From: Streptomyces griseus
GTDB taxonomy: Bacteria; Actinomycetota; Actinomycetes; Streptomycetales; Streptomycetaceae
Assembly: GCA_002154345.1 (NCBI GenBank)
Contig: MUNB01000118.1
Coordinates: 695 to 44,165 of the forward strand
Direction of reading: 5' to 3'
Length of the DNA stretch: 43,471 bases
In this document: piece after piece, positions 1 through 43,471 of the stretch
Numbering within the stretch: the first letter of the stretch is position 1
How the letters are laid out: the number at the start of each line of letters is the position of its first letter
Position numbers and translations under genes: made by a program
The notes under the pieces: model-generated
The model's input: the letters and a program-made list of their open reading frames with translations, nothing else
Databases searched by the model: none
What the model was told of the DNA's origin: nothing

Positions 1-43
1 GTCGGGGTGGCGGGATTTGAACCCACGACCTCTTCGTCCCGAA
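1..43 (-). tRNA. 3' half of tRNA-Pro(CGG); phage attachment core
   Basis: Read on the minus strand, these bases give a full anticodon loop (TTCGGGA, anticodon CGG), the 3' anticodon stem CGAAG, a 5-base variable loop, a T arm with GTTCAAAT-type loop, the 3' acceptor strand CACCCCG and discriminator A. CCA is not encoded. The 5' half is missing: after base 43 the sequence no longer matches a tRNA. Integrases of actinobacterial phages and of pSAM2-like elements commonly recombine in the 3' half of tRNA genes, so this is best read as the att core at the element's inner edge. The intact tRNA should be rebuilt at the other end of the element. The core may extend left of base 1. Confidence 0.9.
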
Positions 44-332
44 TTAGGATGTCGGGAGTTCCGAGGCTGATCCGTAACGCTCTGACCTGCACTGTAGCAG
101 TGCGAACATGCAGGTCAACGGCGCGAGTTCAAGGAGCGCGCCCAAGGGGGCGACATCTGGCCGACTTCTCGCGCACCTCTCGACAACACCTCAATCCTCG
201 AAGCTGACACCCAGCTCACACCCAGAAGCGGCACAAGTACCTCAGAAGTATCCGCAGGTCAGGTGTCGGGTGCGGTCACGTCCGACACCCGGAAACCCGC
301 CCCCCACACCCAGCCCCCACACCCCGGCCAGC
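44..332. other. non-coding stretch next to the att core
   Basis: No convincing gene on either strand. The open frames here lack ribosome binding sites and read as antisense or low-complexity Pro/Ser/Arg peptides. The stretch separates the tRNA remnant from the first minus-strand gene and may contain integrase arm sites, but I see no clear repeated motif. Confidence 0.5.
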
Positions 333-647
333 TCAGCCCAGCGGCCACAGGACGATCGCACGGACGGCATCCTCCGGCGCCTCGTCCTCCTCCGTGTACG
401 CGGGGTCGGCGGCGATCTGCTCGGGCGTCATGAACGCTTCCGCGCTGCCCTCGACGTCGTCCACGTACATGGCCTCGGCCGCCCCCGCGAGAGGGGAGAC
501 GCGCTCGCCCGTCACGTCCTTCTGGAGGATCACCGGGGTGTCGTCGGGCAGGTCGCTGAACTCCTCCAGGAGCGCACGCAGCGCGGCCAGCGTCACCGGA
601 ACGTCTTCGTCGTCACCGGGGTCCGGGACGGGGGTGCTCGTCGCCAT
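333..647 (-). CDS. conserved hypothetical acidic protein (104 aa)
   Basis: Small, very acidic cytosolic protein with no signal peptide or membrane segment. The N-terminal half holds a helix (TLAALRALLEEF) followed by a PDDTPVILQKD strand, and the end reads APEDAVRAIVLWPLG. Similar short proteins with the 'LPDDTPVIL ... VVLWP' pattern are frequent in Streptomyces and its integrated elements (from memory). No function is known to me. It is the gene closest to the tRNA att core and lies downstream of a strong hairpin, so it is probably transcribed alone. ATG chosen; only a weak TAGGG sits upstream. Confidence 0.65.
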   Translation of the reverse strand: MATSTPVPDPGDDEDVPVTLAALRALLEEFSDLPDDTPVILQKDVTGERVSPLAGAAEAMYVDDVEGSAEAFMTPEQIAADPAYTEEDEAPEDAVRAIVLWPLG

Positions 648-680
648 GCGGCGACCCTAGCGGCCTCACCCGACACCCGG

Positions 681-722
681 CGTGACGAAGGCCCGGCAGC
701 CACCTGCCGAGCCTTCGTCACG
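681..722 (-). terminator. hairpin terminator
   Basis: Perfect inverted repeat CGTGACGAAGGC / GCCTTCGTCACG (681-692 and 711-722) with an inner CGGCAG-CCAC-CTGCCG stem. It lies just downstream of the 53-aa gene ending at 747 and upstream of the gene starting at 647. There is no clear U-tract, which is common in Streptomyces. Confidence 0.7.
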
Positions 723-746
723 CACGGCGGGCTCACCCGCCACCGC

Positions 747-908
747 TCACCGACTGCGCTTCCACTTCCGGCGCAGGCGGCGCGCGCCCGAGCAGTCCGT
801 CCCGGCCCGGCACGCACAGCACCCCACGGTGTGTCCGATCAGCACCCGGTACCAGTGGTCGACGCGCGGCACCGCAGGCCGCACTATCACTCTCGCGACG
901 TCAGCCAT
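747..908 (-). CDS. 53-aa Cys-containing basic small protein
   Basis: Begins MADVARVIVRPAVPRVDHWY, then has a GCCACRAG-x-DC cysteine cluster (CxxC plus a downstream Cys) and a strongly basic tail (RRLRRKWKRSR). The Cys spacing plus His residues could bind a metal, and the tail could bind nucleic acid; both are inference. The ATG lies inside the last codons of the upstream GNAT gene (8-base overlap), so the two are probably translationally coupled. A strong hairpin follows 25 bases after the stop. I recall similar tiny proteins next to Streptomyces regulators, without a known function. Confidence 0.6.
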   Translation of the reverse strand: MADVARVIVRPAVPRVDHWYRVLIGHTVGCCACRAGTDCSGARRLRRKWKRSR

Positions 909-1500
909 CGGTGGCCGGCCTCAGGATCATCGGGTCGTACGTCGGCGACTCGTCCGCGTGCTTGATCGTCGCGTCGATCACCTCGTACCCCCACCGCGGG
1001 TACGCGTCGCGCGCGGGCTGGTTGTCGACGATGCACGTGAGCGTCGTCCACGGCTCCGCCCGGGACAGGAGCATCGCGTCGTGCAGCGCCTTCCCGATGC
1101 CCCGGTTGGTCGCCTGCGGCAGCACCATCAGCTCCCGCAGCCAGAACACCTCGCCGGCGTCGGCGGCCTTCTTCACCTCGTCGGGCAGGGCGTCCGCGAT
1201 CGATACCCACCACGCCCGCTCGGGCGGCAGCGTCACCCCGTGCACGTACCCGACGAGCTGCCCGTCGTCGAGGCGCGCGGTCAGCAGCGAGAAGCCCTCC
1301 ATCTCGAAGGCCGCAGTAAGCCGGCCCTCGAAGGTCTCCACGGAGAAGAACGGATCGTCCACGTACGGAGGGACGCCGTACACCTCCGCGTACACGGCCA
1401 CCAGCTCGTCGACGATCTCCTCCGCCGACCGACCCGTGCGCAGGGTCAGCGTGAGGCTGGGCGTGGCGTGCGTGGGCATACCTGATGTCTCCTCGGTCAT
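901..1500 (-). CDS. GNAT-family N-acetyltransferase
   Basis: A 199-aa cytosolic acyltransferase. The acetyl-CoA binding signature is visible near residues 120-140 as LRELMVLPQATNRGIGKA, the usual strand followed by a Q/R-x-x-G-x-G/A loop. A later NQPARDAYPRWGYE segment is the typical helix 4/strand 7 end of the fold. The substrate cannot be told from sequence. The ATG overlaps the stop of the regulator gene by 4 bases (ATGA), and the 53-aa gene overlaps its own end, so the three form one operon. An MPTHATPSL start seven codons in is an alternative. Such enzymes next to HTH regulators can modify antibiotics or proteins, but that is not shown here. Confidence 0.85.
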   Translation of the reverse strand: MTEETSGMPTHATPSLTLTLRTGRSAEEIVDELVAVYAEVYGVPPYVDDPFFSVETFEGRLTAAFEMEGFSLLTARLDDGQLVGYVHGVTLPPERAWWVSIADALPDEVKKAADAGEVFWLRELMVLPQATNRGIGKALHDAMLLSRAEPWTTLTCIVDNQPARDAYPRWGYEVIDATIKHADESPTYDPMILRPATDG

Positions 1501-2813
1501 GCGATGTGTTGGGTGAGCATCTCGGCCGTGCTCCGGGCCGCCGGAACGTCCCGGTGCCGGTCGAGGGTGTCGCGTACGACCACCAGCTGCTGCCGGGTCC
1601 GAGTCGACGACTGGCCGCCCTCGATAAGGCGCAGCGACTCCTCAGCAGCACTGGTCGTGCGGTCGAAATCACGGTCCAGGGCGGCAGCACCCGCCAGCCG
1701 GACCAAGCACATGCCGCGATTGCGGGAGTGCTCCGTCTTCTGGAGCGACGATGACCGCTCCAGCAGCTTCACGGCCCGCCGGTGCTGCCCGAGGTCCGTA
1801 CGGCTCATCCCCTCCAGGCACACCATCTCGGCCTCGTTGAGGAACACCGTCCACTCCGGGTCCAGCTCGCTCGGCCCCTGATCGAAGGCCCGCCAGGCCC
1901 TCTTGATGCTGTGCGAGGTGTTCATCTCGTCGCCGAGGCGCGCGTACCCCTGCGCGGCACGGATCGCGAGGAGCGCCGTGACGCGCGGCGTCGCCTCCCA
2001 CTGCGAGGCGTACTGCTCAGCGGTCCTGATGAACCGCACAGCCTCACGCGGCTTCTGAAGGTCGACGGACTGGCGGGACATGTTCGACAGCGTCCGGGTG
2101 GCCAGCGCGTGATCGCCGCCGAGGAGCGCCGTGTTCAGCGCCTCCGAGAAGTGGATCCGGGCCTCTTCCTGGCGCCCCGCGTCGTAGCAGTACCAGCCCA
2201 GCGACGTCGTCAACTGGCCTGCGATGGCGTGGAGTTGGAGCCCCGCCTCCTCGGTGTAGACACCGTGGTCTATGGCGTGGTGCACCCAACCCAGCTGCAT
2301 CTTCGCCATGCGCCAGAGCCGGTCTCCGCCGAAACGCTGGTCGATAGCGTCGAGGTCGGAGGCAGCCGACACCAGCTCAGCGATCTCCTCCTCCCCGATC
2401 CTCAGCTCACCGGACGCAGCGCGACCTGGCGACGGGTTGAGCCAGGGCAGGCCGACGACGGCGGCCCCGGCGGTAAGGGCAGTTCGACGTTTCACATCCC
2501 CGATCATCGCGGCCTCAGCCGCTGAGCTGTCAACCACCAGTCCGGCCTCGGCGACGAAACCGAGCGACTCCGGACCCCGCCCGAAAGCGGCACGCAACGC
2601 GGTCGCCTGGTCTGGGCGAGGCCACCCGGGAGACGACGATTCCCAGCGCCGCCACGTGCGGACGCTCACCTCGTATCCGGGATTCCCTAACGCCTCCTGG
2701 CCGGCGTCGCTCACTCCCTGAGCTGCGATTTCCTGCGAGTACCACCCTTTCGCCACCCGGGCTGAAAAGAGGTCTCGATTCGCTGGAGTTCTCATCCGAC
2801 TGCCCCCTGACAT
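1497..2813 (-). CDS. HTH transcriptional regulator with TPR-like C-terminus
   Basis: About 438 aa. Residues ~10-85 resemble a Streptomyces HTH module (VSVRTWRRWESS followed by RPDQATALRAAFG). A linker at ~105-125 carries RRTALTAGAAVVGLPWL, a hydrophobic stretch often seen in this class. Residues ~140-430 are alpha-helical repeats of TPR type (e.g. GRQEEARIHFSEALNTALL). Two starts are possible: ATG 2813, placed where a leaderless transcript from the TTATAA box would begin, or ATG 2795 preceded by GGGGGC. It heads an operon with GNAT and the 53-aa gene. The ligand or signal is unknown; it may control the divergent dioxygenase operon. High confidence for the class, low for the role. Confidence 0.8.
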   Translation of the reverse strand: MSGGSRMRTPANRDLFSARVAKGWYSQEIAAQGVSDAGQEALGNPGYEVSVRTWRRWESSSPGWPRPDQATALRAAFGRGPESLGFVAEAGLVVDSSAAEAAMIGDVKRRTALTAGAAVVGLPWLNPSPGRAASGELRIGEEEIAELVSAASDLDAIDQRFGGDRLWRMAKMQLGWVHHAIDHGVYTEEAGLQLHAIAGQLTTSLGWYCYDAGRQEEARIHFSEALNTALLGGDHALATRTLSNMSRQSVDLQKPREAVRFIRTAEQYASQWEATPRVTALLAIRAAQGYARLGDEMNTSHSIKRAWRAFDQGPSELDPEWTVFLNEAEMVCLEGMSRTDLGQHRRAVKLLERSSSLQKTEHSRNRGMCLVRLAGAAALDRDFDRTTSAAEESLRLIEGGQSSTRTRQQLVVVRDTLDRHRDVPAARSTAEMLTQHIA

Positions 2814-2821
2814 CGGCTTCC

Positions 2822-2846
2822 TTATAACCGTAGGCCGTAACGCCTA
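2822..2846 (-). promoter_or_regulatory. regulator promoter with inverted repeat
   Basis: Divergent intergenic region. On the minus strand a TTATAA -10-like box (2822-2827) lies 8 bases before ATG 2813. Immediately upstream is the inverted repeat TAGGC-N6-GCCTA (2831-2846), placed where an operator would block the promoter. Autoregulation by the HTH protein is inferred. Nearby (2899-2922) a TGAGTGGCCG direct repeat occurs twice. Confidence 0.45.
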
Positions 2847-3041
2847 CCGAGCACCTGAGGTGTCGGAAATCACCGGCCGTTCACCGCCCCGAGGCCACTG
2901 AGTGGCCGCTGAGTGGCCGGTCGATGGCCTCGTGCGGATGGTCGACGAGCAGTGAACTGGACGCATCGCGGCGGAGGCCAGCCCCCAAACCGGCCTCCGC
3001 CGCTGATGCCCCCCCCTGACGCACCCACCCCGGAGACCGCC

Positions 3042-3392
3042 ATGGCTAGCCCGTCGGCGAACGCCGCCCAGCAGGGAGCAGCCGCAGCCGAAATGGCCAG
3101 CGACAGCGACCTCGCCCTCACTCTCATCAGCGCCGGTGCCGTAACCGGCACCACGGCCACCGAAGTCCGCGACCGGTGCCGTGCCCACATCCGGGCACTC
3201 ATCGAACCGGCCCAGCTCTACGTCAACGCCCTCGCGGACGGCCGCGCCAAGGACATCGCCCAAGCCACCGTCGAGCACGCGAAGAAGGTCGCCGAAGACA
3301 CCGGCGGCGACCCGGAAGCCACGCTGAGGCTCCTCGCGAAGTCCGTCTCGATCCTCCTCCGCTACGCCGCCCACCAGAGGAAGCCGACATGA
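3042..3392 (+). CDS. small alpha-helical hypothetical protein (116 aa)
   Basis: Ala-rich N-terminus (MASPSANAAQQGAA), then a helical core with TATEVRDRCRAHIRALIEPA and KSVSILLRYAAH. It resembles small conserved Streptomyces proteins encoded beside HTH regulators; I cannot name the family with certainty. The ATG at 3042 is preferred because CGGAG lies 6 bases upstream; the frame extends further 5' without a better start. The last codons overlap the dioxygenase start by 4 bases (ATGA), so it is the first gene of a three-gene plus-strand operon divergent from the regulator. Confidence 0.65.
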   Translation: MASPSANAAQQGAAAAEMASDSDLALTLISAGAVTGTTATEVRDRCRAHIRALIEPAQLYVNALADGRAKDIAQATVEHAKKVAEDTGGDPEATLRLLAKSVSILLRYAAHQRKPT

Positions 3393-4126
3393 CCCTCAGC
3401 CCCTCCCGGACGGCCCCCGCGCGCAGCCCCCTCGGTCTGCGCGGCCTCCGCGCCGCCGTCGCCTGGACACACCGCGCCAGCGCACAGGCCCGCGCGGCCG
3501 CCCTCCTCGTCGAGCACCGCCAGGCCCAGACGGAGATCGTCCGCAACCCGCACCTCAACCACGACTGGGCGAACGCCATCGTCCGGTCGCCGCTGCTCCT
3601 CGACTCCGTACGCGCCGCGATCGGCCCGAACGTCTCCGTCGAGAACACCTTCTTGGTCATGAAGTGGCCCGGCCGGGACTTCACCGTCCCCTGGCACCAG
3701 GACGGCATCGGCAGCCGCGTCGAGCTCGACCCTCGCCGGTCGCTCGCCGCATGGATCGCCATCTCGGACGCGCCCGCAGCCGCTGGCTGCCTCGACGTCA
3801 TCGCCGGATCGCACCTACGCGGCTATCTGCCGTACGGGCCGGAGGCGGACACCGGCCAGGACCGCGGCCGGGCAGACGCGGTGAGCGAGGAGCCCGAAGG
3901 GCTCCCCGTCAGCATCCCCGTCAAAGCAGGCAAGGCCCTCCTCATGGACACGCGCCTCCTGCACCGCTCGTGCCCGAACACCACCGACCGCGTCCGTATC
4001 GCGCTCAACGTCCGGTACGTCGCCCCCGACGGCATCGTCCGCCGAGACCCCACATGCCCCAGCCTCCTCCCGGTCTCCGGGAACGGCTGGCCGTCAGCAC
4101 CCACCGAAGGAAGGGATCGCCCGTGA
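3389..4126 (+). CDS. phytanoyl-CoA dioxygenase (PhyH)-like Fe(II)/2-oxoglutarate oxygenase
   Basis: 245 aa. The facial triad is visible: WHQDG gives His103 and Asp105 (HxD), and LLHRS gives the distal His192. Arg202 ten residues later (TDRVRIALNVRY) fits the 2-oxoglutarate carboxylate contact. The carboxylate in HxD argues for hydroxylation rather than the halogenation done by SyrB2-type relatives, which have HxG/A. Residues ~119-145 (LAAWIAISDAP ... VIAGSH) are the typical double-stranded beta-helix pattern 'G-x-L-x-V-x-P-G-S-H'. Cytosolic; the substrate is unknown. The start overlaps the upstream gene (ATGA) with AGAGGA as SD, and the 3' end overlaps the next gene (GTGA). Confidence 0.85.
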   Translation: MTLSPSRTAPARSPLGLRGLRAAVAWTHRASAQARAAALLVEHRQAQTEIVRNPHLNHDWANAIVRSPLLLDSVRAAIGPNVSVENTFLVMKWPGRDFTVPWHQDGIGSRVELDPRRSLAAWIAISDAPAAAGCLDVIAGSHLRGYLPYGPEADTGQDRGRADAVSEEPEGLPVSIPVKAGKALLMDTRLLHRSCPNTTDRVRIALNVRYVAPDGIVRRDPTCPSLLPVSGNGWPSAPTEGRDRP

Positions 4127-4551
4127 GCATCGTCAAGGAGTTCATCGATCAGAACGCCCCGACGCGCGTCCGCGTCCTGAACGGAGAGGACACCGACGCC
4201 GACCGGCGCGGCGACAAGAAGTCCGTCGCCCGCAGCGAGTGCACCTACTACTGCCCCGACGAGGCCACCGCCCGCCGCTGCATCGACGCCCTGGAGGAGT
4301 CCGACAAGCGGCTCCGCGAGCGCCCCGAGGAGCTGATGCTCTGGGACTGGCAGGCCACCTACTTCGAGGCCGAGCAGGACAACCCGAACGGTGGCGGCAC
4401 CGTGATCCTCGGCGTCGCCTGGTACGACCAGGAGTTCTTCGACGACCGCCGCGACGCCTGGTTCGGCACCATGCACCAGCGGATCTACCAGCAGCTCGGC
4501 ATCCCGCTGGAGAACATCGAGGTCTCCCACTGGACGCGCCTCACCGCGTAG
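4123..4551 (+). CDS. hypothetical protein (142 aa), partner of the dioxygenase
   Basis: Starts at GTG 4123, overlapping the dioxygenase stop (GTGA) with GAAGGA upstream. Acidic soluble protein: IVKEFIDQNAP near the start, SECTYYCPDEATARRCIDAL in the middle, and an aromatic-rich second half (LMLWDWQATYFEAEQD, WYDQEFFDDRRDAWF). No signal peptide or membrane segment. I do not recognise the family. The tight overlap suggests co-translation with the oxygenase, possibly as a partner or second enzyme (inference). A strong bidirectional hairpin follows. Confidence 0.65.
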   Translation: MSIVKEFIDQNAPTRVRVLNGEDTDADRRGDKKSVARSECTYYCPDEATARRCIDALEESDKRLRERPEELMLWDWQATYFEAEQDNPNGGGTVILGVAWYDQEFFDDRRDAWFGTMHQRIYQQLGIPLENIEVSHWTRLTA

Positions 4552-4562
4552 CGCACTGACCG

Positions 4563-4597
4563 CCGGGCCCCGCCTCCTCCTCCGAGGCGGGGCCCGG
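4563..4597. terminator. bidirectional terminator between convergent genes
   Basis: 14-bp perfect stem CCGGGCCCCGCCTC / GAGGCGGGGCCCGG with a 7-base loop. It sits between the plus-strand operon ending at 4551 and the minus-strand MFS gene ending at 4604, so it probably stops both transcripts. Confidence 0.85.
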
Positions 4598-4603
4598 TTG
4601 CGT

Positions 4604-5896
4604 TCAGTCCCGCACCAGCACCTTCGCGGGCTCCTCGTCCGGCGCACCGGCGCCGCGCCGGACGAGGAGAACCGCACCGGCACCGGCGACGACGACCAGG
4701 GCGACGCCGCTCAGCGCGAACGCGGCCACCGGATTCTTCTCGGCCAGCCCGGGGATGACGAGCATCGACGCCGTACCGGCGGTCCGGATGACCGTGAGGT
4801 CCACACTCATCAGTCGCAGCCGAGCAGGCCGCGGGAAGGCAGCCAGGTGCGTGCTCAGGGCCACCTGAAGGAACGGGTTCACCACGCCGAGCAGGGCGGA
4901 GACGACCAGCAACCCGGGCAGAGAGCCGACCAGAGCAACCGACGCCAGCACGCAGCCGGACGCCGCCCAGAGACCGCAGTAGAACGCCGTCCGGTTCTCC
5001 GGCAGCCGCAGATTCCCCGCAAAGCCGTTCGCGACGAGAGCCCCGGCACCGGTCGCGGCGAGCGCCGCACCGTACGCGGCAGCACCCGCGTCCAGCCGCG
5101 CGGCGAGGAACGCCGGCAGCACGAGCGCGACCGCGTGCGCGAAGATCCCCGCCCCGTGCACACCGATCGCGACGGCCGTGTCCGGCCGCGCCCGCAGCAG
5201 CACGCGCGCCCGTGGCCGCTCCCCGGCCGGCCCGGACTCCTGCCGGTCGAGAGCAGGCAACACCGTGCGGGACGCCAGAGCGAGGAGCGCCACGGCGGAC
5301 GCCAGGAACGTCAGCCCGTCGAACCAGAACAGCGACCGCTGCGGGACGACCGCCAGGAGCAGGCCGGCCGCACCGGGCCCGGCGATCCGGGCGATCCGCC
5401 CGGTCAGATCCATCAGCCCGACCACGGCCTGGACGTCACGCTCGTCGACCAGCTCGGGCACCAGCGCACCGAAGTTCGGGTCGAAGAGGGCGCCGAACAC
5501 GCCGAGGAGGACCGCGCAGGCCAGCATCCCCGGAACGCCGACGGCCTCCCACGCCAGCGGGAGGGCGGCGACGAGCAGGGCCCGGCCGACATCCACGGCC
5601 GCGAGGCTCCGCAGCGTCGCGAACCGGGCAACGACCCGGCGGCCGACCGTCCCGAGCACGATGTACGGCACGGACTCGGCGATGGCGACGAGCCCCATCG
5701 CGGCGGCCCCGGACTCCTGCCAGACGATCCACATGATCGCCATGGCGTAGAGGCGATCCCCGAAGACCGAGAGGCTCTGGGCGCCCCACAGGGTCAGCAC
5801 TCGCCTCTGCCGCAGCAGCCGCACGTATCCCAAGATCGATCTCCGCCCCAAGGAAGCACGAAGCCCGGCAGCCAGGTGCGGCAGCCGGGAACGCAC
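4604..5896 (-). CDS. MFS transporter (EntS/MFS_3-like exporter)
   Basis: About 410-430 aa with some 12 hydrophobic segments. The first follows VLTLWGAQSLSVFGDRLYA, and LVAIAESVPYIVLGTVGRRVV resembles the loop 2-3 region of the enterobactin-exporter type of MFS. LFDPNFGALVPELVDERD, DLTGRIARIAGPGAAG and LFWFDGLTFLASA match conserved patterns of that family. It is probably a proton-driven efflux pump in the cytoplasmic membrane; the substrate is unknown. GTG 5896 gives the longest form. TTG 5833, with GGAG 7 bases upstream, is a plausible shorter start just before the first membrane segment. It is convergent with the oxygenase operon and divergent from the kinase-like gene. Confidence 0.85.
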   Translation of the reverse strand: MRSRLPHLAAGLRASLGRRSILGYVRLLRQRRVLTLWGAQSLSVFGDRLYAMAIMWIVWQESGAAAMGLVAIAESVPYIVLGTVGRRVVARFATLRSLAAVDVGRALLVAALPLAWEAVGVPGMLACAVLLGVFGALFDPNFGALVPELVDERDVQAVVGLMDLTGRIARIAGPGAAGLLLAVVPQRSLFWFDGLTFLASAVALLALASRTVLPALDRQESGPAGERPRARVLLRARPDTAVAIGVHGAGIFAHAVALVLPAFLAARLDAGAAAYGAALAATGAGALVANGFAGNLRLPENRTAFYCGLWAASGCVLASVALVGSLPGLLVVSALLGVVNPFLQVALSTHLAAFPRPARLRLMSVDLTVIRTAGTASMLVIPGLAEKNPVAAFALSGVALVVVAGAGAVLLVRRGAGAPDEEPAKVLVRD

Positions 5897-5959
5897 GACA
5901 CCCTACGGCACCCTCACACCCATAAGCCCCAGAAGCCTCAAACCTCGAAGGAGAAAACT

Positions 5960-6844
5960 GTGACGTACGCCCCCGGGATCACGACACCCTTCGCGCCCGG
6001 CCAGCGCCGCTGCCCGCAAGAGGCACGTCGGGCCGCGAAGGAGATGTGCGGGGGCCCGGTCCTGACACAGCAGGTCAGCGACCGACGCGGCTCCGCCGTC
6101 TGGATCGCGATCGGCCCGGACCGGACAGCAGCCGTGAAGGTCGGCTACGACAGCGGGACGGCGGTGACCGCCCGCGAAGCGCAGGTCCTCGAACGTATGC
6201 CGCTCTACCAGGTGATCCACGGCACCACACCCGGCGGGTACTGGTTCACCACGCCGTGGCACCCGGGCCCCTCGACCTGGGACGCCTTCGGCGAAGTCCG
6301 GCAGTCGTCAGCCAACTGGTCGGGCGCCCACCGGGCAGCCGTCGACCTCTGCCGCGCCGTCGCAGACCTCCACGCCTCCGGGTGGGTTCACGGCGACCTC
6401 CAGGCCGAGCACGCCATCCACACCCCGGCCGGGGTGCGCCTCATCGACCTCTCGTGGGCGTCCGGCCCCGGCTTCCTGCCCCCGGACCAGTTCAGCGGCG
6501 GGGTGCCCCACCTCCTGGCCCCCGAACTCGCAGCATCGATCTCGGAAGGGGTGCGGCCTGTCGCGCCCACCCGGGAAGCCGAGGTCTACACGCTCGCCGG
6601 GTGCCTCTGGGCCAGCGCCACCGGCCGGTGGCCACTCGACTACGCGTGGGCGGGTATCGATCCGAAGACGATCGGCGCCGACGAGCTCCGACGGAAAATC
6701 GCACACGAGCGCCTTCCTCTCGACCAGCATCGCCCCTGGCCTGAGCTGCAACACATCCTTGAAGAGGTCCTGCTCGCCCCCGCCGACGACCGGGCAACGG
6801 CCGCCGAGCTTGCCGACCTCATCCTCTACAAGGTCAGCCCGTGA
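5960..6844 (+). CDS. protein-kinase-fold protein with altered catalytic loop
   Basis: 294 aa, GTG start with AAGGAG upstream. Kinase landmarks: Lys60 in TAAVKVGY (ATP lysine), the catalytic loop WVHGDLQAEHAI (His144, Asp146), LIDLSWA (Asp163) in place of DFG, and an APE motif in HLLAPELAAS near 190. The Mg-binding Asn expected five residues after the catalytic Asp is replaced by His151. HGD and IDLSW are closer to aminoglycoside-phosphotransferase-like and small Streptomyces kinase families than to Pkn Ser/Thr kinases. The target could be protein or small molecule. It ends in a strong hairpin. It is the last passenger gene before the phage lysis module. Confidence 0.75.
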   Translation: MTYAPGITTPFAPGQRRCPQEARRAAKEMCGGPVLTQQVSDRRGSAVWIAIGPDRTAAVKVGYDSGTAVTAREAQVLERMPLYQVIHGTTPGGYWFTTPWHPGPSTWDAFGEVRQSSANWSGAHRAAVDLCRAVADLHASGWVHGDLQAEHAIHTPAGVRLIDLSWASGPGFLPPDQFSGGVPHLLAPELAASISEGVRPVAPTREAEVYTLAGCLWASATGRWPLDYAWAGIDPKTIGADELRRKIAHERLPLDQHRPWPELQHILEEVLLAPADDRATAAELADLILYKVSP

Positions 6845-6862
6845 CCTGAGCCCGGACGCAAA

Positions 6863-6889
6863 GACGCCCCGCTCGATGAGCGGGGCGTC
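6863..6889. terminator. terminator after the kinase-like gene
   Basis: 12-bp perfect stem GACGCCCCGCTC / GAGCGGGGCGTC with loop GAT, 18 bases after the kinase-like stop. It can also insulate the passenger region from minus-strand phage readthrough. Confidence 0.8.
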
Positions 6890-7123
6890 CTCGCGGGCCC
6901 GAGCAGCAGCAGTAGCTCTGGCCCCCCATAACAATACGCATCGCTTCGGATGCGCTCCGTAACCGCGTCGAGTCCGGCCACACCCACGGGGGAGGGAGCG
7001 CGACCGGACTCGTCAGCAGCACCGACTCGGACGGCGCACCCGCGCGGACGACTGGGCGGCATACCGCGCGGACCACCAGTGTCCGCCACGAACACGACCG
7101 AGCGCAGGCAAACCGGAAAATGA
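6890..7123. other. gene-free junction between passenger region and lysis module
   Basis: No frame here has a believable start and composition. It contains a small hairpin (CGCATC-GCTTCG-GATGCG, 6937-6954) and a long-range inverted repeat GAGTCCGG / CCGGACTC flanking a G-rich stretch (about 6979-7016). It marks the border between phage late genes and the passenger genes. Confidence 0.5.
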
Positions 7124-7161
7124 GGGCGCCCCGGCCCCGGAGCCGTGAGGCCGGGACGCCC
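7124..7161 (-). terminator. terminator of the phage late operon
   Basis: Stem GGGCGCCCCGGCC / GGCCGGGACGCCC (one mismatch), starting 4 bases after the holin-like stop on the minus strand and followed by CATTTTCC. This is a classical hairpin plus T-run. Confidence 0.85.
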
Positions 7162-7165
7162 AGTC

Positions 7166-7534
7166 TCAGGACCCGTCCGGCGGACGCCGGTCCGTCGTAT
7201 CGCGGTCGGGGCACAGGTTCGTCAGGCGACGGTTCGCCTCGTCGATCGCATCCCTCAGCGACCCGCCGTCGTTCGGGTGCAGCTCGTGCTCCATCCTGCT
7301 GAGCCGCAGCTCCATCCCCGTCACCCGCTCCAGCACCCCCGGCCGGGCAGGCACCCCGGGCCTCGGCCCCTCCCCGTACCAGTCCTCTATGAACTGGTCG
7401 AGGCGCTGCCACGTCGCCGCCACACCACGACCGAGCCGCCACAGCACGGTCACCACCCCGGCGACGACCGTGACAGCCCCACCCCACAGCAGGACGGCCT
7501 CGACCGCCGGAGGCCCGCCCTCCGCGAGGATCAC
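7166..7534 (-). CDS. holin-like membrane protein (122 aa)
   Basis: Starts at GTG 7534, overlapping the amidase stop (GTGA). One strong membrane segment at ~12-33 (AVEAVLLWGGAVTVVAGVVTVL), preceded by a short N-terminus. A charged, helical cytosolic tail follows with VTGMELRLSRMEHELHPNDG and SLRDAIDEANRRL. The 'HEL-PN-G-SLRDAI' pattern is common in actinophage membrane proteins placed beside the endolysin. Its position as the last gene of the late operon directly after the amidase supports a holin or lysis-accessory role; a structural role cannot be excluded. Confidence 0.7.
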   Translation of the reverse strand: MILAEGGPPAVEAVLLWGGAVTVVAGVVTVLWRLGRGVAATWQRLDQFIEDWYGEGPRPGVPARPGVLERVTGMELRLSRMEHELHPNDGGSLRDAIDEANRRLTNLCPDRDTTDRRPPDGS

Positions 7535-8451
7535 GTGACCACCCCGAAGCCGCGCTTCGCACCGAGCGCCTTCAAGCTGGCCATGCCCGGCTGCCCGTCG
7601 GCCGGCTGCCCCGGCATGCGACCGCGGTACCCGAGCCGCTCCTGCCACCCGCTGTACGCGGTGACCGTCGCCGACCCGGCGTGCCCGTCCAGGAACCGCT
7701 TCGCGAGGAGCCCCTCGTCGACCAGCGCCGTCTCCACGACGGTGACGCCCTGGTACGACACCGGCGTCCCGGCCTTCGGCGGGTCGGTCCGGAACGCCTT
7801 CTGGAGCCGGGACAGGCTGACGACCGGCCGGGCCGGGATCGGCAGCGACCCCGACACCGGCAGCGACAGACGGCCACCGATCCGCGCCCGCATGTCGCCC
7901 ATGGAGAACCCCAGCGGGTCCGGCTTCCCCGGCTGCCACTCCAGGTGACCGATCACCGACAGCGGCCCCCAGCCGTGCGCCCGGCAGATCGCCGCCGACA
8001 CCCGCTCGATCGCCCGGAGCTGGGCGGCGGGCCACGGGTCGATCCCGTCGCCGAGGTTCTCGCACTCGAACCCGTAGAAGTGCCGGTTGCCGTCGACGGA
8101 CGCCTCGTCGTCGACCGGGGCCGGCCGCTCGTCGATGACCGCGCGCAGCACATCAGGGTCGCCCAGCCCGGCGTGGTTCGCCCGCCCGTGCCCCACCAGG
8201 TGCACGGCGCCATCCTTCGCGATGACGCCATGGCACAGCGGCCCCGGCAACCCCGCGTACCCGTCACGGCACAGGTTCACGGTGTGGGCCGTCCCGCGCG
8301 TCACCGTGTGATGGATCATCACGCCGTGCGCCGGACCCCACAGCCCCACATGGTTCCGGTTCCTGGTCCGCCACCCGGGGGTCTCGACGACCTTCAGTTC
8401 CTCGGCCAGGAGCGCCGACAGCAGCCGGTCGGCTGCGAGCGGAGTAGCCAT
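7531..8451 (-). CDS. endolysin, N-acetylmuramoyl-L-alanine amidase (Amidase_2/PGRP)
   Basis: 306 aa. The Amidase_2 domain covers about 20-185: MIHHTVTRG provides the first zinc His (47/48), YGFECENLGDG is the conserved core strand, and GHLEWQPGKPDP supplies the second His (169) and the acidic ligand (Asp178). A linker with PVSGSLPIPARP leads to a C-terminal domain (~205-306) ending in WQERLGYRGRM and SLKALGAKRGFGV, similar to cell-wall-binding ends of Streptomyces phage lysins. It cleaves the amide between MurNAc and L-Ala. There is no signal peptide, so export needs the holin. ATG 8451 overlaps the upstream stop (TGATG). Confidence 0.9.
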   Translation of the reverse strand: MATPLAADRLLSALLAEELKVVETPGWRTRNRNHVGLWGPAHGVMIHHTVTRGTAHTVNLCRDGYAGLPGPLCHGVIAKDGAVHLVGHGRANHAGLGDPDVLRAVIDERPAPVDDEASVDGNRHFYGFECENLGDGIDPWPAAQLRAIERVSAAICRAHGWGPLSVIGHLEWQPGKPDPLGFSMGDMRARIGGRLSLPVSGSLPIPARPVVSLSRLQKAFRTDPPKAGTPVSYQGVTVVETALVDEGLLAKRFLDGHAGSATVTAYSGWQERLGYRGRMPGQPADGQPGMASLKALGAKRGFGVVT

Positions 8452-8729
8452 CAGACACGCTCCGGCCAGTGCCAGGTGCCCGGCTGGAGCGGCGCACCGG
8501 GCACCGGCTCGGCGTGCGGGCACGGCCCGGCCTCGTGCCCGATCGGGTGGAAGAACAAGCCCGTCGGGTTCTTCACCAGGAGGCCGACGCGGCCCTCCTC
8601 GTCGACCTCGGTGATCTCCGCCGAGCGGCGCACCGACGGGAACGCCTGGGTGCCGTCGGGGCGCACCGGCGACCCCTGGCTGACGTAGTGGACGGCCCGG
8701 CCAATCGTCGGGACGGGAGCGCTGGACAT
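8451..8729 (-). CDS. hypothetical protein between adhesin and endolysin (92 aa)
   Basis: ATG 8729 is chosen for the excellent GGAGG five bases upstream; the open frame continues upstream only through the palindromic repeat region. Beta-rich protein: VPTIGRAVHYVSQG, AEITEVDEEGRVGLLVKNP, then FFHPIGHEAGPCPH, with His/Cys near the C-terminus. Small proteins of this pattern (VHYV.. and later V-NPTG-FF) are common beside actinophage lysis genes, with no known function. It overlaps the endolysin start by one base. Confidence 0.65.
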   Translation of the reverse strand: MSSAPVPTIGRAVHYVSQGSPVRPDGTQAFPSVRRSAEITEVDEEGRVGLLVKNPTGLFFHPIGHEAGPCPHAEPVPGAPLQPGTWHWPERV

Positions 8730-8753
8730 GGAGACCTCCAAGGGTCGGGACAC

Positions 8754-8875
8754 TGTCCGGACACTGTCCGGACAGCCGTTGAGGACGTGTCCGGACAGAC
8801 CTCCGGACACGGGAACGTCAGGGCTGTGACCTGCGCGGACACCGTCCCGGACACTGTCCGGCAGGTGTCCGGACA
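8754..8875. repeat. iterated TGTCCGGACA palindromes
   Basis: Four perfect 10-bp palindromes at 8754-8763, 8765-8774, 8788-8797 and 8866-8875, plus degenerate copies at 8802-8809 and 8855-8861. They fill the gap between the glycine-rich adhesin gene and the 92-aa gene. The same motif recurs at 35242-35330. Confidence 0.9.
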
Positions 8876-8902
8876 AGGGGCTTCGAGGGGCGTCGGCGGC
8901 GG

Positions 8903-9880
8903 TCATCCGTACAGCTCCACGATCACGATTCCGGGCCCGCCAACCCCGCCCGCCTCGTTCGGCCCGTTGTACGAGAACGACCCGCCGGCACCACCGCCGT
9001 AGCCGCGGGCGTTGCCACCGGGGCCAGTCGTCGACCGGCCGTAGCCGCCCGTCCCGAGCTGGCTGTCGCCACCCGCACCGGCAAGGCCCTGGGACGCGCT
9101 GATACGGATCGCACCGCCGCCGGGGCTACCGCTGAGCGCGAGCTGCCCCACCCCGGGGGGAGGGCCCACCGTGGCGTTGGCAGTGACGTTCGTGTTGCCG
9201 CTATTGGTGTTCGCCGCCCCACCGTTCCCGCCGATAGCAGTCACCAACGTCCCGAAGGAGGACCCGCCGCCGTCGCCGCCCGCGTTGTTCCCGGCCCCGG
9301 CCGTACCGCCCGCGCCGACAACGACCGGTGTGCTCGCCCCGAGGGCCGACGTCAGGAGGAGGGACTCGGAGTAACCGCCGCCGCTCCCGCCCGGCCGGGG
9401 AATGCTCCCGCCTGCCGCGCTGTCCGCGCCGCCGGAACCGCCACCACCGGCCTGGACGCGCACCTTGGCGCGCACCGCCCACGGGTAGTCCGCCTTCACG
9501 AACTGCGTCGTGCCGACCGTCCGGAAGTACACGATCTCCCGCAGCCCCATCATCCCCGGCCGGAGACACATCTGCCCGGCCTCGTTGATGACGATGTACT
9601 CGTCGCAGATCGCGATGGGGCCGCCCTCACCACCACCGCCCCACACGTAGATCCCGTCGTCCGAGCCCCACATCGCGGCGTTCGACTCGTCCTCGGACAG
9701 CCGGACGCTGATCGTGCCCGAGCTGGGATCCCAATCGATCCCCGGCCCCGGGCGCAGCAACTCCTCCAGGTCCACCGAGATCCGGAACGGGTCCGACGCC
9801 GCACCCGTCCCCAGGACACGGATCGGGCCGACGCCCTGCACCGCACAGGAGCAACCGCCCTGGCACCCACACCTAGCCAT
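8903..9880 (-). CDS. glycine-rich tail adhesin / receptor-binding protein
   Basis: 325 aa. The N-terminus is a cysteine cluster (MARCGCQGGCSCAVQG), followed by a small beta region with VLGTGAASDPFRISVD and GPGIDWDPSSGTISV, a pattern seen at the head of phage fibre proteins. Residues ~135-325 are extremely Gly-rich (GGGSGGADSAAGG, AGAGNNAGGDGGGSSFG) and end GGPGIVIVELYG. This composition resembles polyglycine-II sandwich adhesin tips of tail fibres, as in T4-type gp38, by composition only. The position after the tail-tip genes and before lysis fits a receptor-binding role. ATG directly follows the upstream stop (TAGATG). Confidence 0.75.
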   Translation of the reverse strand: MARCGCQGGCSCAVQGVGPIRVLGTGAASDPFRISVDLEELLRPGPGIDWDPSSGTISVRLSEDESNAAMWGSDDGIYVWGGGGEGGPIAICDEYIVINEAGQMCLRPGMMGLREIVYFRTVGTTQFVKADYPWAVRAKVRVQAGGGGSGGADSAAGGSIPRPGGSGGGYSESLLLTSALGASTPVVVGAGGTAGAGNNAGGDGGGSSFGTLVTAIGGNGGAANTNSGNTNVTANATVGPPPGVGQLALSGSPGGGAIRISASQGLAGAGGDSQLGTGGYGRSTTGPGGNARGYGGGAGGSFSYNGPNEAGGVGGPGIVIVELYG

Positions 9881-10123
9881 CTAGTCCTGCCTCTCTGCGT
9901 CGTCGCGGCCGTCGCACTCCGGGGACGGCTCTGCGGATCGCGGGGTGATCTGCGCCCCGCCGGGCGCCATGAGGTCGACGTCGAACGTCTCGCCGTCGAT
10001 GAAGGCGATACCGACGGCTCCGAACCCGTCGGCCGACTGGGCGGCACGGCCCAACGCCCTCTGGGTGGACGTGATCGCCCGCCATGGCCGCTGAGCTGAG
10101 CGCTGTCCTGGGAGTGCGGTCAC
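9881..10123 (-). CDS. small tail-region hypothetical protein (80 aa)
   Basis: GTG 10123 overlaps the upstream minor tail stop (GTGA). Contains RALGRAAQSADGFGAVGIAFIDGETFDVDLMAPGG split by short loops, then a charged tail ending CDGRDDAERQD. No membrane segment. It lies between a tail-tip protein and the adhesin, so it is probably a minor tail or tip component; I do not recognise the family. Confidence 0.6.
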   Translation of the reverse strand: MTALPGQRSAQRPWRAITSTQRALGRAAQSADGFGAVGIAFIDGETFDVDLMAPGGAQITPRSAEPSPECDGRDDAERQD

Positions 10124-11274
10124 GGGGGGTCTCCTGTGTACGGTTCACCGATCGGGATCAGGGAGACCCCGACTTCCTCGCCCGTCGTTTCGTCCCACTC
10201 GACATCGACGTCGGACAGCCGGTACGGCTGGGAAGCGGACGAGCACATGCCGGTCGCGGACACGTCGATCCGCACACCGGGCACAAGCTGACGCATGGTC
10301 ACCGGGGCGTTGGCCGCGAGGCTCGAACCCTGCGGGATCGAAAGGCTCGTCGGCATCGGATACCGCCCGTTGTACGAGGCGCGGGCGAGCTGCCACATGT
10401 CGTACGCCGTCAAGCCCTCCGCCGTCGTCCGCACCAGCGTGTCCAGCCGCCCGTAGACCTGGCTGACGACCCCAGACAGCCCGAAAAGCGTGCCGCTGAT
10501 CTCCTGGTCGGTCTGGTTCGTCACCCACACCAGCGTCGACCCCGACGTCCCGTCCCGGATGATCTGCACGTCGCCCGCGATGTGGTCCAGCGTCAGCCGG
10601 GCCTGCGCCAGGTCCGCCGTGGTCTGCGGCCTGCCCAGCACCAGCGCCCGGCCCACCGTCGTGTACTCCAGACCGCGGGGCACCAGCTCGTCGTTGAAGA
10701 TCTGGAGGATCGGCACCATCCACGCGCTGGCGTCGTCGGACCCGTCCTTCTCGAACGACGTGTCCACCGGGTCGTCCTCGCGCACGATGTACGGCAGGAT
10801 CCGCGCCCAGTCCGGCTCGGACGCGAACGTCCCGGCCTCCATGTTCAGCCGGACGATCGTCTGCGCGATCTGCTGGACCGGCCCCCGCCGCTGCGGGTCG
10901 GCCGGGTTCGTCGACACATAGCGCAGCGCCGTGATGTTGATGGTGCGGAACAGCCACTCCGTGACGTCCTTGGCCTCCACCGTGAACGTCCCGCGCGACT
11001 CGACCGTCCGCGTCACCGGCCCCTGCCACACCAGCTCGGTATCCCGGTACAGCGACAGCTCGTGCGCGTACGGCTCGACCTGCCCCAACAGACCGCAGCA
11101 CTCCGCCCCGGCCTGCCCCTTCGACACGACGACCGACGCCTCCGACGTGTCGTTCAGCGTCCGGTTCCACCGCACATCGGTCAGCGACTTCACCGACGGA
11201 GACGTGAACGGCCGGCTCCCGCCCCGCCAGTGGACGATCGCCCGGTACTCCTGCGGGCACCCCAGGACAGCCAT
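10120..11274 (-). CDS. minor tail protein (tail tip/hub)
   Basis: 384 aa, ATG 11274 overlapping the upstream stop (TGATG). The beginning, ECRAIVHWRGG-like (YRAIVHWRGGSRPF) with VRWNRTLNDTSEASVVV and YAHELSLYRDTELVWQGPV, is the standard opening of siphophage tail-tip hub proteins of the actinophage type, where a GPV and 'V-A-D-V-WL' strand pair build the ring (here VEAKDVTEWLF). The C-terminal third has TMRQLVPGVRIDVSATG and a conserved DVDVEWDETTGEEVGVSL end. It should form the tip below the distal tail protein and carry the downstream fibre proteins. Confidence 0.75.
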   Translation of the reverse strand: MAVLGCPQEYRAIVHWRGGSRPFTSPSVKSLTDVRWNRTLNDTSEASVVVSKGQAGAECCGLLGQVEPYAHELSLYRDTELVWQGPVTRTVESRGTFTVEAKDVTEWLFRTINITALRYVSTNPADPQRRGPVQQIAQTIVRLNMEAGTFASEPDWARILPYIVREDDPVDTSFEKDGSDDASAWMVPILQIFNDELVPRGLEYTTVGRALVLGRPQTTADLAQARLTLDHIAGDVQIIRDGTSGSTLVWVTNQTDQEISGTLFGLSGVVSQVYGRLDTLVRTTAEGLTAYDMWQLARASYNGRYPMPTSLSIPQGSSLAANAPVTMRQLVPGVRIDVSATGMCSSASQPYRLSDVDVEWDETTGEEVGVSLIPIGEPYTGDPP

Positions 11275-12515
11275 CAGCCCACGTCCGATCGCGGTACGAG
11301 GAGGACCCGGGCCCGCGCGTCCGCCGACGTCGTCGCGGCCGTCGACAGGATCTCGATGCACAGCCCGGTCGCGCAGGAGAACACCGGCCACTCGAAGGAC
11401 TGCCCGAGCGCCCCGTAGAGGATCGGCGCGGTCGTCACCGACCCCTGCGAACCGGCCGCGCAGGTCACCTCAGCCGTCTGCGTACGCCCGTCGACGCGCA
11501 GCGTCGCCCCCGGCGGCAGGTACGGAATCTGGATGTCCGTGCACGCCGCACAGGGGTCCGCGACGTCCATGCAGTCCGAGCCCAGCGGGTTCGCCCAGAA
11601 CCTCACGATCAGGCGGCGCAGCGCGGTCCCGCCGGTCTCCAGCTCCAGCACCGGCACCGCCTCCAGCCACTCCGGCTGATCGGCCGGCGTCAGCGCCACC
11701 ACCGACCGACGGAACTCCGCATCCCCCGTCGGGTAGCAGGAGTCCACCGGCACGGGGGCCCGCACCGGCAGCGGCGGAGGCGGGCACAGCGGATCGGACA
11801 GGCACGGCGTCGGGTCCAAACAGTCCGCGTACACCTCGTCCGGGTCGTACGTCAGCAGCTCCCCGTCTCCCATGGAGATCCAGTCACCGAGCCCGGCCAG
11901 CGGCTCCCGGTAGATCCACGGCACCGCGGCGGCCAGCGTGAACGTGACCTCCGCGATGACCCCCTCGTCGAGGTACCGGGTCGACGTCACATCGGGCCCG
12001 TCGACCAGGCCGACGCCGTACAGATGCCGCAGCTCCCGCAGCCCGTCCCCCTCAGGGCAGCACGAGAACACCCCGATTTCGTCGCCCATGCACGCCCCCT
12101 CACACGGGGCGCCCTGGAGCGCGGCCGCCAACCACTCCAGCGCGTACGGCAGGGCGCACTCGTCCCGGACCAGCAGCAGCACCGTGTAGACGAGTTCGCG
12201 GTGAGCCCGCCGGGCGATACCCAGTGCCGCACCGTCACCGACGAGCTGCACCGGCGTCCTCGACCTGGTCGACGTCGAGAACCCCACCGCGTCGACACCC
12301 ATCACGCCGAGGAACATGGCGGACTCCGGGACCGCCGGGTCGTACCACGGCGCCAGGTCCGTCACCGGGTCGACGTACGGCTCGTCGTTGATCGCCTCCG
12401 GCAACCCCGGGCACGGGTCACACGCCGTCAGCAGGCAGTACAGCTCGGCGTACGCCGACGCCCGCGCCGAGTTCACGATCTCCGTACAGCCCAGGTCCAT
12501 GTAGTCGGGAATCAC
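11274..12515 (-). CDS. minor tail protein (distal tail-like), Cys-rich
   Basis: 413 aa from GTG 12515, four bases after the tape measure stop; GTG 12563 would give a longer form. It starts VIPDYMDLGCTEIVNSARA, then YAELYCLLTACDPCPG. DPAVPESAMFLGVMGVDAVG and a beta-rich region with VTFTLAAAVPWIYREP suggest the ring domain of a distal tail protein. It is cysteine-rich (CEGACMGD, FSCC, CLDPTPCLSDPLCPPPPLP), with a C-terminal beta domain (LRRLIVRFWANPLG). Position directly after the tape measure fits the distal tail/tip complex. Confidence 0.7.
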   Translation of the reverse strand: MIPDYMDLGCTEIVNSARASAYAELYCLLTACDPCPGLPEAINDEPYVDPVTDLAPWYDPAVPESAMFLGVMGVDAVGFSTSTRSRTPVQLVGDGAALGIARRAHRELVYTVLLLVRDECALPYALEWLAAALQGAPCEGACMGDEIGVFSCCPEGDGLRELRHLYGVGLVDGPDVTSTRYLDEGVIAEVTFTLAAAVPWIYREPLAGLGDWISMGDGELLTYDPDEVYADCLDPTPCLSDPLCPPPPLPVRAPVPVDSCYPTGDAEFRRSVVALTPADQPEWLEAVPVLELETGGTALRRLIVRFWANPLGSDCMDVADPCAACTDIQIPYLPPGATLRVDGRTQTAEVTCAAGSQGSVTTAPILYGALGQSFEWPVFSCATGLCIEILSTAATTSADARARVLLVPRSDVG

Positions 12516-12519
12516 CGGG

Positions 12520-15500
12520 TCACACCCCCGCCGCTCTGGCCAACCGGCCGTACAGGTGCTCACTCAGGACGCGCGGGTCCTGCGCGCTGGTCGTGATGTT
12601 CCAGTTGTGGGTGACCGGCGCCCCCGCAGCGGCTGCCGCCGCCGCGGGGGCTGCTCCGCCCACCCCGACCCGACCCAGGAGCGCCGCGAGCTCGGCGCGC
12701 TCCCGCGCACCGGGCCGCCCCGACCGGGTCAGCGGGGCGACAACCGACGGCACCTCACCCAGGTCGTTCAGCGACGACGAGACGCGCTTCGGAAGCCCGG
12801 CGAACTGGCCGGCGACCGTGTCGACGACCGCCCGCGCCACCGACCGCGCCGCCTTCTCCAACGCCACGATCCGGCTGATCAGCCCCCGCTCCAGACCGGC
12901 ACCGGTCATCTCCCCGATCGCCTGGAACACCCGCGACGGGGACTTGATGCGCAGCGCCGAACGGATGCTCTTCTGCATCCCCTTGGCGATGTCCAACATC
13001 AGCTTCTCGATGGCCTTCTGCTGGCCCTTCAACCCGGCCAACAGGCCCTTCCCGGCCTGCTTCCCCGCGTCGAACAGGGCGTCGGCGCTGAACTTCCCGA
13101 GCGTCGTCGCCGACGACGACAGCTGAGACTGGAGGCTGTTGATCTGCTTGATCGTCGAAGCGGACTCCCGCGACAGCGCCGCCGCCAGCTCCGCCCCGGC
13201 CTCCGGCCCGTACCCGATCAGCTGCTCCAGCAGGTCCTTCCGCAGGCCCTTCTTCTTCAACGCTTCGAGCTGCGCCGTGTACGTCTTGACCTGCGCGACC
13301 GACGCCTTCAACCCGGCGATGATCCCGGCTCCGGTGATCTTCCCGGCGTCCTGGGTGAGCCGGTCCAGGGAGAATGCGGCCATCGCGGACTTCGTCGTCT
13401 CGACCGCGAACGCCTGCGCATCCTTGACCCGCTGGGCGAGCTTGTCGCGCTCGGCCGCCAGCTTCTGCAACCGGGTGTTCCCGGCCTTGACCATCGACAC
13501 GAGCCGGTCGTCGACCTTCGTTGCCCGCCCCTTGAAAGCGTTCGTGATCGACGCCGCGACCTTGTCCGTGACCGCCTTGATCTGCGAACCCGTGCCGGTC
13601 AAGCCGTTGATGAAGCCCTGCCCGGTGTTCTTACCGATCTCCGCGAACACCTTCGACGGCGAGGCGATGCCCAGCTTCTTCTTCGCCGCGCTGATCGCCG
13701 ACCCGACGACGTCGCCGGCGGCCCGCACCAGCCGCCCGGCCGCCCCCTTGATCCCGTTGATCAGCCCGTCGACGAGCTGCCGCCCGGCAGTCGTCAGCGC
13801 CGACCCGATCCCCGACAAGGCGCTCCGGGCCTTGTTCGGGAGCCCCCGCAGGGTGCTCGTGACGGAGCTGATGAGCGAGGTAACAGCCGAAATCGCTCGC
13901 GTCCGGGCGCTGTTGAACATCTCCGCGACCCGGGCGCCGAGCGACGACAGGGCGCTCCCGGCCCGGCTGGGCAGACCCCGGAAGAAGTTGACGACGGCCG
14001 TGCCGAACTGGGTCGCCCGGTTCATCGCCCCGGTCGCCGCCGACGACACCACCCGCACGACGGAGTCCCGCAGCGACGTGAACGCCGCCGCGACCCGGCC
14101 GGGCAGAGCCCGGAAGAACCCGACGAAGGAGTTGAACGCTGACGTCGCCCAGCTCGTCACCGCCGCCCACCCGGTTACGAACGCCTGCCGCAGCGTGGAG
14201 CCCAGCGCGGACAACCCGGCGACGATCCGGCCCGGCAACGACTGGAAGAACGCGACCGTCGCCGTGAACCCGGTGACGAGCCACGACGTCAGCGTGGCCA
14301 CCGCGGTGGTGAACGCGTTGACCAGGAAGTTCCCCAGTCCCAGCAGGGCGTTCCAGATCATCCCGGGGAGCCGCTGGAAGACGAGGACCAGGCCGAGGAC
14401 GGCGAGCGTCGCCCCATAGACCGTGTAGTACAGGGCGCCCTTGATCGCGTCGAGGAGGAGCTGCCCCAGCATCGCCAGGCCGGCGACGATCCTCCCGGGC
14501 AGCGCCCGGAAGAAGTTCACGACGGCGTCGATCCCGGCCGAGACGCCTTGCTTCGACCGCTCCAGCGCCTCGGTGAAGAACGTCGCCAGCGTCGACCCGA
14601 GCGACGACAGGCCGCTCACGGCCCGCTCCGGGAGCTTCCGGAAGAACTCGACGACCGAGTCGATCCCGGACGAGACGCCCGACGTCACGCCGTCCCAGAG
14701 GCCGGTGAAGAAGTTCGCCAGCGTCGACCCGAACGACGACAGCGCGCCGATCACCCGCCTTGGCAGCGCCTGGACGAACGTGATCGCCCGGGTCAGCCCG
14801 CTGGCCAGGCCGGTGAGGACGCCGACGATCTTCTGGATGATCGGGACGACGACGTTGATGATCGCCCACGACGCGATGCCCGCCGCGAAGGCGAGCACCG
14901 GCCCGGCGATACGGACCATCAGCCCGACGAACGGGACCAGCGCGACGATCAGCCCGGCGATCGGCGGCAGCAGCGGGACGAGCGCCTGGACCACCGCGTC
15001 GAAAGCGGCGACGAGCGGCGGCAGAACCGGCAGCAGCGACGTCAGGATCAGCCCGACGAGCGGCACCAGCGCACCGACGACCTCAAGGACTGCTGCGCCG
15101 ACGGTCGACAGCAGAGGCACCAGGCTCTGCGCCATCTGCCCCAGGGCGCCACCGATCGCGGCGGCGACCTCGGTGACGACCGGGATCAGCGGCGTCAGCG
15201 CGGTGAGGAGCTGCGCGACGAGCGTGATGATCGGCCCGAGCAGCGGGATGACCGCCGTGAGGGCGGCACCGAAAACCGTCGAGATCAGCCCGCCGAGCTG
15301 CGTCAAGACCGGGCCGAGGCTCCCGGCGAGCGTGACGACGAGCGGCGCGACGGCCGCCGCGAGCTGCGCGAAGGCGGGCAGGATCCCGCCCATGAGGACC
15401 GGGAGGAGCTGGAGCAGCGGCGGCAGCAGCGCGGAGATCGCGCCGCCGATCGCCCCGCCGAGCTGCGCGGCGATCGGGCCGAGCCCGGCCGCGAGGCCGT

Positions 15501-16974
15501 CGAACGCCGCGGTGATCGACGGCAGCAGCGGCAGCAGGGTCTCCGCGAGCGCCGAGATGACCGGGCCGAGCGCGGCCCCCAGAACGCTCAGCGCGTTGCC
15601 CAGGACCGAGTTCGCCGTGATCGCGAGCTGGGTGATCAGCGGCAACAGCGGCTGGATCGCCGCGCGCACGGCGTCGAAAATCTGCGACAGGCCGGCGAGC
15701 TGACCGCCGCCCCCGGCGGCCAAGGCGCCGAAGACGTCTCCGAGGATCCCGCCGATCGACGCGACCAGCGAGCCCAGCTCACGGAAGACGCCGAGCGCGC
15801 CCTCGACCCAGGCGACCGCCTGCCCGCCCTGCGCCGCGTTCGAAAGGAACAGCCCGAAGCGAGTACCGACCTCGGCGATGGCGGACCCGAAGCGGGCACC
15901 GAACGCCTCCGAGACGGCCCCGCCCATCCGGAGGACCCCGGCGACGACCGGGCCGATGGCGTCGGCCAGGCCCCTCGTCGCCTGGGTCGTCCCCGCGAGG
16001 ATCTGCTGGACCGAGCGGATGCCGGTCGTCGTCTGGAGGAAGTTCGCGACCCGCAGCGCCGCGAAGCTGAACTCGCCGGCGATCCCGGCCAGCCCTGTTT
16101 TCAGGGGCCCGCCGAGGGCCTTCGCGACCGCCGTGATCTGCCCCTCAAGGGGCTTGAAGAACGCGTCCTGGACCGTCGACTTCAGCGCGTCGAACGCCGG
16201 CTTGAGCGCCCGGACCTCACGGGCCGCCGCCTGCGCGGCCGGTGACAGGTTCTCAATCGCCTCGGCGAACGACTCCGCGTCGCCGGTCAGCGCCTCCCCG
16301 AAGGCATCCCCGACACCGGACAGGGCGAGCTTCAGCGCGCCCATAGCGGCGACCGCGCCGAGCATCACCGCCGGGAGCGCCGCGACGATCCCGACCGCCG
16401 GGGCCAGCGACGCGGCGAACGACGCCACCCCGGCCGCAGCGGACAGGGCGGCCGACCCGACCGCCGCGAACCGCAGCGCCCCCGCGAGCGCCCCGCCCAC
16501 ACCCCGGGCAATCCCGGCCAGCCCGGACATCGCCCGCCCGAACCGGTTGACGTCCGGGTCGACATCGACCCGCACCGTCGGCGGCCGGTGCGCGCGAATC
16601 CGGGCGTCGAAGCCGTCCAGGTCCGGGACGACCCGAATCGGGATCTCGACCCCGGCCAACGCCGCCCGCAACCGGGCCTCGAACTGGTCGAGGTCCGGGG
16701 CGACCGGAATGTTCAGCGACCGGATGTCGCTCAGCCCGGAGAGGAGCCGCCGGTCGAACTCGGAGAGATCAGGCTCAACATCGACGGTGACCGCACCGGC
16801 CGCATCCAAGCCCCGCTGGATGTTCCGGCGGATCTGCGTGCCGACGGTCCGCGTACCCCGGTCCAGGGCACGGGAGATACGAGCGGCCAGCTCCTGGGCG
16901 TCCTGGACGACACCCTGGTCATCGAGGCGGATCGTTACGCGCCCAGACCCGTAGTCCTCGTCCTCGCCGGCCAC
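12520..16974 (-). CDS. tail tape measure protein
   Basis: 1484 aa, by far the usual size class for a siphovirus tape measure, and the largest tail gene. N-terminal coiled coil/beta region (VTIRLDDQGVVQDAQELAARI), long hydrophobic Ala/Leu/Gly stretches at ~150-240 and ~430-720, then about seven ~55-residue repeats at ~733-1040. Each repeat carries FFRxLPGRxxxxLxxLGxxL. ASPSKVFAEIGKNTG (~1105) and KSPSRVFQAIGEMTG (~1340) are motifs often seen in tape measures. No peptidase or lysozyme domain is visible. Tail length is set by its helical length. GTG 16974 is preceded by GAGG, which lies in the right arm of a leader hairpin. Confidence 0.93.
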   Translation of the reverse strand: MAGEDEDYGSGRVTIRLDDQGVVQDAQELAARISRALDRGTRTVGTQIRRNIQRGLDAAGAVTVDVEPDLSEFDRRLLSGLSDIRSLNIPVAPDLDQFEARLRAALAGVEIPIRVVPDLDGFDARIRAHRPPTVRVDVDPDVNRFGRAMSGLAGIARGVGGALAGALRFAAVGSAALSAAAGVASFAASLAPAVGIVAALPAVMLGAVAAMGALKLALSGVGDAFGEALTGDAESFAEAIENLSPAAQAAAREVRALKPAFDALKSTVQDAFFKPLEGQITAVAKALGGPLKTGLAGIAGEFSFAALRVANFLQTTTGIRSVQQILAGTTQATRGLADAIGPVVAGVLRMGGAVSEAFGARFGSAIAEVGTRFGLFLSNAAQGGQAVAWVEGALGVFRELGSLVASIGGILGDVFGALAAGGGGQLAGLSQIFDAVRAAIQPLLPLITQLAITANSVLGNALSVLGAALGPVISALAETLLPLLPSITAAFDGLAAGLGPIAAQLGGAIGGAISALLPPLLQLLPVLMGGILPAFAQLAAAVAPLVVTLAGSLGPVLTQLGGLISTVFGAALTAVIPLLGPIITLVAQLLTALTPLIPVVTEVAAAIGGALGQMAQSLVPLLSTVGAAVLEVVGALVPLVGLILTSLLPVLPPLVAAFDAVVQALVPLLPPIAGLIVALVPFVGLMVRIAGPVLAFAAGIASWAIINVVVPIIQKIVGVLTGLASGLTRAITFVQALPRRVIGALSSFGSTLANFFTGLWDGVTSGVSSGIDSVVEFFRKLPERAVSGLSSLGSTLATFFTEALERSKQGVSAGIDAVVNFFRALPGRIVAGLAMLGQLLLDAIKGALYYTVYGATLAVLGLVLVFQRLPGMIWNALLGLGNFLVNAFTTAVATLTSWLVTGFTATVAFFQSLPGRIVAGLSALGSTLRQAFVTGWAAVTSWATSAFNSFVGFFRALPGRVAAAFTSLRDSVVRVVSSAATGAMNRATQFGTAVVNFFRGLPSRAGSALSSLGARVAEMFNSARTRAISAVTSLISSVTSTLRGLPNKARSALSGIGSALTTAGRQLVDGLINGIKGAAGRLVRAAGDVVGSAISAAKKKLGIASPSKVFAEIGKNTGQGFINGLTGTGSQIKAVTDKVAASITNAFKGRATKVDDRLVSMVKAGNTRLQKLAAERDKLAQRVKDAQAFAVETTKSAMAAFSLDRLTQDAGKITGAGIIAGLKASVAQVKTYTAQLEALKKKGLRKDLLEQLIGYGPEAGAELAAALSRESASTIKQINSLQSQLSSSATTLGKFSADALFDAGKQAGKGLLAGLKGQQKAIEKLMLDIAKGMQKSIRSALRIKSPSRVFQAIGEMTGAGLERGLISRIVALEKAARSVARAVVDTVAGQFAGLPKRVSSSLNDLGEVPSVVAPLTRSGRPGARERAELAALLGRVGVGGAAPAAAAAAAGAPVTHNWNITTSAQDPRVLSEHLYGRLARAAGV

Positions 16975-17019
16975 CTGGCAACCTCACGAACGTGATGGTT
17001 GCCCGGCCCAAAACCAGCG
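16975..17019 (-). promoter_or_regulatory. conserved leader box plus SD hairpin, tape measure gene
   Basis: Box CGCTGGTTTTGGGCCGG (plus-strand positions 17003-17019), then 28 bases to GTG. Between them is a hairpin: GGCAACC with an inner TCACG-TT-CGTGA and GGTTGCC. The GAGG Shine-Dalgarno lies in its 3' arm. Unlike the other copies there is no -10-like hexamer upstream; a terminator hairpin (17026-17046) occupies that place. Confidence 0.75.
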
Positions 17020-17025
17020 GCATCC

Positions 17026-17046
17026 GGCGGGACCAGAGGTCCCGCC
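17026..17046 (-). terminator. short terminator between chaperone and tape measure
   Basis: 9-bp perfect stem GGCGGGACC / GGTCCCGCC with a 3-base loop, 11 bases after the chaperone T-frame stop (17058). It may attenuate readthrough so that less tape measure than chaperone or tail tube protein is made (inference). Confidence 0.7.
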
Positions 17047-17057
17047 GCCTGTCCAGA

Positions 17058-17462
17058 CTATCCGGAGCGCCCGGTCAGCCTGTTGTCTTCTTCCTCCACC
17101 TGCCGCGCCATCGCCTGCGCCTGCGCCAGCGTGTAACCGCCGGGCTGCGGACGAGCACGCCTCTGCTCCCGGGGCATCCCCTTCGGCGGGGCGTACAACT
17201 GGGCCCGGATACGGGCCTCGTGCGCCTCGTCGTCCGCCGCCGCCAGCATCGACGACTCAGCGGCGTTGACCAGCCGCCTCAGCTGCCAGTCGTGGGGGTT
17301 GACACCTTGGAGCGCGAGACTCCCGTCCCACGCCTCCCAGCCCTCGATGGCGGCCTCGACGAGCCGGAGGACGACCCAGTAGGGCGCGAGCCGCCGCCGT
17401 AGAGCTCCACCACCCACTCCATCAGCTCGACGATGACCCGGTCCGGGAGGCGCAGCGTCCAC
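17058..17462 (-). CDS. tail assembly chaperone, frameshifted extension (T frame)
   Basis: This frame overlaps the 3' third of the upstream chaperone gene in the -1 frame and lacks its own SD. Convincing protein sequence begins around APYWVVLRLVEAAIEGWEAW and continues GVNPHDWQLRRLVNAAE, LYAPPKGMPREQRR and a helical end (TLAQAQAMARQVEEEDN). It is typical of the GT product of siphophage tail chaperones, made by programmed frameshifting so that G and G-T proteins coat the tape measure. The true 5' edge is the slip site, somewhere in 17279-17462, so the given start is only the edge of the open frame. Confidence 0.75.
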   Translation of the reverse strand: MDAAPPGPGHRRADGVGGGALRRRLAPYWVVLRLVEAAIEGWEAWDGSLALQGVNPHDWQLRRLVNAAESSMLAAADDEAHEARIRAQLYAPPKGMPREQRRARPQPGGYTLAQAQAMARQVEEEDNRLTGRSG

Positions 17463-17818
17463 CGGACGCTCGCCCCGTCCAGGTCGGCCGCCGCCGCCTC
17501 GGCCTCAGCCCACTTCGCGTACGTTCCGACGACCTCGCGAGCCTGGACGACATCCGCGCTCAGGAACACCTTCGCGGAGTCCTCGACCATCAGGTCAGCG
17601 AGGAATGTCCGGAGGGCGTTCGTCACCCCTCGTAGGGCGGACGGGTCGGCGTCCTCAAGGTTCTCCACGTCGACGCCGGCGCCGCGCTGCGCGTCGCGGA
17701 GCGCCATGTACCCGTCCATGAAGTCGTCGCCCATCACCTCCGGCTGGAAGCCGAGGTCGACCGAGCCGACCGTCGCGATGTGCGGCTCTGTGTTCAGTGC
17801 AAACGTCTTGTTGGCCAC
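17279..17818 (-). CDS. tail assembly chaperone (G protein)
   Basis: About 179 aa from GTG 17818 (VANKTFALNTEPHIATVGSV). The middle is helical (MDGYMALRDAQRG, ALRTFLADLMVED, AREVVGTYAKWAEAEAAA) and the fold ends near LPDRVIVELMEWVVELYGGG. After that the zero frame turns into low-complexity Ser/Arg/Pro, while the -1 frame becomes protein-like, which supports a shift around the GGCGGCGGC / CGCCCTACTGG region. I could not assign a textbook slippery heptamer. Placed directly before the tape measure, as in nearly all siphoviruses. Preceded by the conserved late leader. Confidence 0.82.
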   Translation of the reverse strand: MANKTFALNTEPHIATVGSVDLGFQPEVMGDDFMDGYMALRDAQRGAGVDVENLEDADPSALRGVTNALRTFLADLMVEDSAKVFLSADVVQAREVVGTYAKWAEAEAAAADLDGASVRWTLRLPDRVIVELMEWVVELYGGGSRPTGSSSGSSRPPSRAGRRGTGVSRSKVSTPTTGS

Positions 17819-17881
17819 GGGGTGCCCCATCATGCTGTGCTGTCGCCCGGCCCAAAACCAGCGGCGTCGACAGAGAGTATC
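17819..17881 (-). promoter_or_regulatory. late promoter and conserved leader, chaperone gene
   Basis: Minus strand: -10-like GATACT (17876-17881), 13 bases, then the box CGCTGGTTTTGGGCCGG (17847-17863), then 28 bases to GTG 17818. The GGGG-CA-CCCC just before the start can fold over the SD. This copy faces the divergent plus-strand moron. Confidence 0.7.
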
Positions 17882-17975
17882 CGCCAACCCGGGACGAGGT
17901 GCCGGGCGGGCGATCGAACCGCAAATTCTCCTCAACTCGGGTTCAACGGGGCATCAAGGGAGGAAAGTGGTCGGC

Positions 17976-18209
17976 ATGAGCATCTTCTCCCGGCGCAAGC
18001 GCCGCCCCGCCACCTCGTCCGGCTCCTCCGGCTCGTCCGGGTCGGCGTCGTCCCAGCCCCGCCAGGACACCACCAGCAGCACCTACACCCACTACGACAC
18101 CGGCAGTTCGTGGGGCGGGTCCTCTTCCGGATCCTCGTCCTGCGGCAGCTCCAGCAGCTCCAGCAGCTCCAGCAGCGACAGCGGGTCGTCGTCCTGCGGA
18201 AGCGACTGA
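17976..18209 (+). CDS. Ser/Gly-rich small protein, plus-strand moron (77 aa)
   Basis: The only plus-strand gene inside the late region. Basic N-terminus MSIFSRRKRRPATSS, then SGSSGSSGSASS, a TYTHYDTGSSWGG centre and poly-Ser tracts with four-residue Cys spacing (SSSCGSS ... SSSCGSD). GGAGG lies upstream of both GTG 17967 and ATG 17976; ATG is chosen. It is flanked by its own upstream gap and a strong bidirectional terminator, the usual layout of a moron expressed independently of the lytic programme. Function unknown; low complexity prevents assignment. A chance frame is possible, but SD plus terminator argue for a gene. Confidence 0.6.
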   Translation: MSIFSRRKRRPATSSGSSGSSGSASSQPRQDTTSSTYTHYDTGSSWGGSSSGSSSCGSSSSSSSSSSDSGSSSCGSD

Positions 18210-18266
18210 CGCACAGCACCCGGTCGGTTACCCTGAGTCCTGGGTGCGCCAGCTTCTGCTGGAGCG

Positions 18267-18307
18267 CCGAGCCCCCTCGTCACGCGGAAGCTGACGAGGG
18301 GGCTCGG
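18267..18307. terminator. strong bidirectional terminator
   Basis: 16-bp perfect stem CCGAGCCCCCTCGTCA / TGACGAGGGGGCTCGG with a 9-base loop, between the convergent moron (ends 18209) and the connector gene (ends 18319, minus). A second smaller hairpin CCAGC-TTCT-GCTGG lies at 18249-18262. Confidence 0.9.
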
Positions 18308-18318
18308 TTCATTCCAGG

Positions 18319-18696
18319 TCAGCGGCCCATTCGGAGCGCCCGACCGAGGAAGTTGTTCGGCTTCGTGCCCGGATGCCGGACGTACGCCGCGTAGACGACC
18401 CGGCCCCGTACCTCGAACCGAAGCGCACGCGCCCGACGCGGCCGAATCACATGTGGCCTGGTTCCGTCGAGGACCCAGCGCACGGCGGGGTGGTCGCAGA
18501 TGATGACGCCCTGGAGGCCGCGGGGGCCGTCCTCGATTTTCCAGGCGATGTACCGGCCCATGCTGCCCGGGGCCTCCCGCTCGGCGATGGCCGCGGTGCG
18601 CTGCGTCCGCTCGCCGAGCTTCCGGTACGTACGCCCTCCGCGCAGACGAAGCGCACGGGCGATCTTCCCCGGGTCGATCCGTACCTCAGCAGGCAT
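18319..18696 (-). CDS. neck/head-tail joining protein (HK97 gp10-like)
   Basis: 125 aa, ATG with GGAGG seven bases upstream. Basic small protein: IDPGKIARALRLRGGRTYRKLGERTQRTAAIAEREAP, split by turns, then GVIICDHPAVRWVLDGTRPHVI and a C-terminal YVRHPGTKPNNFLGRALR. The 'HPGTKPNNFL-RAL' ending is the signature of HK97 gp10-type neck proteins. Its place between connectors and the tail genes fits. Last gene of the connector operon, closed by the strong terminator. Confidence 0.78.
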   Translation of the reverse strand: MPAEVRIDPGKIARALRLRGGRTYRKLGERTQRTAAIAEREAPGSMGRYIAWKIEDGPRGLQGVIICDHPAVRWVLDGTRPHVIRPRRARALRFEVRGRVVYAAYVRHPGTKPNNFLGRALRMGR

Positions 18697-18711
18697 GACA
18701 CCCCTCCTCGT

Positions 18712-18876
18712 CTACGGGCGGAGCACGACGTACGTCCTGCCGTGCCGGTCGGTCTCGACATCAGGGACGTCGACCGGGCCCGTGTCGCAGTCCGAGTAGT
18801 TGTACGCCTCCACCACCAGGTCCCCGTGCTCCTCCTGCACCTGGGCCAGGCGGGCGATCACCTCGCTGATCAGCAT
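18712..18876 (-). CDS. 54-aa small protein
   Basis: Too short for most gene callers but protein-like: MLISEVIARLAQVQEEHGDL, then VVEAYNYSDCDTGPVD and HGRTYVVLRP at the end. The pattern 'I-EVI-L-EHGDL-V-V' followed by a short beta hairpin is common in small phage proteins of unknown role. It lies 15 bases upstream of the gp10-like gene and overlaps the upstream 105-aa gene by more than 100 bases in another frame. Confidence 0.65.
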   Translation of the reverse strand: MLISEVIARLAQVQEEHGDLVVEAYNYSDCDTGPVDVPDVETDRHGRTYVVLRP

Positions 18877-19078
18877 CGTCGTCCTCGTCGTCCGGGATCG
18901 AGCAGACCGGGCACGTTACCGGGTCGTGGTCGCGGGCCAGACTCGCCAGTACCTCGCCGGCCAGGTCCCGCTTCTCCGGGCCGAACGGTACGCCCTTCCA
19001 CGCGAGGGACGGCGAGGCGATCCACCCGCGCCGGTGGGCGACACCACGCCACCACGTCGGCCACCAGCCCCGGCGCAT
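18761..19078 (-). CDS. small connector-region protein (105 aa), unusual 3' overlap
   Basis: ATG 19078 overlaps the upstream stop (TGATG). The first ~68 residues look genuine: Trp-rich MRRGWWPTWWRGVAHRRGW, SLAWKGVPFGPEKRDL, then a CPVCSIPDDEDDD metal-knuckle-like segment. The remaining ~37 residues are Gly/Pro/Arg-rich and run antisense-like over the 54-aa gene, so the true protein may end sooner through a sequencing error or a frameshift. Probably a minor head-tail junction protein; family unknown to me. Confidence 0.55.
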   Translation of the reverse strand: MRRGWWPTWWRGVAHRRGWIASPSLAWKGVPFGPEKRDLAGEVLASLARDHDPVTCPVCSIPDDEDDDADQRGDRPPGPGAGGARGPGGGGVQLLGLRHGPGRRP

Positions 19079-19674
19079 CACAGGGACTCCCCGTCGGGGC
19101 ACGGCGCGCACCCGGGCAACGCCACGGTCGCCCGCTGCTCCAGCCCCACACAGCCGCCCTCCGGGCCGAGAGTCCGCTGAGCACCCAGCACGAACCGGCG
19201 CCCGCGCCGCCGCTGCTCCGTGCCCGGCAGGCAGCACAGCAGCGCTGTGTAGACCGTCACCATGTCGACGTGGAGGACCCGGGCCGCCGTCTCCAGCTCC
19301 TCGCACGTCGGCGGGCACCCGTCCTCGGAGAACGTCGGCGCGCACCGCAGCAGCGTCACCACCAGCTCCAGGGCCAGCATCGGCGGAGGCCCGCACCCGC
19401 GAACCCCTTGGACGATGCGGGACTCGGAGGGAAACTCCGTGTCGGAAGACGAGTAGATCCGGGCGACGGACACCGTGAGCTGCCCGCCATCGCCCTTGCT
19501 GTCGCACGGGTCGTCGCAGGAGTCCCAGGCGACCGCTCCGGGCACCACGCAGGCCCGGCACGCCGGGCATCCCGGCTGCCCGTCCACGGTGCCCGCCGAG
19601 GTGTCGAGGGCCTGGCACACGCAGCCGAGAACGGACTCGGCCAGGTCGTGAATCATCAGGGGGGTCAGGGCCAC
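19078..19674 (-). CDS. head-tail connector region protein, Cys-rich (198 aa)
   Basis: Starts at GTG 19674 (overlap with the upstream gene) or ATG 19656 (MIHDLAESVLGCV). Many cysteines in pairs: CVCQAL, CPACRACVV, CDDPCDS, CPPTCEEL, CLPG, CAPCPDG. The middle has LALELVVTLLRCAP and HVDMVTVYTALLCCL helices, and ends GLEQRATVALPGC, the beta pattern of tail terminator/completion proteins. Position after the adaptor and before the gp10-like gene suggests a neck or tail terminator protein; this is inference from order. Confidence 0.6.
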   Translation of the reverse strand: MALTPLMIHDLAESVLGCVCQALDTSAGTVDGQPGCPACRACVVPGAVAWDSCDDPCDSKGDGGQLTVSVARIYSSSDTEFPSESRIVQGVRGCGPPPMLALELVVTLLRCAPTFSEDGCPPTCEELETAARVLHVDMVTVYTALLCCLPGTEQRRRGRRFVLGAQRTLGPEGGCVGLEQRATVALPGCAPCPDGESL

Positions 19675-20474
19675 GTCGTCACCCGGGGCTGCTTGTAGTC
19701 CGGGCTGTAGACCCGGCTCGGGCTCGTCATCCGGTACGGGTTGGTCATGCTCAACCACATGTCTGTGAGCGGGAGGCCGGTGAAGCCGTCCCGGTAGAGG
19801 AGCATCGGGTCCGGCATCTCCATTTCCACGCCCTGCCGGGAGACCCGGGTCAGGTTCCGGTTCGCCCGGCACCCGCACGACCCCGACGCCGGCGCGCACC
19901 CCTTGAGGAGGTGGCACGTCAGCTCGGACACGGCGGCAATCGCCGCGTCGTCCAGCGGCAACCCCCACCGGTACGTCACCGCGAACGTGCCCTCTTCGGT
20001 GGGCGGCAGGCCCATCGCCTGGCAATCGGGCCAGCACTCGCCGTCCGTACGGACGAGGAGGCCGGGCGCATCCACCCGGTACTGCTCGGGCACCAAGACC
20101 TCGCCGTCGACCAGGACCTCAACGACGTCGTACACCGGGCCGGGGAGCTTCACCTCGCACAGCTCCCCGCACGAGCAATCCGACGCGCAGCCGCACACCG
20201 ACGCGTTCCGCCACTGCCCATCAGTCCCGATGTACGGCACCCACGGGCCCGTGCTCGTGCCCGCCTGGAACGACAGAACCCCGGTGTCGGCGCACGCCCG
20301 GCGGCACGGGCGCACCGTGACCGGGCACGGCCCCCAACGACGCCCGGACAGCCCCCAGAGGATCTGGGACGCAACCCGCGTCCACCGCTCCAACGTCTCC
20401 GGCTCCATGCCCTCGGGGACTTCGCAGCACAGCTCTGTCGGCCACGGGTCGCACACCCCGATCTGCAACGGCAT
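19665..20474 (-). CDS. head-tail adaptor/connector protein, Cys-rich (269 aa)
   Basis: Begins MPLQIGVCDPWPTELCCEVP, followed by a helix (ETLERWTRVASQILWGLSGRRWG) matching the conserved start of actinophage head-tail adaptor proteins. RPCRRAC, a CGCASDCSCGELC cluster, VKLPGPVYDVVEVLVDGEVL and TFAVTYRWGLPLDDAAIAAVSELTCHLL follow; the last is the typical adaptor C-terminal helix pair. The C-terminus (LLYRDGFTGLPLTDMWLSM) is also conserved in this group. It binds the portal face in the finished head. ATG overlaps the glycosyltransferase stop (TGATG). Confidence 0.75.
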   Translation of the reverse strand: MPLQIGVCDPWPTELCCEVPEGMEPETLERWTRVASQILWGLSGRRWGPCPVTVRPCRRACADTGVLSFQAGTSTGPWVPYIGTDGQWRNASVCGCASDCSCGELCEVKLPGPVYDVVEVLVDGEVLVPEQYRVDAPGLLVRTDGECWPDCQAMGLPPTEEGTFAVTYRWGLPLDDAAIAAVSELTCHLLKGCAPASGSCGCRANRNLTRVSRQGVEMEMPDPMLLYRDGFTGLPLTDMWLSMTNPYRMTSPSRVYSPDYKQPRVTTWP

Positions 20475-21190
20475 CAGTGCCGTCCCGGCCGCTCGTAGAC
20501 GGACGGCTCGGGGAACGCCTTCCGGATGAACTGGCCGACGTGCCCGTTCGCGAAGGAGTCGGGCATCGTCGACAGGAACACGTCCTGCGCCGAGTACCCG
20601 GTCGGCGCCCGGTGGAGGATCTTCACGTCCCGGATCTCCTCGCCGCCGAGCCCGGCGAGGTTCCCGTACAGCGTCCGCTTGTGCACGACGTTGAGGTGCT
20701 TCCCCACGTCAAGGGCGTGGAGCATCTGCGTCTTGTCGACGGTCATCGGGACGTGCAGCTCGTACGACAGCGGGTCCGGGTGGCCCAGCTCGCCAAGGAG
20801 CGCCGCCGTCTCCCGCATCCCCCGCAGGTAGTGCCCCGACGCCCGCGCCGCGTAGTACGCCTCGACCTCACGGACGGGACCGCGGTGCAGGACCGGCACA
20901 CCCGGCGTCCGGCGCATGACGAAGAAGTCGTCGTTGCACAGCACGAACGGATCGGAGATCAGCGGGTTCTCGCAGGCCCGCCGGACCGCCGCCGTGGTGT
21001 TCGCATACTTCGTGCCGCCCTGCCGCAACGGCAGGTGCCGGGCCGTCTTCACCCACTGCGGCATGTAGCCGACGATCCACACGCGCCCGTGCGGGAGGTT
21101 AGCCATCCACGACCGCAGCGCGTAGCGCAGCTGCCGGTTGATGGCCCCCTCTCGCACGGGGACGACGATGTCGGGAGCGCCCACGGTCAT
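20474..21190 (-). CDS. Stealth-like glycosyltransferase/phosphotransferase (virion modification)
   Basis: 238 aa. DIVVPVREGAINRQLRYALRS followed by GRVWIVGYMPQWV matches the 'LRYSLRS ... IVT-GQ-P-W' first conserved region of Stealth-type sugar-phosphate transferases. DPFVLCNDDFFVMRR matches their NDD-F second region. Also Arg/His-rich HLPLRQGGTKYANTTAAVRRA and HVPMTVDKTQML. Cytosolic. Its ATG overlaps the major tail protein stop (ATGA), so the two are made in step. Glycosylation of virion proteins by glycosyltransferases encoded next to their target is established in actinophages; here the tail tube is the likely target (inference). Confidence 0.75.
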   Translation of the reverse strand: MTVGAPDIVVPVREGAINRQLRYALRSWMANLPHGRVWIVGYMPQWVKTARHLPLRQGGTKYANTTAAVRRACENPLISDPFVLCNDDFFVMRRTPGVPVLHRGPVREVEAYYAARASGHYLRGMRETAALLGELGHPDPLSYELHVPMTVDKTQMLHALDVGKHLNVVHKRTLYGNLAGLGGEEIRDVKILHRAPTGYSAQDVFLSTMPDSFANGHVGQFIRKAFPEPSVYERPGRH

Positions 21191-21885
21191 GACGCCAGGC
21201 AGAGGTCGCCCTCGACGGGCGTGTACTCGCCGAGGACCGTCGGGGGTGCCACCGTGGTGACGAACGTGCGCCGGTGGCAGTTCGACCCCAGCGGAGTGAG
21301 GAGCGGGCCCGCCGTCCCGGCCGCGTCGGTCGGCATGACGTCGTACGGGCCGACGCCCCACGCCCCGCCGGCCCGGGTCGACCCGGTCAGCGTCAGCGCC
21401 GCCTGCTCGGAACCGACCTCCAGGTCACCGAGCATCCCGCCGGTCACCCACGGCATCAGCCAGTAGATCCACGCCCCGTCACCGGCCCCGTCGGTCGTGC
21501 ACACGTCGTCTCCGAGGACTTCCGCCCACAGCTCGATCGCGAAGCCGCTGTTGCACTGGATCGAGCAGTCGTCGTAGCCGATCGCCCGCCCGTCGTACCC
21601 GTAGACGACCGGGTTGCCGGTCGTCAGCTCAATGAACTCGGGGGACACCTCGAAGAAGCTGAGTTCGAGGTCGAAGCCACGGAACGACGGGCACCCGCGC
21701 TTGAAGCCGCAGATCCGGCCGTTCGCGGCCTTGTACTCGACGTCCTCGCCGTCCTCGGTGTTCGGGTTCATCGACAACGTCGCGAAGCAGTCGAAGCTGT
21801 AACCGTTGTCCTCGCCACAGATGGGGCGGCCACAGCCATCAACCCGGGTGACGCGGATGACGTCCGCATTGGCGATCAGGGGCAT
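21187..21885 (-). CDS. major tail protein
   Basis: 232 aa. Begins MPLIANADVIRVTRVDGCGRP, then GYSFDCFATLSMNPNTEDGEDVEYKAANGRICGFKRGCPSF split across beta strands, and FDLELSFFEVSPEFIELTTGNPVVYGYDG. That segment is the classic tail tube pattern of actinophages, in which 'P-F-ELLTG' precedes the tube hairpin. The end (FVTTVAPPTVLGEYTP) fits the last tube strand. ATG 21885 is chosen over 21900 because GGAGG lies five bases upstream. It forms the tail tube around the tape measure. Preceded by a promoter, conserved box and hairpin; followed by an overlapping glycosyltransferase. Confidence 0.88.
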   Translation of the reverse strand: MPLIANADVIRVTRVDGCGRPICGEDNGYSFDCFATLSMNPNTEDGEDVEYKAANGRICGFKRGCPSFRGFDLELSFFEVSPEFIELTTGNPVVYGYDGRAIGYDDCSIQCNSGFAIELWAEVLGDDVCTTDGAGDGAWIYWLMPWVTGGMLGDLEVGSEQAALTLTGSTRAGGAWGVGPYDVMPTDAAGTAGPLLTPLGSNCHRRTFVTTVAPPTVLGEYTPVEGDLCLAS

Positions 21886-21951
21886 CGGGGCCTCCAACAA
21901 GCGTGTGTTGGTTGGCCCGGCCCAAAACCAGCGGCATCACGGACGAGTGTA
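21886..21951 (-). promoter_or_regulatory. late promoter and conserved leader, major tail gene
   Basis: Minus strand: -10-like TACACT (21946-21951), 13 bases, box CGCTGGTTTTGGGCCGG (21917-21933), then 31 bases to ATG 21885. A hairpin GGCC...CCAAC/GTTGG...GGCC spans this gap and includes GGAGG in its 3' arm. No clear -35. Confidence 0.78.
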
Positions 21952-21953
21952 GC

Positions 21954-21981
21954 TGTGACCGGGCGACGCAACCCGGTCACA
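21954..21981 (-). terminator. terminator upstream of the major tail promoter
   Basis: 10-bp perfect stem TGTGACCGGG / CCCGGTCACA with an 8-base loop, 9 bases after the stop of the 70-aa gene. It separates the fibre operon from the major tail transcript. Confidence 0.82.
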
Positions 21982-21989
21982 ACTACGGA

Positions 21990-22202
21990 CTACTTCCCCT
22001 TCGCGCGCCGCGCCTTCGCGGGCGCAGCCTGGGGCTCGGGGTCCGCCACCGGCGGGGGCGGAGGCTCGACGGCCGATCCGGTCGCCTCCAGGTACTCCGC
22101 TTCTGTGACCTGCCGATACCCCGGAGGGATCGTCACGCCGAAGGGGCCAGGGTCGCCACTGACGGTCATGGCGCCGCCGTTCTCGGACAGGTAGTAGCGC
22201 AC
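21990..22202 (-). CDS. small hypothetical protein, Pro-rich tail (70 aa)
   Basis: GTG 22202 with TAGGAG upstream. First half: MRYYLSENGGAMTVSGDPGP and TIPPGYRQVTEAEYLEAT, a compact beta/helix element seen in small phage proteins. Second half is EPPPPPVADPEPQ followed by a basic KARRAKGK end. It closes the fibre gene cluster that follows the capsid genes. Possibly a connector or adaptor peptide; unknown. Confidence 0.6.
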   Translation of the reverse strand: MRYYLSENGGAMTVSGDPGPFGVTIPPGYRQVTEAEYLEATGSAVEPPPPPVADPEPQAAPAKARRAKGK

Positions 22203-22212
22203 AGGGAGACTC

Positions 22213-23601
22213 CTAGCGGGTGAGGGCGATCAGGTGGGTGTCGGTGATCCACTGGTGGATCGTCACGGTGCCGGTCGTGACCCGGATCGCCGGGTAGACG
22301 CGGACCGCGTAGCCGGTATGCGGCGGCAGGATCGTGGCCTGAGCCGTCGAGAAGGTGTCACGGCGGCGTCCGGCCGGGCCGGACGGCGTCAGCTCGGAGT
22401 ACATCAGCCTGCTGGCGAGCGGCCCTCCGTCGATCTGCACCGCGTACGCGAGGTCGAAGATCGCCCCCTCGGTCCACTCGAACTCGACGTGCCCGGTGAA
22501 CTCGGTGCTGAAGCTGACGCCCCGGCAGGTGCTGAGGGTGTCCGGCTCGTACAGGCCTTCCGACCATGCGGTGTCGTCGATGATCACGACGGTGCCGGTG
22601 GCCGGCATGACCGGCGTCCCCATCGGGTGGAGCTGCTGGAGCGTCAGCGCGGCCGTGGTGTGCTCCGGCGGCGTCCACAGGGCGCCGCTGCCCGGGTCGC
22701 ACTTCAGCGTGGAGTTTGCCGCCGCGTCGCAGTCCCAGTCGTCCGCCCACGGCTGCCCCCCAGCGATCGGGAACGCCGCCAGGGGCGCGGCCGTGGTGCC
22801 CTCGCCCTGGAGCCCGCAGCCGATCTCCAGCGGCTCGGCAGCGCCGCCCGGCGGGACGAGGAGACCGCCGTCCGTGCCGTACGACAGCGCGTTCCCGGCG
22901 TCGGTCGACGGGCGCGCTGTGATGACTCCGGTGTCCGGGTCGTACCCGGCTCCGTCCCCGGCGGAGAAGCACCCGCGTACGTCCGCGCACTCCAGGCTCA
23001 GCCCGTTGGGGCCGGACTGGATCAGCTGGTCGCCGCCGCCGGGCGGGGACGGGTCGAGGATGACCGAGCTGGTGACGACGAACGGATCGGCTGTGGTGCC
23101 CGTGCCGGTGACCGCGGTGGCGACGGTCTCGGAGTCGCCGCCCTCCACGACCGTCGTGTCCCCGCCCCCGGGCGGGACGAGGAGCCCGCCGTCCGTCCCG
23201 AAGCCGAGCGCGTTCCCGGCGTCGGTCGACGGCCGGGCGGAGATGACCCCGGTGGCCTCGTCGTACGCCGCCCCGTCCCCGGCGGAGAAGCACCCTCGCA
23301 CGTCCGCGCACTCCAGTGACAGGCCGTCCGGCCCGGACTGGATCAGCTGGTCCCCGCCGCCGGGCGGTGCCGGGTCGAGGATGACGGCGGCGCTCACCCG
23401 GATCGGGTCCGCTGCGGTCCCGGTGCCGGTGATCGTCGTGTCGACAGTCGGAGTATCGACTGCCTCGATCACGGTCGGCTCGCCGCCTCCGCCGGGCGCG
23501 CCGATCACGTACGGGGCGGTGGTGGAGCCGTCTCCGTCGACGGTCACGCCGGGGCCGGCAGTGACGATGCAGTCGCAGGAGCGTTCGTCGCAGCAGCTCA
23601 T
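22213..23601 (-). CDS. fibre protein with internal duplication (462 aa)
   Basis: ATG 23601 overlaps the collagen-like gene (ATGA). N-terminal Cys cluster MSCCDERSCDCIV, then 'GPGVTVDGDGSTTAPYVI', the strand-turn pattern repeated at fibre shafts. Two ~107-aa copies follow, each with VILDP-PPGGGDQLIQSG, LSLECADVRGCFSAGDGA and STDAGNAL-GTDGGLLVPPGG. The C-terminal ~180 residues (GTPVMPATGTVVIIDD, GHVEFEWTEGAIFDLAYAV, GYAVRVYPAIRVTTGTVTI) form a C1q/TNF-like jelly-roll pattern. Likely a head or tail fibre with repeated shaft and a trimeric head domain. Confidence 0.72.
   Translation of the reverse strand: MSCCDERSCDCIVTAGPGVTVDGDGSTTAPYVIGAPGGGGEPTVIEAVDTPTVDTTITGTGTAADPIRVSAAVILDPAPPGGGDQLIQSGPDGLSLECADVRGCFSAGDGAAYDEATGVISARPSTDAGNALGFGTDGGLLVPPGGGDTTVVEGGDSETVATAVTGTGTTADPFVVTSSVILDPSPPGGGDQLIQSGPNGLSLECADVRGCFSAGDGAGYDPDTGVITARPSTDAGNALSYGTDGGLLVPPGGAAEPLEIGCGLQGEGTTAAPLAAFPIAGGQPWADDWDCDAAANSTLKCDPGSGALWTPPEHTTAALTLQQLHPMGTPVMPATGTVVIIDDTAWSEGLYEPDTLSTCRGVSFSTEFTGHVEFEWTEGAIFDLAYAVQIDGGPLASRLMYSELTPSGPAGRRRDTFSTAQATILPPHTGYAVRVYPAIRVTTGTVTIHQWITDTHLIALTR
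22849..23439. repeat. tandem 321-bp in-frame duplication
   Basis: Copies at about 22849-23118 and 23170-23439, offset exactly 321 bp (107 codons). For example, GCGGGACGAG recurs at 22851 and 23172, and GTGCCGGTGA at 23102 and 23423. Both copies remain in frame and clearly similar, which points to duplication of a fibre shaft unit. Confidence 0.88.
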
Positions 23602-24002
23602 GGGGCTTCCCCTTCCTGGGGTTCGGTCGCGATCAGATGGACGGTGACGCCAGCCGCCGGGAGAGCGGCGGCCAGGAGGGAGATCCCGAGCAGCTCGACG
23701 ACGGCGGCACCGTCGGCCTGAACCGTCGTGCCGGCCGGGCTGTTGGCGGTGATGCGGACGGAGCGGAACCCGGCGCCCCCTTCCACGGCGAGGGTGACGA
23801 CCGGCGGCGCGGTGAACGGCGGGGACCATACGGTGTCCACTTGCCCCGCGGCGTTGGTGACCGCGCGGACCCGCTCCACCCGGACGCCGGGGCCGCCCGG
23901 TGTCCCCGGCTCCCCGGGAGTACCCGGCTCGCCTGGTGCGCCTGGTGCGCCTGGTGCTCCGGGAGGGCCGGGGATGGCGATGCTGCCGGTGGTGCCGCTC
24001 AC
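23598..24002 (-). CDS. collagen-like short fibre protein (134 aa)
   Basis: GTG 24002 overlaps the upstream stop (GTGA). Residues 11-39 are an uninterrupted Gly-X-Y run (GPPGAPGAPGAPGEPGTPG...), followed by VRVERVRAVTNAAGQVDTVW and a beta domain with PPVVTLAVEGGAGFRSVRI and AGVTVHLIATEP. Collagen-like triple helices trimerise phage fibres; the beta domain resembles the small head that follows such shafts. It sits between two giant fibre genes. Confidence 0.75.
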   Translation of the reverse strand: MSGTTGSIAIPGPPGAPGAPGAPGEPGTPGEPGTPGGPGVRVERVRAVTNAAGQVDTVWSPPFTAPPVVTLAVEGGAGFRSVRITANSPAGTTVQADGAAVVELLGISLLAAALPAAGVTVHLIATEPQEGEAP

Positions 24003-27000
24003 AGGTCCACGCTCCGTGTCCAGGCGACGGCCACCGGGCCGTCAACCGCCGACACCGTGAGCGGCCCGGTCAGGGCGGCGTCGGAGTCCCGGGCGACCGA
24101 CCACCCGATACTTTCCCCAGCGGTCAGGGTGCTCGGCCCGTCCGCAGTGGTGACCTGCCCGGTGCCGTGCGCGACGACGCTGACGGACTGGAGCAGCGGC
24201 ACCGCGGCCGCGTCCCAGCTCGCCCCCGCCGCGAGCAGCACCCGGTGCGCTTGGACGCCCCGCGCCGCTGGAGCACCCGCCACAGGCCCGTCATCCACCG
24301 GAGCCGTCGGCTCGTACGGGCCGGTCATGTCCGGCAGGTAGGTACCGACCGGGGCGAGCGCGCCGGTGCAGCCGTCCACCGAGATCAGCTCGACGTACCG
24401 GACATCGCCGATGCCGTCGCCGTCGGTGTCGTCCCACCGGCACGCCTCCACGACGTGCGGCCGGCACGGGCTGTCACAGGTGCCCACCGCCCCGGTCACG
24501 GTGTACGGCGTCGCGCCGTCCAGCGCGGTGTCCAGGACCGCCGGGGCGGCTGCTTCGGCCGTGTAGACAAGGTGCCGCAGGAACGGCACCGCGTCCTCGC
24601 CGTCGACCAGGTCGCAGAGCTGGAGCACCTCGACGTCCGGCGCGGGCTCCGGGTCCTGCCCCTCGGGGCACAGGCCGATGTGTGTGCCGCCGGGCAGCGC
24701 CACCGGCCCCCAGGTCTGCGGGTCCACGTAGGTGACGCCGGCCCGCTCACCGGTCTCTGTGTCGTAGCGGACCTCAGCGAGGATCCGCTGGATGGAGCCG
24801 CCGCTGTTGTTGTCGATGACGCACATCGGGAGCAGCTCGACGTCCAGGCCGGGCGGCTGGTCGTCTTGGCAGACGCTGACGGTGCCGATTGGGGTGTACG
24901 GCGCGAACCCGTCGAGCGCAGTATCCGTGACGACGACGACCTGTCCACCGCTGCCATAGGTGACGTGCCGGAGGAACGACACGGTGGCGTCGTCCTGGAC
25001 GTCACACAAGGTCAGTGTCTCGACGTCCAGGCCCTGGCCGCCGCTGCCCCCGCACCCGGTGCCGCACGGGACGAGGTCACCCTCCGGGGCATCCGTCTCC
25101 ACACCCTGCGGATCCAACCACGAGACCGAGACGCTGCCGTCGCACTCCTGCGTGTAGACCTTCGTGTACTGGATCTCTTCGCATGCCTGCGCCGGGCCTA
25201 GGATCCACTGCTGACCCGCGGCGTCCTGGACGGTCATCGCCCCGTACACGGTCTGTGTGCCGCCGGTGGAGCCGACGAAGAACGCGCATGCCGGCTCCGA
25301 CTTCACCGACCAGACCGCGCCGGTCGGATCCAGGTTGGTGAGGGCCTGCGACCAGTTGAGGTGCATGCCGGGAGCAGCGGCCGTACCGGGGCCGCACGGG
25401 CCGCCGTTGAACGCCCGGCCGCCGCCCTCACCGAGGGTCTCCTCGCCATTCACGACCCAGCTCGTGATCATGAGCGGTCCCGTTGTCGGCTGGCACGGGA
25501 ACTGACCACCGGGGCCCTGGACACTGCCGCACTGGCCGGGGACACCCCCGATCAGCGACGTGTTGTCGTAGCTGGCCTCCGTTCGCGTGACGGCGCCTAC
25601 GCACTCCGTGGAGAACGCCACCGGGCACGCGGGCTCCTCCGGACAGCATTCACCACCAGACCCGCCGCACGCGACAACGCGCTGCCCGTCCGGGATGGCG
25701 TCCTGCCGGGCGCCGGTCTCGTCGAGGTAGTAGACCCGGCCGTCCTCGATCACCTGCGTCCAGACGCGCGGCTCGTAGTCGTACGTCGCCGCGACGTGAA
25801 GGATCATCCCGGCCTGGTTCGGGGACGGGCAGGTCACGGCGGGCTGCGTCTCGGTGATCTGGACAACGATCTCGTTCTGACCGGCCCTTCCGCCCGGGAC
25901 CGTGCTCGGCGTGATCGTCCAGGCAGGCGGGGCCATCGTCCCACCCGGGACGGGCTGCCACGCGCCGTCGTTCAGGCGCCACTGCACGACGTCGTTGTCC
26001 GCGTTGAGGACAGACGCCGCGATCCGGATGGAGTCCGGGGAGACATTCGCCGGCAGGTTCCACGACGCCCGGGTGAACCAGGTGCCCGTCACATTCGGGG
26101 CGGTCGCCACGTTCGGCGAGCACACGCTCTTGGATGCGTGCGGCGACACCCAGTGCGCCTGATTCGGCGCGGTGTCCTGGACTGTCCACAGGGCGTTGGG
26201 CGCCACCCGGTACATGGGGTACCAAGAGCCGTCCAGGACCGGGGACCACTGCCAGTCCGTATCCGCCCCGGCGGTGGCGTTGGCCGCATTCGTCAGGAAC
26301 TCTGCTGCCCCGGACTCCACCACGCAGATCTGTCGGGTGATGCGGTCCGGGGACGGGCACTTGGCGAGGACCGCACCAGGCGGGAGCTCGACCGGGTCGC
26401 CGGTCGTCGGGTCGGTGAGCCGCTGCTCCAGGCGGTCACCGGACTGGTCGTCGTAGACCCGCTCGACGATGACCTGGCCAAGGACGTCGCCGCTGTCCTC
26501 GTCTCGGATGCACAGCAGCTCCGTCTCGACATCGACGCGCTGCTCCGGCGGCGCCTGCTCGCAGCACTCCGCGACGGGCGCGCACTGGCCGACCTCACCG
26601 GCGACGGTGTACGGCTCGCCATCCAGGGTGGTGTCGTACGTTGCGATGACCTCGCCGGTGTCGCAGTCCACGGTCTGTCGGCGCATGAACTGCACGGTGC
26701 GCGGCATGGAGATGTCGAGGCGCCCGCGCACGTTGTTGATGCCGCTGGTGTCCCGCACCTCGATCTCGACCGTGTTCGGCCCGGCCGTGACGGGGATCTG
26801 TGCCGTGCCGCTGGTGGCTGGCTGGTTCCACTGCCCGTACATGCCGGCGTCGATGCCGTTGATGCGGACGCGGGCCCCGCCATCACCCCGGAAGCCGACA
26901 GACTCCGCGACCGCGACACCGTCCTCGGGGGCGGTGAAAGTCTTCCTCAGGACCCAGCGCACAGGAGCGGCGTCGTAACCTGCCCAGCTCCCACCGGTGC

Positions 27001-29812
27001 CCGCGTTCTGGTCTGTGCGGGCGCCGAACGCCGGATACCCGAACGGGGCCCCGTTCGGGGCCGGGTACGGCATCGCCGCCTCCGGGCCGGAACCCGCGTT
27101 GGCGCCGGTGAACGCAACGACCTCCCACCCGTCCGATCCGGCCACGTTCGCCGGGTCGAACACGGTGATCGCATCGGTGGCCGCGGTGTCGCACAAGAGC
27201 GTCGAGGACGTGTCCCGGCAGGGCTGCGGCTCAACCGGTGTGGAGCCGCCGCCACCGCTTGCGCAGGTGGTGACGGTGCCAGCCGGTGTGTACGGGTCAC
27301 CGGCGAGGCTGGTGTCTGTCGTCGAGGTGACAGCGCCGGAGCAGTCCCGGCACACGGTCCGCAGGAACGGCACCGCCGTCCCCGGCGCCGGCGGCTCGTT
27401 GAGCAGGCCCACCTCCATCAGCCCGATCCCGCGCCCCTGGCCCGGGTTGTTGATCGCGGAGAGAGTGACCTCCGAGACGGGCGCGGAGGACACGATCAGC
27501 GACTCGTCGACGGCCCCGCCGAGCCCGCAGATCGTGTTCGGCGCCGAACTGACCTCGTGGTTGGGGTGCAGGAACTCGACGGTGAACTCGCCCTCGGACG
27601 ACCAGCTCAGGCACTCGGACGGTCCGACGTTGAAACCGCGGAGCCCGACGCGGGCGTACACGGGCTGGTCGAAGGTCCACGTCTGGTCACAGGCCGGGGT
27701 TCCGCCGCCGCTCGCCGGGTAGATCGTGTAGTGCCCCTGGGGGCCGAGCCAGTGACCACAGGACACGGTCCAGCCGACACCGTTGGCGAGCGTCCCGGAC
27801 GTCGGTCCGTCCGCCAGCGCCGCGAGGTCAATGGCCTCCCACGAGATGTCCGGGCCGCCGGGCGACTCGTCCGGGACGACGTCGCAGAGGGTCAACGTCT
27901 CGCAGGTCGCGCACTCCGAGCTGCCGCCGCCGGTCGTCTCGCACTGCCCGACCTCGCCGGTCGGGGTGTACGGCTGGCCCTGGAGGTCCGTGTCCGTGAC
28001 CGATACCGTCTCGTCCGTATCGCAGTCCGTGACGATCCGTCGGATGAACTGCGTGGTCCGTGCGCTGACCGCGTCAAACGCGATGTTCGTACACGACCCG
28101 TTGAACCGGTACGAAAACGTGGCCGGCGGACCGTCGAACAGCAGGTAGCCGGTGGCGTTGTTTTCGTTCGAGCGGATGACCCCACCGCCGGTGGTGTAGG
28201 CGTTGCCCTCCAGCCGGCCCGGGGAGCCCTCCAGCATGGTCAGCGTCTCGCCCGTGTCAAAGTCGAGGACGTTGACACGCAGCGTGGGGAAGGTCTGTGC
28301 GACCTCGTCCAGCTCGTACACGAAGACGGTGCCGTTGTTGTACCAACGAGGCCCGTTCGATGCGCAAGACCCGGTGTCGGGCGTGCTGGTGGTGACGCGG
28401 ACGGTAGCGATTGTGGATGGGGCGTCATTGGGCGACAGCCGGAACAGCCATCCCTGCCCGGCCGGTGAGTCCGGGTCGGCGTCCACAGAGATCTGGTTCC
28501 AGACGAGGTCGCTGGCCTCGTCGCACAGCAGGAGCGTGGCTGTGTCCCGGCACGGCTCCGCCTGCTGCGGCTGGCAGACACCGACCGTGCCGATCGGGGT
28601 ATACGGGGTCGTCCCGTCGAGGAGGGTATCTGTGGCGTCGAGGACGAGGCCGGTGCAGTCCCGGCAGGTCGTGCGGAGGAACGGGACGGTGGCCGGGGTG
28701 AGGAGGAACGCGCCGACCGACCGCTGAGAAATGTTGAGGCCGGTGGTGCCGTCGCTCTCGATCGTCAGGGAGGTGACGGGCCCCAGGTGAGTGAACGTGC
28801 TCTCGCCGTTGCCGTCAGCCGTCCCGGCGCCCGGAACGGGGCTCAGGGTCCTGGTGGACGCGTCGTACACGTGGAGTGGGGACAGGGCCACGAGTTCGCT
28901 GCCCGGCGGCATGATGAGCCGGCCCACGGCTGTGCCGTTGGTGCCGACGCGCGCGGACCAGATGACGGCGCTCGGCCGGTCCAGGGTGAGAACGAACGGG
29001 CCCCCTGCGGTGACCGGGAACATGGAGAGCGGGAACCAGTCGGGAACGCTGCTGCTCGTGCCGCTGCTGGTGCTCCAGCCGACGCCGTTCGCCGCGGTGC
29101 CCGTCTGCGCCCCGGTACCGGAGGCGAGGACCGGGGCGGGCGTCGCGTCGGCCGGGGTGTCGCACAGGGTGAAGGTCTGGCAGTTCCGGCACTCCGATTC
29201 GGCCGGGCAGACGCCTACGGTCCCGGACGGCGTGTACGGCTCCCCGTCCAGGGTGTAGTCGCTGTGTCCGACGACGGCCCCGGTCTCGTCCCTCGCGAAG
29301 TCCCGCAGGAACGACACGGTGAGGACCGTGCCGGACTCGTCGTCGTTGGTGTCGCAGAGCTGGAGCATGTCCCGCTCGGGATGCGCCACCCCGGCCGGAC
29401 AAGTCGTCACCGTCCCCGTGGGCGTGTAGGTGTCGCCGGTGACGGCGTCGACCAGGCGCACCGAAGAGATCGACCCGTCCGCCGCGTACTGGTACTCAAC
29501 GAGGACCAGTCCCAGGACCGCACCGTCCTCCGCGACGTCACAGAACGTACCCGTGGTGGTGATGCTGCGGGAGTCGCCACACGCCATCGTCCCGACCGGT
29601 GGCGCGCCCGCCGAATAGGCGCCCGTGGTGAGGTTGATCCACCCCTCCGAGGTGACCGTGCCCACGCAGTCGCGGACGACAGTTACGGCGATCGGCGTGC
29701 CGTCGGCCAGACAGACACCAACGGTCGCGACCGGCTGTGTCGGCGACTCGCACGCCGCAATGTCCGGCCCGCAGCCACACCCGCCGGAGAAGGCGCCACC
29801 TACAGCCATCAT
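23999..29812 (-). CDS. giant modular fibre/adhesin protein (1937 aa)
   Basis: ATG 29812 (or 29809) with GGGAG upstream. Starts MMAVGGAFSGGCGCGPD. Eight recurring ~40-residue modules have the form FLR/FIR...D-C-G...DT-LDG-PYTP-GTVG-C (e.g. PFLRTTCRDCTGLVLDATDT), plus three variants with LVEYxYD. Between modules lie non-homologous beta-sandwich-like inserts, for example the region with APEDGVAVAESVGFRGDGGARV and NTVEIEVRDTSGINN, a galactose-binding/PA14-like pattern. It is rich in paired Cys (CRDC). The last ~120 residues are a beta domain (VSVVAHGTGQVTTADG). I infer a surface fibre carrying interchangeable carbohydrate-binding cargo. Family not recognised. Confidence 0.7.
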   Translation of the reverse strand: MMAVGGAFSGGCGCGPDIAACESPTQPVATVGVCLADGTPIAVTVVRDCVGTVTSEGWINLTTGAYSAGAPPVGTMACGDSRSITTTGTFCDVAEDGAVLGLVLVEYQYAADGSISSVRLVDAVTGDTYTPTGTVTTCPAGVAHPERDMLQLCDTNDDESGTVLTVSFLRDFARDETGAVVGHSDYTLDGEPYTPSGTVGVCPAESECRNCQTFTLCDTPADATPAPVLASGTGAQTGTAANGVGWSTSSGTSSSVPDWFPLSMFPVTAGGPFVLTLDRPSAVIWSARVGTNGTAVGRLIMPPGSELVALSPLHVYDASTRTLSPVPGAGTADGNGESTFTHLGPVTSLTIESDGTTGLNISQRSVGAFLLTPATVPFLRTTCRDCTGLVLDATDTLLDGTTPYTPIGTVGVCQPQQAEPCRDTATLLLCDEASDLVWNQISVDADPDSPAGQGWLFRLSPNDAPSTIATVRVTTSTPDTGSCASNGPRWYNNGTVFVYELDEVAQTFPTLRVNVLDFDTGETLTMLEGSPGRLEGNAYTTGGGVIRSNENNATGYLLFDGPPATFSYRFNGSCTNIAFDAVSARTTQFIRRIVTDCDTDETVSVTDTDLQGQPYTPTGEVGQCETTGGGSSECATCETLTLCDVVPDESPGGPDISWEAIDLAALADGPTSGTLANGVGWTVSCGHWLGPQGHYTIYPASGGGTPACDQTWTFDQPVYARVGLRGFNVGPSECLSWSSEGEFTVEFLHPNHEVSSAPNTICGLGGAVDESLIVSSAPVSEVTLSAINNPGQGRGIGLMEVGLLNEPPAPGTAVPFLRTVCRDCSGAVTSTTDTSLAGDPYTPAGTVTTCASGGGGSTPVEPQPCRDTSSTLLCDTAATDAITVFDPANVAGSDGWEVVAFTGANAGSGPEAAMPYPAPNGAPFGYPAFGARTDQNAGTGGSWAGYDAAPVRWVLRKTFTAPEDGVAVAESVGFRGDGGARVRINGIDAGMYGQWNQPATSGTAQIPVTAGPNTVEIEVRDTSGINNVRGRLDISMPRTVQFMRRQTVDCDTGEVIATYDTTLDGEPYTVAGEVGQCAPVAECCEQAPPEQRVDVETELLCIRDEDSGDVLGQVIVERVYDDQSGDRLEQRLTDPTTGDPVELPPGAVLAKCPSPDRITRQICVVESGAAEFLTNAANATAGADTDWQWSPVLDGSWYPMYRVAPNALWTVQDTAPNQAHWVSPHASKSVCSPNVATAPNVTGTWFTRASWNLPANVSPDSIRIAASVLNADNDVVQWRLNDGAWQPVPGGTMAPPAWTITPSTVPGGRAGQNEIVVQITETQPAVTCPSPNQAGMILHVAATYDYEPRVWTQVIEDGRVYYLDETGARQDAIPDGQRVVACGGSGGECCPEEPACPVAFSTECVGAVTRTEASYDNTSLIGGVPGQCGSVQGPGGQFPCQPTTGPLMITSWVVNGEETLGEGGGRAFNGGPCGPGTAAAPGMHLNWSQALTNLDPTGAVWSVKSEPACAFFVGSTGGTQTVYGAMTVQDAAGQQWILGPAQACEEIQYTKVYTQECDGSVSVSWLDPQGVETDAPEGDLVPCGTGCGGSGGQGLDVETLTLCDVQDDATVSFLRHVTYGSGGQVVVVTDTALDGFAPYTPIGTVSVCQDDQPPGLDVELLPMCVIDNNSGGSIQRILAEVRYDTETGERAGVTYVDPQTWGPVALPGGTHIGLCPEGQDPEPAPDVEVLQLCDLVDGEDAVPFLRHLVYTAEAAAPAVLDTALDGATPYTVTGAVGTCDSPCRPHVVEACRWDDTDGDGIGDVRYVELISVDGCTGALAPVGTYLPDMTGPYEPTAPVDDGPVAGAPAARGVQAHRVLLAAGASWDAAAVPLLQSVSVVAHGTGQVTTADGPSTLTAGESIGWSVARDSDAALTGPLTVSAVDGPVAVAWTRSVDL

Positions 29813-29864
29813 CAAGCTCCCATCGAGTCGTCGCGATTGTGGTTCGGGCTGATCGTCATCGGCC

Positions 29865-30626
29865 TCAGTCCCGGACTCGGAGGACCCGCATACGGGTCGC
29901 ACCGTTGCTGTCGGACCCGCCAGCTTCGGCCGCAGAGAGGACACCGCCGGTCTCGACTGCCATGAGGTGCAGGCGCACCGTCCGGGGGCCGGCGGGGACG
30001 GTGTACTCCGTCATGATGTGGACCGTGCCGCCCTGGTGCTCCTGCCCGCCTGGGGAGTTGATCGCCGCGATCTGCGTAAAGCTGGTGAGGAGCTGGCCGC
30101 TGGTCTCGTCCTGGAGCCAGCCGATCAGGTAACCGCTGCCGCCCGTCGTAGTACCGAGCGCGTACCGGACATCGGCGTCAACGTGGTAGACGCCTGCTTC
30201 GGGGAGCACGATGTCGGAGGCAGGCACCGGAACGTCCTGACCGATGGCGTCCAGGAGATTCTGGTGCTGCGCCTCGGCATTCAGGAACCCGGAGATCATC
30301 GACAGACGGGCGCCAACTGTCCAGGTGTCCGGGCACCCCTCGGCGTGAGTCATGTCGACGACCACGGACCGCCCTGTCCCCGCCGGATCAGGGGCAGAGT
30401 CGTCGACTGGGGCCAGGTCGGTGCGAGGCACCAGGATCCCATCGTCGGCCTGCACGGCGGCGTTGCACGGGTCGGCGGACAGGGCTGGCGGCCCGCTCTC
30501 CGGGACGTACAGGCAGCCCTCCTCATTCTGGGTGAGGGCGTTGTTCGGGTCGGCGGAGACACACAGCGGGGGCGCGCCGCCGCCTCCGTTGCCGAAGATG
30601 ATCGGCGGGCAGCAGTTGCAGCTCAC
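29865..30626 (-). CDS. fibre protein with C1q-like head domain (253 aa)
   Basis: GTG 30626 overlaps the upstream stop (GTGA), SD GGGAG. N-terminus VSCNCCPPIIFGNGGGGAP is a Cys cluster. CLYVPESGPPALSADPCNAAV and ADDGILVPRTDL are repeated turn motifs seen at the start of actinophage fibre proteins. Residues ~105-253 contain FLNAEAQHQNLLDAIG, IVLPEAGVYHVDADVRYAL, GSGYLIGWLQDETSG and RTVRLHLMAVETGG, the strand pattern of a C1q/TNF-like trimeric head. Likely a small virion fibre. A 52-base gap separates it from the giant fibre gene. Confidence 0.72.
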   Translation of the reverse strand: MSCNCCPPIIFGNGGGGAPPLCVSADPNNALTQNEEGCLYVPESGPPALSADPCNAAVQADDGILVPRTDLAPVDDSAPDPAGTGRSVVVDMTHAEGCPDTWTVGARLSMISGFLNAEAQHQNLLDAIGQDVPVPASDIVLPEAGVYHVDADVRYALGTTTGGSGYLIGWLQDETSGQLLTSFTQIAAINSPGGQEHQGGTVHIMTEYTVPAGPRTVRLHLMAVETGGVLSAAEAGGSDSNGATRMRVLRVRD

Positions 30627-31537
30627 GACACGTCTCCCATACCGCAAGGACTCACGAAGTTGATGTAGACCGCGGCGCCCTCGGGGACATCCACGGTGAA
30701 GGGAGAACAGAGCGCCGCCGGTTCGCACGCGCCCGTTGAGGGCGCAGCCCACGAGAACGCGGACCCGCATTCGTTGATCACGGTCGTGTTCCCGGCGCAG
30801 TCCGTGACCGTCACAGGGCCGCAGGCCACCGTGATGGCGAGGGACTCGGTTCCCTCGGGCATGTCCCACGTCTCCGGCCCTGACAGGCCAAGGAGCTGCG
30901 GGCACATCGGGGCGGGCCGGCATTCGCCGCACTCGCCGACGTCACCGGTCGGGGCGTACGGCGTCGTGCCGTCCGTCTCCGTGTCGGTCTGCTCCGTGAC
31001 GACCCCGGTCGTGCAGTCGTACGTCAGGTGCCGCAGGAACGGGACGCTGCTGCCGTCGAGCTGGTAGTCGCACAGCGGGACGACCTTCGTGCCGTCCACG
31101 CACGGGCAGTCATCGCAGTCGATCGACTGCCCGACCACGGCGTACGGCGTTGTGCCGTCCGTGCCGGTGTCGGTGGACGCGGTGACCTGGCCGTCACAGT
31201 CGTGGACCAGATGCCGCAGGAACGGCACGCACTCCCCGTCGTCGGTGCTGTCGCACAGGCGCAGCACGGTAACCGAGGCACAGCTGCTCGATGGGCACGG
31301 TCCGGCCCCGGCGGGGGCCGGACCGGCTGTGAACGCCCCGGTCGCTGGGTCGATCCAGCCCGCCACCTCCGGGGCGCCGGGCTGCGCCCCGTCACAGGCG
31401 CAGTCCGAGCGCAGGACCAGGAGCAGCGGTGTGCCGTCCTCCTGGCACAGGGCGACGGAGGTGATCGAGGGGGCGCAGCACGACGGGCCGGGCGTCCCGC
31501 CCCCGCCGTTGTCGCACGGGAGAGGCTCAACAGGCAT
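30623..31537 (-). CDS. small paralogue of the giant FLR/YTP-module fibre (304 aa)
   Basis: ATG 31537 with GAGGG upstream, one base after the preceding stop. N-terminus holds SCCAPSITSVALCQEDGTP and GWIDPATGAFTAGPAP, matching the N-terminal domain of the 1937-aa protein (VCLADGTP, GWINLTTGAYSAGAPP). Two modules follow: CVPFLRHLVHDCDGQV with TPYAVVGQ, and SVPFLRHLTYDCTTGV with TPYAPTGDVGEC. The C-terminal ~90 residues are a beta domain (ESLAITVACGPVTVTDCAG). This is a short version of the giant fibre without the inserted cargo, consistent with duplication and cargo gain. Function inferred as virion surface protein. Confidence 0.7.
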   Translation of the reverse strand: MPVEPLPCDNGGGGTPGPSCCAPSITSVALCQEDGTPLLLVLRSDCACDGAQPGAPEVAGWIDPATGAFTAGPAPAGAGPCPSSSCASVTVLRLCDSTDDGECVPFLRHLVHDCDGQVTASTDTGTDGTTPYAVVGQSIDCDDCPCVDGTKVVPLCDYQLDGSSVPFLRHLTYDCTTGVVTEQTDTETDGTTPYAPTGDVGECGECRPAPMCPQLLGLSGPETWDMPEGTESLAITVACGPVTVTDCAGNTTVINECGSAFSWAAPSTGACEPAALCSPFTVDVPEGAAVYINFVSPCGMGDVS

Positions 31538-31538
31538 G

Positions 31539-32099
31539 TCAGCCCTCGTGCTTCTGTCGGACGTGCATGTCCCGTCCCCGCGCGGTGGTGAACTCCCTGT
31601 CGCAGCCGTCGCAGCGGAAGCTCCCTTCCGGCTCCGGCTCCGGCTCCGGCAAGGGAACCGCGTCCGGGCCGTACGCCTCTGCCGGGATCTCGGGCAAAGG
31701 CTCGCCCGGGACGGCTTCCCGGGCAGGGGATTCCGTGACTGGCCCGCCGGGGCCCTCGCCCGGCCCGAACACCGCAACGGTCGCGCCCAGGCTGGCGAGT
31801 TCGGAGCGGGCAGGGCACTCCGGGTGCGGGTGGACCTCTTCGCCGTTCTCCTCGTAGCAGGTCCCGCAGTCCAGCAGCCGCGCGGGCGGCTGCACACCGA
31901 GCTGGGCGTCCTCGACCGGGGACACGTACCGGTGCCCGTCGATCGTGGAGCCGATCAGCAGCTCCTCCGGGACGGCCGGGAAGAGATCCGCGGGGACGGC
32001 GAAGCTGACGGGGCTGACGGTCCGCCACTTCGGCTTCTGGAGCACCGCGTACCGGGCGAACGCCCGCCGCTGCTCTGGGGTCGGCCGGACCTCGATCAT
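31539..32099 (-). CDS. capsid-region protein with C-terminal C2H2 zinc finger
   Basis: 186 aa from ATG 32099 (AGGAAG upstream); ATG 32111 overlaps the preceding stop and gives four more residues. N-terminal part: MIEVRPTPEQRRAFARYAVL, VPEELLIGSTIDGHRYVSP, and a CGTCYEENGEEVHPHPEC metal site. A Pro/Glu-rich linker leads to FRCDGCDREFTTARGRDMHV-RQKH, which fits C-x2-C-x12-H-x4-H exactly with the conserved Phe. Classical C2H2 fingers are rare in bacterial viruses' structural loci. It may bind DNA or a protein partner at the capsid; function unknown. Confidence 0.7.
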   Translation of the reverse strand: MIEVRPTPEQRRAFARYAVLQKPKWRTVSPVSFAVPADLFPAVPEELLIGSTIDGHRYVSPVEDAQLGVQPPARLLDCGTCYEENGEEVHPHPECPARSELASLGATVAVFGPGEGPGGPVTESPAREAVPGEPLPEIPAEAYGPDAVPLPEPEPEPEGSFRCDGCDREFTTARGRDMHVRQKHEG

Positions 32100-32107
32100 G
32101 GGCTTCC

Positions 32108-32950
32108 TCATGGACACGTAGTCACCGCCACTGCGCAGACCGTGCACGTGGTGCCGACGACGTACGTCCGCTCCACCAACACCTTGCGGTCGTTGTTCCG
32201 GGAATTCACGGACGGTCCGGGCCGGTCCGGGACCGTTTCGGGCGGGCCTCGGCGGATCACGACCGGGCCGGTGATGTAGAGCCATGCGGTGCCGGGCTCG
32301 GCGGGAATCCCGCCCGGCCCGGTGTTCATCGCGCTGTACCCGGCGCCGATGATCGCGCAGTTCCCCGCGAGAGTCCGCAAGTTGCCCGTCGCGGGGTCCT
32401 CCGTGAGGAGGTTGCAGCAGCCGAGGAGGGCGGCTGCCCCGGCGGGGACGTGGAGGACGCCACGGCCGCCGTACGACTCGGCCAGGCACCCTTCCAGCGC
32501 GGCGACGCCCTGGGCGACGGACACCGGGCCGGCGGCCGGGGTCAGGTCGACGGCGGTCATCGCCAGCTTCGACGTCCAGAACCCGGCTTCGACGGCTTCC
32601 TGCTCACCGAGGGCGAGGGACGCCTCGGCGTGGGCGCGGGCCTCCGCGTACGTCCAGCCGATCGTGGAGCACTTCGCGCCGGCGTACACGGTGATCGGGT
32701 CGGCGTGCTCCGTCGTCGGGCTACAGAACTCCTTCTGCGGCCGGGCCCCCGGCGACTCGTCACCGGGTGACTCGTCGTCCAGGCACGGGTCACGCCAGAC
32801 GTTGACCGGGCAGCAGCCCAGCGACAGCCACTCGGTGCCGAGGAGTTCGTGGGTGTCCTGGACGTCCCGGATTTCGGTGCAGGCACCGAGGATGCCGTGG
32901 GGAAGGGGCTCGCCCGTGATGGCCTCTACGTGCTTCCTCATGCCCGCCAC
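32108..32950 (-). CDS. head protein downstream of capsid (280 aa), unknown
   Basis: GTG 32950 with GGAGG upstream. MAGMRKHVEAITGEPLPHGI at the start, LGTEWLSLGCCPVNVWRDPC, YAGAKCSTIGWTYAEARAHA, then GGRGVLHVPAGAAALLGCCN and TLAGNCAIIGAGYSAMNTG. It ends DRKVLVERTYVVGTTCTVCAV. The 'VHVP...L...L-T-G-VV-GAGY' string resembles the C-terminal half of actinophage capsid-associated proteins. Directly follows the major capsid gene across a terminator, so it may be a minor capsid or decoration protein. Family not recognised with certainty. Confidence 0.65.
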   Translation of the reverse strand: MAGMRKHVEAITGEPLPHGILGACTEIRDVQDTHELLGTEWLSLGCCPVNVWRDPCLDDESPGDESPGARPQKEFCSPTTEHADPITVYAGAKCSTIGWTYAEARAHAEASLALGEQEAVEAGFWTSKLAMTAVDLTPAAGPVSVAQGVAALEGCLAESYGGRGVLHVPAGAAALLGCCNLLTEDPATGNLRTLAGNCAIIGAGYSAMNTGPGGIPAEPGTAWLYITGPVVIRRGPPETVPDRPGPSVNSRNNDRKVLVERTYVVGTTCTVCAVAVTTCP

Positions 32951-32974
32951 GACTCACCTCCGTTCAAATGGGGC

Positions 32975-33010
32975 GCCGGGGCCCGGGTGTCAGGTCACCG
33001 GGGCCCCGGC
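32975..33010 (-). terminator. terminator after the major capsid gene
   Basis: Stem GCCGGGGCCC / GGGGCCCCGGC, 26 bases downstream of the capsid stop on the minus strand. Partial termination here would favour capsid mRNA over the downstream fibre genes. Confidence 0.75.
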
Positions 33011-33035
33011 ACGATGCGGGATGTGAGAAGGCGGG

Positions 33036-34661
33036 TCAGGCGATCGGGCAGTCGATACCGAGCTGCTCGCCGGTACGGCCATCGGGGCAGACCGGGACGG
33101 TCACGACGCGGGCCTCGGAGTTCCGGGCGATCAGCGCCGAGCATTCCTCGGTGAACAAGGCCGTGTAGTCGTTCGTCTGGAACTTCGCGCTGTCGTGGAT
33201 CACGCCGAGGCTGATCTCGCCACCACGGCCGGCCTCGAACGTGCCCGCCGGGTAGAGCAAGAACGGGATGCTGTCCGGCCACGCGGTCGCCGGGTTGGGC
33301 CCGCCGATCGAGTCGGGGACGGCCGGGGTCAGGCCGCGCGCCCACTGGATGCTGATGCCGAGCTGGGCGAAGGCGTTGATGACGTCGCGGACGTTGATGT
33401 CGCTGATCGGGACACCGTTCTGCCTGGCGATGTCGGCGAGGAAGAGATTCCGCGACCACCAGGGGAACACGACCTCCACCTGGATGTTCGCGCAGAGCGA
33501 CAGCTTCTCGGTGATGTCGGCGGCCTGGAGCGCGACCGCCGCGAACATCGCGGAGAACGCGCCGAAGGTCGGCGCGATCGTCACTGGGGTCGACGCGGCG
33601 ACGGCCTGCGTGAACAGTTCCTGCTTGATGCGGATCTCGTGCGCGACCATCGCGAGAGACTGGTAGTAGGCCACCAGCTCCGGGAAGTGACGCTGCGTCA
33701 GAATGCCTGCTTCGAGGCACGCGCCGATCGCCTCACACCGCACCTCGACCGGGTCGGGGCACGGGATCCGGAAGCAGGGCTTGACGGCGCCGCTGATGTC
33801 GTCGGCCTCGGTGTGGACCCACGTCATCGACGCGACGTCGAGGGACGGCATCGGGAAGTACCGCAGACCACCGCGGGCGAGCTGGATCTCCGGGAGGTCC
33901 CACAGCATCTCGGGGCAGGACATCCCCGTCAGCTCGTAGACGGTCTCCGAGGGGGCGCACCAACCGCCGGACGCGACGAGGTCGCCGCCCTGGAGGCGCG
34001 CCTGGTCACCGGCGAGGACAACCGCCCGAGTGCCCTCCGTGCCCGAGCTGGAGTCGTTGACGATCAACTCCGGCTGGAACGGCAGCCGGTAGCTGGCGGT
34101 CAGTCCCACACCGCCACCGGCGGTCTTGAGCGCGTTCGCGCGGCGGATGATGCCCTCGGTGACGCCCTCCATGTCGAGGGCCTGGCCCGGCGAGTACCCA
34201 GGGACGTCCACCGACGCGGTGATCTCCGGCCGGGGGTTCGGGTCCGGCGGCAGCACGCGGGGCATCCGGCGGCGCACCGACGCCAGGTTCAGGGCGGGGC
34301 GGCGACCGGACGCGGTGACCGCGGGGGTCTCCGGCTCGGGGGTCGGCTCCGGCTCGGCAGCCTCGGCGGAGGCGGTCTCCTCGACCGGGGCCACCTCGGC
34401 GGTGTCCGGGCTGTCGCCGCGCACGGAGGCGGCGAGGGCGTCGATCTCTGCGGCAGCCTGCTCGGCGGCCTGCTGGCGGGCGGCCTGCTCGGTCCGGATC
34501 GCCTCGACTCCCGTGCTGAGGGCGCGCAGGGCCTCAAGGTCCGTCGAGGTGATGGTTTCGGCACGGTATCCGGCGTCGAACGCGGCGATGGCCCCGTCCA
34601 GAGCGTCTGAGAGCTGCTCGTCGTCGAGGGCGGTGATGTCTTCGGGAAGCTCGAAGTCCAC
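33036..34661 (-). CDS. major capsid protein with N-terminal scaffold-like domain
   Basis: 541 aa from GTG 34661 (GGAGAG upstream). Residues ~1-140 are acidic/coiled coil (ALDDEQLSDALDGAIAAFDA, EAIRTEQAARQQAAEQAAAE) and Pro/Glu-rich, a delta-domain-type scaffold that is usually cleaved. The shell domain follows: PEITASVDVPGYSPGQALDM, SGGWCAPSETVYELTG, ARGGLRYFPMPSLD, RHFPELVAYYQSLAMVAHEI and a C-terminal VEVVFPWWSRNLFLADIARQ with YTALFTEECSALIAR. This pattern is the HK97-fold capsid of Streptomyces siphophages. It assembles the procapsid and is matured by the protease in the upstream fusion. Preceded by the conserved leader. Confidence 0.9.
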   Translation of the reverse strand: MDFELPEDITALDDEQLSDALDGAIAAFDAGYRAETITSTDLEALRALSTGVEAIRTEQAARQQAAEQAAAEIDALAASVRGDSPDTAEVAPVEETASAEAAEPEPTPEPETPAVTASGRRPALNLASVRRRMPRVLPPDPNPRPEITASVDVPGYSPGQALDMEGVTEGIIRRANALKTAGGGVGLTASYRLPFQPELIVNDSSSGTEGTRAVVLAGDQARLQGGDLVASGGWCAPSETVYELTGMSCPEMLWDLPEIQLARGGLRYFPMPSLDVASMTWVHTEADDISGAVKPCFRIPCPDPVEVRCEAIGACLEAGILTQRHFPELVAYYQSLAMVAHEIRIKQELFTQAVAASTPVTIAPTFGAFSAMFAAVALQAADITEKLSLCANIQVEVVFPWWSRNLFLADIARQNGVPISDINVRDVINAFAQLGISIQWARGLTPAVPDSIGGPNPATAWPDSIPFLLYPAGTFEAGRGGEISLGVIHDSAKFQTNDYTALFTEECSALIARNSEARVVTVPVCPDGRTGEQLGIDCPIA

Positions 34662-34726
34662 GGATCTCTCCAGTGATCGTTCTTGGAGAGTCCGGCCCAA
34701 AACCAGCGACGCTGGCGCACAGCATA
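34662..34726 (-). promoter_or_regulatory. late promoter and conserved leader, major capsid gene
   Basis: Minus strand: -10-like TATGCT (34721-34726), 13 bases, box CGCTGGTTTTGGGCCGG (34692-34708), 30 bases, GTG 34661. The hairpin CTCTCCA ... TGGAGAG holds the Shine-Dalgarno GGAGAG in its 3' arm. No clear -35. Confidence 0.8.
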
Positions 34727-34777
34727 GCCAGATGTCCAGGCCACCGCCGGGGGCGGCTTACGCCACGTCAGCTAGTG

Positions 34778-34826
34778 CCCGGCGCTGCTGGGTGTGTCGC
34801 GCCACGGCGGCACACCCAGCACCGGG
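34778..34826 (-). terminator. terminator before the capsid promoter
   Basis: Stem TGCTGGGTGTG / CACACCCAGCA (34786-34796, 34811-34821) extended by CCCGG / CCGGG, starting 5 bases after the stop of the 60-aa gene. It isolates the portal-protease transcript from the capsid transcript. Confidence 0.85.
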
Positions 34827-34831
34827 GGCGA

Positions 34832-35014
34832 CTACACGGTCTTCGCGGGGGCGGTGTGCACCGTCTCGCCGGTCGTCTTGTTCCGGACGATGCTGCCCGG
34901 GTACCGCCTCGATACGGCCTTGGACGTTGCCTCGGACGACGGGCCGAACACGACCTTCCCGGCGCCTCCGTCCATGACGACCTCGAACTTCTGCTTCGCG
35001 CATGCGCAGCCCAT
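34832..35014 (-). CDS. 60-aa capsid-region protein with N-terminal Cys pair
   Basis: MGCACAKQKFEVVMDGGAGK, then VVFGPSSEATSKAVSRRYPG and a KTTGETVHTAP end. Short beta-hairpin protein found, as I recall, just upstream of actinophage capsid genes; no function known. ATG 35014 overlaps the stop of the fusion gene (TGATG). The CxC at residues 3-5 resembles the N-termini of the fibre proteins in this element. Confidence 0.7.
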   Translation of the reverse strand: MGCACAKQKFEVVMDGGAGKVVFGPSSEATSKAVSRRYPGSIVRNKTTGETVHTAPAKTV

Positions 35015-38000
35015 CAGACTGCTCCTTCCAGGGTGGTGGTCTTGCCGGTGGGGAGGCCGGCGCGGGCGGGTGCGATCACGGACGCCGCGAGGCGTTCCGC
35101 TTCCTGCCGGGCCTGGGTGTAGCGCTGCTCCTGGCGGCGTTCCATGGCCGCCAGCAGGCCGTCGATGAACCGCTCGCTCGATACGAGCGCCACAGCGATA
35201 GCGTCCGTATCGGAGCTACGGGGGAGCCGCGCCCCGGACGCTGTCCGGACGTTGTCCGGGCCGGTGTCCGGACGCTGTCCGGGCAGGTCAGGTGTGGTGG
35301 CCGGGGCGGTGTCCGTGTCCTGTCCGGACACGTCCCGGACAGTGCCCGAGACGCGGGCGGACAGCGTCCGGAGCTTGGCCTCCATGTCCTCGACGACAGC
35401 GGCGGACGCCGCCAGCGCGAGGTTCGACCGCTGGATGACGGCCGCGACGAGCGGCGAGGAGTGCGCGGGGACCGGGACGTCGAGGACAGCCCGGAGTTCC
35501 CACCCGCCACCGCGCTTGCCGCGCAGGTGGTAGCTCGGCTGGCACGCCCTGAACACCGTCTGGTCCCAGGCCGACAGCCACGGGGCACCCGCGCCGGAGA
35601 ACCACAACCCGCCGCGGCTCATGCCGACGGTCACGATCGCGCCGACCGTCCCGGAGTTGTCGAACTGGCACACCGCGTCGTCGCACTGCGCACCGTCGCC
35701 GTCGTGGCCGACGTTCATCGTCATCGCGCCGACCTTGACGGTGCTGCCGTCGTCGAGCTGGAACCGGGCCCGCAGGAAGTGACTGAAGTCGAGGCCCTCC
35801 CGGGCGAGCTTCTCGATCGTCAGGTTCCGGCCCGGGTAGGCGGCGTGGGGCACACCGCGCTGGGCAACCCACCCGTAGACCCGGCCGTTCGCGTAGTGGA
35901 CGCCGCCGGAGTCCGGCGGCAGCTCCTCCGGGGTCGGCTCGCGGAACCATGCGGCGGGCATCGGCGGGAGGTCCTGCATCGCCGCCCACGCCGACGCCAC
36001 GAGGTTCTTCATCGCCGCCGTCTCCTCTCCGTCGTCGTCCTCGTCGTCGTGGTGGTCGCCGTCGTCGTTCATCCACGGCGGGATGATCGACGGGTCGTCG
36101 AAGGTGTCCGCGAGCCGCCCGTACAGGGACTCCACCCGGCCCTTCGCGGCGTCCGCGTCCGCCTCGGGGATGTCGACCCCGCCCCGGGCGCCCTGGAGGG
36201 CTGCGGCGACCGCGTACACGCCGGCGGCGACGATCCGCAGCTCCCCGTCGATGACGTCGGCGAACGGCAGCCGGTACGCCCCGGCGGTGGCAGGGTCGGC
36301 GTCGTCGTCACGCCACAGGAACCCGGCAGCGAGCCGGTCCGGGTCCACGGTGCCGTCGACGGTCGCCGCGTCCAGGAGGCGGGCCTTGGCCTCGTCGCCG
36401 TCCCACGGCCGGTCACGGTCCTCCTCGACGGGAAGGTCGAGCTGCCCGGACGCGGACGCCTCCAGCTCCTCGTCGCTCTTGTGCTGCGGGCCGACGTACA
36501 GGCCAGGGGCGAGCCGTACGATCCGCCCGGCCTTCGCCGCACGTGCCAGGTGACCTCGGGCGGTTTCCATTTTCATGCCGAGCGCCCGCGACACCATTCG
36601 GGCACCGACCGGGGACGCCGACGACTTCACGAACGCGACGACCTGGAGGTGCGCGGCGGACGGGCCGCCCCCGGCCGCCAGGTCCTCGTCGGCCTCATCG
36701 CCGGTGCTGGCGGCGAGTTCCGGGCTGGGGTCGTCGACGAGGACGATCCGCGCGGTGTCGTAGGCGGGCATCGATACGAGCGTCGCGCCGCGCACCCGGG
36801 CCCGGGTCACCCGCATCAGCAGGTCGCCGGACGATTCCCGGTGCACGACGGTGCCGTTCTCCTCGTCGTTCGGGTCGCCGGCCGCCGCCGTCACCCTGGC
36901 GCCGGTGTCCCTCAGACCGAGGTGGGAGAACGCCCGGGTCACCGCGCTCGCCTCGACCCGCCCACCGGGCCCGGTGAGGATCGTGCCGTACGAACCGGTG
37001 TGGGCCAGCGACGCCCCTGCAGAAATCCACCCGGACGTCGCGGACGCGGTCAGCGAGTACGAGCCGTCACGGAGGCGCAGCACGGAGGCGCGGGGCAGCG
37101 CGGCCGCGAAGATGACCACCCCGTCCTCCTCGCCACCGTCCTCGGTGATCACGCGGTTCACGAACTCCACGGACACGTCGTCGAGGTCGACGGACACCCC
37201 GAGGGGGGCCTTCTCCTCCAGCAGGGTCAGGGCGTCGGCCCCGGCCGGGCGATTCGGGTACAGGACACCGGTGCCGGGGATGCGGTCGCCGTCCCGTTCG
37301 AGAGTGAAGATCGCCCCGGCCAGCTCCGCGCCCTGGTGCGCGCCGAGCATCTCGTCCGCGTACTGGAGCGGCCACGGGCCCGCACCCCAGTACAGCGCCC
37401 GGGGCCGGAACACGCGGCCGTCGCCGGTCTCCAAGTTCTCGTACACCAAGGCCGTGTCGTCCGGGTTGTGCCACGGGCGCGGCTTCATCGCGCTCAGGGC
37501 CTCGGCTTCGGCGTCGTTCGTCACAGGTGCCTCCGGGGCAGGTCCGAGCGGGATGTCGGTGTACTGGCCGGCGAACGCGACCCTCAGCCGGTCGAAGGTG
37601 ACCGGGCCGAGCCGCTGGTTCATCGCGTTCAGCAGCGACGGGCTACTGGAGTACGCGGCGCACACGTGGGGCTGCCACGGGCTGTGCTGCGTCGGGATGG
37701 CCGGCTGACGGTGCATCTCCTCCAGGGAGTACGTCGCCGCCCAGCGGGCCGTCTCCAGCGTCGGCGCGTGCTGCGGCCGGTCGGGGTCGTCGCTCACGGA
37801 CCACACCCAGCACGGGTCTTCACCGTTGGCGTTCCACTGGTTCGCGCCGAAGGCCCGACCGGCTACGACCTCGTGGATGTCCGGGGCCCGGGACTGGAGC
37901 CGACTGATGAGGTCGGCGCGCTGCTCCTCGTCCCAGTCGGCAGCCTCACCGAGGTAGAACAGGGTCAAGTGCAGCTCGCTGGCCAGTTCGGCGCCGGGGG

Positions 38001-39678
38001 CGGTGAGCGCCAGGCGCTCGGCGTCCTGCACGGCCGGGACGAGCGCGATCATTGCCCCGTTGTGCTCTCCGGCCGACGCGGTCACTGCTGCGCTTGCTCG
38101 TCTGTCCACCACGATGTCCTCTGGTCGCCACGTGATTCGGTCCTGGAATGAGCCGTCAGCCGCCGCCCGGATCTGTGCGAGCGGGGCGGGCGGGGTGCCG
38201 TACGCGCTGGCGTTCACGGCGTTGATGACCTCCAGCTCGTAGGTGGGCGGCACCGCCGGGTCACCGGACGACACCACCCGCTTCACCCGGAACTTGGTGC
38301 CGGGCGGCAGGATGAACTCCTCCTCCTCGCCACCGCCGCCGACCGCGTCGACCGACACCATCTGAGCCCCGGCCGGGACGGTGATCTTGTAGAAGGTGTA
38401 GTTCGGGTCGTCCGGGCTCTGCCGTACCGAGACGGGCTCCTCGCGGGCCGACGTCGACAGGAACCCCCGGTCGTGGAACTCGTCGCCCACCGAGAAGTCC
38501 TGGCGCAGGTTCTCCGCCTTCCGGTACAGCGTCGTGTCCTCGGTCGTCGGGTCCTGAATGTTGATCAGGTCGTTGATCGCGGCGACGGCATGCAGCAGCT
38601 CGTCTCGCCTGAACTCCTGGTACTCGCCGGTGCGTAGCCCGTCGTTGATGTCCCGGTAGCCAGAGCCCGTGTACCAGCGCAGCTCGCGGCGATGCTGGTC
38701 CTCGGTGAAACGGTCGCTGCCGAGCCACCCGCCGTTCGCGTGCTGCGTCTTGCGGTTCTTCTTGGCCCGGCCGCCGCTCGGGTGGAGCCGCCGGTACCCC
38801 GGGCGCCCCTGGGTGCCGTGGAAGGTGGATCTGTTCGTGGTCACTCGGTTGTCCTCGGATTCCAAGACTTCGGGGCGCGGACGGCCCTTCGCTTTGAAGG
38901 CGGCGGCCTGCATTTCGGGGGCGACTGCAAGGCGGCACCGGCAGTTGCAGACCTGGGCGGCCGGGGCCGTCGGATCACCAGGGGTCTGCATGGGCACACC
39001 GGCGACGCTGAACGGCTCGGCCAGCAGCCGGATCTGCCCGTCCACGGCCTTGTGGCTGGCCCGGACCTTCGCGTCGTGCCGGGTGACCCACTGCTTCACG
39101 ACAGGCCGGTCCGGGCCAGTCACCGCACGGGCGGCAGCCAACGTCGCCGTGTTCCACGCCCTCGACGCTTCGGTCTGCGCGACCCGCTGCTCCCGGGCGG
39201 GACCGAGCTGCGCACCGTCCCGGGCGAACGCCACCCGCAACCGGTCCCGCAGCTGGTCGATGTCCTCCCCCGCGTCCAGGCCGGCCGCGAGTTCCCGGCG
39301 CGCCACCTCGGACAGCCGGTCACCGACCGCGCGCAGGAGGTGTTCCGTCGTGGTGACGTACTGGCCGATCCCTTCGGGGAGCGTCCCGTCGTCGTACCGG
39401 CCGGGAAGGTCGTCCCACCCTTCCGGGAGGGTCGTGCCGGTGTCCTCGGCGGCGGCCACCGCAGCCGTCTCGGCGGTGCCCAGGAGACGCCGTACGAGGG
39501 TCCGGGTGCGGTTGCCCCACATGCGGGCGATCCGGCTGACGCTGAACCGGGCGGCGACCAGCTCGGTCGCGCCGGCGACGGACGCGGCGAACTCGTCGGC
39601 CGTGCCGGTGAGGGCCTGGGCGACGAGCAGGGCGAAGTCGGCTTCCTCCTGGTCGAGCTGGTCGTCACGCTTCCCCAT
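35014..39678 (-). CDS. MuF / ADP-ribosyltransferase / 2H / prohead protease multidomain fusion
   Basis: 1554 aa from ATG 39678 (GGAGG six bases upstream). Visible domains: (1) MuF/SPP1 gp7-like, ~1-255, ending AAQVCNCRCRLAV; (2) ADP-ribosyltransferase, ~335-480, with Arg386 (LYRKA), Ser-Thr-Ser 408-410 (GFLSTSA) and an ExE before FILPPGTKF (~452-454); (3) 2H phosphoesterase, ~565-705, with HLT (570) and HVC (671); (4) prohead protease-like, ~730-985, with GATLVSMPAYDTARI; (5) winged helix, ~1008-1063 (MVSRALGMKMETARGHLARA); (6) actinophage capsid-maturation C-terminal regions, including the one with GVDIPEADADAAKGR. It should enter or shape the head; the ART may be injected. Residues ~1446-1480 run over palindromic repeats. 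Confidence 0.78.
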   Translation of the reverse strand: MGKRDDQLDQEEADFALLVAQALTGTADEFAASVAGATELVAARFSVSRIARMWGNRTRTLVRRLLGTAETAAVAAAEDTGTTLPEGWDDLPGRYDDGTLPEGIGQYVTTTEHLLRAVGDRLSEVARRELAAGLDAGEDIDQLRDRLRVAFARDGAQLGPAREQRVAQTEASRAWNTATLAAARAVTGPDRPVVKQWVTRHDAKVRASHKAVDGQIRLLAEPFSVAGVPMQTPGDPTAPAAQVCNCRCRLAVAPEMQAAAFKAKGRPRPEVLESEDNRVTTNRSTFHGTQGRPGYRRLHPSGGRAKKNRKTQHANGGWLGSDRFTEDQHRRELRWYTGSGYRDINDGLRTGEYQEFRRDELLHAVAAINDLINIQDPTTEDTTLYRKAENLRQDFSVGDEFHDRGFLSTSAREEPVSVRQSPDDPNYTFYKITVPAGAQMVSVDAVGGGGEEEEFILPPGTKFRVKRVVSSGDPAVPPTYELEVINAVNASAYGTPPAPLAQIRAAADGSFQDRITWRPEDIVVDRRASAAVTASAGEHNGAMIALVPAVQDAERLALTAPGAELASELHLTLFYLGEAADWDEEQRADLISRLQSRAPDIHEVVAGRAFGANQWNANGEDPCWVWSVSDDPDRPQHAPTLETARWAATYSLEEMHRQPAIPTQHSPWQPHVCAAYSSSPSLLNAMNQRLGPVTFDRLRVAFAGQYTDIPLGPAPEAPVTNDAEAEALSAMKPRPWHNPDDTALVYENLETGDGRVFRPRALYWGAGPWPLQYADEMLGAHQGAELAGAIFTLERDGDRIPGTGVLYPNRPAGADALTLLEEKAPLGVSVDLDDVSVEFVNRVITEDGGEEDGVVIFAAALPRASVLRLRDGSYSLTASATSGWISAGASLAHTGSYGTILTGPGGRVEASAVTRAFSHLGLRDTGARVTAAAGDPNDEENGTVVHRESSGDLLMRVTRARVRGATLVSMPAYDTARIVLVDDPSPELAASTGDEADEDLAAGGGPSAAHLQVVAFVKSSASPVGARMVSRALGMKMETARGHLARAAKAGRIVRLAPGLYVGPQHKSDEELEASASGQLDLPVEEDRDRPWDGDEAKARLLDAATVDGTVDPDRLAAGFLWRDDDADPATAGAYRLPFADVIDGELRIVAAGVYAVAAALQGARGGVDIPEADADAAKGRVESLYGRLADTFDDPSIIPPWMNDDGDHHDDEDDDGEETAAMKNLVASAWAAMQDLPPMPAAWFREPTPEELPPDSGGVHYANGRVYGWVAQRGVPHAAYPGRNLTIEKLAREGLDFSHFLRARFQLDDGSTVKVGAMTMNVGHDGDGAQCDDAVCQFDNSGTVGAIVTVGMSRGGLWFSGAGAPWLSAWDQTVFRACQPSYHLRGKRGGGWELRAVLDVPVPAHSSPLVAAVIQRSNLALAASAAVVEDMEAKLRTLSARVSGTVRDVSGQDTDTAPATTPDLPGQRPDTGPDNVRTASGARLPRSSDTDAIAVALVSSERFIDGLLAAMERRQEQRYTQARQEAERLAASVIAPARAGLPTGKTTTLEGAV
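35242..35330. repeat. second cluster of TGTCCGGACA-type palindromes
   Basis: Copies at 35242-35250, 35265-35273 (TGTCCGGAC) and a perfect TGTCCGGACA at 35321-35330, plus TGTCCGG half copies at 35253 and 35276. They lie inside the 3' part of the fusion gene, where they encode a low-complexity VRTASG/DTGPD linker. Same motif as at 8754-8875. Confidence 0.85.
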
Positions 39679-39988
39679 CAGCAACCTCCGGGATGTCGTC
39701 GCAGTTCAGGCAGTGCGCCCACCGGGCGACCTGGCGGCGCCCTGCGCGGGTCCGGATCGTCACCACGGACGTGAGGACGGATTCCTGCTCCTTGCACGCC
39801 TGGCAGGCCGTGTACGCGGTGCTGATGGCCAACGGCGGGTCCTTCTCGTCGGCCGGGTCCATGTACGAGTCGTCGCGCCAGGCGAGCAGCTCGTCCAAGG
39901 AGTCCTTGTCCGGGCACAGCGCGCACCAGCCCAGCACCCGGTGCGCCGCCCTGATGTGCCCCAGCGGCACGTCCGTTGCGTCATCCAC
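39665..39988 (-). CDS. small zinc-binding-type protein (107 aa)
   Basis: GTG 39988 has GAGGAGG seven bases upstream. Three cysteine knuckles: GWCALCPD, TACQACKEQ and AHCLNCDD, fitting one or two structural zinc sites. A helix DKDSLDELLAWRDD and a strand VLTSVVTIRTRAGRRQVARW lie between them. Overlaps the fusion gene by 14 bases and the upstream gene by 8, so it is co-translated in the portal-protease operon. Unknown role; could aid packaging or head assembly. Confidence 0.68.
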   Translation of the reverse strand: MDDATDVPLGHIRAAHRVLGWCALCPDKDSLDELLAWRDDSYMDPADEKDPPLAISTAYTACQACKEQESVLTSVVTIRTRAGRRQVARWAHCLNCDDIPEVADGEA

Positions 39989-40217
39989 GGTCGGTCCTCC
40001 TCGGGGGGAGCGGGGCGTCGGGGTCGTCGCAGATCTCGCACCAGGTGCGGTCACCGAGCGCTGACACCCCGTCCGGGGTGAGGAGCAGCAGCCTGGCCGT
40101 GAGGAGCGTCCACGCCTTGCAGGTGGGGCACCAGCCGGTTTCCGGGGTGCCGGTGTGGACGACGAACGCCGTCCACGCGCGCGGTGGGCGGGCCACGGGG
40201 CCGCGGGGCTTGTTCAT
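39981..40217 (-). CDS. small Cys-knuckle protein (78 aa)
   Basis: ATG 40217 overlaps the portal stop (ATGA). Basic N-terminus (MNKPRGPVARPPRAW), then two knuckles: TGWCPTCKAWT and RTWCEICDDP, with LLLLTPDGVSALGD between. This looks like a rubredoxin/ribbon-type zinc fold. Placed between portal and the second knuckle protein; function unknown. Confidence 0.68.
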   Translation of the reverse strand: MNKPRGPVARPPRAWTAFVVHTGTPETGWCPTCKAWTLLTARLLLLTPDGVSALGDRTWCEICDDPDAPLPPRRTDRG

Positions 40218-41971
40218 GCGGCCAGCCCCAGGCACGGGGCGAGGACGGAAGGCACCAGGTCGTAGTCGTGGCCGATCCCGGCGGCGATCAGGCCGCGTAC
40301 GTACTCGTCGAGGGACGCGGTCAGGCACTCCGGGTCGACCTGGTGGCGGCGGGCGATGTCGGGGACTCGGGCCCACGCCCCGTCGAGGAGTCGCCACCTG
40401 GTCGTCGAGTCGAAGTCGACCGGGAGCAGCGTGTGGATCGTCGCCGGGTCGACGTCCCGGTACCGGGCGCGTTCGGAGCGGGGGCAGGCCGGGGTGTTCC
40501 GCAGGGTCTTGCCCGCCGCGGTGAGCGCGCTCCAGATCAGCACGTCGGCGGCGTCGAGGAGGCCGGGGCGCAGGCCGGCTGCGGAGGCGGGCAGCGTCTC
40601 CGGCGGTGCTTCGCTTTCGTCGACCGGCAGGTCCGGCTTCGGCGGGGGCGTCTCCTCCGTGTCGTCCGTGCCGTCCGGGCTGGTGGTGTCGGTGGTCTTC
40701 TTCCGGGCGGCCAGCTCCTCCGCCGAAGGGGCGTCGGAGTCGTCGAACCCGGTCTCCCGGCGCAAGGCGTCGTCGCTGATGACGCCACGGTCGTGTGCCT
40801 GCAAAGCGGTCTCCGACCTGTTCGTACGGACCCTGAGCGGGGAGGTGTCGAACCAGACGAGGACCCGGTGCCAGTCCTCGACGCCGTCCGCTTCGAGGAG
40901 GGGGCGCAGCCACTGCTGCGTGAGGCAGTGGCACAGGGTCCGCAGCTTCGGCTCGATCCCCAGCCGGATCGCCTCCGACGTGAGCGCCCAGGCACCCCAG
41001 TGGTTCACGTCGCCCAGGCCGAGGAGGATCTCGGCGGGGATCTCCAGGCCCGTCGCGAACCGGCGCACGGCCTCCTCGCGCAACTTCAACGCAAGCTCGT
41101 CGAACGTCGACTCAAACGACAGGTGCTTGAAGTCGCTGATGGCCTCGGCGGGGACCTCCAGGATGATCGGGACGGTCGCCGCAGCGGACTCCGGGTCACG
41201 GATCGCGGTCTCCGCGATCTCCATGAAGACCTCAAGGAGGTCGTCCTCCGCCCCGCCGGCCGTGCCGTTCGTCGGGAACCGGGTGCCCTTGGGCACGAGC
41301 AGCAGCCCGCGCCCGGTAAGCCGGGATCGGGCGATGGCCTTCACGGCGGCGTTCAGGAGGAGCAGCTCCTCCAGGAGGTCCATCGACGACCGGACGGGGC
41401 TGTCGGCTTCGATGAACCGTCCCGGGTCCGGCTCCCACACCCGCAGCGCCACGGCGCCTTCGGTGTCGAGGTGGTCGGGGTCGCCTTCCTCGATCGTGAT
41501 CTCTTCGCCGTCGATCTCGGCGGTGAGCTTCCCGGCCTGCCGCTTGATCTCCCGTACGGACAGGACTCGCCAGTCGTGCCCGTCCTCCGGGGCGTACGGC
41601 GACAGCACTTCGGAGTTGGGGCGGACGACGATCCAGCCCTCGCCGGGGATCGTCAGGTGCTTCCCGAACGCGGACAGGAGGTTCGCCTGCCCATCAGCGC
41701 CACCGGCGATCTGGTTGACGATCTCGGCTGCGGGGTGACCGGGCGGGACCTGGTCGACCGATCCGTCATCGTCGCGGACACCGGCGTAGAGGCGGGCCCC
41801 TGACATGGCGTTACCGATCCACGAGGCGGCGAACCGCACCTCGGGGACCTGGTGGTACATGTCGTACGCGCGGAGCTGCCACCCCTGCGTCTGGTGCTCT
41901 TTCCCGCCCCGGATCTTCCTGCTGGTGTACCGGGACGCGGCGGCCGTCAGCGTGCGGCCGGACTGCGCCAT
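40214..41971 (-). CDS. portal protein
   Basis: 585 aa from ATG 41971, which overlaps the DUF1360-like stop (TGATG). The start (TLTAAASRYTSRKIRGGKEH) and QLRAYDMYHQVPEVRFAASW are the standard opening of actinophage portals. LTGRGLLLVPKGTRFPTNG, LKHLSFES-type (DFKHLSFESTFDELALKLRE) and EIPAEILLGLGDVNHWGAWAL are the conserved stem/wing core, where the 'G-GDVNHW-AW' motif is diagnostic. Acidic C-terminal part (SEAPPETLPAS) ends in helices. Dodecameric ring at the head vertex, docking terminase and adaptor. Terminase should precede it, but is not in the window. Confidence 0.9.
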   Translation of the reverse strand: MAQSGRTLTAAASRYTSRKIRGGKEHQTQGWQLRAYDMYHQVPEVRFAASWIGNAMSGARLYAGVRDDDGSVDQVPPGHPAAEIVNQIAGGADGQANLLSAFGKHLTIPGEGWIVVRPNSEVLSPYAPEDGHDWRVLSVREIKRQAGKLTAEIDGEEITIEEGDPDHLDTEGAVALRVWEPDPGRFIEADSPVRSSMDLLEELLLLNAAVKAIARSRLTGRGLLLVPKGTRFPTNGTAGGAEDDLLEVFMEIAETAIRDPESAAATVPIILEVPAEAISDFKHLSFESTFDELALKLREEAVRRFATGLEIPAEILLGLGDVNHWGAWALTSEAIRLGIEPKLRTLCHCLTQQWLRPLLEADGVEDWHRVLVWFDTSPLRVRTNRSETALQAHDRGVISDDALRRETGFDDSDAPSAEELAARKKTTDTTSPDGTDDTEETPPPKPDLPVDESEAPPETLPASAAGLRPGLLDAADVLIWSALTAAGKTLRNTPACPRSERARYRDVDPATIHTLLPVDFDSTTRWRLLDGAWARVPDIARRHQVDPECLTASLDEYVRGLIAAGIGHDYDLVPSVLAPCLGLAA

Positions 41972-42372
41972 CAGTGGCCCTTGAGGGAGTCGTCCCACCG
42001 GTTGATCGCGACGGCGGCACCGGCGACGGCGAGCCACTCCAGGCCGTGGATCAGGAGGGGGGCGTCGTGCCACCGGCCGGCGGCGAGGAGGTACGTGGCG
42101 AGGACGGCACCGGACACCCACCAGCCGGTGCAGTAGACGCACGAGATCAGCGTCACGACCAGCTCGCGGGCCTTCGACTCGGGCTTCTTCTGGAACCAGC
42201 CTTCGATCCGGTCCCGTGCCGGGTCAAGGATCGAGTCGTGGACGAGGAGCTGCGTGCCGCGGTATCCGGCGGCGGCGAGGACGGCGAGTTCTACGAGAGT
42301 GAGCAAGAGGAACCCCGATGGCTGATCATCCGGCGAGTGCAGCGGCGGATGATAGACCAACCCGGTGATCAC
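41971..42372 (-). CDS. DUF1360-like membrane protein (133 aa)
   Basis: GTG 42372 start with a GGGAA upstream; a later start is possible. Hydrophobic segments at ~21-36 (FLLLTLVELAVLAAAG), ~72-95 (VVTLISCVYCTGWWVSGAVL) and ~108-120 (LEWLAVAGAAVAI). GYRGTQLLVHDSILDPARD and the SCVYCTGWWVS motif are typical of the DUF1360 family, small integral membrane proteins common in Streptomyces phages just upstream of the portal. Role unknown; suggestions such as holin or superinfection function are not supported here. Confidence 0.78.
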   Translation of the reverse strand: MITGLVYHPPLHSPDDQPSGFLLLTLVELAVLAAAGYRGTQLLVHDSILDPARDRIEGWFQKKPESKARELVVTLISCVYCTGWWVSGAVLATYLLAAGRWHDAPLLIHGLEWLAVAGAAVAINRWDDSLKGH

Positions 42373-42428
42373 TTCCCGGGGGCGTTGTCCCAGCTCAGGT
42401 CCCTGTTCTGATCACAGGGGGCGGGGGG

Positions 42429-42701
42429 TCAGAACAGGGCGTAGGTGTCCAGCGGGCCGGGCTCGGGCTCGGGTGCGGTCGCCGGGTCCGGGATGTCGAG
42501 ATCGAACACCATCTGGCGGCCAGCCTCCGGGAGGTCGACGGTGCTCAGCGACTCCGAGCACGACACGAGGAACCCTTCGGGGTCGCGGCGCGCACTCGCG
42601 TCGTCGTGCCGCCACAGCCGGCCTTGGGTGAGCGAGCCGGACTTCGGGGCGACGGCCGTAGGGCGTTGGCACTTCGGGCACTCCACGCGGGGCAGCTTCA
42701 C
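42429..42701 (-). CDS. small zinc-ribbon-like protein (90 aa)
   Basis: GTG 42701 (VKLPRVECPKCQRPTAVAP) is favoured over an in-frame ATG at 42752 that lies inside a direct repeat; the GAGG is very close to the GTG. CPKC is followed by GRLWRHDD, a short knuckle pattern common in actinophage small proteins, and an acidic Pro/Glu-rich end (PDPATAPEPEPGP). Precedes the DUF1360-like gene; unknown role. Confidence 0.65.
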   Translation of the reverse strand: MKLPRVECPKCQRPTAVAPKSGSLTQGRLWRHDDASARRDPEGFLVSCSESLSTVDLPEAGRQMVFDLDIPDPATAPEPEPGPLDTYALF

Positions 42702-42733
42702 CCCCTCAGTGTGGCGGACCGGTACGGGCCGTG

Positions 42734-42753
42734 TGCGACATAGCTGCGACATA
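42734..42753 (-). promoter_or_regulatory. direct repeat, possible promoter/operator
   Basis: TGCGACATA occurs at 42734-42742 and 42745-42753, spaced 11 bp (one helical turn). On the minus strand this reads TATGTCGCA twice, with -10-like TTATGT/CTATGT boxes about 35-45 bases before the GTG at 42701. It follows a terminator, so a promoter for the portal operon is expected here. Confidence 0.45.
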
Positions 42754-42773
42754 AGCCGGAGGGCTGTCCGGTT

Positions 42774-42803
42774 CCGGCGGGCACGGGTGGCCGTGCCCGC
42801 CGG
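42774..42803 (-). terminator. terminator upstream of the portal operon
   Basis: 13-bp perfect stem CCGGCGGGCACGG / CCGTGCCCGCCGG with a GTGG loop, 6 bases after the stop of the gene ending at 42809. Confidence 0.88.
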
Positions 42804-42808
42804 GCCTG

Positions 42809-43399
42809 CTAGGTGATCAGGGCTCCTTGGTGGCCGCCGTGCTTCCCTGCCGCCGCAGCGAAGGCGTCCATGGCCGCCTTGAGTTCACGGACCGCGTCGG
42901 CGGGGTCGGACGGGTCGAGGCGGACGGTGTGATGGCCCTGCCCCTGGTCTTCGGTCACTTCGACGTCGTTGAAGACTCGGCGGACGTTCCGGGCTGCGGC
43001 GAGGACGGTCCGGGCGGCTTCGTGGACGACGGGCGGCCCGGCCTGGTGCACGGCTTGGGTCGCGGCGTCGATCTTGTCGGGGGCGGCTACGACGCTGACG
43101 GTGATGCGGTGGCGTTGCCGTTCGGCCGGGGACAGGTCGGGGGTGTCGCCGGTCTCCTCGGCGATGCACGCTTCGGTCAGCTCGATGGCCGCGCGGACCG
43201 CGCCCCTTGCCGATGTCCAGTAGCTGTGTGTGGCGTCGAGGAACGCCCGGTGGGCGTCGTGCTGGGCGGTACGCGCTACGGCTTCCAGCGCCCCCTTGTA
43301 GCCCTGCTTCGCGGCCATGAGGGCGGCGCCTCCGCCGATGAGCGCGCCGAGGAGAGCGCCGCCCGTACCGACGGCGGCGATGGTGAGTTCGGTGTCCAT
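42809..43399 (-). CDS. hypothetical membrane-anchored protein (196 aa)
   Basis: ATG 43399 (MDTELTIAAVGTGGALLGAL) is preferred because a membrane segment begins almost at once (residues ~7-27, GTGGALLGALIGGGAALMAA). GTG/ATG further upstream (to 43447) would add a Pro/Arg-rich lead. The remainder is a helical cytosolic domain (HDAHRAFLDATHSYWTSARG, VVHEAARTVLAAARNVRRVF) ending in DAVRELKAAMDAFAAAAGKH. Resembles Streptomyces proteins of unknown function with a single N-terminal anchor. Followed by a strong terminator. It is the last gene before the window edge and may not belong to the structural operon. Confidence 0.62.
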   Translation of the reverse strand: MDTELTIAAVGTGGALLGALIGGGAALMAAKQGYKGALEAVARTAQHDAHRAFLDATHSYWTSARGAVRAAIELTEACIAEETGDTPDLSPAERQRHRITVSVVAAPDKIDAATQAVHQAGPPVVHEAARTVLAAARNVRRVFNDVEVTEDQGQGHHTVRLDPSDPADAVRELKAAMDAFAAAAGKHGGHQGALIT

Positions 43400-43471
43400 C
43401 CGGGGATCGTCCCGGACCGGCCGCGGTGCGGGGCCGGTTTCCGCCAACCTGCTGGGGGCTGGGCTACGGGG

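Follow-up and report, generated by a model that had tools for sequence, protein, structure and literature searches.

What does a 17-base box do that stands, unchanged, before four virion genes in a 43,471-nucleotide stretch of Streptomyces griseus DNA (contig MUNB01000118.1; the whole stretch is called the window below)? An initial annotation had taken it for part of a phage-specific late promoter class with a translational switch. The observation itself is confirmed and extends further than first described, while the interpretation as a whole is partly supported: the box is the core of an RNA hairpin, which is probably a control signal common to the late genes of many Streptomyces phages and of some phages of related bacteria.

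Four copies of one leader

All four exact copies of the box were recovered on the coding strand where they had been annotated (34692-34708, 21917-21933, 17847-17863 and 17003-17019, before the capsid, major tail, chaperone and tape measure genes), and the end of the box lies 30, 31, 28 and 28 nt from the respective start codon, in agreement with the 28-31 bases originally given. When up to three mismatches are allowed the window holds five matches as against 0.25 expected, and none of 100 shuffles contained five or more, which rules out a chance repeat as the origin of the boxes. The model R1 scores the four boxes at 34.5-37 bits and the next-best site in the window at 16.6 bits; no further exact box was found in the rest of the assembly. 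The assignments of the capsid, major tail and tape measure genes hold (Table 1), and that of the chaperone is supported by a 44% match of its ORF to TurkishDelight gp26, annotated as a tail assembly chaperone.

Table 1. Leader features and downstream genes in the window
Feature	Position	Strand	Basis
-10-like hexamer TATGCT, capsid	34721..34726	-	sequence coordinates; family-wide position statistics
21-nt hairpin, GUC...GAC outer stem variant, capsid leader	34690..34710	-	exact box, fold, compensation, R2 match
second hairpin with Shine-Dalgarno, capsid leader, shares bases 17-19 of first	34663..34692	-	predicted fold
major capsid gene	33036..34661	-	phrog_777
-10-like hexamer TACACT, major tail	21946..21951	-	sequence coordinates
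21-nt hairpin, major tail leader	21915..21935	-	exact box, R2 match
second hairpin with Shine-Dalgarno, major tail leader	21889..21917	-	predicted fold
major tail gene	21187..21885	-	phrog_792
-10-like hexamer TACTCT, chaperone	17874..17879	-	sequence coordinates
21-nt hairpin, chaperone leader, then weak second hairpin only	17845..17865	-	exact box, R2 match, predicted fold
tail assembly chaperone gene	17279..17818	-	phrog_12617 (function not given); TurkishDelight gp26 match
distant -10-like hexamer TAGTCT, tape measure	17055..17060	-	sequence coordinates
extra GC-rich hairpin between hexamer and conserved hairpin, tape measure	17026..17046	-	sequence, counted by eye
21-nt hairpin, tape measure leader	17001..17021	-	exact box, R2 match
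second hairpin GGCAACC...GGUUGCC with Shine-Dalgarno, tape measure	16977..17003	-	sequence, predicted fold, relatives
tape measure gene	12520..16974	-	phrog_305

The box folds as RNA

The box had been described as lying beside a hairpin. A second hairpin does follow it, but the conserved unit is 21 nt long and the box itself forms a hairpin, and the reading as a box next to a structure was dropped. The 17 bases make up the core of a stem-loop with bulged G, U and G residues and a tetraloop; its consensus is GCCGCUGGUUNUGGGCCGGGC, in the window 26-29 nt separate its end from the start codon, and the capsid copy there is a U-A variant. Compensatory changes bear out the fold, with 46 double-changed cells as against 11.6 +/- 2.7 in shuffled controls and not one of 500 shuffles reaching that number. 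The 75-row set had been selected by a pattern requiring a standard 3:16 pair, and this pair was tested separately with both bases left free, which gave C-G 41 times, A-U three times and U-A once in 45 capsid leaders. An alternative pairing (3:17, 4:16) was rejected, since it yields 33 double-changed cells vs 46, with 13 and 6 broken cells. The UGG and GGCC letters and the bulges are invariant in 75 of 75 rows, a variant of bulge size exists in the family, and the letters of the loop vary with phage lineage while stem and bulges are kept. Rfam 15 returned no match at the gathering score for the whole window or for the L079, L236 and L179 leaders, and at E values up to 1 it gave two weak matches in positions 16950-22000 (the capsid leader lies outside), both off the leaders.

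A hexamer at a flexible distance

The -10-like hexamer noted upstream of the box accompanies the element throughout: a TAnnnT hexamer lies close upstream in 177 of 208 copies and within 45 nt in 199 of 208, and across 176 aligned leaders the -10 is strict and no conserved -35 element was found. In the window the coordinates give a gap of 12 nt between hexamer and box instead of the 13 bases first counted. The capsid and major tail hexamers stand as described; the chaperone leader also has one, although the form typical of the family is TACTCT, overlapped by the GATACT originally picked, and the tape measure leader, for which none had been listed, carries TAGTCT 33 nt upstream of the stem, and a 9-bp hairpin lies between the two. 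Another hairpin often occupies the gap where the hexamer is far away (31 leaders, by eye). The distance from hexamer to stem is variable with a sharp lower limit of 6 nt, so that the hairpin begins no earlier than the expected +1. Because this spacing is free but lower-bounded and can be filled by a hairpin, and because the bases co-vary, we regard the box as RNA and not as part of a promoter. The hexamer may be a promoter, with transcription presumably starting at the expected +1.

The proposal made at first, of a phage-specific late promoter with the box as one of its DNA elements, is hardly tenable. A regular hexamer without a -35 would suit such an element, and the WhiB-family genes present in TurkishDelight, TP1604, the plasmid NZ_CP109332 and a satellite-like plasmid could conceivably serve such promoters, but the compensatory changes, the bulge-size variant and the spacing all speak against it. 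Quite unlikely, too, is a role as a mere 5' stabiliser, in which the terminal hairpin by itself, needing no dedicated factor, would guard the abundant late mRNAs against decay that depends on the 5' end: the 5'-terminal position and the hairpin-filled gaps would fit, but plain protection needs neither invariant letters nor conserved bulges.

A second hairpin and access to the Shine-Dalgarno sequence

The second hairpin uses the same GGC strand as the first. Each leader had been credited with a hairpin that carries or touches the Shine-Dalgarno sequence; this hairpin is clear at capsid, major tail and tape measure and weak at the chaperone (predicted fold energies -10.1, -13.7 and -4.0 kcal/mol for capsid, major tail and chaperone). 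Across 209 leaders its mean stability is -12.5 vs -8.4 for shuffles. The predicted accessibility of the Shine-Dalgarno sequence is lower in Streptomyces-phage leaders than in other genes of two carriers (median 0.21 in 202 leaders vs 0.39 in 152 other genes, p 4e-9), as the proposed switch would have it. Chaperone leaders hide the sequence poorly (0.49), and in five Gordonia-type leaders it is predicted to be exposed (median 0.60). When the first hairpin is forced, the predicted cost is about 10 kcal/mol (median), and mean predicted accessibility increases only from 0.25 to 0.33.

Bases 18-19 pair in the second hairpin in 164 of 209 leaders vs 141 expected from shuffles. The second hairpin fares better with a leader's own bases 17-19 in 8 of 16 GGU leaders, which are not independent since those that pass are nearly all capsid leaders, and in 5 of 9 GAC leaders; the converse swap gave 19/167 and 29/167, and none of six AGC leaders passed. 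A strand common to both hairpins is supported only moderately, and a translational switch is plausible on these predictions.

Targets and distribution

From 346 box-like places, deduplication left 308, a mismatch and start rule 231 and a redundancy rule 218 non-redundant copies from 109 loci, related sequences whose counts are not independent events. A simple rule assigned the start codons, not all of them correctly; six further copies without a called start were recorded separately, and three IMG/VR stretches (L019, L027, L044) were left out. The copies stand mainly before capsid, major tail, chaperone, tape measure and minor tail genes; 168 of the 218 were assigned to seven virion gene classes, with a mean distance to the start of 29.6 nt. 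Recurrence at the same genes in related phages, which the initial annotation had named as a test, is complete among close relatives: all 45 capsid relatives of at least 48% identity carry the hairpin. Below 36% identity it was found in 3 of 32, not clearly above a background of 24 in 602 windows; this survey used 77 of 80 loci, L294, L297 and L313 being dropped for truncated flanks. Woodruffvirus, Gordonia and Microbacterium phages have diverged forms of the hairpin. In a phage collection a box-like query matched nothing but TurkishDelight and, weakly and within coding sequence, Mycobacterium phage Chris, each with two records. A CGAG-loop pattern occurs in at least 120 stretches, six of those listed having stem, hexamer and start, and a GNTA-loop pattern in 64 stretches, with 27 such sites.

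R1 matched 20 of 150 genomes of the same genus, 7 of 147 in the order (all in one genus of five) and 3 of 296 in the class, where the only match outside the genus (L228) is one site for which no start was called. R2 matched 40 of 296 genomes of the class; only 2 of 12 loci fetched, both of the same genus, had hexamer, stem and start, and the other matches were therefore not counted. Host genes as users were rejected: the isolated same-genus matches inspected fell in genes of phages or of their remnants, at coding sites, in a CRISPR-like array and in mobile-element genes. One of these isolated R1 matches (L196) is of ambiguous nature. Exact 17-mers in unrelated bacteria (from 95 genome-contig stretches; five in Methylobacter, for example) lack hexamer and second hairpin by eye and were left out of the copy set. 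A satellite-like plasmid has two copies of the hairpin, and plasmid-type elements carry copies before a small gene with no hexamer nearby (by eye). A search for more satellites through the terminase protein, run without a positive control, found none in 246 genomes; among plasmids it recovered the two records from S. virginiae and, in addition, five weak relatives.

Comparison with known repeats and regulatory hairpins

The initial annotation placed the start-associated sequences of cluster K mycobacteriophages before structural genes, which is incorrect: they are confined to the half of the genome with the non-structural genes (PMC3203893). These SAS/ESAS elements comprise a 13-bp GGGATAGGAGCCC at the ribosome binding site, and for the ESAS repeats the authors consider RNA pairing unsupported (PMC3203893, PMC12699233). 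The hairpin shares with them, as described there, a short, conserved and much-repeated motif of constant orientation near starts, with a suspected role in expression; unlike them it has another sequence, which is not GGGATAGGAGCCC, lies farther upstream than the ribosome binding site, precedes virion genes and shows compensation. Microbacterium phage clusters EC, EF, EG and EI have repeated intergenic motifs, of which the EC motif (18 bp, 12 repeats) lies 21-30 bp before starts and upstream of the ribosome binding site (PMC7302621). Its position is like that of the hairpin (28-31 nt in the window, one of the four at 31, and 29.6 nt on average), but the motifs of these clusters mostly precede non-structural genes or lie between terminase and portal, and the passages that describe them report no RNA fold (PMC7302621). 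The hairpin lacks the EC-type consensus TAGaCTaTaGGTgTaAgC, of which only the hexamer-like part TAGaCT resembles the sequence upstream of the hairpin.

A functional precedent may be Com of phage Mu, whose binding to a stem-loop at the start of mom activates translation (PMC6483171). A structured start and a phage-bound hairpin are what we propose for the leaders here; unlike them, the Mu system, as reported, involves one gene, a zinc-finger protein and another RNA motif. A hidden start of this kind is predicted for Streptomyces-phage leaders on average, weakly for the chaperone, and not for the five Gordonia-type leaders.

What might act on the hairpin

We infer that a factor of phage origin binds the hairpin and activates rather than represses. 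Among the carriers compared, no gene outside the virion module is common to all. A capsid-adjacent MxCxC protein was rejected as the binder, as it also occurs in distant relatives lacking the hairpin.

The coat protein of RNA phages binds an operator hairpin and represses translation, and a virion or regulatory protein might by analogy lower the late genes here. The bulged 5' side and small loop adjoining the start region are suggestive of such an operator, and a single one on many virion genes could balance their output; we nevertheless think it very unlikely, as no regulator was seen and the second hairpin is predicted to lower access already, free of protein.

Lambda boxB/nut and HK022 put are promoter-proximal antitermination RNA hairpins with lineage-specific loop letters. 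As in nut and put, the hairpin lies in the early transcribed region, judged by the position of the hexamer, and it might likewise be bound after promoter escape and help RNA polymerase to resist termination in the late region. Its location at the extreme 5' end, the hexamer nearby and the lineage-dependent loop on a constant stem are consistent with such a role. Unlike nut and put, the hairpin recurs close to the start codons of numerous individual genes and is coupled to another hairpin bearing the Shine-Dalgarno sequence; this and the plasmid-type copies without a hexamer make an action on polymerase seem unlikely. The near-constant association with the hexamer would suit a polymerase role, too, and to that extent counts against our proposal.

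Control of translation by a trans-acting factor that binds a hairpin in the late mRNA is the explanation we prefer, at about even chances. Its computed basis consists of the first hairpin with its compensation, where this hairpin stands with respect to hexamer and start codon, the set of late genes concerned and the lower predicted Shine-Dalgarno accessibility in Streptomyces phages. Each late gene would have its own leader, with a TAnnCT -10, no conserved -35 and the bulged stem-loop at or a few bases past the expected +1. A factor of lytic growth would recognise this stem-loop in RNA. The second hairpin would start from the GGC strand of the first, and would often contain the Shine-Dalgarno sequence in Streptomyces phages; since both hairpins use that strand, the two folds would be mutually exclusive at the base. 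By binding the first hairpin as it emerges, the factor would withhold the strand from the second, which would increase initiation on all the virion genes jointly. A fuller version is possible though rather doubtful: a new family of regulatory RNA with a two-state leader of three interchangeable strands (GCC, GGC, GCC), a factor specific to the phage lineage that reads the tetraloop, control of a virion regulon one gene at a time in phages of several actinobacterial genera, and phage satellites and some plasmid-type elements that exploit it in trans, tying genes of their own to lytic infection of the cell they share.

Implications

Start-associated repeats have been reported in actinobacteriophages since at least 2011, with no established role in the account cited (PMC3203893). 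The repeat described here has an RNA fold supported by compensation, over 200 copies, a fixed set of target genes and natural variants already built in, and is therefore directly testable by compensatory mutation and pull-down. The motif also aids gene calling, as the annotated starts of TurkishDelight gp33 and of the NZ_CP108092 primase-polymerase fall within or upstream of it. If a binder exists, virion genes would share one switch, which would give access to the gene-by-gene tuning of capsid and tail output in tailed phages and possibly offer satellites a means of sensing their helper.

The box and its leaders in the window

The four exact copies of the 17-base box CGCTGGTTTTGGGCCGG lie on the minus strand ahead of the capsid, major tail, chaperone and tape measure genes, just where the initial annotation had placed them, with 30, 31, 28 and 28 nt, respectively, between box and start codon. 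Five matches to the box with at most three mismatches occur in the window against 0.25 expected; the assembly holds no further exact copy, and the hairpin search model R1 finds no fifth copy in the window. PHROGs confirms the identities of the capsid, major tail and tape measure genes and places the chaperone-position ORF in a family without stated function; this ORF also matches gp26 of the cultured phage TurkishDelight, an annotated chaperone. The -10-like hexamers claimed for three of these genes are indeed present, but they stand 12 nt from the box instead of 13, and the chaperone hexamer that fits the family form is TACTCT. Nor is the hexamer confined to three leaders, since a TAGTCT lies farther upstream in the tape measure leader, separated from the box by a hairpin.

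Features and side observations with their coordinates
Feature	Sequence	Position	Strand
tRNA-Trp (cca) within the late region	window	23796-23886	minus
62-nt stretch, seven times in the tape measure gene, spaced by multiples of 132 nt (repeat family D1)	window	13805-14790	
GGACACTGTCCGGACA-type repeats at two distant places (repeat family D4)	window	8737-8875; 35236-35341	
Small MxCxC protein directly upstream of the capsid gene	window	about 35014-34856	minus
Start region of gp33, annotated start 30557 falling within the hairpin	TurkishDelight (L079)	30546-30590	
Box between two CRISPR-like repeats (by eye), cas3 gene next	L207 (NZ_CP108270)	about 7970-8050	
Box between two CRISPR-like repeats (by eye)	L192	about 1480-1560	

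Fold and covariation

The box is an RNA hairpin. Conservation extends from box position -1 to 19, and in 218 non-redundant copies that are followed by a start (from 109 hand-chosen loci, 1.05 Mb) the outer pairs read as follows: -1:19 is GC in 188, AU in 14, CC in 9, CG in 3, GU in 3 and AC in 1; 0:18 is CG in 201, UA in 8, UG in 8 and CA in 1; 1:17 is CG in 184, UG in 16, GG in 9, UA in 8 and AG in 1. Nine apparently broken stems are the same stem with one extra bulged base, and loop positions 8 and 11 switch jointly from U,G to G,A in 6/6 cases. A first alignment of 41 rows has both-side changes in 29 cells against 12.0 ± 2.7 after shuffling. Across all groups (75 rows) 97.1% of cells are paired and both-side changes rise to 46 against 11.6 ± 2.7 (0/500 shuffles), dropping to 7 when partners are slid by one column. 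Because these 75 rows were chosen for a standard 3:16 pair, that pair was tested separately with both bases free: all 45 capsid leaders match (C-G 41, A-U 3, U-A 1), and a wider scan of 257 sites gives CG 245, AU 4, GC 1, UA 1, UG 1 and five unpaired, those listed coming from unrelated bacteria or other viral sites.

Position relative to the hexamer

Among 208 leaders that lack a tandem box and have 70 nt or more of upstream sequence, 177 carry TAnnnT 2-16 nt ahead of the stem; a further 22 have it at 17-45 nt and nine lack it. The gap is never 0-3 nt, once 4 and once 5; from 6 to 13 nt the counts are 43, 21, 25, 41, 21, 13, 5 and 5, against a background of about 0.8 per position. At the fifth position of the hexamer C accounts for 88%, and a -35 element is not visible. 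A -10 element usually ends about 6 nt ahead of +1, so with a gap floor of about 6 nt the stem may start at +1 but not earlier. Judging from this arrangement, the hairpin would act as RNA, not as DNA. Antitermination by such an RNA is possible, though unlikely.

The second hairpin and the Shine-Dalgarno

The stretch between base 16 and the start codon has, over 209 leaders, a mean predicted folding energy of -12.5 kcal/mol against -8.4 in dinucleotide shuffles (mean z -1.8; 60% below -1). Each box was said to be followed by a hairpin that touches the Shine-Dalgarno. Predicted accessibility of this site is lower in 202 box genes (median 0.21) than in 152 further genes taken from two carriers (0.39; p 4e-9), and 29 Woodruffvirus-type leaders are similar (0.26). 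In five Gordonia-type CGAG-loop leaders the second hairpin takes the same strand by eye but the site is predicted to be open (median 0.60).

The second hairpin is predicted to take bases 17-19, which make up the first hairpin's 3' arm, and 18-19 pair in the second in 164/209 leaders against 141 in shuffles. In a swap test on 34 leaders own triplets won 15, lost 15 and tied 4; GGU (8/16 versus 19/167 for the converse, p 5e-4) and GAC (5/9 versus 29/167, p 0.014) exceeded the converse rate, and AGC (0/6) did not. There is thus moderate support for strand sharing between the hairpins. Forcing the first hairpin is predicted to cost about 10 kcal/mol and to free the Shine-Dalgarno only slightly, so that a switch would require a binder or co-transcriptional timing. 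Repression through the element seems improbable, and mRNA stabilisation by it only marginally less so.

Distribution among phages

The exact 17-mer occurs in 70 IMG/VR and 95 genome_contigs stretches; in the latter set, leaders of like build (mostly from Streptomyces, a few from Micromonospora and Nonomuraea) stand beside apparent chance matches in unrelated bacteria. Behind the 218 copies lie chaperone (43), tape measure (38), major tail (28), gp32-type (21), capsid (19), second minor tail (15), gp33-type (4) and other genes (50, of which 26 are one further family, six another and three endolysin-like by reading). TurkishDelight alone has nine copies, with tandem pairs ahead of its major tail and tape measure genes; at its gp33 an ATG about 33 nt downstream fits the family better than the annotated start.

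Among 77 loci picked by capsid protein (from the best 80 of 521), the core within one substitution precedes 41 of 45 capsid relatives at ≥48% identity, against 54/834 random windows, and all 45 once 3:16 may covary. Below 36% identity it occurs in 3/32 (24/602 windows). Ahead of the capsid gene, four distant relatives (L283, L295, L296, L304) have a different leader in common, which contains CTCCCAGCGCCAAGCGCGGAG and is perhaps an analogous element. The MxCxC protein accompanies 34/45 close relatives and also distant ones without the hairpin.

In Woodruffvirus (TP1604, Xkcd426, Mischief19, phiSAJS1) diverged forms with other outer stems stand before the capsid and tape measure genes and, in some cases, before the major tail gene. 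Hairpins with other loops occur at capsid and major tail of Gordonia phage Ashertheman, at these and tape measure in Twister6, and at tape measure in Microbacterium phage Hendrix, whose capsid copy has a longer loop and only 21 bits.

In the literature searched, the nearest published kind is the start-associated sequences of cluster K (PMC3203893, PMC12699233) and the repeated intergenic Microbacterium motifs (PMC7302621). Neither the box 16-mer nor TurkishDelight together with Streptomyces was found in the literature searched, which covers few subscription papers; Streptomyces phage late leaders and related subjects gave nothing relevant among the matches listed, and a term search of publications on cluster BG phages, Geonosis and CW39 found no such motif.

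Copies beyond the virion genes and a possible reader

A ParB-like gene (L154, L165) and a D5-type primase gene (L197) have copies ahead of them too, as does a small gene of plasmid-type elements (L093, L109, L223 and L208, the last with a transfer gene), where no hexamer was seen; the element is therefore not strictly limited to virion genes. Flanked as it is by two CRISPR-like repeats, the box in L207 and L192 reads as a spacer acquired from a phage leader.

A 16.3-kb circular plasmid of Streptomyces virginiae (L206, NZ_CP108092) encodes primase-polymerase, helicase, integrase, terminase and WhiB, with no capsid, tail or portal match by PHROGs in 14/17 CDSs scanned, and looks like a phage satellite. 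It has two copies, one ahead of the primase-polymerase, inside that gene as annotated, and the other before the gene leading into the terminase genes. This plasmid, a single lineage represented by two records, suggests a signal that acts in trans. Salinibacter and Rhodococcus likewise have small plasmids that carry a terminase relative.

As to a binder, the TurkishDelight ORFs matched in all other carriers compared (window, Mischief19 partial) fall within the virion module, and none outside it is so matched. Outside the module, two or three carriers have matches to WhiB, to an HNH gene, to one membrane protein and to a few more; no binder emerges from this comparison.

The hairpin fold and its placement are well supported, and the element is genuine and widespread, a structured part of the 5' leaders of virion genes in actinobacteriophages. 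The reading we favour, with confidence evenly divided, is that a trans-acting factor would control translation via this element.
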